This document shows positions 1-64,000 of a stretch of 64,000 nucleotides of DNA, piece after piece; the first letter of the stretch is position 1, and each line of letters opens with the position of its first letter. Source of the stretch: Prostheceraeus crozeri (lineage: Eukaryota; Platyhelminthes; Polycladida; Euryleptidae); contig CAJQUW010009227.1 of NCBI GenBank assembly GCA_907163375.1, positions 248,001 to 312,000 of the forward strand. Reading direction: 5' to 3'. The notes beneath the pieces were generated by a model. That model saw nothing but the letters and a program-made list of their open reading frames with translations, did no database searches and was not told the origin of the DNA. The position numbers and the translations under genes were made by a program.

Positions 1-734
1 TTTGTTTAGTGCGCCGGGTAAAAGATAATCATTGCGGCCTTTTGAGTATGACTGCATCTTGTTGGCTCCAGTATTCACATTGAGTGTTATTTGACCTCTG
101 AAAATGACAAATAGCTTCTAGAATCTCTGTGCATCTACTTGTTGCAGTTTTGAAATTTCATTGGTGTCGTTAAACAGAACTTTTTCACCCGAACTTGACA
201 CTAATGCGTCACATTCACGGCAAATAACTAATTTGCATTTTAGCCGAAGCGAGTAGTACATGCAGTATCATGTTTCAGTTAATATCAACAAATGGCTGTC
301 ACAAAGCTGCTTGGTCATGTTGCTGCAAATGTCGAAGTTCGAATTTTTAAGATGCATTGAGTCAAGTGTTTGATTATTTGATCATTTCTCTCAAATTTTT
401 CTGCCGAAAATCGCAGCTTTCTGAAATCTCAAAATCTTGCCGGTTATTCTATTTATCTGCATGTTACACGTGTCTAAAAACTAAGTAAATAAGATTTGTT
501 TTCTGTATTCAGAAGCAGGCTTGGCACAGAGCCTTTCTTCCATGCGGCCGAGTTGTTATTTCTACCACTCTTATTCCCTTTGTGCTGAGTGTTTAGAAAG
601 AATGCACCTATTTTACAGGTATTAGGCTTAACCCGACAAGAGTTTGAGCCAAGGTCTCCCGACAGAACTCTACCACAAGGTCACGGCACCGGTCTAGAGT
701 TATCTATTGACTAACGCATGATAATTTGTTTCAG
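1..734. other. Upstream intron sequence
   Basis: This is presumed to be the intron before the first visible exon, because that exon enters in phase 1 behind a normal acceptor (ag at 733-734). No exon of the array is recognisable here. The only structured part is a tRNA-like SINE remnant on the minus strand near 625-697. Confidence 0.5.
625..697 (-). repeat. tRNA-related SINE remnant
   Basis: Read on the minus strand, the segment has an A-box-like GTGACCTTGTGGTAGAG and, about 35 bases later, a B-box-like GGCTCAAACTC. The head resembles the one in the SINE copies at 44606-44800 and 44957-45141. The tail is not recognisable, so this is a degraded head only. Confidence 0.4.
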
Positions 735-901
735 ATCCACCAGCACAGAGTCGGATGGGAATTATTATTGAACCAAAGGAGCTTATCAATGGAAATTCGG
801 CGAAAGTGTATTGCATATCTCCTGTCGCCCTTCCAAATCCAACTTTGAAGTGGAATATAATGTCACGAAGCCTTTCCAAAAGTATTGTCAGGATTTCACA
901 A
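735..901 (+). CDS. Unit 1 exon A1: N-terminal half of Ig domain A
   Basis: The acceptor is ttgtttcag and the donor gtaagt; length is 167 nt (phase 1 in, 0 out). It encodes PP linker, IIIEPKELINGNSAKVYC (first Ig cysteine) and the core Trp in LKWN. The following intron (902-2678) holds nothing I recognise. Confidence 0.85.
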
Positions 902-2678
902 GTAAGTGGTTGTCGCATTATCGGAGTCAAGTGTTTTGTTGTATGTTTCTGTCATGCCGTGCTATATCGCAATTGTGAAGATTTTGTCTCTAAAAAAAGT
1001 CGATCCGAAAAGGGGATTGATGAACAGATCTAAGTTTCTCACAATATATAGACACACTATTTGATTTTTATTTGATTTTATCTATCAGAATGTGAAAATT
1101 TTTAGCTCGATATGATTTTCAATAGAAAAAACGTAATATTTGTCTTAGCACCATCCTGAAGTGTCAAATTTTACGAAAATTATTTGAGATACAACTTCAT
1201 GATGGTTTATTCAAGGAAAGATTTGCAAAGTTGTGCTTATCGCTACTGAAAGTCAACTATTATATTGTCAACTTTCAGATGAGTCGCTGTGAAAGAGCAC
1301 ATCAAGCCAACATAGCTGCTTTGAAAGTGTTAATGACCGCGAGCATCAAATGAGACGCAACAGGCTTTCTTGCGATGTAGTAAAAGTGCTGATATTCAAT
1401 TTCAAGTAATCGACTATTTCCATAATAATCGAAGTGAAGGCATTTCGAGGGAGAAGAATATGATTTGTATGGAAGAAAGAAATTAAGAAACTACTAATAA
1501 GTAGAATGGAGAGAGCAATAAGTTGAAATCGGTCTAAAAATATGTCAAGTGACACGGAATGCAAGTTTTCATTCAAGTTTTCGATTTATTTTCATGATGG
1601 TTGGCTTTTATACATGTATGCATGTTTTCAGCTGCATTAAGCTCCTGAAAATTTTGATGTGCAGGGAAGTAAAACTTACGTACGCGTTTTCAAATGTAAA
1701 AAATAAAATTCACTGCTGCAATTATTTTTTTGCATTTAATTTTTGCAACCTCACAATTAATGTTATGTTTCTCATTAGTGGATGACAGACTTCGCAACAC
1801 GTCCATGCGTTGGGCATTTTAGGTGATAAGTGGCAACTTAAATTTTTATATATATATTTGTCAACAAAAAATGATCAAGTCTCGTTAATACATACCTTCC
1901 ACTATCTCAAATTTCTGAATCGAATACTCGGAAAATGCGAAAAATTTTGACAAGAAGCACATTCTTCAGTCTTTTCCTCCACTTTATTCTAAATTGTATT
2001 ATGAGCAATTGCTAGCAGGAAGATACAATCCTTGCCTTTCTTTAATCAGGGATATTCTTATCTGCCAGTTTGACTAGAATAAAATTGTAATAAAATATTG
2101 TGGACATTTCACCCAGCTCTTCTTAGAGAAATAAATGTTTTTAATATAAGTACAAAGTTTGTGGAAAATACGGTGACAACTTTTTCAATATTTGAGAATA
2201 ACGTCCTTGAAATATGTAGCCCTGCATGCTGCGTAGAATTAAATTCAATATTTAAATTTCAAAGCATTTTCATATTGGAAATTTGCTGCGCAATTTTTAT
2301 CTATCTTCTCATTTGGAACGAATGAATCAATCTTGATGATAGAAGTTTTTAGATATTTTAGATGTCTCATTTTCTCTGAGGAGGGGTACGTTGAAAATGT
2401 CTACGGTAGGGCTTCATACCCTCTCCATCACACCCTTTGCCGTGTCCTGGACAATTTGCTGCCATTTCAATCAGTCATTGGCTTTCTCCACCAACCTTGC
2501 GACTTTAGATGCACCTTATCCAGTTATTTTCAAAAGCCTGCATCATCATTTGTTGCTGTGTTAGTGCCGTCTATGATAGATAACATTTGATAATATTTCA
2601 TGTCCATTATAACTGAAATCTTGGGAAGACTTGATCAACACTAAATTTCGCTGATCATTTTTTAATGTCTCCTTTCAG

Positions 2679-2835
2679 ATTGAAAAATATGAAAATAATA
2701 CGGATCTGGTTGTCGCAGCCTTTAAAATTCCAGCTCTCAAGCCAGAATGGAATGAAAAAGAAATTCGATGCACCGTGGCGCACGAGCTGTTACCAGACAA
2801 TGCAGTCACCATGAACTCCCAACTAGATGTGAATT
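2679..2835 (+). CDS. Unit 1 exon A2: C-terminal half of Ig domain A
   Basis: Acceptor cctttcag, donor gtaagt, 157 nt, phase 0 in and 1 out. It encodes YENNTD (N-glycosylation sequon), EWNEKEIRC (second Ig cysteine) and the AHELLP segment typical of A2 exons. Nothing was seen in the following intron (2836-3511). Confidence 0.85.
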
Positions 2836-3511
2836 GTAAGTAAACTACTCGTATAAGGCATGTTAGATAGTTAATAGCTTTAGAAAAACCTCTATTTGGT
2901 AAAAGTATACCAAGGCGATTATTGGCAGTCACACCTCTCATATTGCACCTCGCCTATTGGAGGAAATAGCAGCTATTCAGGTCTGTTTCAATTTTTCAAC
3001 TTAAGATGCAACTCAATATTTAATTCTTATATTTACATTGTGTTTGCAAAAAGCAGCATTTATTGATTAATACAGGCGCACTAACTTAGGCGACATGTCA
3101 GTAGCATGCTGAAAGTAGTATATAATAAACCCATATTTAGCACCAATGTCATGAGTTGTCACTCCAATAGATTAAATCCCACAATAAACTTACGCCAGCG
3201 ATTTTGTGTGAGCACACGCTAAGCCCAAATTGCTTTAAGTTCTTTGTCTCCACAAATGATCTTGCCTGAGTGCTAGATCGCGAGACCGACTTTCAGAAAA
3301 AGGCAGAAATTTACTATTATTTAATGTTGTATTACAAGCGTGAAATTCAGATTTGATTTCAATTTGTCGATTTGATAACATGTTCAGGCATTTTGCAGCA
3401 CTCTGATGTAATAACTTCAATTTTAGTGCGCATTATAAGTAGTAACAGAAGCAACGAAATAATGAAAATTGAATCCTTATTTAAAACTGCATTTTTCAAT
3501 CTCGCATTTAG

Positions 3512-3693
3512 ATCCTCCTATTACGACAAACATGAAATTGGAAGGAAGTTCTGTTCTGGTGGAGGATGCGAAATCAACGTTCGTGTGCAGCATTTCTGAG
3601 TCCAATCCAACATCCGCTATTTCTTGGTATATTTACAACACTTCATCAAAGTCTAACGAGACAGTGGAATCTTATGGAAAAGTAACGACCGAA
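3512..3693 (+). CDS. Unit 1 exon B1: N-terminal half of Ig domain B
   Basis: Acceptor gcatttag, donor gtgagt, 182 nt. It encodes a PP linker, VLVEDAKSTFVC (first cysteine), SESNPTSAISW (C2-type NP...W motif) and YNTSS, a sequon present at this site in every B1. Apart from one TAGGCCTA palindrome (4505-4512), the next intron (3694-5022) shows nothing. Confidence 0.86.
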
Positions 3694-5022
3694 GTGAGTC
3701 TACAGATGGTTGAAGTGCATGCCTAAATCTAACTTGCGCTGATTGAAGTAAGGCGCCTCTTGTCATGAGAGCTTCGGGACCATCAGATAGTCATGACTAC
3801 AATTTCGATTTTTATGTATTGTATGAAACCTATATTCTGCAGGTATAGCAAAGAGATGGTCGGAACCGTGATTTGCAAAGTGAATCATTGCGACGACAGT
3901 GTAACAATAAATGCTCGTGCATCACGTTCCCTTTGGAAGTTAGTCTACGCGTGCGCAGTTTATGACGTCACATATGAGTCACCATCGCCGTCAGCATGAG
4001 TTTCCCGATATCTAAGTTAGCCCATGTTCCTAGTGCTATGATCCCATTCGATTCCTTTCGATTTCCGTAAAGCAAGACGTGATAAGGCGGGGAGAACTAG
4101 AAAAGAGTCCTTATTACATAATATGCATGTCTTAAAGTGCTCTGGTAGTCACTGAAAATTTGGACGTCATATACCTGGCATCATTTCTCCAGAAAGTAAT
4201 ACCAAGGACATTTCTCAACAATGAAACCATGCCATTCTAAAACAGCACGACACTTAGCTAGCATATTTTATTATTTCAATGTTTTTCTCATATTTGCTAC
4301 TCGAAAATTGCACCCATTTGACTTTCAAATCTATAAATGGAAGTAACACAACTGCGGTTTAGATCATACTGAAAATTTCTTACATGATTTCTTTAGTTAT
4401 TTTTTCATTTTCGATTTGATTTTTGTGTGGAGAGATTGATTTGTCATGAATTCGTTGTTTGGAAACTCTGGAGATCGACTGGTTAAAAAAGATGCTGTAT
4501 CCAGTAGGCCTACAGCTACAACATACTCGTAATGTCAAGAATATTAATCCTCTACATTCATAGTGCTTTGATAAGTTGGGATGAACCAGAAAGCCTATCA
4601 AATCGAATGAGTTAGCTTATTGTTACATGAATGGCATAAAGTGGATGGCATTCAGTCTTCGCATTTCAATAGTTGTTGTAAAAATCACTAAATGATGTTG
4701 GTCAACAAAGAACTTTAAACGCGGCTCGTTATGGGCCCAAGCCCGACAATTCTGGACCTGTTCCACCTCTGATTTACATCTTTACTGAGTATAGATGCAC
4801 CAGGGGTGCAGTAAAGTAAAGGTTCAGTCATCGGGCGTGGCGTGGTGCGACCAAAGACATGGACGCGCGTCTTGATGTTAGCAAAATATTAACGCGAAGA
4901 CTTCAAAGCCGAGTTGCGACCACCTATGTGAATGGAGTTCAACATTTCTTCAGCGAAACTAGAACAAGAACACTTCTTCGAGCTTGAATTGAAAGATGGT
5001 TTTTCCTTTGATTATTTTCCAG

Positions 5023-5179
5023 ACTTTCAGCGGCAAAACCTTCCGTGGTATGGGCGTCCGAAGTACTTTTCAAATGATGCGGGTAAAGAGGAATATGAAC
5101 GCATTTAGAGTGTTTTGTGTGGTTTCACAAAAGCTGCTTTCTCGAAACATCAGTAAAGCGCTCGTCCTTCGTGTGAAAT
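5023..5179 (+). CDS. Unit 1 exon B2: C-terminal half of Ig domain B
   Basis: Acceptor attttccag, donor gtgagt. At 157 nt it is one codon longer than the other B2 exons. It encodes RSTFQMMRVKRNMNAF, VFCVVSQ with the second cysteine, RNIS sequon and the closing LRVK that becomes VKYPP across the intron. Nothing was seen in the intron to 6042. Confidence 0.86.
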
Positions 5180-6042
5180 GTGAGTACATTCAATTTTCTA
5201 TTTTCATCTGCTTGATTTCCGCTCCTTCTATCTGTACTACTCTTTTTAATTAAGTAGCAGTTGAATTTTCCATCGGTTTCACACCGACACTGTTACTTTG
5301 CTGTCAGAATAGTCGCATTAACAATGCTAGAAAATCAGAGATATTAGAAAATCTGAGCAATTCTACGAGAACATCGCTTTAATGGGAGAGTTATCAGAAG
5401 AACAGCATTTTTTCCAAGTCAGCTGCTGAATAGTTATCATAAATCATGCTGTGTAATTTTTCATATTCGCCGTGTTTGAAATCTAAACATATCAATGACG
5501 GATTCACAAATGGCTTCGAAATAGATTTTCACAATCATTATTCTCTACCGGGAACTCAAAATAAGATGAGGAGAAGTCCACTGATGCGGCTTTAGCTGTG
5601 CTGAGACATGCTGCAATATATTTCTTTTTAACTGTATTTATATTTTCAGGTTTATGCCAAATAGAACCTTACGCTATAGCCATTCAGTCCAATATCAAAG
5701 TGATATTGAATACACGGAGGTAAAGACAGCAAATGCTGTTAAAACGAACAATTGAAATAGTGGAATTTGTAAAAGTCATGAATGAATGATCATTGCTTAG
5801 ACATTCGATGAAATGGAAAAAGGGGGAAAATATGTATCTAAACATTATTGTGCCTCAAAGATGACCACATTGCGTACTTGAAATATAGGTGCCTGCAACA
5901 ATCATACAGTATTTTCATCATACTTGGCTGTCGATAATTCTCTTGTTAAGGGTAGATTCTAAAATTCAAAGTTACAGTATCCGTACATTCACTATTGTCA
6001 TTGAAGCCAAAACACACACGTCTACTTCTTTTTTAAATTCAG

Positions 6043-6209
6043 ATCCACCAAATGTGAAAGAAATGAAGATAATGATTGAACCAGAGGAACTGGAAGCTGG
6101 TAAAGAAGCCCGCATATTTTGCATTTCTCCGATATCTATTCCTGAACCAAATTTGAAATGGGAGATTCCATTACAATCATTGCAAGACGCCAGCGACCCC
6201 ATCACGGAG
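6043..6209 (+). CDS. Unit 2 exon A1: N-terminal half of Ig domain A
   Basis: Acceptor aaattcag, donor gtaagt, 167 nt. It encodes KIMIEPEELEAGKEARIFC and the core Trp in LKWEI. Unlike most A1 exons, the sequon after the Trp is lost (WEIP). Nothing was seen in intron 6210-6980. Confidence 0.86.
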
Positions 6210-6980
6210 GTAAGTGACTCAATCCAATATCAATAGCGCGTTTAGCAGCCCTGCATCAATTTTGAGATTGAATGATGTTCACTTTGATTATTTAGTTGCT
6301 ACATCCGACATTACTTTTTCACGACGATGATAAGGCAATTTCCTGAGAATACATGACTTTCCTGGCTTAAATGGTCAGCATAAAATCTGAATATGCGGTT
6401 TTTCTTATTTCTCGAGAATTTTAAGTGGTTCGTAATTAAGTTCGCAAATTTTAAGTATTTATCTATCCCAGGTTGAAACTCTATCGACGCCCGTTCGTGC
6501 TATTCATTAGAGCAATCATCAATTATGTAATCGTTCTGCAGTTATAATACAAGATCTTTTATCAATGTTGTAGTGATTCCATCAATACTTCAGTGGCAAG
6601 AATGATTAATTTCAACTCAAGCAGGTTTCAGATTGTTCTACAATGAAAAATGATTAGTTTACATTATTGATTATCCATCTCTACAGAGGAATTCATCTTG
6701 ATGAAGAGTAAGCTAAAATTTTGACTTGCTTGCCTGTATGAGGTTTATGCAACTTGATGATGTAAAATAGTGATGGTGCAGTTCAACTGAAACAAAGCAA
6801 GTTAAGAAGATAATGTAATAGAATAGCGTATATTCAATTCGATTGAAATGTGTCGCCGGCCGCTGCACCCACTTCTCGACACATTAATGATGTAAATCCT
6901 CAGAACTTGTTCTATGCTGATAATGCTTTTAGCACTTTCACAAATCATCATCGAATCAATCCTGTGTGCTTACTTTTCAG

Positions 6981-7137
6981 CCAAGCCAATTCAAGAATGA
7001 GACTGGTTTGGTAGTTACTGGTCTAAAGATCCCTCATCTTAAGTCAATGTGGAATAATAAAGACGTTCGATGTGTAATTTCTCATGAATTGCTGCCGAAA
7101 CAAGCTGTGGAATTAAAAACAAAGCTCGGAATATTTT
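6981..7137 (+). CDS. Unit 2 exon A2: C-terminal half of Ig domain A
   Basis: Acceptor cttttcag, donor gtgagt, 157 nt. It encodes FKNETG (sequon), MWNNKDVRC (second cysteine) and SHELLPKQ. Nothing was seen in intron 7138-7791. Confidence 0.86.
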
Positions 7138-7791
7138 GTGAGTTTTCATTTTGTTGATAATAAATTGTTAATATAATAGATATTTACAAATGTAAATATT
7201 TATACCTATATTAGAAATTGCTACTAATGCGCCTTTGCACGACCCTCAAATGTCCTCGATTGATAAGTATCTCAATAAAAACATGATCAGATAAATTTCG
7301 AATTCTCTGATGTTTTAAGAGAGCTAGAGACGTTACATCTAAATGCTCCTTCGTGTCATTGAAAAGATCATGCAGAAGTCTGATCTAATTAGTTGGTAGC
7401 TATTTTTGAAAAAATAATTTGTCATCATTTGCACGAAACCATCGAACTACAATGCTGTCCAGCAATTACTTGCAGATTTAACTGACAGTAATGATCTTCT
7501 CTGCTAACCGTATGACTTGAGGAAAATACTCATGCTCATTTCGAATTACATCGATAGCGAAAAATATTGGAAAATCCATTGATACAGAAGTAAAGATGTC
7601 AAATTTATAAGAAGGAATAAAGTATTTTTAGGGCTGTATTTTAGCGCTTGTCTGTCATTGAAGTCACGCAGTCAGTCTGTACGTTATTGATGAAGCAAAA
7701 CAGGTCTCGATAGGTGGAATAGAAAATAATTACATCTCACGTCTCACGTTAGAAATTGATTATACCAGAATTGTTTTCTTTAAACTTGCAG

Positions 7792-7973
7792 TCCCGCCAG
7801 ATACACGAATGATTGATTTGACTGGAAATTCGGTACTGGTAGAAGGTATAGAATCATCATTTGCCTGCAACGTTCCTGAAGCAAATACTATCTCTGAAGT
7901 GAAATGGTTGTTGAAAAATACTTCCTCTAATACAGAGGAAGCCATTGAGAAATATGGACAAGTGTCCAATGAG
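7792..7973 (+). CDS. Unit 2 exon B1: N-terminal half of Ig domain B
   Basis: Acceptor aacttgcag, donor gtgagt, 182 nt. The linker codon reads F-P-P. It encodes VLVEGIESSFAC, PEANTISEVKW and KNTSS. The intron 7974-9412 contains a palindromic SINE tail (8388-8568) and a minus-strand SINE (8705-8828). Confidence 0.86.
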
Positions 7974-8387
7974 GTGAGTCAAGTCTTTTGAATTATTGAG
8001 CACACATTTTGAAGTTTTATTCGATAATTACATAATTCATCACATAAATTGATAGTGTGAACCAAATTGACATAATGGTACATATTGGAGATAAAACATT
8101 TCGTTAGGTCTACATGCACATCATACCGCATAATAGTCCGGCAGCCGAACTAGGAATGAGGCCGAAAATGAGACTTTTATAAACTGATGCGCAGTTTCTT
8201 GTTAGACAGGATCAATGAAAAACACAAGTTAATCCAATGGGACGCATATTGAAGTTTTTGATTAAAATGATTTTTTTATGATTTCTCTTGTTAAGTGGAA
8301 AGCATAACATGCAAGTCTTAAGTCATAATTTTTGGCATGATGTGTCTTCATGTAGTTTCCTATCATGTGTATGTTATATTATCATGT

Positions 8388-8568
8388 TAAGACAAGTAAC
8401 CTGGCAATTGATAAATTTATCAAATCTCAACAGATGCAACCACCACGAGACATGCTTCGGCATGTTGGGAAAGCAACCTCGCTGGTTCAAACCTACCCAC
8501 GACTGATGAGGCCCAACATGCCGAAACATGTCTCGTGGTAGTTATGTCTGTTGAGATTTGATAAATTA
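8388..8568. repeat. Palindromic SINE tail (foldback)
   Basis: The left arm from about 8414 (aatttatcaaatctcaacag... ccaccacgagacatg) is repeated in reverse complement up to 8568 (...catgtctcgtggta... ctgttgagatttgataaatt). The right half, from GGTTCAAACC onwards, matches the tail of the SINE family at 44606-45141. The left flank gacaagtaacctgg matches that family's 3' end. It is best read as two SINE tails fused end to end. Confidence 0.6.
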
Positions 8569-8704
8569 TAATATCATGTTTCTGATCATCAATGTATGCG
8601 AAAATGTGGAAACTGGAAGCGACCATTCCTTAGGAATAGTTGTTATGGCAACGAGTGACCAGAAGTAATATTGAATATCGAAAGAGAATGACAGCTATTA
8701 AGTC

Positions 8705-8828
8705 AATACAAGACACCAACACCCTTGATTCCCCGACCGCACTCGCCTGACCTAGGAATCGAACCGAAGTCCGCGGTGGAGACGAGCTCGCACCTTCTTC
8801 ACTAGGCCACGCTGACGGTTCAAAAGGA
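8705..8828 (-). repeat. tRNA-derived SINE, minus strand
   Basis: On the minus strand the segment reads AGCGTGGCCTAGTGAAGAAG (A-box-like) followed about 35 bases later by GGTTCGATTCC, a perfect pol III B box. It then continues into a non-tRNA body. This is the normal layout of a tRNA-headed SINE. Confidence 0.55.
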
Positions 8829-9412
8829 ATGCGAGTGAAGGCAGAAGTCATCTCTAAGTGATATCGACAGCATATTGTCCAGCATATTGTGTATTGAAGT
8901 AATATTGTTTACAATTGGCATATACGCTCTAGCCCTTCAATATTATAATGGTTGATTTCCATGGCTCTGTATGTAATAGAATATTGATAATAGAAGTGTA
9001 TGTCTCCATCAAAATAGAGATATAAAGTTACAAATCAATAATTTACATGTACAGTCAGCAGCACAAAAAGTCACAAATTCACATTTACTCTGAAAGAAAA
9101 AGAAATTGTCATTGTCGATGCAAGTTAGAGACTTTAGACATGTGTGGCACAAACAATTTTTGCCTACGTACTGTATACCACTTCGGCAATCTTTCGGCCG
9201 CTGGGTAAACACTCAGGAATAAGGTAATGAAGGGGATGTTGTTCGTGATTCTTGGAACGTCGGAAGGGTCAGAGGTACGGTCTCTCCTGAATTTCGAAGA
9301 AGTCAGCTAGGCAATTTGAGCTGCAGGATGTAAGCCGTCACATATCCGTAGTTTCTGCACATAGTTTAAGAAGACACAGGCAGGCCATAACATTCAAGAT
9401 TTCAAATTTCAG

Positions 9413-9566
9413 ATGAAGAAAGAAAAATATGGAGGTTTGAGATTGAGAAGCACATTTCTCTTTAATCGTGTTAAAAGAGACATGAATGGATTTCAACTGA
9501 CTTGTCTCGTTTCACAAAGGCAACTGTCACAGAATGTCACCAAAGAAGTTATCCTTCGGGTGAAAT
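9413..9566 (+). CDS. Unit 2 exon B2: C-terminal half of Ig domain B
   Basis: Acceptor aaatttcag, donor gtaagt, 154 nt. It encodes YGGLRLRSTF, NRVKRDMNGF, TCLVSQRQLSQNVTKE (cysteine and sequon) and LRVK. Nothing was recognised in the 2.3-kb intron to 11903. Confidence 0.86.
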
Positions 9567-11903
9567 GTAAGTTTTTGATTTTTGAGACTGATAATGCAAT
9601 TTATAATTCTATGCTGTTTCTGTGTTCTCATAAGTATCCATCTGATTAGAGATTATATTGTATAACATTCATATGAATTTATCAATGAATTTCATCTTCT
9701 ATATATTAATTACTAGTATTTGCATCATCAAATGCATTTAAAAGACTAGATAAGCGGCCACTAATAATGATTTTTGAACGAAACTCGGACGGAATTCGAT
9801 CGATAGATCGATAAATCTATGATGTATCATAATCAATTTGTTTTCTTGAAAATGGTGCACTTTTCGAATCAACCAATACTTCTAGTTGCTCAGATTTGGT
9901 TTCATAAAATGCGCAATGCGGCGGTAACGAACTTCCTCGTTTGAAAATTTCCTTTTTGGACAAATTTCTTTGGTTTGCAAGTCTGCAATGAGCAATTGTA
10001 GAGGCAGTGTGGCCAGTGTGATGAAAAACTTTCTTGTTCATTTTTTCACACAAATATACACAGTTAGATTCTACGCTGGTAAGAGTTTAATGAAGTTCAA
10101 ACTATTTTACCAGAAATGGCTCTAAATTTAGCTTTATTAGACAGCAATTAATCTTGCTTTAAAAATGGCTAACGCCTCCAAGAAAAAGTAGAGAAAATTC
10201 ACAAATACACGCAAAATACATTTTTGATGCATTTTACAACAAAACAAAATAACATAATCAAATGGACCTTTTTGAAGCATGAATACATGACAGGCAGCTG
10301 TGTAGAAAAAATATACTTTGCAGATTTTCTATAGAACGATGAATATACAGTATAATGTCAGGTAGTCGTTCTCATATGTTAATCAATGCTTGAATCATTT
10401 TATTTGAATGTATTTAGTGCATTGTTTTGACAATGATGAATGAACATAAACTTGACATAAGGTCATGCTAGCAATAAGCTACATATTTAGACTGTAAAAC
10501 AAAATTATTTTGCAAGAAGCAACAATTTGCTCTTATTTAAATTTTGATATCCCATGTCTATCAAGCTTGTTTTCCTCTTCCCCGATGCATCAGCAGCTCG
10601 CAGTATGGAAAAGGCTTGTAAGTATGCTGTACTGCACAACTATACTCATCTTCTTCTAAAACTGTCGAATTATTCTATCTTTATCATTCTATCTTTCAAA
10701 CTAATGATCAACGATAACCAATTTAAAGTAAGAAAATAGCTGAGATTTTTTTTGAAACCTGAATTAATCAACGAGCATGCCATACACTTCCATGACACGA
10801 AAAGACCACTTGGATTAAAAGTGGAGTTGGCATCCGCTCTGGTATGGAAGCAGTACGGATGACTTTGCTTTCAGTCTTTGACACGTTGTCTTTGCACCAT
10901 GTTGCAGAATAGACTGAGAACATTGTGCATTTCAAACATTGCATCAGCTGTTTCAGCAAAGCGCGATTTCTTGCAATCTCCAAGGTAGGATAATATTTTC
11001 ATGTATTTGAACAGAAGAGATTGACGAAAGTATACAGATGGACAGAAATATTTTCTTAATGGCAGGGAAATTACACAGATCAAAACATGTTAGTTTATAT
11101 ACGTTTGAGTCACGCGTGTGCCACCGTTCCAGAATTCTGCTATTTATTCATTTATTCATTTTGCTCGTTAAGCACGAGTGCATACCCTACATACATAGAA
11201 CGTTTCACATTATAATTATCGCGCATATTAGCATCTTACCTTCTATCGCACATCATAATTATTCTTTATTGACCAAAAATTTGCGCGACATGCAGAATGT
11301 TGCCAATTGTCTTAACGTGGAGCAAAATGTTTACTGATATCGATGTTGATTTATCTTAGAATTGGGAACACTAACATCATCTCCACCACGCTTTTGCAGT
11401 TCATCATATCTTAAACGGTCCTTTTGCTTCGACAACAGTATCAAGTAAATATGTATTGCTGTAGATTGGATAATTTCTTTGTTTTGGCATCAGAGGTGGA
11501 AAACACCTATATTTTACGATGCGTGCATCACTTGTATTACGTAATGACAAAGATCACCGTACTTGTAGAAGAATTTAATTGCTTTAGAATTAAAAGAGTT
11601 TTAGTCATCTCAACAAACACGTGTCTATCGATCTGTTCAGAAGTTTTAGGCTTTTCCCGCCTGATTATCTGCTTCTTTGTTGTCTTGGTGATTGTTGTTA
11701 CTTTTTCTTAGCAATTTTCTTTTATATGTGATTATTTTCAAGTGTGATCTAGAGCTTTCTGATTCACGGATTCATTTTCACGTATCACGGAAATCTTTTT
11801 TCATTTATATTCCATGGAAAGGATTTGGTAGTTGTGAAACTACACCCGTGTAATTTCCTTGAATTCAGTATCATAATTTATCATATTTGTTCATTTTCTA
11901 CAG

Positions 11904-12070
11904 ATCCACCAGGCAATGATGGAATGTTTATCAAAATCCAACCAAGTATACTAGAGTCCGGAAAGCCAGCGAAAATGTTTTGTGTGGCTCCAAAATCCAT
12001 TCCTCTTCCGGTGTTGACATGGAATATGTCTTCATCGATGCTGCTGAAACGTTTGAAACTTTCATCAGAC
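11904..12070 (+). CDS. Unit 3 exon A1: N-terminal half of Ig domain A
   Basis: Acceptor ttctacag, donor gtaagt, 167 nt. It encodes FIKIQPSILESGKPAKMFC, PKSIPLPVLTW and the sequon NMSS directly after the core Trp. Only a small hairpin near 12985 is visible in intron 12071-13211. Confidence 0.86.
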
Positions 12071-12984
12071 GTAAGTCACTGCAATTATGTATCTTTACTA
12101 TACATAGCATCAGCGTTCAAGTACAAGATAATGTAGCCTATAAGATAGGTGTACATTTGGGCAATATTTTATTGTGTATTTCCTATATTTGGTCATACTG
12201 GTTGATAGTGATGCTTGTTCAATTCAAGTTACAAGATGAAATATATTGGATGTTGATCAGCAAATTACTAAAAACATATTTGTGAACATGCATAATATGG
12301 AATTTCCATTTGAATCAGATTTCTTCATTAATTTGAAGTTTCTTCTCTCACGAAGCACATTCTCAGTCTGTGCAACTTTATCAGCTTTACGTGAAATAGA
12401 ATTTTATTACCTAGCATATTATTGTTAGGACTGCTTGATACATGAAACAAAAAACACTTGGATTGATTTGCATTGGCACATTGATTTGTAGATACGATTT
12501 GCAGATATATTTGATAGATTTTATACGCCGTAATCCGTCAAACAGGATGATATAATGTCACTAATTCATGACTCAAGCCGCCAGAGCATTTCGAAAATGG
12601 AGCAATAACATTATTGATGATGCCTTGACAATAGATTTGTCACTAAATCCAAACGCATTCCTTCCATTTGGATCATTTGGAATCCCTCCTTTATTCCTTG
12701 TTCCGTAAATGGTGGTCAGCTTCTCACATTGACAAGTTGTGATTTCAAGATAATGCATTGACTGGAGCTACTATTGCTTTGATATGCTGCGACAAAAAAA
12801 GGCGTCTCATTAAAATGAACCTCTTGTAGACGGACGACACTAAACAAAGTCTTGAGCTTTACTTAAAATTTTAGAGTTTAGAATACGTTAACGCAAGCAG
12901 ACCGCTAATTACGGTATAAGTCTAAGATGACATAACTACGGAGCATGGAGCGGATTTCCCACGGCTGCCGGAGAGATTCGATAG

Positions 12985-13033
12985 CAGGGATGCGGATTTG
13001 GAGCTGGATTTTTTCCTGATTCCGCATCCCTGA
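12985..13033. repeat. Short imperfect hairpin
   Basis: The 5' arm cagggatgcggatt pairs with attccgcatccctg about 20 bases later, with an AT-rich loop. It could be a small MITE remnant. No copies were found elsewhere in the window. Confidence 0.35.
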
Positions 13034-13211
13034 AAGATAGAATCATCCACTGGCAAATAGTAATTTACTGTCATTTTGTATTTTGTCTCTGAGACAGTTG
13101 TGCTTCTGGAGCTGCATGACTATTATGTCTTTTAATTTTAGTTGTACCATTTTTATGTTTTTTTTTATTTTTGCTTTCGAAAATTACATTGTCTATAATT
13201 TTACATTTCAG

Positions 13212-13368
13212 ACCGGACCATATGAAAATAACACTGCCATAGTCATCACCGCTGCTGAGGTAACCCAATTAACTCCAGAATGGAATATGGAGGATATTCG
13301 ATGCAAAATCTCACATGAATTGTTGACAAATAATGCAACTCAGTTGAAGTCCAAATTGAACGTTCTAT
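13212..13368 (+). CDS. Unit 3 exon A2: C-terminal half of Ig domain A
   Basis: Acceptor catttcag, donor gtacgt, 157 nt. It encodes YENNTA (sequon), EWNMEDIRC with the second cysteine, and SHELLTNN. Nothing was seen in the short intron 13369-13772. Confidence 0.86.
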
Positions 13369-13772
13369 GTACGTTGAAACGATTTTCACGACGCGATGTG
13401 CGAGCATATGCGAATGATGATAAGCTGTCATTAGTTAACGAATGAGTATATGAATATCTCAAAACCTACCTGTATTTCATTGGATATCAAAGTAGCAACA
13501 TATTAGCATTTGCGAAATGTTTGAGCGATTACCAGAGTCAGCCACTGTTCAAACCTATCCATAAATCAGATTGGACGGGGGCAGTTTCTACAAATGATGT
13601 CAAGGATGAACTAGAATAGAATGTGTCCTCAGACATGAAGAACGTATGAGCCGTAGACGCTACATTTCGCCCTACAAATGACCCGTCAATACGGCTAGGA
13701 AATACGCAGATTAGCTTATATGGTCTACAGCGGCTAAACAAGTGAATGTTGAGAATCCTATTCTATTTGCAG

Positions 13773-13954
13773 ATCCACCCGAAATGTCAATGTTTAAACT
13801 GACTGGAAGTTCCGTATTGGTGGAGGACATAAAGGCCAAATTCGAATGCGATGTTCCGGAAGCTAACCCAGTGGCCACTGTTAAATGGTCTTTGCTCAAT
13901 GTCTCATCGAGCTCCGAAGAGACAATTGAAGACTATGGTCGCGTTATAACAAAG
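13773..13954 (+). CDS. Unit 3 exon B1: N-terminal half of Ig domain B
   Basis: Acceptor atttgcag, donor gtgaga, 182 nt. It encodes VLVEDIKAKFEC, PEANPVATVKW and the LNVSS sequon. The following intron is the shortest in the array (188 nt). Confidence 0.87.
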
Positions 13955-14142
13955 GTGAGATGCCTTGCGAGAGTAAGTTTTCAAAAAATGAATGCAAGCT
14001 AGAGCGGGAAATAAATGAGAAAGTGATCAACCGCTCTTGAAGAAATGTATGTATGTACATTGTATATGACACTCAGATGCACCTGTATGTAATTTGTCTG
14101 GCAAAGATGATGACTAAATTTGATCGCTGTTTCATTTTGCAG

Positions 14143-14296
14143 ATGCACAAAGGAAAGTTTAAAGGACAATTCCTCAAAAGCACATTTCATTTGTCGCATG
14201 TGAAGAGAGCTATGAACGGCTTCAAGGTGATATGCACTGTTTCTCAAAGGCAGCTATCTCAGAACTACAGCAAGGATATCACCCTCGAAGTTAAAT
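14143..14296 (+). CDS. Unit 3 exon B2: C-terminal half of Ig domain B
   Basis: Acceptor attttgcag, donor gtaagt, 154 nt. It encodes LKSTFHLSHVKRAMNGF, ICTVSQRQLSQNYSK (cysteine, sequon) and LEVK. The 2.9-kb intron to 17228 holds a hairpin MITE and two SINE remnants. Confidence 0.86.
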
Positions 14297-14670
14297 GTAA
14301 GTAATTACAGAGTTTTAGGATTTTATCAATGGTTTCCTTATATATTCCTCGACGTCATATGATGGGTGGGCTGAACATCGGGTTTGCAAGTTAATGAGAT
14401 ATTTTGATTAAGACTAGATTGAAGTTTCCTTTTATGCATTTTTCTTTCACTCGTTGAGAGCTGATTCTGATAATGTACTACATTCCATGCAGTACGTGCA
14501 TATTAGCTATTCTTCAATTATGGTAATGCGCATTGTAATAGACATCGTAGCTTAATTTATTTGAAAAATGAATGAGAATCTCAAAATTTAGACATAATTA
14601 CGTAATATGAGTTGCGTACAAGTACGGCGCCAAAAATTGCCTAGACATGAATGTACAGCTAATGCTGCAG

Positions 14671-14754
14671 TTCAGATATTTAAATCACAATGTACAGTGA
14701 GGCCGGCTGAGCCGTCGTCCGAAGCCTTGGCATAATGTGATTCTGTGATCTGAA
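14671..14754. repeat. Hairpin MITE (same family as 38715-38830)
   Basis: The arm ttcagatatttaaatcacaatg is answered by cataatgtgattctgtgatctgaa. The loop carries gaggccggctgagccgtc and cgaagcc, a close variant of the loop in the larger palindrome at 38715-38830. Shared loop and diverged arms indicate one small non-autonomous family. Confidence 0.5.
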
Positions 14755-14764
14755 TTTTATCATC

Positions 14765-14885
14765 GTCAACAGCGACGTTGGAGCTTGAGGATGTGCAAGC
14801 ATGCCCTCAGACCACAAGGCCACCGGATCATCTGTTTCGAGCGTGAATTAATCAGAAAGCACTGCTTTAACGCAGATGCGTCATA
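14765..14885 (-). repeat. tRNA-headed SINE (family of 44606-45141), truncated
   Basis: On the minus strand it reads GGTGGCCTTGTGGTCTGAGG, then GCATGCTTGCACATCCTC and CCAACGTCGC, closely matching the SINE heads near 44700 and 44972. It also shares the flank word gcactgctttaacg with the copy at 44606-44800. The tail is missing. Confidence 0.5.
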
Positions 14886-15101
14886 ATTAATTTAAAAAGA
14901 AATAGAATTATTCTATCAATAATGAATAATTTAAATGATCTATGAATAATTCAAAAAGAAATGAAATTCAGTGACTTCAGGACAAGAATGAGGTTCACTG
15001 ACAGAGGCTGTTCTGAGGCGGGTTGGGAAAAATTGACCCTCATCTAAGGCTCAGATTTGGCATAGATAATAAATCAGCTATGTTGAAGTCCGATAGAATA
15101 T

Positions 15102-15220
15102 GGTCTCCTTGACACAGTGGTGAAATGCTTGGTCTTGTTATCTTTTGAACGTGCGGTCCAGCTCCGAGATAGTCAATCAAATTCCTCCTCATGTCAGCAC
15201 CGCCCCTGATAAAACTTTTA
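15102..15220 (+). repeat. tRNA-headed SINE, truncated copy of the 53473 family
   Basis: The stretch starting tggtctccttgacacagtgg and continuing tgcttggtcttg...tatctttt matches the head of the element at 53473-53692 with scattered substitutions. Both copies share a downstream tgtcagcaccg. The middle of the element is deleted here. Confidence 0.5.
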
Positions 15221-17228
15221 ATATTTTAAACAGTTAAGCTAAAGCTTTGAATGAAAAAATATATCATAAAAAATATTTCTAAATTTCTACGGCGGAAGGG
15301 TGGAAAGACTAATTTGATGAAGTACACACAATTACTACTTTCATTTAATGTGTCGGAACTTTGAAGTCAATCCTTCATCACGTGAATGCAAGATGCATCC
15401 CGAATGTTTACTCATAGATCCCGTTACGAGGAACATGTAGAACTTGATGTTTCCGGTCCACAATCTCTCATTTGGTCGAATCCTTTTGAATTGTTTAAAA
15501 TGAAATATCGTCAACATTCAAGTAAACACTTTCAGATCCATTGAGACCGGAATTCATTTCTTTGAATGAAATGTATTCTTTGAATTTTCTTTGAAATTTC
15601 TTGAAATTTCTTTGAATAACGTATCAGTAGATAACGGTCTTGATATCATCATAAGTAGGAAATAACTTTATATTACGCATGTCTGGTTAGATGTCAATAC
15701 AAATCGAATTTTACTCAAGCTTTCTTAAAACCTAGAATATTCGCAACATTTCACAGGAAGATCTATTATTGCACCGGTATACAGTTGAATGATTTGAAGC
15801 TGATTAGTAATGTCCTACGTACATCGATGTGTTATAAAAGGATTAATTGATTAATTAAGTTCATTATTCATTTCATGGCATTTTAAAGGAACTTCCACAA
15901 CATGTACAATTTCCTATAAAGAGCGTGGATTGTTTCTCAGGATAATTGCGCAACATTTGCCGTCATGCCCAGCATATATTTTTCCTTCGTAATGAAAACT
16001 GCCTTGAGCAATGTTTATTGCATAATTGCCTATTATTCCATAATTTATCAATCATGATCATAGTTCAGTTCAGAGCATCATGCATCCATAGATAGTTCAA
16101 GACATACAATGACGATAATTCATCGACATCAAGCGATCATGTCTTTGAGCTTTATCAAGGATTCCAATGTCTTCTGACTCCGGAAGTAGAGATTGATGCA
16201 ACGACCTGTTGATGAAATGACTAAAATCCATGATATTTACGTATCCATGAAATGACCCTAGCGATGAAGTAAACAACATTCTACGAGTATATCACCATAA
16301 TTATGTGCATGATTTTCTGAAAATGAAATGGAATCTGAAAATGAAAAGTAGCACGGTAATAAACTTATAACAGCTCTAATCGCAAAATTCTAAATCATCA
16401 TGTGAAAACAATCAATCATGCTGATGTTGAAGCTGTTGCAGTTTTATCTCCAATTTAATTGTATGAGTGGTGTTAATTACTTTGTTTTTTTGGTGTTTCT
16501 TTACTTTGTTGAGAAGAAATAACAAACAGCTAATTTTTCAATATTTGCGGTGCAATTGTAGTCAAATAGGAGTATTTCAGAGTCATATACAACGAATGGG
16601 AGGGATTCGTTCTATAAGGAAATTCCGTTGAGATTCTGTTGTAGTTTAGAACATTGATGGAGAATTAAAGACAGCTGACTATTTTGCTAAGATGCTGCAA
16701 TTGTACAGCTCAGCATATAACCTTTTGCTGATCAGTTGGTTTGAGAAATTAACAGTTGTCATTCAATTTAAATGCAGATTTCCTGCCTCATTGAAAAATT
16801 GCGAATGCGACCTAATTACAATAATCGACGGTTCCGATATGCTTAGTGAAAGCTTAACTGAGTAAACTCATTTATGAGCTCTGTAGTTGCATTTCTTGGA
16901 ATTTTTCTGTGTACTAGAGACAAAGACCGCAACTCATTTCCAACTTTACTGTATATTCGATAATCTAGTAATTACAATATACTGTACACTCTGCCCCAGC
17001 TGCGCTGCTGGAAATGATAATAATCGCAATATAGCTTGAAATCACATGATATGTAGCTCAGTTACATGAACCATCAGAATATATCAGAGTGACGCCTTGA
17101 CGCCTGAGTGATATTGGGTCTTCAGATCAAAAATCAACTGTTCACAATTTTTAACAATGCTGTATGTTAGAGCACTCTTCGCAGTATTACAAATCCGAAA
17201 AGAACGTTTTCCATCAATTACTTTTCAG

Positions 17229-17395
17229 ACGCCCCTGATAATGAGAACATGTTCATCAAGATTGAGCCGACAAAGCTCATCTCAGGACAATCAGCAAAAT
17301 TATTCTGCGTGGCCCCAATCTCCATCCCACCTCCAGTCATGAAATGGAACATTTCTATGGAAAGTCTACGTAGCAGAATCAAGCCTGTATCAAAT
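17229..17395 (+). CDS. Unit 4 exon A1: N-terminal half of Ig domain A
   Basis: Acceptor cttttcag, donor gtaagt, 167 nt; the linker becomes Y-A-P. It encodes FIKIEPTKLISGQSAKLFC, PISIPPPVMKW and the sequon NIS after the core Trp. Its 4.2-kb intron (17396-21607) contains a 994-bp inverted-repeat element and a dead mariner. Confidence 0.86.
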
Positions 17396-17557
17396 GTAAG
17401 TTCTTGCGTCAAATACTTTGGTGATCCACATAAAATCAAAACACGTATATCATTTCTGTTTTTCCGACCCATGTCTCACTTTTCGTGCAATTGCTCATGT
17501 ATATATTAGGAAATGCGTGCCCACAAAATATAGGCCTATAGTGAAATGGCTGAACTC

Positions 17558-18551
17558 CGTACACTGTAAATCGCTGGATACGAAAATTACATACAAACAT
17601 ATACCAAATCTAACATCTGATACGAGATTCTGGTATGTCTACAGAGATCTGGTATGTTTTTCATACCACATCTCACTTGCTTTCGTATGCGATTGATATG
17701 TAGCGATATGAACTATTCTATCTGTGATTGGCTGCTTTACACTGAAATATGAATTGTTGGTATCTTTTATATACGATACCCGATGCAAATTCATCCTTGT
17801 TCGTATGCCTCTGGTATGTGTTTGGCATGTGCAGCTTTAAGTCACATAGCAAAAAATATGTATATATTACATACTACTGTCAAATAACTTTTTTCGGTAA
17901 TACCAATCGTGAATATTTTTTGTTTGATAGAGGGATATTTAAGTACATTAGATTTATTGTGAATTTTATGCTCCGCGAATGTGTCATCGTTGCTATTTGT
18001 CTAGCAACATTAACAGGACGTTTAGATAACTCTACCTTATGACCCAAGTTGCTTAACATCAATTCATTCAGACGATATTTTTTCGCACAATCATGTTGAC
18101 TTATATATCTCAAACAACTATTTTTGCGTTCATGAATTATAATGTGTTTTTATTTCGGATTGATAATATGCTTAATTTCAAAATTGCATAATTGTTGATG
18201 GTTGAAATCTTATTGATTATTCATGAAATGCCTTAGACTTACGTCTATTAAAATCGAATTCAGTATTGAAAGTATGATTCTTGAATGTCATTATCTCACT
18301 ACTTACAAAACAGTAGTAACATTAGTGTGATCTTTATTGACAAAAGGCCTAAAATCAACATGTATTAGAAATCATTGATGCTTTCCTTTAACATTTTGCT
18401 AGTATGGCTTTAGTATGTAAAGCATACCACATTTGAAATAACATACGAAAAGCATACAAATATAGACCAAGAGAATACAGAAATATACCAAAAAAATATT
18501 TTGGTATGCATCCTTCGTATGTGATTGATATTGAGCGATTTACAGTGTACG
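17558..18551. mobile_element. Non-autonomous element with 18-bp terminal inverted repeats
   Basis: The element begins CGTACACTGTAAATCGCT and ends with its exact reverse complement, 994 bp apart. Behind both termini lie runs of the words ggtatg/catacc and tacgaaaa/cgtatg, as in internally repetitive foldback elements. No transposase is present, and a target duplication is not clear. The superfamily is not assigned. Confidence 0.6.
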
Positions 18552-18568
18552 CGTTTCAGAGCAAATTT

Positions 18569-18586
18569 GCTCTCTCTCTCTCTCTC
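18569..18586. repeat. (CT)n microsatellite, short
   Basis: A short run of about eight to nine CT dinucleotides lies just outside the right terminus of the 994-bp element. Confidence 0.6.
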
Positions 18587-19182
18587 CCGTCAGCGGAAAG
18601 CTAAAAGATCCTTTTATACAAAATCGATGTTGTAACATTCTAAAGGACGAGGCTATTCCAAGCATGTGTCGTCTTGAACGAAAAACTGAATTCATTTTTG
18701 AAATTTTTGATTTTTTCACATAATAGTAGCAGTAGATATGGTCTCATTTTGTGTTTGCAGAACCACTCAGCAGATAGTACTCGAAACTTCAAATTGCACT
18801 CCTCTGTGCAGAAAGTCGCCTGTGGTCCGCCAAAAGTCGTATAGGGATTATATGTCGATGGTGTTGACTGTTAATAACAAATTGAAGACTGATGCGTCTT
18901 CTTGTGAATCGGACATGCCCGCAAGTTTTTTTCATGTGCATAGAATTACAAAGTTGACTACAATCTTGGATGACATTTGACGTTTGAATATATCAAATTT
19001 ATCATTCCTTAGACTATTCAGAGGTCATGATGAATATTATGTTTGTTCATTGTTCACGATGCATTTCTATGCAAAATGGCATAGCAATTTCACATCATCT
19101 GTAATTGAAACAATGTAATTCAAAATTCAAGAGTGCCATTTTCAATTCATTTTGACTTTCGATAGGCTTATTTCATCAATGA

Positions 19183-20374
19183 TTGATCATGAATAAGTGG
19201 ACTAGTCAACAGCGCTCTCAAATTGTTGAACTGTTTTTTGTTAACAACCGGTCTATTTTTGAGGCTCAGAGAGCTTATCACCGGTTGAACAAGTCACAAA
19301 AGCTCCGTCTGAACATGTTATTCGTCAATGTGTTCCACGTTTTCGAGAGTTTGGAAATGTTCAGGACAAAGATCGATCAGGCAGACCAAAAACATCTCGC
19401 AGCGCATCGTTCATTGAGACAGTGAGAAGATGCTGTCAGAAGTCCTCGCAAGTCAGTGAAACGACGTTCCGTAGAGCTTCAGATATCTGAAACATCTTTG
19501 AGAAGAATCTTAAAAGATGACTTATTTTGCTAGCCATATAAGGTACAGATTATACAGAGCGTCTCTTTAAGTGACTTTGAAGCGAGATTACGCTATGCGA
19601 GGCGTTTTGTTGAATTTTTTGGTAGGGAGGACAATCTCACTTCACGGATAATGACTGACGAACCACATTTCAACTTGTGTGGATTTGTGAACAAGCACAA
19701 TTATCGTTTTTTGTGCGTCGAAAGATAAATTAATTTCATTTCCTTTAATCAAAATGTCATCTAAATCTTTCTTTAAAAGTTCAGTTAATAATGCTAGAAA
19801 TTATCGTTTTTTGATCTTCCGAAAATCCTCAAGTAATTCACCAGCGACCCCTACATCCTAAGAAGGTAACAGTTTGGTGTGGAATTATGCACGACTGTAT
19901 TGTGAGACCATACAGTACATTTTCGAAGATGGCAATGGAAAAGCAGTCACAATAGATGGTTTAAAGTACCGAGAAATGATAAGGTCGTTCCTGATACCGA
20001 CAATTAAGACATTGCCAAATCAAGCTGCTCTATGGTTTCAGCAAGATGGTGCCACGTGCCACAGTGCTAATGAGACATTAAAACTTTTACAGGAAACTTT
20101 TCAGCATCGCATTATTTCCCGAGGATGTGAGCTCTCCTGGTCTCCGAGATCCACAGATTTGTCTCCAGATTTTTGTCTTTGGGGATATTTAAAAGAGAGA
20201 GTGTACGCTTCAAAACCGAGAGCCACAAGTGCTCTGAAAGAAAATATACGAAATGAAATCCAGAAAATAAGCCGGCAAACTGTGAGACATGTGATGATGA
20301 GTGCTGTAAAGAGGGCACAATCTTGTATCATGCATCAAGGTGCTCATTTACGTGATGTAATTTTCCATACATAA
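19183..20374 (+). pseudogene. Mariner transposase pseudogene (DD41D-like)
   Basis: The N-terminal piece (19183-19425) starts MNKWTSQQRSQIVELFF, the helix-turn-helix entry of mariner transposases. A frameshifted middle part carries SLRRILKDD, the region of the first catalytic Asp (TDEPHF) and a GFVNKHNYRF motif. The C-terminal piece (to 20374) has FQQDGATCH with the second catalytic Asp and SPDFCLWGYLK with the third, 40 residues apart. That spacing is near that of DD41D-type mariners, not the 34 of classical ones. An internal stop, several shifts and an insertion at 19714-19813 make it non-functional. Confidence 0.8.
19699..19813. repeat. 15-bp direct repeat flanking an 85-bp insertion in the transposase
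   Basis: The word aattatcgttttttg occurs at 19699-19713 and again at 19799-19813. The 85 bases between them interrupt transposase homology. This looks like a small insertion with a target duplication, or a local tandem duplication. Confidence 0.5.
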
Positions 20375-21607
20375 TTTTATGAAATTCATGTGTTTCATTA
20401 GCAACTCTGTAATAAGATTTAGTCTCAATAGTCATTCTAGCCATTTTTACAGCCATTCATAATCCCTACACGACTTTTGGCGGATCCTGTAGCTATAAAA
20501 TATCAATCTTTTCAGATTTCCGTATTAAAGTTCATTATCCTGATGATCTAATAGATGATTAGGTTGTTTGAAAAGATGCATCAATCACTTTCCTTTACTC
20601 TCCCTAGACAGATTGGTCTGCTTAAAGATTAGATAATCAAATGCGGATGAAGCATGGAGCCTTAAGTCATTCAAGAGGATGTGTCGTCTTCAACCCCTTC
20701 GATAATGAGGTGATATCAGTAACAAATACACTGTAATTTGGCGCCTTTTAATGACCGTAGCATGTTTCTTGTTAGACTACAATGCGTTTTTTAGTACATA
20801 TAGAACAAATCAATTGCATGTTCAGCATTCAATTTTGGACACATGTTTTTCAAAATTTCAAATTTTGATCAGTATCTTTCACTCATACTTTAGTACCAAT
20901 ACCTGGCTACTAATGAATAACACCAATGAGTTCGAAAGTCACTCAAATCAATTACAGTCTGTTTCATATAGTTTCTGATACTCCTAAAAATACGTGTACT
21001 GTCTGTACCGTAAATGCCACGATTCATTGATTTTACCTGCAGCCAAAATTCGAAGTTGCATATACTGTACTAATGAAAAATTAGTAAGAAATAAAAGATG
21101 CCATATAATTCCAACATGTAATTGATCCGTCTTACATGAGGTGTTACACATCCTTACATGATCCGTCTTCAAACCTTACATGACCTTCTCAAAGCTTCTC
21201 AATATGATGGACTTAATAATAAAGGCGATTCCATGGAAACGTATCACTACGAAGACTGTTTGAATTTAATCGTGTGCTTGAAAGATTGCATTTCACTTCA
21301 CAACTATGTAAGTCGTCGTTCCATTTTAGGACTTAGGCCTATATTTGTGTTGCTCCTACCTGGTTGCTGCTGGGCTGAAAATCGTTTGAGCGGTTCATTC
21401 AAGTTTTAAATTCTGATCATCGGGAAAATATTTCATTGCTTTTAGATCAATTCACATTCTGTCTGCAAATCAAATGGGATTTGTTCTGATATTCACCAAA
21501 ATTCAAATTGTGGATATGATTTTACTCAATTTACATTTGAAAAATTTCATTTACTTAGCTAAATTACCGTAAGAATCATTATCTCAACAGTTGAACTCCA
21601 TTTGCAG

Positions 21608-21764
21608 ATTGGACAATACGAGAACGATACAAATGTGGTTGTATCAGCAATTGAAATTCCCAAACTGCAACCACAATGGAACACAAAGAGCGTTGGTTGT
21701 GATGTATCGCATGAACTGCTTCCAAATAATATTGTCCACTTAGTGTCAAGGCTTCCTATTTTGT
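21608..21764 (+). CDS. Unit 4 exon A2: C-terminal half of Ig domain A
   Basis: Acceptor atttgcag, donor gtaagt, 157 nt. It encodes YENDTN (sequon), QWNTKSVGC with the second cysteine, and SHELLPNN. It differs from the unit 5 A2 exon at only 7 of 157 bases by my count. Nothing firm was recognised in intron 21765-23669. Confidence 0.88.
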
Positions 21765-23669
21765 GTAAGTACATGTATATTGTTGTAGGAACAGCATGTG
21801 ATGACATGTAGCACTTACATCTTCAAATTAGTTCGTTCAGCGGAGCAAAACCAGATTTATTCTTGTTCAATTTTTTCTCATTTGAAGCACATGCTTAAAT
21901 TTCAAATGATCCGCTAGGACCCCTGAGTCAGACAGCTCTCAGTCTTTAGCTCTATTTGTAGAGAAATTAAAACTGTTTTCTTATTTATTGCGAGGGTCCG
22001 CCAGTTGTGACTTATGTGTGTAATTTAAAGTTCTGCGCGGTCCGGAGCGGTAGCGTTGCAAAATTATTGACTGCGGTGCGGTGAAGTGAAGAATGACTGC
22101 GGTGTGTTGGAGTGATGACGATAGTTCAAGTCCGGGATACATTTTGCACCATTTAAGCTTTACAATTCATTTTAAGGATCAATATGTAAATAATCTGCAG
22201 TTTAATAGTTTGAATGAATACTTTACACTTTAAACAACCGCAGCTACGAGTAGAAAGCATAGTGCTCATTTTTGTCCTTAGATTACTCCTGTGAGAAACA
22301 TTGAGTCAAGATTGAGTCGCAGTTAGAAAGAAAAAATTTACTTGTGAACGTTTTATTGCGTCTCAACTTTTTCTCATCCTCATACGAAGCATCTCAGATT
22401 TCTATATAAGACTGATCGCAAAGGAACCATACAAGATGCTAGAAAGATGCTTGTATGCTTGTCACTCTTAAATTGAACATTGTGGATGAAGAGACATCCA
22501 TGAATGAAGGTGATCCCAAATCTAAAATCCCAAACAATCCTTGATCATCTGATGAGATATCGCAATTCGAAATTAAATTGCTACAGATGTGATGATATTC
22601 TTGAATGGTCTAGAATGGTGGAAATGCAATTCCAAGGAATTCCCACATCTCGCAAAACTGGCGGCAGTTCTACAGTCTATTCCCACTCTAAGCGAGAGAA
22701 TTTTCTCCAGTACCGGTCGCATACTAGAAGACGACAAAGCCTGATACCCTGGACAGTTGACGCTAAATTGCTATCTACGTTTTCAATATAATTTAGTGAA
22801 TTATGAAATAGAATTATGTTTGGATCATATTTTGCCTTTTTCCATCACTAGTATAGCATGTTGAATAGTGTAGCATAGAAGCTAGCCCATACATTCTTCA
22901 TGTTTATTTTTCTACCATATATAGGTAGGCCCAATAGATTTTTGAGATAGATTTAACTTTGAAAAAGATAGAAGTGATACAGGTAACCAAAGGTGTTATA
23001 TTATATTTATATATAAAGGCTCCATGAAGCGGTGACACACATCTGCGTTGCGGTGCAGTTGCGGTGAAATGTACAAAAATCATCACTGCGCAGGTCTCTG
23101 GATAATTCGTAGGAACAGCATGAATTACGTATCTGGGCAGCCAAATTATTGTGCTGTTTGCGTTAATTGACTTGGTTTTGTTCTAGATGAGCTTCCACAC
23201 CTGTAGACAGCATACCTGTACACCATGTCTCAGCACCAGCATTGTATCCGTAAAATACCTATTTGCTATTGGTGTCAACAAAGAGTGCGCGAATGCATTA
23301 ACTTCTGTTGTATGAAAAAAAACCTTTCCAAGACTATTCATCACATAAATCGAAAAGATGTCCAATTTTGTCCACAGACTTGATCATGTTTGTGGCAAAA
23401 TATCCTTATTAATATATATTTTTCTTTTTTCACTGTTGAGATGCTAGAGGTGCCTCGAATTTGGAAATGAAATGATGAACTCACTCTCAATAGCTGTGGA
23501 AGTTAAATATCAAGCGTCCTCACTGCTCTTTTATCCCACAATGCCTCTTGACTTATTTAAATGTTTTAGAAAGCTTTTAATTATTAACAGCTAGTTTAGA
23601 TGGAAGCACAATAACACTTCTGCTTATTGAAACCATGATATTAAAATGTTAATTCCTGTCTCTTCACAG

Positions 23670-23851
23670 ATCCTCCAGAAGCCAAAGGTCTAGAACTGAC
23701 TGGATCACCTGTCTTGGTTGAAGATATCAAGTCCACATTTGTGTGCACTGTCCCTGAAGCGAATCCTGTGTCGAGTGTGACATGGTTTCTTCGAAACGTC
23801 TCAATGAACAGCGATGAAATTCTGAATGACTATGGCAACGCCAAAATGCAA
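23670..23851 (+). CDS. Unit 4 exon B1: N-terminal half of Ig domain B
   Basis: Acceptor cttcacag, donor gtaagt, 182 nt. It encodes VLVEDIKSTFVC, PEANPVSSVTW and RNVS. It differs from the unit 5 copy at 28341-28522 at about 4 of 182 bases, and similarity continues into the upstream intron (gaatttggaaatg, caatagctg). Nothing else was seen in intron 23852-24371. Confidence 0.88.
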
Positions 23852-24371
23852 GTAAGTAGCACTGACATATTTCATACGTTGCATTCTTTTCTCTTTAACT
23901 GCTATAGCTCGTATACTCAACAACTGTAAAACGTTGTTGACTTCACACATCAGAATTTTTTAATGTCTGATGAGATAGCTGAATTGTGAATTCATAGTCG
24001 GGTAGCAGGCCAACCAAAAGTTTGCACACACCATCTTAACTGTACATGAAATACATGTCGATATCATTTTTAGACATACAAACTCTCGTTACTCTGGAGT
24101 TAGGTTGGTGTTGAAGAAAGGCAATTCATTGCTGATACCTTAAATTTCCTCGATCTCGATAACAGAAGCGACTTGCTGACTGCAAAGTCAATAAACCAAT
24201 TAGACCTATTTATATAGACATTCTAAAGATGGATTTATTGAACTGATGATGCATTCTAAAATGAGGGATCATGCACTAGTAAATAACAGGAGCAAACATA
24301 AATATTCATTACTAAACCTGTCATTTAGTGTACTAACATTTTTGATTTTATTGAATTGATAATGCTTACAG

Positions 24372-24525
24372 ATCATCAAAGGCAAAAATGGAGGACTCGG
24401 TTTGAGAAGCACTTTCACATTGGTTCAAGTAAAGAGAGGTATGACAGGCTTCAAGCTGTCATGCGTCGTTTCACAACAACAACTATCTCAAAACTTGAGC
24501 AAAGAAGTCTCTCTTCGCGTGAAAT
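24372..24525 (+). CDS. Unit 4 exon B2: C-terminal half of Ig domain B
   Basis: Acceptor gcttacag, donor gtaagc, 154 nt. It encodes LRSTFTLVQVKRGMTGF, SCVVSQQQLSQNLSK and LRVK. It is about 90% identical to the unit 5 B2 exon. A long CT microsatellite starts about 60 bases past its donor, and intron 24526-25380 otherwise shows nothing. Confidence 0.87.
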
Positions 24526-24585
24526 GTAAGCTATAGTCTTTGAAATTATCCCGATTGTTTAAAACAAGCGATTTACCGCATGCGT

Positions 24586-24586
<1 letters not shown>

Positions 24587-24672
<86 letters not shown>
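24587..24672. repeat. (CT)n microsatellite, about 43 units
   Basis: An uninterrupted run of alternating t and c about 86 bases long lies in the intron after unit 4 B2. Its reverse strand gives a meaningless Arg-Glu repeat reading frame. Confidence 0.95.
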
Positions 24673-24675
<3 letters not shown>

Positions 24676-25380
24676 CAATTAAGGCATTTTTCATTTGCAA
24701 ATAAAAATCGATGAAATTCAATAATAATAATAATTATTGATATGTCAGACATTTGAAAATATTTAAGCTCACCCAAGAAATCAAATGATCTCCGAGTGTG
24801 AATGAATGCATGATAAGCGCGTTGGAATAAGCAATTTCAGGAGAACAAGCCAAAGGAGTGACCTTCATGCAAACTCAGCTTCGATTTCTAGCATAGAAAT
24901 TAACAATACCATAGACTATAGACTGCCATAGACTACTACTTCTATGATTTCTAGGCCTCAGGCGGGTACAGTTGGAGATTCAGAGCAAATATCTTTATTC
25001 ACTGGCATTGTTCTATTAATTAAGAACACCGCAATGTTAGAAACTTTCGTTTTCATATTATTGTAATGTAGTCGAGTAACTCCTCGTGGGGTTGCTTCTC
25101 TGCATGTAACTATTGTCAAATCATAAACCACCTATACAACTAAGGATCGACATTTGTTTTTATGTACCGTAGAATCCCTTTATGCTGTCGTATAATAACG
25201 TGTGATGACGGATGAAGGTGAGAGCTCAATTTTAAAGCGAATTTTTGTTCGATTATTTTGCGATTATATTTACTCTTGCTTATATTCTTGACATTTCACC
25301 TCTATTCTCTATTGAAACAATCGCTTGTAGTTTGTTGCAAAAATGAATCAGTACAATAAAAATATATTCTTTTTTTTCAG

Positions 25381-25547
25381 ACGTTCCGGAACGACAAGAT
25401 ATGAAAATTGTGATACAGCCAGACATTCTAACTTCAGGTGCTGCTGCAACGGTATTTTGCATTTCGCCAATAGCTTTGCCTCTTCCTATTTTGACATGGA
25501 ACATTTCAACATCAAGTCTGAATAAATCCACTAAGATATTTGATAAA
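25381..25547 (+). CDS. Unit 5 exon A1: N-terminal half of Ig domain A
   Basis: Acceptor ttttttcag, donor gtaagg, 167 nt; the linker becomes Y-V-P. It encodes KIVIQPDILTSGAAATVFC, PIALPLPILTW and sequon NIST. Its closest relative is the unit 6 A1 exon. Intron 25548-27255 carries a long foldback element. Confidence 0.86.
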
Positions 25548-26432
25548 GTAAGGAAATTGAACAGAATCTGGAATTTGTTGATGTCTACTTGTTCATGAAG
25601 TTACATCGTTCAAAAAAAATGAAGAAGATTGACACAATTTCAAAGGAATATGCATGTACATGATATTTATCGAGAAAGTATTTTCATTTTCCAGCTTAAT
25701 CATAAACACAAATTTTCACTGTAATTTGGCAATTCCCTTTCACACCGTTCAACGTTCTCATTAATTGCAAGGCATAAATTGAAGCTATGGAAAGAGAACG
25801 ACTAGCATCACAATCATCAAATGATGTCAAAGATCTACTTATTCAAATTTTTAATATAGATAAATGAATATGTCATTCACAAACATTTCAGATTCTTAGA
25901 CCATTTTCTAAAGATCCTTTCTAAAAAAGCATTTTTGAATTTTACAGGTGAAACCCATATTTTTCAGTTTTCCTGGCTACCGTTTTAAAATTTTGAAAAT
26001 CGTTTTATTATTGAAATTCTTTTGTAGATGCGTTTTTAAGACAATACGCCTAGAGCAACGAGGCAGCTCCACACAACAGCACGCTAAATCACTTTGCGCA
26101 GGCGTCTCATAATCGACCGCGCGGAAGTTGAATATCAACAGCAGAAATTGTTGAACAATATGATGAATAATTGCTAGCAGATGCTAAAAAATACTTTCAT
26201 TGCACTTTTTAAGGAAGCAAAGGAAAACCTGTGACACGTGCTGATTGTGCAATGTCATACATTGATTATGCCATACACAATTTGTACATTTATTTGGTGG
26301 CGCACAATATTTTTAATGCATGCCCTAACTGTAGAGACGCACATTCATTGGACGCCGCCTAGCTCACTCTCTCTACGGACCAATCGCTTATAAAAATATC
26401 GAATATTAATGGAAATAGAACTAAGTCGATCG

Positions 26433-27068
26433 TCGTGTAATGAAAAAACGTAAACCAGCACGTGAATGTCTACTCCTTTACTTTAGAAGGTTTGTTAGTA
26501 GAAACGATATATGCACGGTCTCGACTTTTCGAGCGCTCGCCGGTCTTCTGGGTAATTAGAGATAGAATGAGCTAAACGATGCCTGCTTTTATATCAATAT
26601 CAAGGAACAAGATTCAGTGTTCAGAAGTTAATCATTTCTAACTTACGATTGATGCTAGTAGAGAGAGATGTTTATTATGTCTAGCCTATGCGGGTCTCAA
26701 CTGGGTCAGTGCACTTTTCTAATATGGAACAAAATCTTCGATATATCTTCGAAAATCCTCGAATTGTCCGTCTGCCTTCTATCATGCTTCCACTGGATGT
26801 CCTCTGTAAGCGCGCTATCAAAATTCGAAGATTTTGTTCCGTATTAGAAAAGTGCACTGACCCAGTTGAGATATTGATATATTGATCTTGTTCCTTGATA
26901 TTGATATAAAAGCAGGCATCGTTTAGCTCATTCTATCTCTAATTACCCAGAAGACCGGCGAGCGCTCGAAAAGTCGGGACCGTGCATATATCCCTTCTAC
27001 TATCAAACCTGCTAAAGTAAAGGAGTGGACATTCACGAACTGGTTTATGTTTTTTCATTACACGATGA
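26433..27068. mobile_element. Long foldback element with nested inverted repeats
   Basis: Arms of about 180 bp (26433-26612 and 26885-27068) are reverse complements with only scattered mismatches, for example gtgtaatgaaaaaacgtaaa versus tttatgttttttcattacac. Inside lies a second inverted pair of about 45 bp (26694-26737 and 26824-26869, containing gtgcacttttcta). There is no coding capacity, and target duplications are unclear. It is probably a MITE or foldback transposon. Confidence 0.7.
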
Positions 27069-27255
27069 AAGGCCTCCTGTTAACAACAATTCTGTTCGTA
27101 AGTCAATCGTCACATTCATGCTGTCTCGAGATTACCGTATACTCGCGTATCTTTCCCTAGGTACCAACCGCTCCGTGCCGATCCATGTATGAATAATCAT
27201 TGAATTTATGATTTATTGTTAAAAGTGTAAGATGCATTTTTGCTTCAATTTGTAG

Positions 27256-27412
27256 ATTGGACAATACGAGAACGATACAAATGTGGTTGTATCAGCAATT
27301 GAAATTCCCAAACTCCAACCTCAATGGAACACAAGGAGCGTTGGTTGTGATGTATCGCATGAACTCCTTCCAAATAATATCGTCCACTTAGTATCAAAGC
27401 TTCCTATTTTGT
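27256..27412 (+). CDS. Unit 5 exon A2: C-terminal half of Ig domain A
   Basis: Acceptor atttgtag, donor gtaagt, 157 nt. It encodes YENDTN, QWNTRSVGC and SHELLPNN, with two amino-acid changes from the unit 4 copy (Lys/Arg exchanges). Apart from T-rich low-complexity DNA near 27717-27780, intron 27413-28340 shows nothing. Confidence 0.88.
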
Positions 27413-28340
27413 GTAAGTAGATGTGCAGCGTAATTTTGCAATTTTTCCTTCTATGCATGAGGATTTAGTCAACCAAGAATACGCATGCGTGTATTGAAAG
27501 GATTAAATTCACAAAATAATACTCAAGAACATAATTAAAAAGTATCTTAGCCCGCCCGGTTTTACACGCCAGGAAGGGTTCCTGGAACTCCTCCGCAGCT
27601 ACTGCTCCAGAGCCATGATGACTGTAAGTAAAGTTCTTGTGAGTTTTGGTTTCTATGCATCTCTGATAACCAATTGAAATTTTTGGAACTTTAGCCCATG
27701 AGAGCATCAAAAAGATGACTTTTACTTATTTTTTTACTACTTTTACTACTTTTTACAAACTTACTTTTACTTACTTTATTTCAAAAATATTTTTTGAAAA
27801 TCGAGAACTTTTGTCAATTTCTTGCAACATGAAGCATCTTGATCGAATGAAATTACTTATAAACCATTGAAAAACTACATATGAAGTAGCGATTAACATG
27901 TTTTCCTTTCATCCACAAATGGATCTATCTACTTGTTATATGAATAACAACAATAAGCGGTAAGCACTACTTATGATACCTTTAGAAGCAATACTGTCAT
28001 TTATATGTCACAAACAGTGGCACTCAAAACAGTCGCATCACAAAGTGAGCTGCAAGTTAAAAATGACAGGACCTTCGGCGCTTAGCGCCCTCTATCGGTC
28101 GATGCACAGAGTTGCCCTGTGTCCAGAATGTAATCTTAATTTTACATCAATTATATCAAGATAATTATACTATTATTAATTAATTATCTAATTATAGTGA
28201 CATTGGAGACAATAGTTCTTCAAAGCTTTATTCGAAATGTTGTAATGCAAGAACTGCATTGAATTTGGAAATGCAAATGGTCAACTATCAATAGCTGAGG
28301 AAGTGAAAGGTGTAATCAACCATCCTCTGTCTCTTCACAG

Positions 28341-28522
28341 ATCCTCCAGAAGCCAAAGGTCTAGAACTGACTGGATCACCTGTCTTGGTTGAAGATATCA
28401 AGTCCACATTTGTGTGTACTGTCCCTGAAGCGAATCCTGTGTCGAGTGTGACATGGTTTCTTCGAAACGTCTCAATGAACAGCGATGAAATTCTGGAAGA
28501 CTATGGCAACGTCAAAATGCAA
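28341..28522 (+). CDS. Unit 5 exon B1: N-terminal half of Ig domain B
   Basis: Acceptor cttcacag, donor gtaagc, 182 nt. It is near-identical to unit 4 B1, differing mainly at the end (LEDYGNV instead of LNDYGNA). Cysteine, PEANPVSSVTW and RNVS are all kept. Nothing was seen in intron 28523-29346. Confidence 0.88.
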
Positions 28523-29346
28523 GTAAGCAGGCCTGCAGTTTTTGAAAAATTGTCAAAAAACAATTGATGTATACAGTGCTCCTGGCCACGCAACAAAAGG
28601 AAATTATTTGCACTTTAAATATTTTGCCCTCAGATTTACGTAGTGTACACACGTGACTCATATTGACATTCGAGAGAGATGTTGAAGTACTTAACTGAGC
28701 AACTCTCAACATTTAAGTAGAATGACTACCTGGACTTGCTTAACTTCTACCTCATAAGAGGATGACGACCATTTGCCCAATACGTGTGGTGATCCTCAAA
28801 TTGTTGCAATTTATGCAAATGAAATACATAGCAGAAACGCCCTGTGAATGCAGGAATAAATGCGATTAAATAAACTCCATCCCTCAAAGCTGTGACTTAA
28901 ATCAGCTACATCAAAACCACTTGCCGATTTAATCTTTCATTTAAATTCCTTATTTAATTGAATAATCTAAACGCATGGAATTATTCACTAAATCAATCTG
29001 ACATCCACAACTTGCATGCCGATAGTTCATCACACACTGGAGTTATACGCCAGAAAACTGTTTTGTGTGAATACATCTACAAAATTGTATCTTAACGAAA
29101 AAACTACCAACCATTTGTAAAAAGAAGTAAATGTGAAGAAGCAGAAAATAAGTTAATCACCAAAAGTTTATCGCCGGGCAAGCTTTCCGAAGTCCCCGTA
29201 TAATTATTGAAACATTACTTAAACACATGTACATGTGTACCAAACGCTGTGATGTGAATAGAACAGAAAACGCAATCATTTTCCACACAAACTGATCTTA
29301 AGTTAAACATTCTTACATGTGTTAAGTACTCTGATAATGCTTTCAG

Positions 29347-29500
29347 ATCATGAAAGGTAAATATGGAGGACTCGGTTTGAGAAGCACTTTCACATTGGTT
29401 CAAGTAAAGAGGGATATGACAGGCCTCAAGTTGACATGCGTCGTTTCACAACAGCAGCTATCTCAAAACTTGAGCAAAGAAGTTGCCATTCGTGTGAAGT
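29347..29500 (+). CDS. Unit 5 exon B2: C-terminal half of Ig domain B
   Basis: Acceptor gctttcag, donor gtaagt, 154 nt. It encodes YGGLGLRSTFTLVQVKRDM, TCVVSQQQLSQNLSK and IRVK. Nothing was seen in intron 29501-30560. Confidence 0.87.
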
Positions 29501-30560
29501 GTAAGTCCGCTGATTTATGATTTTATCCGAATTATTTACATTGCGAATTATTTTATTGTTATCGTAATTCCCATTGTTCTTGTTCTTTCTCTTCTAAGTA
29601 GACCTACAGAAATAGTGACTATGGAAATTAGCATAAGTCAATCAAATAAAAAGCCCTTGCCACTGGATGTTGAATTATGGAATATTAGGCTATCATTTTC
29701 GAGGTCAACTTTTTCGTTCAGGTGCAGTTGGATCGAATGATAGCGACTGGTAAGTGAGCAGTTATCAATCAACTGACGATCATGTGAGCGACCACGTACA
29801 TACAGATAGAATAAAAGTGCTGTTACATTCCACAATAGTGCATGTCTGAATTAGTCAATGAACAAAGGAATGAAAATCAAATATATTGAAAACTAGACTT
29901 AAGATAAAACGAGAGAAATGAAATTTGCATCATGATCAGCATGTATAGCAAGACATTTACAATGAGAAAGAAAAAGAAGGGGCAAAAGAAAGACAGTTCC
30001 AAATCAGTCAAGTGCGAGGTTAGACATCTAAAAAAAATGAAAAAGAGAGCAAAAAAGCGTTGCTAGATGTTTTGCTCACCTTTTTACCCCAATTACAGTG
30101 TTTTTTAACGCTCCCTGGATGACATCTAAAGATTTAATAAATAAATGAATAAAAATGAGACAGCAATTTTTTCTATTAGAATCAGCGTGCAGTGAAAAGT
30201 TCATCAGTACATTTTTGAAAAAAGCAAGAAATGTAAAATGAAGCTTTCGGAAAATTACTTTTCCTTATCTTACATTTTTGTTTTTCTGTGGTGCAAAATT
30301 TCTTTCGATAACCCTACATGTATACCTCCGAATACTGTCCTAATCTATACTGTGATGTAAATCCTGTAAAGCTCTTTGGATCTTTGATGGTACCATAGCT
30401 CTATTGTCTATTGTTGAATGCGCATGACGGCTGCTTGCTAGGCTTGCAGAAAGTCACACGCATTCTAGATAATGCCATTGTTTCATGAATACAACAACAT
30501 GTCCTTGACAGGTATAACGACTCACCACACCACTTCAGAAATCTATCATTGTATTTTCAG

Positions 30561-30727
30561 ACGTTCCAGAACAGGACGATATGAAAATGGTAATAGAGCC
30601 AAGCCTTCTAGCATCGGGAGCTGCTGCAAGAGTATTTTGCATCTCACCGATCGCCTTTCCTCTGCCAACTTTGACATGGAACATAACATCGTCAAGTCTG
30701 AATGGAGCCATTAAAAGTCTTGATAAG
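30561..30727 (+). CDS. Unit 6 exon A1: N-terminal half of Ig domain A
   Basis: Acceptor attttcag, donor gtatat (weaker than the array norm), 167 nt. It encodes KMVIEPSLLASGAAARVFC, PIAFPLPTLTW and sequon NITS. Nothing was seen in intron 30728-31595. Confidence 0.85.
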
Positions 30728-31595
30728 GTATATAACCCGTGTGTTGATTTTATCATGTTTGACAAAGAAGTATCGATACATGACTCAATTTGCACTAAGC
30801 AATCAACTAGAACAATTAAGTAATTTGAAATTCTGCTTGATCAAGATTTTTAACTCAAATGTCAACTAAAACGCTGCAACTATTTGTAACTAAAATGCCA
30901 AATAGGAAATATTTTAATCAAATTATAAACGTGCCAGTTGGATTAATATGTATTACTGATGGCAAAAAATAGAGTAAAAATAGAAAGGGCCATAAAAGGC
31001 TATTGTCATGGAATTATAGAAAACAATGGAATAAAATACAATAGAGTAAGGTTAAATTATTGAAAAAGGATAATTAAACGAAAGCACTCATTTATACAAT
31101 TTTTTCAAATTTGTGGATTTCTATTTGATTTTCAATATTTTGTGAGTCCTTAGAATGACTGAATATGCGCTCCCTGCAAGTTATAGTGGTAATTAGCAGG
31201 AAACGTGGACAATTTTCATGTTTTGACTCCTTGCCTAAGCGCGCAAACCCATCGAAGCGGGACCCTGCACTTGGTGTGGCATTGTCCACAATTATTAAAG
31301 ATAGAAAATTAATCTACGTTTCTGAGCGATGAAGCTAAAATCAATCGACGCACATTTGAGTAACCTTGAATTAAGGAATTAAAATATAGTTGCTTTCAAT
31401 AATAGACTAACATTTCACTGATTAAGCCTCTTCAGCTAAAACATGAAGTCACAATCACTTTGCACATTGTCACAATGACATTCACAATGACTTTTCACTG
31501 GTTTGAAAGATAAGATCTGTCACTGTCATTTGATCTATCATTTTAAGCGATCTATCAACTACTTTTGGTCCAATTAACTGTAACGAATATTTCAG

Positions 31596-31752
31596 GTTCA
31601 TCAGTACGAAAATGAGACAGACCTAGTTGTGACAGCTCTGGAAATTCCTCTTCTCAAGCCAATTTGGAACAAAGAGGATATTCGATGCATCGTTTCTCAT
31701 GAACTGTTGCCGGAAAAAGATGTGAAACTTCGTACGCAACTTGAAATTTCAT
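31596..31752 (+). CDS. Unit 6 exon A2: C-terminal half of Ig domain A
   Basis: Acceptor atatttcag, donor gtaagt, 157 nt. It encodes YENETD (sequon), IWNKEDIRC and SHELLPEK. The next intron (31753-40860, 9.1 kb) is the longest in the window and holds the antisense lectin-like gene. Its parts 31753-34344 and 38831-40533 hold little else. Confidence 0.86.
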
Positions 31753-34344
31753 GTAAGTTAAGTCAAAGTTGTCGCATTTTCTGTCATGTGCGTGCTGTAT
31801 TAACCCTATATATAAGGGCCATACATGTAGATATGCCGGAAGTGGCGATTCGCCCCCCTCACTCCTTCACTCCTAGAGTATTGCTACGAACCGCATTGAA
31901 TTCATGGTGCAAAATGTCTCGTATGCAAACTTTCTGATGGTGGTATCCAATTGCTAGCTCGTTCATCTTCGCACTATAAATTTTGTAGATGAAGAACAAC
32001 GCAAAGGCTTGCATATCACCGATATATTTCGCCGTTTCTCAACTTACAGTAGGTGCATATCAGAATGATAGAACAAGGCAAGTGGAACACATTTCAGGTA
32101 AAGTCACAAGTCACGATCACGACGAACAATAAATAAATCTAGACAAAGAGAAATCTCTTCTGCTGTCAAATACTGGGATTATTTTCATGAGACTTAATTT
32201 TCGCGAGGGAAATTTTCGGGGAGATTTTCGTGAGAGTTGACACAGTAGCCGTTAGCAGATTGAATCATGCAACAAAATTTTTGTTGAATTGTAGCCAATA
32301 AATGTTTTACTCGACTAAAGGCATCTTCTAAGAACTAAATAAAGTTTATGATTCGATTTTCTAATTGATGATTGATTATTTTTGCATCACGCGAATATAA
32401 TGATTCTAACTGAATTCTGAATCTAAAGAAAGTTGGCAATTATGCATGTATGAAGTAGGCTACAGGTATGTCAATTCGCTGTTTAAAATACTCATCGTTT
32501 ACTCGATTTGTGACTAGGTAATTTAAATCGATCTGAGCCACTGACTATCTACAATAGGGTAGACTACTGCATTGATGACAACTAATATGTCGGAAACGCC
32601 TGTAGTCACCATAATGATTTTAGTCAGCAATTGTACTCAATTCTTGAATTTCTCCCGTTCGGAGCTATGATGAATGTTGTATCACACTCTTGTGACACAA
32701 TCCCTATAAATTTTCCTATCTCTGTCTTAGCAATGGGATATCTTAAAGTAAATGATAAAAGTATGATATCTCCGCACACTTACATGCACATTATTTTCGT
32801 GATTTTTAAAAATTTATGTACATGTAGGTCTACAATCCTCTACATACTGCCATATTGCTAAAGCGGCCTGTCTAGCAAAAATAGTCCAATAATGTTTATC
32901 ATACGAATATTGAATCATTTTATTTTAAACATCGATCGTCTAATGGTCATCATACTTACTGGTTGATAGAATTATATTATTTATTACGAATAGCTAAATC
33001 CGTAGCCTTAATGAGCAGTGAATATAATCAGCCTAATAAAATTCAATCAATTATTACAATTAATCAAGGGTTATTATCATCAATCTGAAGGGTTATGCGC
33101 AAAATTTAATTTTAAATTGAAAGCAGCTTCTCGGCGCCATTTAATTCTCGAATAAAGCATCATTTTTACGAATCCTCATGTGAAGCATTAAAGCATCCTG
33201 TTGCGCTGCATAGCAGTATAATCGCGCGATTACCCCGTGTCGTCGAGAATCTTGTGATGAAAGATTTCATACTGCTGTACCGGCGAAAATTTTCTCGATT
33301 CTTTATTTCTCCGAGGCGGCCGGCCGCGGCCGTCCATTAAATTAATTATTTTTGGAGGATAGTGCTTGAAGGCCTAAAAATTCGGCCAATTTTTTCTTCA
33401 TCACTTATTTCCATTACAGTACTTAGGTCAACAACTACTATAAGTGTCCTGCGAATAACTTACAGACCTTCTTTAGATTAGAAAGCTGCTGCTGAGCGCA
33501 AAATGTCAACGTGAAGCGTGTTCATCGAACATCACAAATCAATTAAAATTAGTTATCAAAAAACGTCAACGTGTGCCTAGCGTCATTCTCTAAGTAGCTC
33601 CTACTTAGGAAGACGTTGAGTGAGCTCCATGACAAGGAACTTAAGAAAGACAGCTGTGATGAAGAAGACACGGAGATCTCGATTTCCGAAGACGAGGGCA
33701 TAGAAGAGCGACACATCTACCGAGAGGCAAGAAGGACAGCATACGGCCCCCAAAAATTAAATAACTATTAGTACCTACTACTAGACAAGTTTCGTACCCA
33801 TTTTGGTACATCTATTGTTTTATCATATTGTAGCTATTGTTTTTGAGATTGTTGAAATACAAGAAATAGTTCTTGTTTGACAAATTAGATCTTTAAAAAA
33901 GTCAGCCATCTAATAATTATTAATTTTTCCAAGGTGTCCGGCAGACGGCCGGTTTCTAAACCAATTAGTTATCCTTCGAAACAGTCGACAACCGGCGACC
34001 GGTGATTTTCGCCAGTACAGTAATGAGCTAATCGGATTCACTGATGGTCAGAAATTGGATGTTTCTAGTATTTTACGTTGCAACCAGTATCATCATGCAT
34101 TCAGCAGTGAGAATTAACAATAGAAAATAGAAAACAATAAAAAATCTCGTGAAATATAAGTTACTGTATTATCTGGCATACATTTACAAACTCACTCTAA
34201 AAGTGATTCAAAATGAATATTCTTTTTCAAATAAACAAAATTGCAATCTACAGCTCATGAGCAATTTGTCCCGTAACCGTTTAAGAGCTTTTCAGTAATG
34301 ATTTACTTAAACCGAATTATGTCCTCAACCAATGATGTGAATTT

Positions 34345-35612
34345 TCATTCTTCTGGAGTAATTTTTCTGATAAGGATTACGTTCGGACAAGTTCCTCCAA
34401 CTATTGGTATCGTGTCATATACCGTAGAAACGTTGTATTTCGGAAGATGCTGAAACGTCTCAGGCTCAGGGAAAGATGGATTGTATGGCTTATATACTCG
34501 GTATCTACGCATCTTATCAAATTTTATCTTACTACATTGACATTTGATATCACATAAAACCGTCTGGGGTTGTTTGTCCTTCCTGAAAAAGAAATCTTCG
34601 AAGTCATAGGTTAAAAATCCAATCTGAAAATGCATGTAATTGATGCTTGAAAATGCCTTCACCATTTCATCAATATGTTCACCTCTGAATTGTTCTTCAA
34701 TTACCGTCTGCACTTTTGCATAATCGTTAAGATGGCCGGAAATCAGCGACGAATCAAACGATCTGAATAATACATAACTCAAATCAGCAAGTCTCCCACT
34801 TCTCTCATACAAATTAGGATTTACATCTGCAATGAATTCGTAGTCGTAGAAGAGAACAAGAAATGAAACACCTTCTCTTCTAGGCTTTCTAAATTGTGGA
34901 TTATACTTATAAGTATGTTTTGGACTTCCTTCGAGATTTATTTTGCATATGGCACCCATCCTTGTTGCACACGAAACGAGTCGATTCAGATTGGATTGAT
35001 AGCATTTATCAGTTCCATTGCCAACAGATTTGTAGCCATGCGAAGACTGTCTGCCGGGAGCAATTACGTTTTCTACATACGCATTGCAGAGATCTTTACC
35101 GCTGTATGAACTTATGGCATGGTCACACTCATTAAAGCCTTTTACGAAGGTTAAGTATTCAACTAATTTTCGATCCAAATTGTTCCTTATAACAGCCAAT
35201 TCTCCATTTCTTTTCTTGCATGCTGATTTTGCCTGTGCATAGTTAAACTTGCCATGGACGAAATGCAGTAAATACCCGCGTCCGTCGGTGAAATAGTCTT
35301 CTCGTCTAACATGATGTTCACAGATAGCATTCATTCGATATGAGCATCGCATAATTTTAAATTTCTTATTATGATAAAATAGATATACACACCTGTAATC
35401 CAGCTTCCGAAGAGAAATTTTGGAGGGCATATACTTGAGTTTATATTTTGACTCACTAAAAAGCCATCGATAATGTAAGTCCGCATTTGCGGTTGGAAAC
35501 GTTTCTGCTTTAAAAGGTTTAATTTCCGCAATATATCCTACCCAACCAGCACATGATTTTTTAGTCTCGAATACGATTGTGGTATCACAGAGGCTAGTCC
35601 TATAATGCTCAC
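34345..35612 (-). CDS. Lectin-like gene, segment 3 (rest of CTLD3, CTLD4, C-terminal region)
   Basis: The frame is open from the nine-A run, before its first ATG at 35430. It completes CTLD3 (CAGWVGYIAEIKP, a WVGY core, then final cysteines ending ICEHH). CTLD4 follows: LLHFVHGKFNYAQAKSAC, GELAVI, and MGAICKIN. About 180 C-terminal residues are unassigned and contain CDIKCQCSK. The stop is at 34345-34347. No poly-T run on the + strand just beyond it would mark a retrocopy tail. Confidence 0.68.
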
Positions 35613-38472
35613 TGATTTTTTTTTATCATCCTTTCCTCATTCTCATTGTCAATGGTTGCCAGCCTTCCTCCTAATTGATTGCATTTTCGTATCGCTTCAG
35701 CAAAAGTGTATTTACCTCGTATTATTTCAAACCATTTCCATTTTCTCCCATTGCTATATGCGAACACTCTGTTTGAATTTTTGCTAGGTTTTGGCGCTCT
35801 TTTCAAAGCTTGATCAATTGGGATAGTATTTGCAGCGGATATTAACCATGGATTAAATCCACAATGTCTGTTGCATCGACGAGCCACCTTAACATTCACC
35901 TTGCAATTATCCGTTACATATTGCGTTGAACAATTGTAAGCAGTTTCCGCATAGTTTCGTATATCATATCTACAAAAAAAGCCTATGTCATCTTTATACT
36001 TCCAGCTGGCAGTAAAACGTGCTTCGCATTTTCTTACATTTTTTGAAAATCTAGTCATGTTGTGCGAAGAAAAGCAGCTTTCTTTATCACCTTTTTTCGC
36101 CAACTTATTCATAATTTCAACAGTGAGGGAAAATGTTTTTGAAAAGTTGTGGGTAGCAAGGCGTCCACCTCTGAGCTGACACAATGCAAATGCATCAGAG
36201 TAGCTACTTTTAGCCGGAATGAACTGAAGCCAATCTCCAAATTTATTAGCAACACGAGGTTCATTTACATAAAGCTCCTTAACTAATCTGTAAAAGCTGC
36301 AAGCATTGTTAGCATAAGTTTTCTTAATCCACTGTTCATCATTATAATTTTCCACATTGAGGCATCCTTTGTCTTTTACAGATTTCATGTAAAAACACTG
36401 ATGGGATCCGAGCTTGTAATTCTCTAAAATAACGTTGCACTCCTCATGAATATGATGACAATGTTGAAAATATTGCCAATTCGAGTAGCTACTTCCAAAG
36501 ATGTAATTATTCTTGTATTCCAGGGACCATTCATTTGTACCGCGACCCTTTGTAGGTTTTACTGCATGGAGTTTATTTCTTCCATTAATCATCAATTCGT
36601 CGATGTAATTGACACGGGCGTAACCATCTTCCATTGTTTCAATTTTTGATCGATCACATGTTACAAGGAACAAGTTATCATCTCGATGATCCTTCTTCTG
36701 TTGAACTTTATTCCAAGAAATAGTCCAAACTCATCATTGCGATTATAGTCTGTCACTGGATACTTGATAATGGCTGACCAAAATGGTTCTACGATGAAAT
36801 AATTTTGATCGTATTTCATCATGTCACTCAGACACCTAGGCTTTTGTTTGTTTGGTCCAACATACAGAATATATCTTTTGGCACCAATTCCAAGAAACAG
36901 CCAATCATTAGCCGAAATCATTTTCAATTTCACGGTTTCCATTTCATGAAAAAAGTACTCTCGTCCTTCTTTGTCGCAAAACGTTGTTGTCTCAGAAGGA
37001 TAACCAAGATTATTAGGTAAGCATTCTGCTGCAATGGTTGGATACTTTTTCGTAAATTCTGGTTTTACACGACCGCGCCATTGCCAGATGCTTTTTATTG
37101 TACCTAAAAGTACTCTCCGCAAAACATCAGTCACCAACTTGAATTTTATCCATCCAGGTTTTCTAGCCAAATGTAATGACGATATTTTCAAACCGTACGT
37201 GTTCCCATTCGTTGTCTGCTTCCATTTTGTTCCATTGATAATCATTGAGCATTCTTCGAATCCTCCGAACTCAGTTGTATAATTGACAAAATGCTTATCG
37301 ATCAAAATATACAATTTCGTCTCTTTAAGCGGATATTGACATATAGCTCCTATCGTGTAGCTATCCATTGTAGCAGAGTCACAAGGCGTGGGGTAATACC
37401 CCGGATTATCGGAAGTCATAGTGACACAATATCCTGACTCCTTCCTGGCAAAACGTGCACTGTGTTTAGATTTTTCATGTATCCGCTTCCAACGCATTGC
37501 AGAATTTGTTTCCATCCGAGGTCCTACATAGGCCATAGGTGCATAGTACTGTGCGAGTAATAATGCTCGTTGGTATCGATCTGATGGCAAATTTACATAC
37601 TGAACTTCTTTGTAAACTTCTTTCAACATTCGAAATACAAAATGTTCCTCAGCACTTCCTTGAACGATGGCAAGCATACCTCCTTGATTTTGACAGACTT
37701 TAGATGCCTTTTCAAATTTATATGAACCAGGAGTATAGTCAAACCACCGTTCATTTCCCATTGAAAAAGCACTCCAGTCGGGGGTAAATGTGATGGCCTT
37801 GTTAATTCGAACTGTGATAGGATTTTTTCTCCATGAAGGATTGCATTTCACTACCACTGTGATAATGTTGTTGCCTAAGGACTGCAATATCTTGCCGATA
37901 TTGGGTATGCGGATTTTGTCACCATTGCCTTTCAGTTTAGTGCTTTCAATGCTCCACGAAACATTCTTAATATCACAACTGATAAAATCGAATTTGATTC
38001 TATAGTTCGCAATAGTTGGATGATGGCAATGTGCACGGATCATTCCAAGAATGGAACTCCGGTGATAGCTCAAGTGAACGTTTATTGTATGATGAAGAAC
38101 ACGATGTACCCATGTTCTACTGTATTGAGCATTTCCATGTCGGGCAGTGATAGTAAAAGTAATATATCCCTGCAGGTCAGGAACCATACATGCTAAAAAG
38201 GAAGCTGTATTCCCAAAAGTGTGTGGATAGTAATGCTCGGATGTGCTGCTGCTGTACATAGTGAAATTAAAATGGGGAAGAGTGCTACTTATCTGTTTAG
38301 GTTCAACTTCAGCTGCTAACCATATCCACATACCATGCATTTCACAGCCATGTGACAATACAGTGAAATCAATTAATTCGACTGTTGCACTGATGAGTTT
38401 TGCTGAAATTAAGCACTGTCCTTGAAATGAAGCCATCATTATAACTGGTAAAAGAAAAGTGACGTGCGCCAT
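34345..38472 (-). CDS. Nested antisense single-exon gene: secreted protein with four C-type lectin-like domains (two frameshifts)
   Basis: Three long minus-strand reading frames follow one another with almost no gap and together encode about 1375 residues. The start at 38472 begins MAHVTFLLPVIMMASFQGQC, a good signal peptide. Four CTLD entries are recognisable by their aromatic...Y/F-x-x-A...C...GG-x-L-A pattern. No membrane segment was seen, so the product would be secreted. No splice sites are needed. Two single-base shifts (near 36727-36735 and in a nine-A run at 35614-35622) break the frame. They may be assembly errors or true lesions of a pseudogene. It lies wholly inside an intron of the Ig gene, on the opposite strand. 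The family is not recognised beyond CTLD, and ligand binding is unproven. Confidence 0.7.
35609..36733 (-). CDS. Lectin-like gene, segment 2 (CTLD2 and first half of CTLD3)
   Basis: No ATG starts this frame. It continues segment 1 after a one-base shift, running through TISWNKVQQKKD and DDNLFLVTCDRSK. CTLD2 begins GDWLQFIPAKSSYSDAFALC with GGRLAT, is short, and lacks a clear WIG-type core. CTLD3 begins WKWFEIIRGKYTFAEAIRKC with GGRLATID, then runs into the nine-A run where the frame is lost. Confidence 0.68.
36661..38472 (-). CDS. Lectin-like gene, segment 1 (signal peptide, N-terminal region, CTLD1)
   Basis: This is a frame of 603 codons. Residues 1-20 are the signal peptide. Residues 21-235 are an unassigned Cys-containing region; part of it (about 160-210, with NVSWSIES) vaguely resembles a beta-sandwich or REJ-type module. 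CTLD1 spans about 240-380: ERWFDYTPGSYKFEKASKVC, GGMLAIV, YVGPRM (in place of WIGL), MRWKR, and Cys at 349, 364 and 378. Residues 380-585 are unassigned. The last 15-20 residues are probably out of frame, because the next segment's frame is open to about 36735. Confidence 0.7.
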   Translation of the reverse strand: MAHVTFLLPVIMMASFQGQCLISAKLISATVELIDFTVLSHGCEMHGMWIWLAAEVEPKQISSTLPHFNFTMYSSSTSEHYYPHTFGNTASFLACMVPDLQGYITFTITARHGNAQYSRTWVHRVLHHTINVHLSYHRSSILGMIRAHCHHPTIANYRIKFDFISCDIKNVSWSIESTKLKGNGDKIRIPNIGKILQSLGNNIITVVVKCNPSWRKNPITVRINKAITFTPDWSAFSMGNERWFDYTPGSYKFEKASKVCQNQGGMLAIVQGSAEEHFVFRMLKEVYKEVQYVNLPSDRYQRALLLAQYYAPMAYVGPRMETNSAMRWKRIHEKSKHSARFARKESGYCVTMTSDNPGYYPTPCDSATMDSYTIGAICQYPLKETKLYILIDKHFVNYTTEFGGFEECSMIINGTKWKQTTNGNTYGLKISSLHLARKPGWIKFKLVTDVLRRVLLGTIKSIWQWRGRVKPEFTKKYPTIAAECLPNNLGYPSETTTFCDKEGREYFFHEMETVKLKMISANDWLFLGIGAKRYILYVGPNKQKPRCLSDMMKYDQNYFIVEPFWSAIIKYPVTDYNRNDEFGLFLGIKFNRRRIIEMITCSL

Positions 38473-38714
38473 TTTCAGAATATCGTATTCTTCCTCTGGC
38501 TCGATGTTGATATATTGACATTCAGGAATAAAGTTGCAAATCAGTTATATTCAATTCTCCATAGAAATTACTAGCCGAATCTTCCATAGTTACCCCAGGC
38601 AACCCTGATCGTAGACTCAATAGCTATAAACAGATAGCATAGAAGTCGGACATCAAGGCTATCGAAGAGCATCGTGGATAGCAATGATATGTAACAATTG
38701 ACCTCTAACAATCA

Positions 38715-38830
38715 ACAATGTGATATTACAGTTTAGACAGCTGAACCGCAATATGCTATGAGGCTGAGGGCCGTCAGGCCCGAAGCCATAGCTTATTGCG
38801 GTTCGGATATCTAAACTGTAATATCATTGT
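38715..38830. repeat. Hairpin MITE, 116 bp
   Basis: Arms of about 44 bases pair almost perfectly (left gatattacagtttagac... ccgcaatatgctatg; right catagcttattgcgg... tctaaactgtaatatc). The loop carries gaggctgagggccgtc and cccgaagcc. A diverged relative lies at 14671-14754. Confidence 0.65.
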
Positions 38831-38867
38831 GTTTCGGTTTTCTATGTAACTGAACTGCAGCATGCTA

Positions 38868-39030
38868 CTATTGAACCGCAATATACCCACGAAGCATATT
38901 GCTGTTCAACATCATAGAATTCTAATTCAAATTTGGACTTAAATGGAATGATTAAAATGTTTTTCATATATCTACGTTCTTTATTCTGAACTGCAATATG
39001 CCAAACCGGGATATAGTGGTTCAGTATTTT
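38868..39030. repeat. Fragments related to the hairpin MITE arms
   Basis: Short hairpins made of the words gaaccgcaatat / atattgctgttcaa (38873-38911) and gaactgcaatatgcc / ggatatagtggttca (38987-39027) repeat the arm motif of the adjacent MITE. Confidence 0.4.
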
Positions 39031-40533
39031 AACTTAAGAAGATATACGAACCTAAACACAATGCCCAGTAGATCCTAGATCTGCAATGTCCGTTTTCGTT
39101 TTTCGAGTTTGTTTAGTTTTTGGAGTCGTTTTATCTTTATCACGATTTTTCATTTTCGTAATTTTGATATTTTGTTATATCTTAATAAATTGAAAGTTCT
39201 TTCATGTATTTTGTCAATAGGCTACAAATATTGTATGAATAAAGTAAGCGTTATTATATTATTCACCGGTATATGAAATCTGTTAGTTTCGCAGAAGCAG
39301 TCTCACTCGATCAAAAGAAAATAATGTAAAATGAATTGTTTTAGCCAAATTTATTCCAACCGCCTTAGTCTAGTTCAAAGAAGTGACTTGTTTGAAATAT
39401 GCCTTGACTGATGGAATTATTCATAATGATTGGAAAAATCAAGTACTTGTATTTGATGGTCTCATTTTAATTAGATGATAACAATTAATTTCGGCTATAT
39501 TCCAAGGCCATTCTCAAGCATAAGGATTCCTAAGGATTCTCGTGGATTCTTTGTACAGTACTATTGATGCGGACAACTCGCAGGATGAAGCTCTGTTTGA
39601 CGAGCGTGTCAAAAAAGTGTGTCAGAAGAAACGACATTAATAAGAAGAAGTGAAAAATTGCCACCCACATAAATTCAATGTGTAAACTGCAGAGTGTGTC
39701 ATCGAGCCCAGTCCTCAACGTATCCGTTTGATTTTGTAAAGAATAAGAAAAACGCCTTTGGATACCATGCTATTATACCATTGCAACGCCTAGAGTAGGT
39801 ATATTAGGTAACTCCGTATTTATTAAATCCCGAACACTTTCGATTTTATTAAATGAACTCAAGGGAGAGGTTCTCATTCTCAGGACACATTCTCAGTGTC
39901 ATGACAGCCTTGGAGATTTAATGTATGTTAAATTAGCAATTTGATGGGTTCCTATTGCTCTCATTCTCAACCTCAGGAGAATTTTCTTAAGCGTGATCAT
40001 ATCACAGGCAACCTGCCACTTGCAGAGCAAAATCACATGATCAAAGACAATGATCTCAATTAACTTTGAAAGATGTATTTGGGTCCACATCACTATTCAG
40101 ATTCAAGAAATGAAATATGAATTTAGTGATCGAATCATATAATCATGGCGGTGAAAATTGAATTAAAAACGTGAAATTTCAGCCAAGAAAGCACGACTTA
40201 TATATAGGCGACTTTTCCATTAAACTTCCATTATAATGTGGTTCATGAATTCCCATTGATAATCAGCTTAATTTCCGCTTAGTTAGGATGCTTATTAGCA
40301 AATATATATAATTCCTTTTGATATTCAATTTGCTTCATGCTACTTATATGGAGGCGTCGTCTCGGTAGTATATAAATTGGCAAATTTTGACTTTTTTCAA
40401 AAGTGCTCAAATATTTTTTTGGACCACGGAAACGTTATCTCCGCAAAAACCTGAATCTTTTCATACAAAAATTTTCACTGTATAGAGATAGTTTTTAGAG
40501 TCGACACTCTACCTATATTTCCCTACTCTATGT

Positions 40534-40614
40534 TGCAACGTTTCGCTCACCGAACCTGATAATGTGCAGCGCAGCTGCGTTGTACATGATTATGCTCGGT
40601 GAGCAAAACGTCGC
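40534..40614. repeat. Palindromic hairpin upstream of unit 6 B1
   Basis: The arms gcaacgtttcgctcaccga and ctcggtgagcaaaacgtcgc pair, with an inner stem centred on gcagcgcagctgcg, giving a nearly continuous 80-base palindrome. It is probably a MITE. It ends about 245 bases before the next exon. Confidence 0.5.
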
Positions 40615-40860
40615 ACAGTAAATTAATAGCATGGTATCCGAAGACGTTTTTCTCGCTCTTTACAAAGTGTAAACGAATGAAAATGTGCTTTAATCTCCGT
40701 GATTCAGCGTCTCTCCCGTCAGAACTCCATTGCAGTAGTTTTGCTTCCTCCGTCTCTTGCAGCCTTGTCGATACTTTGCTGATATGTCCTTTTGTGTCAA
40801 CTTTTAAGTGATTGAAAACATAGCCCATAATTAATTATGTAAATTTCTCTTTCTCCACAG

Positions 40861-41042
40861 TTCCTCCGTATGTGTTTGCTGTCAATATGACCGGGAATAC
40901 TGATCTGGTAGAAGATGTCAAAACCTCGTTTGTGTGCAGTGTTCCAACTTCCAATCCAGTCGCTGAAATCAAGTGGATTCTTCGAAATACTTCAAGCGGA
41001 TCGAATGAAACATTGGATAACTTCGGCCATATTAAAAATCAA
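40861..41042 (+). CDS. Unit 6 exon B1: N-terminal half of Ig domain B
   Basis: Acceptor tctccacag, donor gtaata (non-consensus at +5), 182 nt; the linker becomes F-P-P. It encodes LVEDVKTSFVC, PTSNPVAEIKW and RNTSS. Intron 41043-45156 holds the 1198-bp element and two SINEs; 41043-42650 shows nothing recognisable. Confidence 0.86.
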
Positions 41043-42652
41043 GTAATATAAATGAGTTCCAACACTGAGTTGAAGTGTGACGTATTCATCAAATTATTGA
41101 TTTTTAAAGGTTCAACAACGCTGTGATACATGTATTGATGCGACTTATGTATCGAGATTCGGTTGAAATCATTGTACTAAACTTCATTATTTCAGACCGA
41201 ATTTGATTAGTTTTCAATGAATGTAAGATCGCGTAGGATTACATATAATTAATTTTATTTACGTGTATTTATGATAACTTTTTACACAGATCGATTTCTG
41301 CAGGCATTTTGAGTAGATTAATGTTGACCAATACAAAACAATTTTGTAGGAATAAGTAATGTATTAATTATTAGTAACAAGACTCCATCTTTTTTATAGA
41401 TCAAAAAACATTGACACTCCTCTCTTCGCTTGATATATTCACTACATCATTAAAAAAAACCGTTTTCATGTGTGCAGCAACAATGTAGACAACAAAATAA
41501 CATTTTCGTGGGTTTGTTGTGTCACACTCTGTCGACAGCAACCTAATTTTTTGGTAGTATTTTGAATCTTTGCATGCGATTCTCTCGCACTCCATGGACA
41601 GTGGCCTTAGAAATCTGATTTTTCGTTTTGTTGTAGCTAGTGAGACTAGATGCACCACAGAATTAGACAGATCGTCTCTTCTTCCGTTTAACTAGAAGTG
41701 AAGCATTGGAACATGTAACGTAAATGAAATGGCACAATCTCCTGACCATAGCAATCGAACAATGAGCAACCAGCTAAACACGCCAAATTGTGCAAAGTTT
41801 CAGTGACTGTTATGAACCCGATCACACAGCAGAGACAGAAGGTGTCAAGTTCTACAGAGAAGTTTGTAAACTTCTTTTTTCGTGCGCCTGCTAACTTTTT
41901 TAAAAATGATCGGAGGACCCAACATGATAGAGAAAACTTTTGCGCAATGATCTGAATTCTTCGAATCTGAAGGAATCATGGCGATCGGAGCATTTTGAAG
42001 GATTTCAGAGCAATCCGCAAGCGACGCACGACTATTTTCCTATCTCTGTAAGGTATCAAAAATTTCTTTTTGCCCACTTATTAAGTTCCTGTATGTGCCA
42101 TCTGTTTGAATCAGTTTGCACTTCTAGCAAAGTGATACGATTAAACAATCTAATTCTGTGAGATACACAATTGTGACTTGTTGATGGTCATTTCAGCCAC
42201 TGATTAAGGTACCGATGTGGATCTTAAGATGAGTCAGTGTACTGAAACATGCAGTCATAGAAATCCGACTCTCTATAATCAGTCATCGGCTGCTTTCACT
42301 TTGGCTTGTCAAGACCGTAATGGTCTTAATAATTTCACTTCAATAAAGTGAAAGAAGTCCGGCCACAACAGCATGGCAACATTGATTTCTTACGAAGAAA
42401 CAAGTCATTGAATATTTTAATGATGATGGCAACCCGCTCCGGATCCGCAAATTATGGAACTTGGAGATCTTTGCTTAATATGAAGGAACATTTTGGATCT
42501 AGTAACATGCTACTGAGCGACTCAATCACGTTTCATCAGAAGTCGCTCGATAACTGACAGCTCTTTTGAGCACTAATTCATGAAAATATATTTTCTATTG
42601 GACAGTGGACTGCGAATTTCTAATCTACCGAATGTGTAGAAAACTGAAGACG

Positions 42653-43868
42653 GGGTAGATCAAGGTTGGGTCCAAACTTGGGCTTGGGTACCCCCCAGAC
42701 CCAAGACCAAGATTAATCTTGGGTACCCCCAAGAGTGGCCATTTCTGTGATGAAGTGGAACAGCAATTTCCAGGACATGTTTGGAATTTTGATTTAGATT
42801 TAAAATTGCATGAAGATATTTTGAATCATACCATATTGTACATATTGCTATCCAATTAATATGTATCTACATGTAATGTCCATATTAATTACTATTTAAT
42901 ACATGAATTTGTCATTGCGGAATTGAGGGGATATTAATATTCAGCTAAAAGTTTTAATTATCGGCATAGGTTGTCTCTGGACTTAATATCATCAACCCTG
43001 TTTGCGTATGCAGTCTAATAATTTCCTAATTAGAACAACATGCATGACAAAGCTACATTCCTTACAACATGTCAGATCGAGAAACGAAACACACACATAA
43101 CATAGGCCTCGTATAAGATGAAAATAGCACAAATGTAGATATAGCGATATTTTTACTAATCGTAAGAAGCAATCATCAAAGAATGTCACTGCATTAAATG
43201 ATACCGATATCTTTCTATTTCTAATACATGTAGCCTAATAGTAGAATAAACAATATAGGCCGACGTTTTTAGCTTTCAATGCAAGAGGCTATATGAAGCA
43301 TTGTTGTAGGCTACCAATTTAACAGCATAAGCGTTATACAGGTATAACAGTTATACAGGCTTAATGCATTGCATTTTTTCATGTATTATTTATTTTATTT
43401 CACGCAAAATGATCTATACAAAATTCTGTCTAACACAATGTGCATTTCATCTAGCTTAATGGATTAAATTCACAAGGAAGCCATAGGTAATCAAAGCATA
43501 GTTTAAAAAGTTTGCTAAACAAACTATCAGATAGACAATTACGGTAAGTCTATATCAAAGTTGATAGCATGGTTTCATCATAGAAAGACCAGTGGTCACA
43601 TACTTTGGTGTGGCTGAAGTAGGTTACATACTTACACATGCATGTAAGCTTACATGTAGATGACTTGCTATCACATGATGTGGTCATATACTTAGGCAGA
43701 ATTTTCCAAGAAAATCGCAAATGATCATTCATGGTCAATTTCTTTACTCTTGGGTTCTCACTCTTGAGGGGTACCCACGCTCTTGGGTCCGCACCCCAAG
43801 ATTCTTGGGTACCCCCCAAGACAACCCAAAACCCAAGAGTGAACCCAAGACCCAACCTTGGGTAGATC
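42653..43868. mobile_element. 1198-bp DNA element with 11-bp inverted termini and 9-bp target duplication
   Basis: The element proper is 42662-43859, starting AAGGTTGGGTC and ending GACCCAACCTT. The flanks gggtagatc (42653-42661 and 43860-43868) are an exact 9-bp direct repeat. Both ends are packed with cttgggtacccc-type words. There is no coding capacity. A 9-bp duplication is usual for Mutator-like elements, but the superfamily assignment is inference. Confidence 0.75.
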
Positions 43869-44605
43869 ATCGACAGTTTACCCGACAGATCCTTTCAGAA
43901 AAAAACGGGGAAGGGAGAGATCCTTGTGAATTACAGGACAGAATACTATTTCTAATTGATAAGGTACCATATACATGTATATCACATAATCTAATCGACA
44001 AGATGACAATCTAATGAAAACTCTATTTTGTTCTTTTGTTTATGTATTTCACCAAGTGTCATATTCTAGCCTTAGTAGTCAATTCTTATCAAGATTCATT
44101 ATTCTGCGAGCTTTAAATATCAGCAGACGTTGCCATTTACAATGCATGTTCAACTGTCGTAGCTTTCAACAATTGAGTGTCCAGTACACATTGATTATAC
44201 AGTGCACATGTCTAAGAACTACACATTCACGAAAATTCAAAAGCACAGACTTGGGATGTGTATTTTCACTATCCTCCTATGCTGCAATTCACTCCCCGCT
44301 TTGCACATGAACGTGGAAAGTGAATCGCCATCAGAAATCATTACAATATTTTTAAATGCCAATTTCTTTATCTATTATATCGCCAAGGACTTGTTTGAAA
44401 AATATGACAGTTGTTGAATTGTTAATGTTTCTCAGCTACATAGCTTTCTTTGAGATAAATATTTGATAGATGTTTATGCTATGCATCAAATAGATAAAGG
44501 CATCGTTCATTAGTAAATTAACATATTTTAATTTTCATGTATTTTTAAGACTTGGAATTATTGAATTTTCTCATTTGGTATATTATAATAACAATAAGAT
44601 TCTTA

Positions 44606-44800
44606 TATCAAATCTCAACGGATGTAACCACCACGAGACATGTTTCGGCCTGTTGGGCCTCATCAGTCGTGGGTAGGTTTGAACCAGCGACGTTGGAGGT
44701 AGAGGACGTGCAAGCATACCATACCAACCCAAGGCCCACAACCAAACCAAGAGGAGAGAGCGTGAAGGAAGGCACTGCTTTAACGACACAACGTGGAGGC
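44606..44800 (-). repeat. tRNA-headed SINE, minus strand
   Basis: On the minus strand the head reads GTGGGCCTTGGGTTGGTATGG, GGTTCAAACC (B box), and then the family tail ACTGATGAGGCCCAACAGGC, TGTCTCGTGGTGGTTACATC, TTGAGATTTGATA. It lies head-to-head with the next SINE, pointing away from it. Confidence 0.6.
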
Positions 44801-44956
44801 GGTGGATTTCTGCAATCACAATCACATATCATCCGAGATTGAGGCGCTTCACGCAGGCGCTACTCATTACATGTTTAGACAAGTGGTTACTAGCAGAAAG
44901 CAGTCAGCAGTCCGCAGTCTGCGTTCCACGTGTGCCTTCGTGGCTAATCCTGGCTG

Positions 44957-45141
44957 CTTCACGATGGTTTTCGGTGGCCTTGTGGTTAGAGGGTATGCTT
45001 GCACGTGGGTACTTCCAAGGGCTTGGTTCAAAACCTTCCCACGGATGATGAGGCCCACAAGGAGGACGAAACATGTTTCAACAGGCCGAAATGTGTTTAC
45101 ATCTGTTGATAAATCTGTTGCCAGGTTACTTGTCTAAATAA
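44957..45141 (+). repeat. tRNA-headed SINE, plus strand, abutting an exon
   Basis: The head GGTGGCCTTGTGGTTAGAGG starts at 44972, with B box GGTTCAAAACC, then GATGATGAGGCCCACAAGG, ...AACAGGCCGAAATGTG and an end ccaggttacttgtctaaata. The element ends only about 15 bases before the acceptor of unit 6 B2, so part of that exon's polypyrimidine and branch region may be SINE-derived. Confidence 0.6.
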
Positions 45142-45156
45142 GATTCTTGTTCTCAG

Positions 45157-45310
45157 GAAGTTGATGGTGCATATGGAGGGCGCAAAATTCAAAGTGTTCT
45201 TGAACTCACTCGCGTGAAAAGAGATATGAATGGTTTCAAACTGGTGTGTGAAGTTTCTCAAACACGTCTATCAGATGTCATTGTAAAAGAGATGGTTCTT
45301 CTCGTTAAAT
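45157..45310 (+). CDS. Unit 6 exon B2: C-terminal half of Ig domain B
   Basis: Acceptor ttctcag, donor gtgagt, 154 nt. It encodes YGGRKIQSVLELTRVKRDMN, VCEVSQTRLS and LLVK. The sequon present in most B2 exons is missing (SDVIVK). Intron 45311-48349 contains a LINE 3' fragment. Confidence 0.85.
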
Positions 45311-46769
45311 GTGAGTTCGAAGGCATATTCATACCTTTTTGAAATTATACAATATTTCGAAACCGCTCCGGTTAAGCTCATATTTCGTTGAATTATCTGT
45401 CAAGCTTTATCATTCTATTTCATGCTCATCGATATCAGCAACAGGTATGCTACTGAGTTTTTTGAGTGACAATAGCGGGGATGGGCAACGATAATGGTGA
45501 CTGCTCGGACCACTTTCTGCATAGCATTTTCATTGGTATATAGTAGAAGTCGCTAAATGTGGAAGCTCATTTCATGAACACAGGATTCTGGCCGAGTTTG
45601 TCCGCAACAAACGACGACTACAGGGAAACAATTTAGGTAGGCCTATTGTGTTAACCGGTTAAAATGTAATTGCAGCAGTGGAGGTAACTAAGGTTGCAGG
45701 TTACATGCGATTGGCTTTCAAATTAACTGCAAGGGGATGAGGATCACTGATATACTCGATATAATCTAATTTTGGAAAGGTGTTTTTATAATTCAATTAC
45801 ACAGCTTGAGAACTGCATACAGATGCACGTACATGACAACTTGGTGAGAAAATGAACTTCTAGAAGTTTGAAATGAAAATCTCTTATGGTTGCCCATGCC
45901 TGAGCCATACTATGTCGTCTTTTTCATATCGGTATTCTGTAGTGGCAAAAATATCTATGAATTTCTGCTTCTTTTTGATCTCCATCATTTCCTATCTCAA
46001 TGCCGTTTATATTTGAGTGTGCCATAGAAATAACTTGACGAGGCACGTATTTGCCTCTTGCATGTGCCGCTCACTATGTTCGCACAATTATGCAATTATT
46101 AAGTTTCTTTACACGAAGTAAAAGGAACACCTGTTATTTCGCGCTCAACCCAATTTATGTCAGCGTCTGAAATCCATCGATTTGCCCCCTCCGAGACACA
46201 GGAAATTCACGGTACAGCATCTGTAGTGTGAAAACTTCCTAATGGCATCCATTTGCTCTAACTCGCCAATCATCGTGCCACAGATAGAAGTATAAAATCA
46301 CCAATAAATCTCATAAATCTCCTTCTTGATGCTTTTTTGCGATACCAAACTGGTTGGATGTACTACAAAGTTCCATAGGCTATGAATACACAACTCAAAT
46401 ATGCGTGTATGATATGTGGAAGATTTTCCGTCAAAAGTAACAATTCCAATGTGTCTGTACAACTTTCAGACCTTCAAAATAATACATGTAACAGTACTGT
46501 ACAAAATAAGTCATGCACTTGATATTCCACGAGGCTGAATCCAACCATTTTTTCTGAAAATTAAAAAATGCGCTAAAATCAAAAGTCGCAAAAGCAGAGG
46601 GCTAATTGGCTTAGTTTTATTAAGTTTTAAACAATGCTGCGACAGGATGGTCAAATTCCCCTGCATGAATAGGGTAACTGCTTCAGCGGTGGTGTGTAAT
46701 TGACAGAATGTAATGCACGATATCAAACTAGGCGTAATGTTTATGACACATAGAAACTTTGATGTCCAA

Positions 46770-47330
46770 CCAACAAGTGAAAAACTTTGTCGAAGACAAT
46801 CAGATTATGCACAATCATCAATATTTCGGCACGAAGTTGACTGAATTGAAGTTTCTAGAGGTGGTCACCATGGACTTTCATGTCAAAGAAGTGCGGATCG
46901 ACTCCCTCGAAATGCCATGCTTAACGAAGCAATCCAACGCGCTGTAATGTCAATTAACAATCCTGAAATCTAGGAGCCGGACATTGACGTGGGATGCCAC
47001 AGTTGCGGATTCTTTAGCACCCAGCCATCTTCATTTAAGTGCTAATTGTTCAAGGAAATGTTATAGAAGAAGCGGAGAAAAAGAAAAGCAACAAATATGA
47101 GACTCTTCTGCGACTAAGATATCAATTCGCGCCAATAGCTTTTGAGACTCTTGGTGCTCCTGGGCCAGAAACGCTAGAGTACTTGAAGGAACTTGGAGCC
47201 AGAATTGCAGCGGCAACTTCGGACACTAGGTCATTCTCCTACCTGATCCAGCGTATTCAGTTTGTCATTCTTGTGGGCATCGCCGCTGCCATAAGAGGGA
47301 CGTTGCCGGTGTAGGAGTTTCGCTTTGTCT
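46770..47330 (+). mobile_element. LINE (non-LTR retrotransposon) C-terminal fragment, degenerate
   Basis: Frames on the plus strand, broken by shifts and stops, give NEAIQRAV, then LTWDATVADSLAPSHLHLSA, then an open 91-codon part with YETLLRLRYQFAPIAFETLG, LKELGARIAAAT and AAAIRGTLPV. This series is the conserved extreme C-terminus of LINE reverse-transcriptase proteins common in marine invertebrates. The polymerase core is absent. Confidence 0.7.
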
Positions 47331-48349
47331 TATTTATTATTTTGTATTAATTTTCTTTTGTTTTTTAAGGACCTTTAAAGATTTTTATATTTAGTGAACT
47401 TGTTAGCTTGTCGCTTTTTCTAATTTGGTATGATTCTTTAATGGATCTCCAATAAAATTATCAATGTCCTGTTAATAGAGCCCTATAGATTTAACAAACC
47501 GACGGAAAAAATGAAGCATAAAATGCAGCAAATACAAATATATTATATATTAGAAGTACCGGTAAAAAAAGAACGCAGTGACGATTGATTGCGCACTTTG
47601 ATCTTATCAGCACCGGACTTTGGCTCGGTCCCAGGTTCCCCATTAGCCCATATGTTCAGTGTCAATAAATTCTCACAGCTAAATGAAAGTGATCGTGCAC
47701 TTCTAGTGGATGGTCTTTCCGCTGATGATATTTGTTATATATGATGCTAGAATCCTCTTTCTATAACTACTTCTCTCCACAAATGTTTGATACTTTTATA
47801 ATATTGCCTTTACTTGATCACATGGATGTGTAAGACATGTGAGAATTTAGACATTTGTCACATAACACTACAGCATAAAATTGGATGCGAAATTCCGTAC
47901 ATCTTAAATGTATGCAAAACAATGGTGAAAGAAACAATTGGTCTCTTAAATCAGCATTATTGGAGCTATCAACAATGCTGCCTGTATTTGAGATGTGCAG
48001 AATGCCTTCCCAGATGAACACCACAAATATCTTGAGCATAAAATTTTGCTAATTACATGAGCAAACTCGGTCGGATTGAGAATCGAATTATTTCAAGATT
48101 TAAGATATAAACTGGAAGCATCCAACTGAAAGTAACGGCCATAGATGTGCGTTTAATAATTTCCGTTTCTATGTCTCATACTGCTATACTTTCATGATGA
48201 CTATTTGCTATCCTTTTTGTATTACCTTTCTTGTGAAAAATCACAATTTCTCTACTATGCTTCTGTTTCCTTCTTATCTTTCTCATCTGTATGCTTATGT
48301 TTTGACAATAATTTTAATGCAACATATTCATTTTGACTCCATTTCACAG

Positions 48350-48516
48350 ACGCTCCTGACGACGAAGACATGTTCATCAAGATTGAGCCGTCCGTGCTAG
48401 AATCTGGAAAATCCGCTCAACTGATTTGTGTGGCTCCGAAATCCATTCCTCCTCCAGTGATGTCCTGGAATATTTCTTCATCAAGTCTTATGAGAAGTGT
48501 AAAGCCTCTGAAGAAA
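48350..48516 (+). CDS. Unit 7 exon A1: N-terminal half of Ig domain A
   Basis: Acceptor atttcacag, donor gtacgt, 167 nt; the linker becomes Y-A-P. It encodes FIKIEPSVLESGKSAQLIC, PKSIPPPVMSW and sequon NISS. Intron 48517-50251 has only a small inverted repeat (cctctggcttc / gaagccagagg, about 49780-49840). Confidence 0.86.
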
Positions 48517-50251
48517 GTACGTCATCTGAATTTGAGTGAATTACCATGAGAGGCAAAAGTGAAAATAAAGTCATGTTGTAGAGTCCTTAAGTGTGCACTA
48601 CCACAGGAAGAATTACATATGCTTTTGCCAGGATTCTAAGACAAATTAGTGAAAACTTTCTTCACTTTTCTGATAACCCTAACGCAGACTGAAAAGTCGA
48701 AAATAGATTAGGTGTAAATCTGCGTGCATGTGAATGCTTTTAGGATTTTGCTGCAAGGCTTTTAATTATCACTCACATGCATAGAAATAAACTGTTTAGC
48801 TGAAGTTCGCTAGAATGGAAATTGACTCAAGGTCGCGGCACATCCGAGGGAACTAAGTTGGGGCATGAAGAACCAATTAAAAGCTTCGATTTACTCATGT
48901 GACTGATTCTAACCCAATGATACAGACGTTGGCAGGTGCATCTAAGTGAAAATGTGCGCGATTTATGTGCCGTTATTGTGCATTGCATGAAGCTTAATTT
49001 CCATTCTAGAGGTTTTATTGTTGTCAATTTCTATGCTCACATGCAATCCTGCAGAAACATAATTTTGATATTTTATTGATCCTAAAGGAAAACAAGATAT
49101 AGACTGTCCTCCACACTCTCGGTAGTGAATAAGTCATTTCCAAACTAAAGCGGTCATTCAAGAAAAAGACTCGATCTTAATAAGTTCTATATCTGTAAAG
49201 GGAATCTCTGTTATCTTATTTAGAATAGGTATCTGATATTTCGCAGATTATGTAGCGTTGATTGTACATTGTTGACATTATTATTCCCTATTATGTAATG
49301 ATGAATTAGTTACATGTGTCTGTGTATACATGTGAGATTAACTATTGTATAATGCAGACGGTTAGGCAGCCGGTTTTTATCTTTAGTCACTGTCTAAATC
49401 TATGTACATCTCACTCACTTTTCTGCTTGTATTAGCGTATTATACTTTGAATTCAATGCAACTTTGTTGATATTTGGAGCATACATGGTCAATATTCTCC
49501 TGTCATATATGGTCAATCATAGTCATTGATATCGGACAAATGTCATTCATAATCCACAGCAGTCGGAACGACAGTCAAATTGACGGCTGGGTCAAATGTC
49601 GTCTAATAAAATTGATGCAGTCTAATCATTACACTGAGATTTTTGGAAATGTACTTCAAAATTAGAAATGATTGGAATAGGCATCTGTAGTAATCTCTCT
49701 TAGACCGGAGGAATGCAGAGTTACAAGCCACAAGCTGCTCATGCATATTGCTCATGAAGATGGCGCGCTAAAGAAACTGCCTCTGGCTTCTCATGAATGA
49801 GGCATGCTTTGATCAAAACTCGTCTTGGGAAGCCAGAGGTATGGCCAAACGTGAACAAGTGGCGCGCTTATTGCTGATGGCTAATATGGCTTGCGCTGTA
49901 TACCAGCTCATTGCATTTAAGGTGTTAGCACTCAAAGATTTGCGGTCTTGTCTTGCGGCTTGCTGTATGTGTCTCCAGCCTACTGGAAGCTACTATCTAA
50001 TAATAGCACATCTGAAGAAGGCACATATACAAAATAAAATGAAGTTTCCCCAAGTAGTTTATCAATGAAACCGCAATGCTCATGTATCTTGCCTTAACCT
50101 TATATAATATTTTCTACACCATGGTAGCAAGATTATATTTAAAATGCATAACCATAAGCAAAGAAATGCATCTAATCAGCAACAGAAAAGCATTTATAAA
50201 TTAATAATTCATCACATTTGGTCGCTACCGAAAATGGATCGACTTTTCCAG

Positions 50252-50408
50252 GTCAAGCAATTTGAAAATGACACTGAGCGCGTGTTCACCGCTTTGGAGG
50301 TACCAATTCTCAAGCGTCAATGGAATGAAGAGGAGGTCAAATGTAGTGTGACACAGGAATTGATGGATGGCAAATCAGTGGTCCTGAAATCTAAACTGCG
50401 GATACTCT
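50252..50408 (+). CDS. Unit 7 exon A2: C-terminal half of Ig domain A
   Basis: Acceptor ttttccag, donor gtgagt, 157 nt. It encodes FENDTE (sequon), QWNEEEVKC and TQELMDGK in place of the usual SHELLP. Nothing was seen in intron 50409-50918. Confidence 0.86.
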
Positions 50409-50918
50409 GTGAGTTCATTACCATGTCATATTCTTTTATAATTCAATATATTCGTTCGACCATTAATTTAATGGAGAATTGACTCTGTACTTGTATTGTA
50501 GCTTTGATAAATTTCATAATTCCGATATTTTCTTGTTTCTTAAGAGATTTATTTTGTTTACCGACATTTATCTTTTACGTCAAAAATGCATGCAAAAATG
50601 CAAGTTATCATTTCGTGCAAACCATCTTTTTCTAATGAGCTACTTGAGTTCACACTTGGTTCACATTTGGCGATTGACAGTCCTTCACAGCATTATATTT
50701 TCACATGTCAATGACATAAGAATTAGTGACGATGATGATTTTTACTATTTATGAATATGCAAACAACTGATAAATCGTGCAGTGATAATACAAAACTACA
50801 GCTGTATAACTGAACTACTACGTATATATAGTAAAAATTGTCTACCTATAAATCAGTGTACAAATGTGAAGCAATATTTTGAATAATAAAGGTTCATTTA
50901 TTTTTCTGTATTTTGCAG

Positions 50919-51100
50919 TCCCGCCTCATATATTTTCAATCAACTTGAATGGAAGCTCACTGCTTGTTGAAGATGTGAAGACTGGATATATTTGTAGTGC
51001 TCCTGAAGCAAATCCTGTGGCCGATATCATCTGGATAATCCAGAATGCAACAGGTCATTCTCAAGAAGAAATTGAGATTTATGGATCGGTTAAAGATGAT
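50919..51100 (+). CDS. Unit 7 exon B1: N-terminal half of Ig domain B
   Basis: Acceptor ttttgcag, donor gtaagt, 182 nt; the linker becomes F-P-P. It encodes LLVEDVKTGYIC, PEANPVADIIW and QNATG. Intron 51101-53208 is largely a piggyBac remnant. Confidence 0.86.
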
Positions 51101-51668
51101 GTAAGTTTATGTTTTTGCACTTCTAGACAGGGTCTTCCCCTTGGACGTTTCCTGAGACACTTTTGTTGACTATGTTTACTTACCCAAAACACCGAAATGC
51201 TAAACATTAAGCGTAGCATTTTCTGGTCATTTACTTGGAGCAGGCTTCTCAGTGAACTTGAATTGTGATTGATTTTAATTTTAAGGTGTTGATGCAATCT
51301 ATCAAGCGTGCATCTAAAAAAGTCGGATAACTGTCGTAAACATCGTCTTAACAAATAATTAAAAGTTTCACCCTGTTGCATACATTAGCCCTCAAACGAC
51401 GGCTGGGGTCCATTGGCCCCGAACTTTTTTCTTTGGGCTCCATTACATCGTCTATTTAATTTTTTTTGATCGATCGTTTATTTAATTTCATTGTTGTTAA
51501 TTGCATTCACGACATGGTTTACGATGCATGGTGGACAATCAATCCCCCTACTTGCCTTAATGCCGGCGGTCACCATTGTGACGTGTTATTTATTCATTGA
51601 TATTATTGCCTTGACAATTGATGTGTGGTGGTGAGGGTTTGATCCTGCCAATTGACAGAGTCACGTAA

Positions 51669-51742
51669 GTGGCTCGTAGCTCAGTTGGTTAGAGCACAGG
51701 TCTAGTTAACCTTGGTCGTAGGTTCGAATCCTACCAGCCGCA
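51669..51742 (+). tRNA. tRNA-Thr(AGU)-like gene or tRNA pseudogene
   Basis: It folds as a cloverleaf: acceptor GUGGCUC/CAGCCGC (one C-C mismatch at the base), D arm GCUC-AGTTGGTTA-GAGC, anticodon loop CTAGTTA (anticodon AGU, Thr) on a stem with one C-U mismatch, and T arm GUAGG-TTCGAAT-CCUAC. The A box TAGCTCAGTTGG and B box GGTTCGAATCC are perfect, and a TTTT pol III terminator follows at 51747. An extra base between acceptor and D stems and two mismatches suggest a decayed copy or SINE progenitor. Confidence 0.55.
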
Positions 51743-51954
51743 CATCTTTTGCACGGCAATTTGATCCATCGTTTAATTAATTTCATTGTTGCTAATCACC
51801 TATTTACCGAATCAATTTCAATTTCACTGACATTTCTTAGAGTGGTTTACTTACTTAAAGTTTGACGGTAAACGTATACTATCTTCATTATTTTTACATC
51901 TGGAGTGATTCAAAGTACACACAATTGGAAATGCAAGCGTCTTTACTTACTTCA

Positions 51955-52230
51955 GTTTACTTTCTCCCTTTAACATCTTCTTTTCATCTTCTGTTGAGGG
52001 TTGGACTATGTGAAACTTCTCCATCGAGAACGGTCCTGAGCATCACTCGCAGATATTCCCAGCTCCTCTATGTCCTCATTGACGATTTGGAGCCATTTCT
52101 TCCTCAGTCCTCCATGACGACGGGAACCTTCGACCATCACGTCGAGCACCTGTCTGATTGGTTCATCTATATTTCGACGCTTGACATGACCGAACCACCT
52201 TAACCCCTGGAGTGTGTTGTGAAATGCCAT
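51955..52230 (-). mobile_element. LINE C-terminal fragment, minus strand
   Basis: The minus-strand frame encodes LRWFGHVKRR, a gap, RRHGGLRKKWLQ, then EDIEELGISASDAQDRSRWR. This is the classic end of LINE reverse-transcriptase proteins (RWxGHVxR ... DRxxWR). It sits within the piggyBac remnant. Confidence 0.65.
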
Positions 52231-52339
52231 CTGGTCTCAATGCATGACGAAAGGGGAAATCCAACCTGCTGTCTCATCGTGACAGGGGGTGAGCACCTCA
52301 GGGTGGCCAAAGTAGGTGCTGGGACCGACTTTTCATTGA

Positions 52340-52636
52340 ATGTATCATACAATGCATTCATTTTTGATGAATCCAAATTTTGCTAACCGCAGCAGCCACC
52401 GACGACGTGTGCTCCTCATGGAATTGGCTATATTTCTTCTTCAGTTGCCATCAGCTGATGATGGAGAGGCTACGGCGGAGGTCGACAGACGTGTTGGCCC
52501 AACGATGATCAAAAGTCGGTGCCAACCCTGTCCCAGAGATAATGACTGGAAAATTCCACACAAATGTATTCGATGTGAACAATTCGCGTGTGATGAACAT
52601 GAAAAACGTTTGTGCACGGACTGCATGGAGCAATGA
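52340..52636 (+). pseudogene. piggyBac transposase C-terminal fragment
   Basis: The 98-codon frame ends in a cysteine-rich domain with spacing C-x2-C, C-x2-C, C-x2-H, C-x2-C (CQPC, CIRC, CDEH, CTDC), the signature of the piggyBac transposase C-terminus. The upstream RRRVLLMELAIFLLQ fits the segment before it. The catalytic DDD domain is absent. Confidence 0.7.
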
Positions 52637-53208
52637 CAAACTGTATTTTTATTGTAGGTCTATATTTGCAAAAGCAAGCTTATGATCGTTACCGGCACTA
52701 TTTGATACATAAAAGATAAAATTGTTTGTATAATTGAGTTTTTGGGCTGCCGGTCCATTGGAACTCAATCGTGAAATATGGGATTTTTTGCCACTGTCTT
52801 TGAGGGTTGATAATCTATCAGGGCACATTGATTCATTTCTGTAGCATTTTGAGGCGAAGTATGTTCGCTTTGGAACGAGTGAAAGAAGAGATCACCTATT
52901 TACAATGTTCTAGCACAATGCCATCAAACTGTTGCCACTCCCAACCTCAAAACAATGGTCAGAACCAAAGTGTTCAAATATATGAAACTATATATTTAAA
53001 TATATTATATATAATATATATTTTTGAATTTTTATTTTTTCTTCAGAACAAGTAATTTGTATTGGAGAAAAAATAAAAGGAAATTAGAAAGGTGTAAAAG
53101 TAGGCCTATTATTTAAACGCGGTATTGGTGACTATAGCGATTATTGATGATCAGCCGCCTTTGATATGTGAAATGTGCTTGTCACATGCTTCAATTTTCT
53201 ATTTTTAG

Positions 53209-53362
53209 AAAATGAAAGGGGCCTATGGAGGACAGTCAATCAGAAGTGTCTTCAATCTTACCCGAGTAAAAAGAGACATGAACAATTACAAAGTGGTCTG
53301 TGTTGTCTCTCAGAGACAGCTCTCAATGAAAGTCAGCAAAGAAATCAGTCTACGAGTAAAAT
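53209..53362 (+). CDS. Unit 7 exon B2: C-terminal half of Ig domain B
   Basis: Acceptor atttttag, donor gtaagt, 154 nt. It encodes YGGQSIRSVFNLTRVKRDMN, VCVVSQRQLS and LRVK. The usual sequon is replaced by MKVSK, while NLT upstream offers a new one. Intron 53363-54441 contains a full-length SINE. Confidence 0.86.
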
Positions 53363-53472
53363 GTAAGTTCAATCCAACATGTAAAATGAAAGTGACTTTT
53401 TATACAAGCTGACTACCGTTTGCAATTCCGCTTACCTTCAAATAATCTTTTTTCTGTAATTAGCCTACCTTC

Positions 53473-53692
53473 AGTGGTCTCCGTAGCACAGTGGTTAAGT
53501 GCTTGGCCTAGCGATCTTTTAGTCCAGAGATGGAGCCCCGAAAGTGTCATTCCAAGTCGTCAGGGAAGGGCATCCGACTAAAAGATCACAACGTTCCCTA
53601 TTAAAGTCTGACTGTGTCAGCACCGTCCAATCCCCCAGCATGGGGAAGTAGTGACGTTAAACCATCATTCAGCCAACCAGTATTTCTTCTGT
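53473..53692 (+). repeat. tRNA-headed SINE, near full length
   Basis: The head tggtctccgtagcacagtgg with ttaagtgcttgg gives an A box, and gatggagcc is a degraded B box. The body contains cagggaagggcatccgacta and an end gtagtgacgttaaacca. A truncated relative lies at 15102-15220. Confidence 0.6.
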
Positions 53693-54441
53693 TCATGAGA
53701 TGCTGTGGAAACAATGTTTTTTTTTATTTTTGCGGAAGTTCATGCTAAGTGTGATGAAATTATCACTTGGTATCTAAGGAAACCAAAGAAAATGACGGGG
53801 TATCGTCAAGAATTGAATAAGTAGAGTTATATTAAAATCTATCTGTTCAATAAATCAAATGGCGAACATTAGTTGTTCACATACTGTAATCGATCACGTG
53901 CAAACACCATTTTTTCTAAAATTAGTGCGGATGAAAAATGAAATGAATCATTGAAGCAGTGAAGCAGTCAAGCAAGTCCCAGCAATCAGTTTTTAAGGTT
54001 TTGTATATAGGCCTATCAGTATTTGACGACGCAATTTTAATGATTACGCTTGACCATCTGCGCAGCTTCGCAGTGTTTTATTCCTTTTTCTAAGTAACGA
54101 AATTCAGTCAACTATAATCGGGCAATCCTACTTTTGAATAAATCTTCAAAAATATGTAATGTGGAATTCCTGGATATTGACAGGTTAAACTTATGTACAG
54201 AATTATCTTTCTTTTGAAATTGCATTTTTTGTGACAGGAATCATTCCTTCGAAGGCTTGCCGATCAAAGCCGTCAATATACACGAGAGATAGATAACAGA
54301 GGACGGATGTCTCATGATCGTCCTGTCTATGCATGTTTCTATCCACGAAATTCTCATGCAATGTTTGATGATGTTTTTCATTCGCAAATCGATGATTCTC
54401 TTTTTATTCATCAATAACAAATCTGTTCTCCTGTCCTTCAG

Positions 54442-54608
54442 ATCCTCCAGACAACGATGGCATGCTCATCAAAATTGAACCAGAGTCTTTGACAGCAGGA
54501 AATTCCGCCAAATTGTTTTGTATTGCTCCCAAATCAATTCCACCTCCAACACTGAAATGGAAAATTTCATCAACAAGTCTTGCAAACAGTGTGAAACCGC
54601 TAAAGGAT
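54442..54608 (+). CDS. Unit 8 exon A1: N-terminal half of Ig domain A
   Basis: Acceptor tccttcag, donor gtaagt, 167 nt. It encodes LIKIEPESLTAGNSAKLFC, PKSIPPPTLKW and KISS, the sequon lost by an Asn-to-Lys change. Intron 54609-56750 carries a 41-bp minisatellite. Confidence 0.87.
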
Positions 54609-54830
54609 GTAAGTTTACTTGAATTCATGGTACAATCGTCCGAAGAATTTGAATGGAGTGGTCGAAATCTCCACTAATTTCTTTCTGAGAATTTGGTCCT
54701 GAGACGTATCTATTTAATATCCACAACCTACTCCCAGTCCACATTCTACCCTTTCAAACAAAAGCACCCCCTGAACCAAACACTTCCAGACTGACACACA
54801 AAGTACATTATGAATGGCATCTATTACTTG

Positions 54831-55300
54831 GTTGGCCAAGAAAAATACATCGTGAACTGCATCCACTGCCTGACTGGCTCAGAAAAGCATCCTGAACTGC
54901 ATCCACTGCCTGACTGGCCACAAAAATACATCCTGAACTGCATCCACTGCCTGACTGGCCACGGAAATACATCCTGAACTGCATCCACTGCCTGACTGGC
55001 CAATAAAATACATCTTGAACTGCATCCACTGCCTGATTGGCCAATAAAATACATCCTGAACTGCATCCACTGCCTGATTGGCCAATAAAATACATTTTGA
55101 ACTGCATCCACTGCCTAATTGGCCAATAAAATACATCCTGAACTGCATCCACTGCCTTACTGGCCAAGAAAATACATCCTGAACTGCATCCACTGCCTGA
55201 CTGGCCAATAAAATACATCCTGAACTGCATTCACTGCCTGACTGGCTCAGAAAAGTATTCCGTACAGCGCATGCTCCCTCACTGATTCAGAAAATTACAT
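54831..55300. repeat. 41-bp minisatellite, about ten to eleven copies
   Basis: The unit runs catccactgcctgactggcc followed by an a/t-rich segment and acatcctgaactg, 41 bases. It is regular from about 54850 to 55240 and degenerate at both edges. Because 41 is not a multiple of three and the unit lacks stops on the minus strand, several overlapping minus-strand frames look open. These are artefacts, not genes. Confidence 0.92.
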
Positions 55301-56750
55301 CCTGAACGGGTTTCTAATAATCATGCCAGACTATAGAAGCATCAAACATTTAACCTCTGTTTAAAACTCTTTTTTGAAAGTCCCCAAGGAAAATACCTCT
55401 GAAGCGAATAGGCCTACTCCCTGACTGGCTTAGCTCGTGATCCCTGACCATCATGATCAATTCTACTGTGTCATATTTTCTACAGGGACATAAGTCATTA
55501 AAAACTAAGAGCCGTGAAAGATTTTGTCACGAATATTTCCATTTTTGAACCAACAGCTGAGGCTTTTACTTTGCTTCGTTACTAAAGTCCTCCCGCTACA
55601 TTTTATAAATATTGCTCCAAATTTGTGAAAGCTTGGATTCCAATTTTTTGAGACTTTTAGTTTTTGCGACTCCTTGAATATCATTCCAATGTTTAACAAA
55701 ATTGGCCTATGATGAGAAGATCAGAATTTGATGTTTATATATCTTTTTGAAAATCGAGCATTTTGTCAATTTCTTGCAATTCCTAGAATCACATCCAATT
55801 CAAGCAACTTGTAGACCATGAAAAAAGTGCATGTGAAGATGCAAGATATTCATTCATCCAAAAATGAATTTATGCAATATATTATAATAATAATAGCAAT
55901 AAACTACAAACACTACTCAAAATAAATTTATAAGTAACACTGTCATTGTCATACTACCAATTGTGGATCCCAAGCATGAAATAAACAAATTTTCATGCTT
56001 TGCAAATTTTATGATGTATTTGTGTTTTTAGATGTACAGTTGGTGCATTTCTTCTGGTTAATTTGATGCCAAGATTCAAGACTATTTATAATCTGCAGAT
56101 GAGTTCAAAAATATTTATTTGAGTTGCATTCAGACTAAACTGTCTCAATGCAGTCAAACATACTCCAAATATTGTCTTCCGACATTTCCATACAACAATT
56201 GATAAAACAGATTGCTCATAAAAGCCATCCACCATCAATTTCAACAGAGATCAATCTCTTTAAAAACCGGTGGATTTTTTGGCAGAGGCTGATATCAACA
56301 AAAAGAAATATGCGCAAAAATTTGTGTTGTGACATATTTTCAGAAGCATTGAATCACAGGAGCATAAAATCAGAGAGACGGACTATGGGAGTCCTCCGGG
56401 TATTCAGAACTCAAAATCACACGGTTAAAATAGGGCCAAGGAATGTGGCCTTCAATAGCGTATTTTGTGTTCATGTAATGCTTTCGAATTTTTGAGTTAA
56501 CCGAGAATAAAATCCTTTAACTGTGCTTTAATGCGGAAAAAAGTAAGGAAAACAAGTGGAGGAGTTTTCAGATTACCTGAGGCTATGAGACAAATTCTCA
56601 AACTAGATATTTCATTAGTTTTCAATTCGATTAAGTGTTTCAATGCCAGCACTGCATGTGCATATTGGTACTTCCGTCAGATTAGGTAGTGTCACAATTT
56701 ACGAGATAGCAATGCATTGAGCTCAGGCCTGTTTTCTTCATTCACTACAG

Positions 56751-56907
56751 GACGAACAATTCCAAAATGAAACAGATTTGCTCATTAACGGGTTGGAAAT
56801 TCCACTCCTGAGATCACGATGGAACAAAGAAGAGGTGAAATGCATAATATCTCAAGAGCTGCTCCCAGACAAAACTGTTGAACTTAATGACATCCTCAAA
56901 ATATCAT
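56751..56907 (+). CDS. Unit 8 exon A2: C-terminal half of Ig domain A
   Basis: Acceptor cactacag, donor gtaagt, 157 nt. It encodes FQNETD (sequon), RWNKEEVKC and SQELLPDK. Nothing was seen in intron 56908-58552. Confidence 0.86.
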
Positions 56908-58552
56908 GTAAGTAATACTGTTTCAGGAGAAATTGCAATCTGCATGTGTGCATACGTATGAGAATGATTTACATTCTATTTATAGCGTCAAGTACAGTTT
57001 TAGGTTCGAGGTCTCATCTAAGGCTTTCATGCAATCGATCCATGTGGTCTATCATCTTCAAATGTTTCCTACTTTTTATAAGGTCAGATCATCATCTATA
57101 GTGGCTACCACAATGTGCGCAAGTTAAATGAAGCGATGTTGCACTTAAAGTTCCACTACATTTCTTTTCCGGACGGATGAATAAGCGGAGCACGGATGGT
57201 TACCATTATTCCCCGGAAAAATAGACCACGCTTGTTGCGTTGATATTAAATTACCGCCTTTTCCTTCTTCCCGCAAGTTTATTTCTCCTAACATCTTTAT
57301 TAAGATTCAAACTGATGTTGCAGCACCGAGATATCAAGCCCTCGGATTCTAGGAGAGACTTTATTAAACTTGTATTTACATCTCTGATGACGATGAGATT
57401 TGGAAATATATTTTTTCCAGAGGAATTTATTTGTCTCTCTTTCTTTTTCCGAGGAGAGAATATAGGAATGTGGTTTTTCATCTACTTTTTCCGATCAGCA
57501 ATTTAGATGGGGTAGTATGCTTAACACGCAATATTAAGGGGGAAGGAGTAAGCATTTATATCAAAATACATGCAGAAATATGTTTCGAGATCATATCAGA
57601 GGGCATGTAGAAAGTCTACTATGTGTCTGTTATGTTAAAAGTCCAGGAATATCAGATTTTCACTTGTGGAGACACTGCGATTAGCAATACATCAAAACAA
57701 GGCAAAGAAAATGCTCTGCTCTCTCTGTGCCCATTCATTATTGCAATTACGCGATTTTCATTTGAAAAAATCGATCTGTGAATGGAGGTGGAGCGCTATT
57801 TAAATTTTGATTTCTGTTAAGTGTGCTGATGCGAAGGTATAGTAGCTCATTTGAAAGCTGAGTTCTGGTGTGGTAGGCGTGCATAACGCGTAATGAACTG
57901 GTTGGAAAGCACGAAAATCGATTGAATTTCAGCCGAACTATGTGGTCCTTTTTTAGTGATCAGTTTCCTTATGTTTTATGAGAGCTTTTCCAGCGATATT
58001 GAATTGTTTGATGTGATAAGTTTCATAAAATATTTTTGTCTAATTCCTTCAAAGTTACTAAGATGTAGAATGCATGAATTTCAATTAATTCATTTGTTAT
58101 GGTATCTTACCTAACTAACATTTACTGGACTAGAACTAGAAATCACACTACAAGTTATCTCATGCTGTACGTAAATAGAAAACACAAGTTAGTGCTGTTA
58201 TGGATAAGCGTTGATAAAATAATGAAGGATAGGCATCATTAAAAGGTCTAATTGCCATTGGGATAATTAAATCTCGTCAAAGGTTGGTTCACAGAGATGA
58301 AAGCGCATTCTACCTTTTGTCGTAATTAAATTATTTCGCTGTGTCTCTTTGTATTTCCTATGTATTTAGAGTATCTGGTGCATTCTTCGCTGTAGTGTAA
58401 TCCCAATGTTTCTGCTAATCAATGTTGGATTGCACTTTTACAGTGCGTGAGTCTTCTACACTTCAACTGCATGCTTTTAGTAAATAGAGGTCTTTTCTAT
58501 CATTTCCAACAGTATGTAGACCATCGTATCGTGTGACGCCTTTTCATTTTAG

Positions 58553-58728
58553 TCCCTCCAAGTGAGTTTAGCATCAATTTGACTGGGAATCCCGTCCTTG
58601 TGGAGGATGAGGTAGCTTCGTTCGTATGCAGCGTTCCTGAAGCCAATCCTGTGTCTGAGATCAAATGGATACTACAGAATGGGTCTTCGATCGAGGCATT
58701 AGAGGAATATGGAGGAGCTACAAGTGAA
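58553..58728 (+). CDS. Unit 8 exon B1: N-terminal half of Ig domain B
   Basis: Acceptor attttag, donor gtgagt, 176 nt, two codons shorter than every other B1. The deletion falls after QNGSS. It encodes VLVEDEVASFVC, PEANPVSEIKW and the QNGSS sequon. Nothing was seen in intron 58729-59669. Confidence 0.86.
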
Positions 58729-59669
58729 GTGAGTGATAAAATTTCTGCGCAGTAGCTAAGTCGAAGGTACACAGACTCAACATATGCCATCTTCCGCACT
58801 TCTCATCACGATGAACCATAAGCCTTGAAGCGTGGCTTTTTGTATGCCAGGTTAATCAAGAGCAGTGTATGGCCACGCTAATGTGCCCTATGGCTTATTA
58901 TGTGCGTCTGCTATCATTGAAACTTATGTACCATATGTGAATTCCGTTTGCAGCATTCGCCTATTCATTTATATATTTATATATATATTCCCAGTTTGTC
59001 TCTGAGTTGATGTATGCCATCACCATCGGATAGGCAGTTTAAATTAATGTTCAATGACATAGAAACATACCACACCATCAGTTATGTGTGCCATCAATTA
59101 ATTATCAATTGTGCCATCAGACCGTCAAGTCGTGACAGATGCTATCATTAATTGCGCAAGTGTGAGAAGGAGGCAGATTATGAGAAGGCCGCACGATCAG
59201 CTCATTTCTTTTCAGTGCCTGAAGCAACAGGTGTCTGACAAAGAATAATTGCTACTTGTTATCAACCAGGAATTTTGCAAATTTAAGAACGCATGTGAAA
59301 ATTAGAAGTAGGACTCGGCAACACTTCCTATTCGTGTCTCTAGGACTTCTTGTATAAGCATTTCATCTTTTTTCCAATCGGTTGCACTCAATCAGCTGAA
59401 GCATAATAATGTAGCTCGAAATACTTTTAACTCGTAATTTTAGTTCTGGGATATTGCTGTTTTCTTTTCACGCTATCAGGGTTTGACCAAGCAGCAATCA
59501 TCTACATGTATGTTAAAAAACTCTTCTCGGTTAGATTGTAATAAATAGTTTTCTTGTTAATCTTAATCGTGCATCAAATATATTTTGAGCAGAATTTTGG
59601 ACATTTTAAATGCATAAATTTCTTTATTGTAAAAATAGATACATACGTTTCATTTCTTTGCCTCTACAG

Positions 59670-59823
59670 ATGGGCGCAGGTTTGAATGGAGGACAAAGAA
59701 TCAGAAGTACATTGAAACTGACGCGTGTGAAGAGGAGCATGAATCACTTCAAATTATTATGCGTCGTTTCTCACTTGCAATTGTCGCGAAACATAACCAA
59801 AGAAATTGTCTTGAAAGTAAAGT
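59670..59823 (+). CDS. Unit 8 exon B2: C-terminal half of Ig domain B
   Basis: Acceptor cctctacag, donor gtgagt, 154 nt. It encodes NGGQRIRSTLKLTRVKRSMN, LCVVSHLQLSRNITK (cysteine, sequon) and LKVK. Intron 59824-61557 contains a LINE fragment on the minus strand. Confidence 0.86.
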
Positions 59824-60000
59824 GTGAGTTTACAACTTTAAAATGGAATCTTCGGTCTGGCTTGCCTGCACATACATAACATACATGTGTATACATCAAG
59901 ACATGAATTTTAGGCTAAATTGTTCCGATTGGCCCGATCGGTTAAGCTAGAAATCATGAGCACGATCTAACATTTATGTAGAAGCGGTTTTATCGGCTTC

Positions 60001-60867
60001 ACCAACGCTTTTGAAAATCGTTAGTAGGTTCCCGAATCTTTGATGATATTTTCTTTTCTTGACTTGACTTACTTGACTTAATAACAGGACTTGACGTCTT
60101 GTCAATCCTGGTAATGATCCGTAGACGCAATTCTCCTCCACTGTTGGCGGTTGTCTGCCAGCTCTTCCATATATTTAACCCATTCGGTTCCTGTAGCCAG
60201 CCAGTCACTTGATCTACCGCGATGGTACCTGATGTGGTTCGTCAGGTGCTTGGTCTCTTGATGAAGCCGTCGTTTCCATGCCATCTTCTGTCTGCCCCGT
60301 TTTCGCTGCCAGCCTGTCCGTTGTTCATGGTACCATAGCAGCTGATATGGAATTGGGCTCGAGCCCATTCGAAGAGCGTGACCAAACCAAGTCAAGCGAC
60401 GATGTTTCATAAATTTGGGCACGGTGTCTTTGATGTTAAAATGAGCGTAAATGGAGGCATATGAAATATGGTGTTCGGGACGAAATTTCCCCCAATTGTT
60501 TCAGACAGAGATACTCAAAGCTCCCCAGACTGTTTTCTTGAACTTGTGAGAGTCGCCAGCTTTCACAGCCGTATGTGAAAACTGATCTAATACATGCTGT
60601 GAAGACGCAGCCTTTTGTTTTCGGTGAGACTGAGGGACTGGACCATAAGTTGGCGTTGAAACGTCTGAATACAGCTGCAGCTCTACCAATGCGCCGATTT
60701 AATTCGGTTTCCAAGCAGCCATTTGAAGTGACAGTGGAGCCCAGGTAAACGAATTCATTGACTTTCTCAAGGGGTTCCCCTGCCAGAAAGATGGTGTCTG
60801 GTCTGCTATGAGTGTCAAGAATTTTGCTTTTTCCTGTATTTATTTTAAGGCCGATTTTTCTTTTCAC
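60001..60867 (-). mobile_element. LINE reverse-transcriptase C-terminal fragment, minus strand
   Basis: Two consecutive minus-strand frames, 60867-60436 and 60422-60102, are separated by one frameshift. The first has GLKINTGKSKIL, NEFVYLGSTVTSNG, RRIGRAAAVF and FTYGCESW (end of polymerase and thumb). The second has RRLTWFGHALRM, RGRQKMAWKRRL and QQWRRIA. Both are hallmarks of non-LTR retrotransposons. The catalytic core (FADD box) is missing, so it is 5'-truncated and dead. Confidence 0.75.
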
Positions 60868-61557
60868 ACGCTCAAACTTAAGAAAACGGAATGATTCGAG
60901 AATTTTTCACATTATAACTATACAGAAATAAAATAACACAGCAATAATCCAACATTGGGCTGTTGATCTTTGTCAATCAGCTCCAGTCATGATGACATGC
61001 TCGTGTAATATGTGATTTCTTCTAGCACTGTGCATCCATGTTACTAGTTGTCCGAACACCAAATTATTGAATTCTGAAAGATCATTGCATACCGTCATTT
61101 TACTCATCAAAATTCGTTTATTTGTTGACATGCAATCATTACAATCACTCGAATATAATCTACGGCTGAAAGACAAGAATTATGAGTAAGTATACACGTG
61201 AGTATCTCCCGGTGATTGTTTTATAGATGGAGAGAGTTTCCTTAGTTAGTTGTCAGTAAACTGTACACACTTTATTGAACACTGAAAGTGATTTTTGTTT
61301 GTATGCTTTCGTTTCCTCTCACAAATTCATTTTTACGTGAACAGATCGGTTGCAAACATATAATATACAGATTCTGATTCACACTAGAAGGAGCGTATCA
61401 AATAGAAACTTAGATTGCAAAGTCTTAATTGGAAGCAAGTTTTCAACAACATTTCTTTCAAAATCCTAGTTGTAATCCACATATTGTTTACATAACACAC
61501 GAAGAAAGTGAAATTTCATCAAACTGTGCGACAATTATTATCAATTTTGTATTTTAG

Positions 61558-61724
61558 ATATTCCTGAGAAGGACGGTATGGCAATCAAAATTGAACCTGC
61601 AGAACTGAAATCAGGGAATTCAGCGAGCATATTTTGCATTGCTCCAAAATCAATTCCACCTCCTGTATTGAAATGGAACATTTCGTCAACAAGTCTCAAG
61701 AACAGCGTGAGGCCTTTGTCGGAT
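61558..61724 (+). CDS. Unit 9 exon A1: N-terminal half of Ig domain A
   Basis: Acceptor attttag, donor gtaagt, 167 nt; the linker becomes Y-I-P. It encodes AIKIEPAELKSGNSASIFC, PKSIPPPVLKW and sequon NISS, closest to unit 8 A1. Its A2 partner is not found before the window ends. Confidence 0.87.
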
Positions 61725-64000
61725 GTAAGTATATCTATATCAAACTGTATTACATTACATGTAGTCACTGACTATTCCAGAATATCAGTAGCGTATGATG
61801 CGTTAGTCACTTTTCATCATATATGACGCAAAATAACGCTAATGTGGCATTGCTCCATAGGCATGGTGTCTGAAGATGTACCCTATATCAACTTTGTCAT
61901 AAAATGAGTAGTAAAAGATTTTGTGTTAGCCATGTTGATAACATTATTCGTGGATTTATGTATGAGAAAAATCAAAGGTCATCTAGTTTAAAACTTAGAT
62001 GCTCCTAAATGATTTGAGTAATCCTGCGTCGTTTTAAAATAATTCCAATATTCAGACATATATTATACAACAATTTATAAGCTGCATATACACGTATATT
62101 TATATACTCCCTGATGACATTCATTATTACTCTAAGAGACATTTTTCTACACCGAAACATCGAGAAACATCCAATTTTAATGAAAGTACTTGGCCTATAT
62201 ATCCAATGGAGATCTGATACCTGCTGTCTCCAGAAAACCTGTGACTCAGTTACATGCACACTATTTTAATAGATTTTCAATGATTGGAATATATAGGAAT
62301 AGGGGATAATGCAAACTGAACAGAAGACTGCATCAAATTATCTGAGTGCTAGAGAACAGTTTGATATCGAAGGTAAACAGAATTAGATGACGCTGCAACT
62401 AATTCGTACATAGTTGTGTTCCAGTGATTCAAAATGATTCACTTGATAGGTTAAATGATAAGTTTAAAACTTAAACATGTTGGAGTGTCATTCAGAAATC
62501 TATTTTTAGAGGGACATAAACAGATGGTTTACTTTTAAAACCTGAATTTGTATCACATGAGTATACAGTGTATACAGTGCTTGCTATTCAACTATAACTT
62601 TGAAAGTTACCACTGTTTATCGAAATCATCAAAAGTATGCGATAAGCAAATTGGAATGATTTAAATGCCGTTTTAAATCATCTGAAAGCTATTCCTGGAG
62701 TTACTAGTCTTGTGTCAGCGCCTGGATTCGCAAGACTGAATTGTTTACTTTGCATTTATTTTATTTTAATCTTCATGCATGACTTTTCGATCATCTCACT
62801 TATACAAAATATTTGCGGAATTTTTGTCGTACATGTCAAAATTGCCTGTGTTTTACTTAAAGATTGAGAAATACTTCACTGACAATTTTTCTGATTAATG
62901 GTGTTTTCAGTTATTTTTGATCATCCATTCCGATTCGCAAGGAAAATATGTTTCTGATAGGTGTTTTGATTGAGTACTTAAATGTTCACATAAATGTTAT
63001 TTTTTTAAATTCAGAATTTTTGAAAGCTTCTTTGATAGCAACATCACATCTTAGTTTGTGACAAGATAAAGAGGGAAAGCAAATTCGGGGAGGTCTGATG
63101 AATGATTGGAAAACATTACTTCCATCCTAGAAAAGATTCGGAATGTTATTGCTTTAAGTCAACAATCTTGCTAAAATGCGCTCAATGACGTCCAAGTAAC
63201 TGCACGTGTCCTAATTCACTTATGATGCTAAAAGCATCCACATTTTCGACAAATTCTGGTTTACAGTAGCATCATATAGACAACAATTTCATAAAAAAAG
63301 TTCTGGAGATCAATAAGATGCAATTAGCAATTCACACCCGAAAACTTGGAGCTGTTCAACACAAAGTCTTTGACCCATCATCAAATAAATGAGGTTTAGA
63401 ACATATCCATGGTGGGTTAAGCCGCACTATTTGACTTTTTATTTGCACTTTTTGCTTCTTAACCAACATTTGGTTAAATCAGCTATTTGCTGAGAAGTTT
63501 AATACTTCTCACTTTCAAGCTTTTAATCGCTTCAATGTCTTCTGATAATTTGTTTCTTTCTGGTGAAGAGAAAGTTGGTGGATTCATTTCTGATGGGCTC
63601 CATACTTTCTTAGGCCTATTATCGTCAATTAGAGTTACGTGTATACGCAACATCTCATTTTTGGCGGTTTCAATGTCCTCATTAGAAATGCGAAACTAAA
63701 GAAGACGTTACTATGGTTAAAATAACATAAGAAAGTGTACTTAGCATGAAGTATCCATATTGGAGAAGGCAGGCTTCTAAATAGAGCATCAGATTGCTGT
63801 GAACGCTTGCTGCTTAACCCGTTCATCATGCGATAGGAGACATTGCAATCCATTGCATTTTGAATGCACTTCTCTAGTTGAATCGCTAGGAAAAAGATTT
63901 GAGAATAGCGTGCATGGTAATAAAGGGATTGGCATTTATCATTATACACTAACATGTCGTAAAAAAGAATCGAGAAGAGCCGAACCATCAGAAATTTCAT
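61725..64000. other. Downstream intron sequence
   Basis: I find no exon of the array, no A2 motif (W-N...C-x-x-S-x-E-L-L) and no recognisable element here, only one TAGGCCTA palindrome (63611-63618). It is taken as the first 2.3 kb of the unit 9 A1-A2 intron. Confidence 0.5.

What the first reader, a model, noticed from the sequence alone, without database searches (positions are those of the whole stretch)
735..61724. Giant gene made of a strictly alternating A-B Ig domain array
Thirty-three exons keep the order A1-A2-B1-B2 over 61 kb with near-constant exon lengths (167/157/182/154) and phases (1-0, 0-1). Every Ig domain, and every A-B pair, is a symmetric 1-1 module that can be gained or lost without breaking the frame. 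At least 17 Ig domains of two subclasses are present and both gene ends are outside the window. I do not recognise the protein. This is the strongest candidate here for an undescribed system, possibly adhesion or self/non-self recognition.
Basis: partly seen in the sequence, partly recalled or inferred. Interest (0 to 1): 0.75.

Follow-up and report, generated by a model that had tools for sequence, protein, structure and literature searches.

The report
Flatworm giant forty-Ig-domain membrane receptor
The window is the middle of one very large animal gene, probably from a marine flatworm, that appears to encode a cell-surface protein with a lectin-like tip on a stalk of about forty immunoglobulin domains, many of them of two alternating kinds; it looks real and undescribed, but what it binds is unknown.

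Summary
All 33 exons are at the stated coordinates, in the order A1-A2-B1-B2, with GT-AG sites, joining phases and no stop in 1815 codons. I followed the array into its contig. One phase-consistent model of 83 exons over 172.8 kb gives 4646 residues without a stop: signal peptide, weak F5/8-C (F-type-lectin-like) head, 41 Ig-like domains, transmembrane helix. A/B alternation is strict for 25 consecutive domains and blurs outside. [quoted passage not shown] Exons of neighbouring modules are up to 98% identical beside largely unrelated introns, best explained by exon-confined gene conversion. Closest solved sequence: SYG-2 (nephrin family), but FN3 was not found in the parts scanned. Best functional analogue: sialoadhesin, a head on a long C2-set stalk. 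I read it as a very long single-pass adhesion or recognition receptor. The ligand, cytoplasmic tail, transcripts and any self/non-self role are untested.

The parts
735..901 (+). exon A1 of Ig domain d08 (class A, first half; phases 1-0)
   Evidence: HMM + splice sites
2679..2835 (+). exon A2 of d08 (class A, second half; 0-1)
3512..3693 (+). exon B1 of d09 (class B, first half; 1-0)
5023..5179 (+). exon B2 of d09 (class B, second half; 0-1; 157 nt)
6043..6209 (+). exon A1 of d10
6981..7137 (+). exon A2 of d10
7792..7973 (+). exon B1 of d11
9413..9566 (+). exon B2 of d11
11904..12070 (+). exon A1 of d12
13212..13368 (+). exon A2 of d12
13773..13954 (+). exon B1 of d13 (a second in-frame donor at 13972 was preferred by the single-exon scoring, the one at 13954 by the chain)
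14143..14296 (+). exon B2 of d13
17229..17395 (+). exon A1 of d14
21608..21764 (+). exon A2 of d14; 95.5% identical to 27256-27412, flanking introns largely unrelated
23670..23851 (+). exon B1 of d15; 97.8% identical to 28341-28522, dS 0.024, flanking introns largely unrelated
24372..24525 (+). exon B2 of d15; 89.6% identical to 29347-29500, dS 0.317
25381..25547 (+). exon A1 of d16; 76.6% identical to 30561-30727, dS 0.729
27256..27412 (+). exon A2 of d16
28341..28522 (+). exon B1 of d17
29347..29500 (+). exon B2 of d17
30561..30727 (+). exon A1 of d18 (weak donor; single-exon scoring preferred a longer exon to 30819, the chain this one)
31596..31752 (+). exon A2 of d18
40861..41042 (+). exon B1 of d19 (after a 9.1-kb intron; weak donor)
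45157..45310 (+). exon B2 of d19
48350..48516 (+). exon A1 of d20
50252..50408 (+). exon A2 of d20
50919..51100 (+). exon B1 of d21
53209..53362 (+). exon B2 of d21
54442..54608 (+). exon A1 of d22
56751..56907 (+). exon A2 of d22
58553..58728 (+). exon B1 of d23 (176 nt)
59670..59823 (+). exon B2 of d23
61558..61724 (+). exon A1 of d24; its A2 half lies outside the window at C7660:312716-312872

Best explanation
[quoted passage not shown] It encodes a very long type I membrane protein: signal peptide, an F5/8-C (F-type-lectin-like) head, 41 Ig-like domains (many of them C2-set-like; a core of strictly alternating subclasses A and B) and one transmembrane helix. Proposed working: the Ig string is a stiff, glycosylated stalk (74 predicted N-glycosylation sequons) that carries the head, and possibly adhesive Ig domains, tens of nanometres from the membrane for adhesion or recognition of another surface, as sialoadhesin does with its V-set head on 16 C2-set domains. 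The array grew by in-frame gain of two-domain units. Its exons are kept alike by gene conversion that reaches only as far as the exons because the introns are no longer homologous. Shown by computation: exons, phases, domain classes, single locus, exon-limited similarity. Inferred: one transcript, membrane topology, stalk function, conversion as the cause, growth by two-domain units, species. Unknown: ligand, tail, expression.
For: 33 window exons verified. Flanking sequence shows more A and B exons. A chain model trained only on the window exons recovers 35 of 46 held-out model exons exactly, scoring 1024.6 against 35.5 on the reverse strand and at most 5.5 on three shuffles. The full model has 83 exons, 0 phase clashes, 0 stops and all GT-AG. 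By simple hydropathy and splice scores the only signal-peptide-like exon on the + strand of 264 kb sits upstream (C7660:187047-187131; the reverse strand has one elsewhere), and the strongest of five transmembrane-like exons on the + strand sits at the end (359746-359854). Three exons between give an F5/8-C match (PF22633 E 1.4e-4, below cut-off) and a PDB match to the fucolectin FBP32 (E 6.7e-4). 36 of 41 Ig-like domains have exactly two Cys. PDB best match for the first 751 residues after the head: SYG-2, E 1.3e-11. A1 and B1 peptides match this gene in 12 of 14 and 14 of 15 genome hits (two of the 14 with E about 0.2); the other hits have E 0.83, 4.0 and 6.7. Exon-limited similarity. Analogue: PMC10027830, abstract.
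Against: No RNA evidence. Several model exons score near or below zero in the chain and are there because the phase demands a partner (213351, 330174, 343254, 346068, 354110), and the transmembrane exon itself scores only 0.6. I dropped two phase 0-0 filler exons from the chain (225623, 241081), replaced one exon (347181) by two, and first dropped the F5/8 exon 195331 and later restored it. Two of the other four transmembrane-like candidates lie inside the gene span (212733, 259641). The head is below Pfam's cut-off and lacks the canonical fucose motif. The transmembrane exon meets a stop ten residues after the helix (IRKKTRFRTK) unless the strong donor is used, and no tail was found. The PDB match is to the nephrin family, adhesion proteins without such a head (recalled); class A also matches antibody Fc domains almost as well.
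Confidence: 0.55

Rival explanations
1. A lineage-specific, enlarged relative of the nephrin/SYG-2/Sticks-and-stones adhesion proteins, acting in tissue (synapse, muscle, excretory filter) adhesion by its Ig domains, with the head incidental.
For: Best solved-structure matches of the A profile, the B profile and the N-terminal Ig region are SYG-2; C2-set_2 passes its cut-off in the parts scanned.
Against: No FN3 at E up to 0.1 in the first 637 or the last 1403 residues of the 4457-residue Ig model (the middle was scanned only as four single domains); 41 rather than about 9 Ig domains (the latter recalled); F5/8-like head; matches are weak and could reflect generic C2-set similarity, since antibody Fc chains follow closely for class A.
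Confidence: 0.2
2. The A-B pairs are alternative cassettes, as in Dscam: different transcripts include different 4-exon units, giving isoform diversity for self/non-self or neural identity.
For: Every A and B domain and A-B pair is phase-symmetric, so any pair can be skipped in frame.
Against: Exons alternate in class rather than standing as like-with-like clusters; self-comparison found no sequence recurring in introns beside the modules that could act as docking/selector elements (a weak test); the exons of one neighbouring pair look homogenised, whereas conversion was not detected in the Dscam arrays studied in PMC3236188 (passages).
Confidence: 0.12
3. A polymorphic immune or allorecognition receptor whose module number or sequence varies between individuals.
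For: Modular, apparently conversion-prone Ig array with a lectin-like head on a single-pass membrane protein; precedent for such genes in other animals is recalled.
Against: Single locus, one assembly only, no polymorphism data; paralogous exons are too diverged (median pS 0.68-0.81) to test positive selection.
Confidence: 0.1
4. The chain joins two or more neighbouring genes, for example a short lectin gene upstream and an Ig gene downstream.
For: Introns up to 11.7 kb; some head and first Ig exons are weakly scored; two further transmembrane-like candidates lie inside the span.
Against: One signal-peptide-like exon on the + strand and the strongest transmembrane-like exon, at opposite ends; all 82 joins are in phase.
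Confidence: 0.12

Closest known systems
Sialoadhesin (Siglec-1/CD169)
   Same: Type I membrane protein; ligand-binding N-terminal head on a long stalk of C2-set Ig domains; 17 Ig domains reach about 33 nm from the membrane (PMC10027830 abstract).
   Different: Vertebrate; head is a V-set Ig, here an F5/8-C-like domain; 17 against 41 Ig-like domains; no evidence of common descent as a family.
SYG-2 / nephrin / Sticks-and-stones (irre cell recognition module)
   Same: C2-set_2-like Ig string on one transmembrane helix; best PDB sequence match.
   Different: No FN3 found in the parts scanned, far more Ig domains, extra head, alternating subclasses.
Dscam / chelicerate sDscam
   Same: Ig domains built of exon halves; tandem exon arrays in one gene (recalled; abstract starts seen).
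   Different: No FN3 found in the parts scanned; alternating rather than clustered classes; exon homogenisation seen here, not detected in the Dscam arrays studied in PMC3236188 (passages).
F-type lectins (furrowed, CG9095, fucolectins)
   Same: Head shows the C-terminal F-type pattern and matches FBP32; F-type domains occur in mosaic proteins with a transmembrane domain (PMC5712786 passages).
   Different: Canonical fucose motif HX24RXDX4(R/K) absent. The passages shown (12 of 15 places) name CCP, C-type lectin, pentraxin, FA58C and other partners; the word immunoglobulin occurs twice in that paper and I did not see those places.
Hemicentin and titin-type proteins (recalled; titin appears only in the listing)
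   Same: Dozens of Ig domains in one polypeptide.
   Different: Secreted or intracellular, with other accessory domains; here a signal peptide and transmembrane exon are modelled.

Membership tests
Ig superfamily | two-Cys Ig fold with Trp core | tested here: met
   C2-set_2 above cut-off for both B domains scanned, Ig_3 below cut-off for one of two A domains scanned; C2-set_2 and Ig_3 above cut-off in both flanking parts scanned; exactly 2 Cys in 36 of 41 domains. By sequence only; no fold was predicted.
Nephrin/SYG-2/Sns | FN3 domain next to the membrane (recalled) | tested here: not met
   No FN3 at E up to 0.1 in the last 1403 residues of the model.
Nephrin/SYG-2/Sns | about 8-9 Ig domains (recalled) | tested here: not met
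   41 Ig-like domains in the model.
Nephrin/SYG-2/Sns | orthology | not testable with these tools
   No general animal protein or genome collection is held.
Dscam | FN3 domains after the Ig domains (recalled) | tested here: not met
   No FN3 in the scanned N- and C-terminal parts.
Dscam | mutually exclusive splicing of exon arrays | not testable with these tools
   No RNA data held.
F-type lectin | F5/8-C/F-type domain above curated cut-off | tested here: inconclusive
   PF22633 22.8 bits against cut-off 27.8; FBP32 E 6.7e-4.
F-type lectin | fucose motif HX24RXDX4(R/K) (PMC5712786 passage) | tested here: not met
   No match with the first spacing allowed to be 18-32, and no RXDX4(R/K) at all.
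Siglec | N-terminal V-set sialic-acid-binding domain | tested here: not met
   The N-terminal head is F5/8-like; the first Ig-like exon (C7660:211101-211364) matched no Pfam family at E up to 1.
Type I membrane receptor | signal peptide and single transmembrane helix | tested here: met
   As sequence features only: the one SP-like exon on the + strand lies upstream, the strongest of five TM-like exons at the end, by simple hydropathy and splice scores. No dedicated predictor was run, and that both belong to one transcript is inferred.

The most novel reading that the evidence does not exclude
A single-copy, roughly 4600-residue flatworm surface receptor with an F-type-lectin-like head on a 41-Ig stalk, in which concerted evolution acts exon by exon while introns drift freely. 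The number and make-up of A-B modules would be the evolving variable, tuning reach or specificity in self/non-self or prey/partner recognition.
Probability: 0.2. Interest if true: 0.75.

Novelty: new variant of a known kind. Interest (0 to 1): 0.52.

Why it matters
If one transcript, this would be an unusually long Ig-based cell-surface receptor with a head/stalk layout like that of sialoadhesin in an unrelated lineage, so the idea that stalk length is selected to reach past a cell's own surface could be compared across phyla. The array also holds a clean natural case of homogenisation that stops at exon edges: exons up to 98% identical beside largely unrelated introns within one gene. Flatworms have few characterised recognition receptors (my knowledge), and this one is a single-locus target that could be tested in a species with transcriptomes (named in PMC9469890).

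Tried and rejected
Rejected: chance exons (controls). Rejected: recent whole-segment duplication of modules d14/d15 to d16/d17. Introns show no similarity beyond shuffles in 4 of 5 comparisons (2 of the 3 introns inside the similar block); the A2-B1 intron keeps one remnant of under 90 bp. Rejected in part: conversion from a cDNA. The 14 intron bases before B1 are identical too, so a genomic template fits better, though splice signals are conserved anyway.

A GENECONV-like run test within each exon class (d05-d28, 66 pairs in each of 4 classes, 1000 column permutations, uncorrected) gave low p for some distant pairs. I treat it as inconclusive; the conversion claim rests. Synonymous differences in B1 differ from B2 (p 0.004) and A1 (p 3e-6) but not clearly from A2 (p 0.086) (on rounded counts).

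Tree of 35 domains (d02-d36; d02 in neither group): A and B labels need 3 changes against 11.6 in shuffles (0 of 500). Neither label is one side of a branch in the tree or in any of 200 bootstrap trees, though well-supported branches alone do not rule that out. Misfits d29 and d30 are long branches, as are six others.

Led nowhere: the cytoplasmic tail; the Pfam C2-set_2 search of the genome, which lists 4 matches elsewhere and none in this gene, probably because each domain is split by an intron; relatives in viral contigs (3 pattern matches, none a relative). Literature: 9 searches. I saw only the listed rows, for example 10 of 31,250 and 12 of 40; no listed title or abstract start described this protein or a polyclad Ig receptor. 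That covers only the held open-access library.
Full report
OBSERVATION. Profile HMMs seeded with a few exons and run on six-frame translations of the window found 33 strong exon hits; no other hit has E below 0.06. All 33 are on the + strand, in the order A1-A2-B1-B2 eight times plus a last A1. Every exon is bounded by AG and GT with phases 1-0, 0-1, 1-0, 0-1. Lengths are constant except one B1 (176) and one B2 (157). The spliced reading frame has 1815 codons and no stop. Within class A the eight domains are 37-67% identical and within class B 43-92%; between classes 14-26%. Both B domains scanned exceed Pfam's C2-set_2 cut-off; of the two A domains scanned, one matches Ig_3 below the cut-off and the other has only a spurious hit.

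EXTENSION. The window is C7660:248001-312000 of a 2,048,925,868-base genome in 14,165 contigs, and the contig is 456,784 bases long. I fetched 100 kb on each side, out of about 393 kb outside the window on this contig. The HMMs found further A and B exons on both sides. An exon-chaining program using splice-site and codon scores with phase compatibility gave one chain across 211-360 kb. After I dropped three exons (195331, 225623, 241081) and replaced one (347181) by two, it gave 79 exons, 4457 codons, no stop, and 41 Ig-like domains followed by a hydrophobic exon. As a control I retrained the scores on the 33 window exons only. The chain over the region then scored 1024.6 with 75 exons and hit 35 of 46 flanking model exons exactly; the reverse strand gave 35.5 (8 exons), and three shuffles gave 5.5 or less. 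Five Ig exons score near or below zero and are placed mainly by phase (213351, 330174, 343254, 346068, 354110), and the transmembrane exon scores 0.6.

ENDS. Upstream, three exons with fitting phases (195331-195549, 204035-204198, 209997-210096, contig coordinates) together resemble an F5/8-C/F-type domain. PF22633 gives E 1.4e-4 over 105 residues, under its cut-off, and the best solved match is the fucolectin FBP32 with E 6.7e-4, including the C-terminal GRY...LT.CEV pattern. Further upstream, the only signal-peptide-like exon on the + strand of 264 kb lies at 187047-187131; the reverse strand has one such exon elsewhere. Downstream, the strongest of five transmembrane-like exons on the + strand of the 264 kb is 359746-359854; the reverse strand has none. 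Two of the weaker four lie inside the gene span (212733, 259641) and are not in the model. The frame of the last exon reads on as IRKKTRFRTK and then a stop unless the strong donor is used, and I found no convincing tail exon. The whole model has 83 exons, 172,808 bases, 4646 residues, no stop, no phase clash and all GT-AG. It has 74 N-glycosylation sequons in the Ig-like domains, and 36 of 41 of these have exactly two Cys.

ALTERNATION. By profile score, 25 of 25 consecutive domains (d04-d28) alternate. Outside, d02 and d03 are both B-like, and d29, d30 and d34 do not score as alternation would predict. In a tree of 35 domains, A and B labels cluster (3 changes against 11.6 in shuffles, 0 of 500), with d29 and d30 misplaced on long branches; neither label is a single side of a branch, though well-supported branches alone do not rule that out. 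The core is thus a homogeneous A-B array set between more diverged Ig domains.

EXON-LIMITED SIMILARITY. Module exons A2, B1, B2 and the following A1 of d14-d16 match those of d16-d18 at 95.5, 97.8, 89.6 and 76.6%, with dS 0.157, 0.024, 0.317 and 0.729. Similarity stops near the splice signals: bases -60 to -21 match at 0.20-0.43 and +9 to +60 at 0.25-0.40, against 0.26 for random stretches of 40 bases (95th percentile 0.375); B2's flanks lie above that percentile. Intron alignments do not exceed shuffles in 4 of 5 comparisons; the fifth keeps one short remnant. Exon pairs of a class are otherwise mostly near saturation (median pS 0.68-0.81). A segmental duplication as recent as dS 0.02 would leave alignable introns, so I infer conversion confined to exons by the loss of intron homology. 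The claim rests on one pair of neighbouring modules and few synonymous sites (35-42 per exon). The register is A2-B1-B2-A1, offset by half a domain from the A-B pair.

COPY NUMBER AND SPECIES. Consensus-like B1 and A1 peptides hit this gene in 14 of 15 and 12 of 14 cases in the whole genome; two of the 14 have E about 0.2, and the hits elsewhere have E 6.7, 0.83 and 4.0. The last C2-like single-exon Ig domain (d40) also occurs once (a second hit has E 3.4). The head exon has two distant relatives on C4812 at 27-29% identity, and three hits with E about 1-3. The mitochondrial COX1 needs AAA=Asn, AGA=Ser, ATA=Ile and TGA=Trp to restore residues that I recall as invariant (code 9), and cox2, cox1, nad6, nad5 and cox3 follow in this order on one strand in the 9 kb read (genes named by recall). 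That points to a flatworm. Size and G+C fit the published PacBio assembly of Prostheceraeus crozieri: 2.07 Gb, G+C 37.64%, 17,074 scaffolds (PMC9469890, part 1 of 4 of the text read); the window's own 2-kb bins have 34-40%. The contig counts differ, so species is an inference. The words immunoglobulin and lectin do not occur in that paper's main text.

WHAT IT WORKS LIKE. Solved-structure matches point to SYG-2 of the nephrin family (E 3.3e-5 for B, 8.8e-6 for A; E 1.3e-11 for the N-terminal Ig region). For class A, however, antibody Fc chains follow closely (E 5.7e-5 on; 444 sequences at E up to 1), so the signal is partly generic. No FN3 domain was found in the parts scanned. So I do not file it there. 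Architecturally the best analogue is sialoadhesin, where 17 Ig domains lift a ligand-binding head about 33 nm from the membrane to escape cis-interactions (PMC10027830, abstract and section list). The head here lacks the F-type fucose motif (motif from passages of PMC5712786; tested), so its ligand cannot be guessed. Dscam-like cassette choice cannot be excluded without RNA. Against it are the alternating classes and the homogenisation, since conversion was not detected in the Dscam arrays studied in PMC3236188 (passages).

VERDICT. A real, very large, single-locus gene with an architecture I did not find described among the rows listed by nine literature searches (open-access library only, listings cut). 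Adhesion or recognition at a distance is the best-supported role. Self/non-self recognition is possible but untested.

Noticed in passing
window 34345-38544, - strand: Three overlapping open frames (425, 373 and 627 aa) with partial C-type lectin matches, each just below Pfam's cut-off, lie antisense inside the 9.1-kb intron between the A2 exon of d18 and the B1 exon of d19. They look like one intronless, frame-broken lectin gene or retrocopy; the search for copies elsewhere did not complete.
   Followed up: partly
window 54833-55246: Minisatellite of about ten 41-bp units, 91% matches, in the intron after the A1 exon of d22.
   Followed up: no
window 19862-20374 (+) and 60102-60906 (-): Fragments that look like a mariner-type transposase and a LINE reverse transcriptase (by recall; Pfam gives only DDE_3 at E 0.041 for the first and nothing convincing for the second).
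   Followed up: no
window 51669-51743: Predicted tRNA-Thr (AGT) gene inside an intron.
   Followed up: no
G000:C1036:118743-212204 and G000:C5762:66627-302157: Two other contigs carry dense runs of Ig_3 matches (best 150 of 708 candidates scored), possibly other large Ig genes or gene clusters.
   Followed up: no
L001 853-2772 (+) and L005 931-2430 (-): Long open frames with LRR, Ig and a peroxidasin-like C-terminal part, by eye. Many other Ig_3 hits lie in open frames of 400-480 aa, so a family with few introns may exist.
   Followed up: partly
L030 (G000:C6227:10001-19000): Mitochondrial genes on a 100.7-kb contig, with COX3 present twice about 1.1 kb apart: a repeated mitochondrial assembly or a nuclear insert.
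   Followed up: partly
G000:C7660 near 356035, 363167 and 384377: A repeated element with a near-identical 50-63 aa frame (KNSRASLADCSEFLQNAP...) in three places.
   Followed up: no
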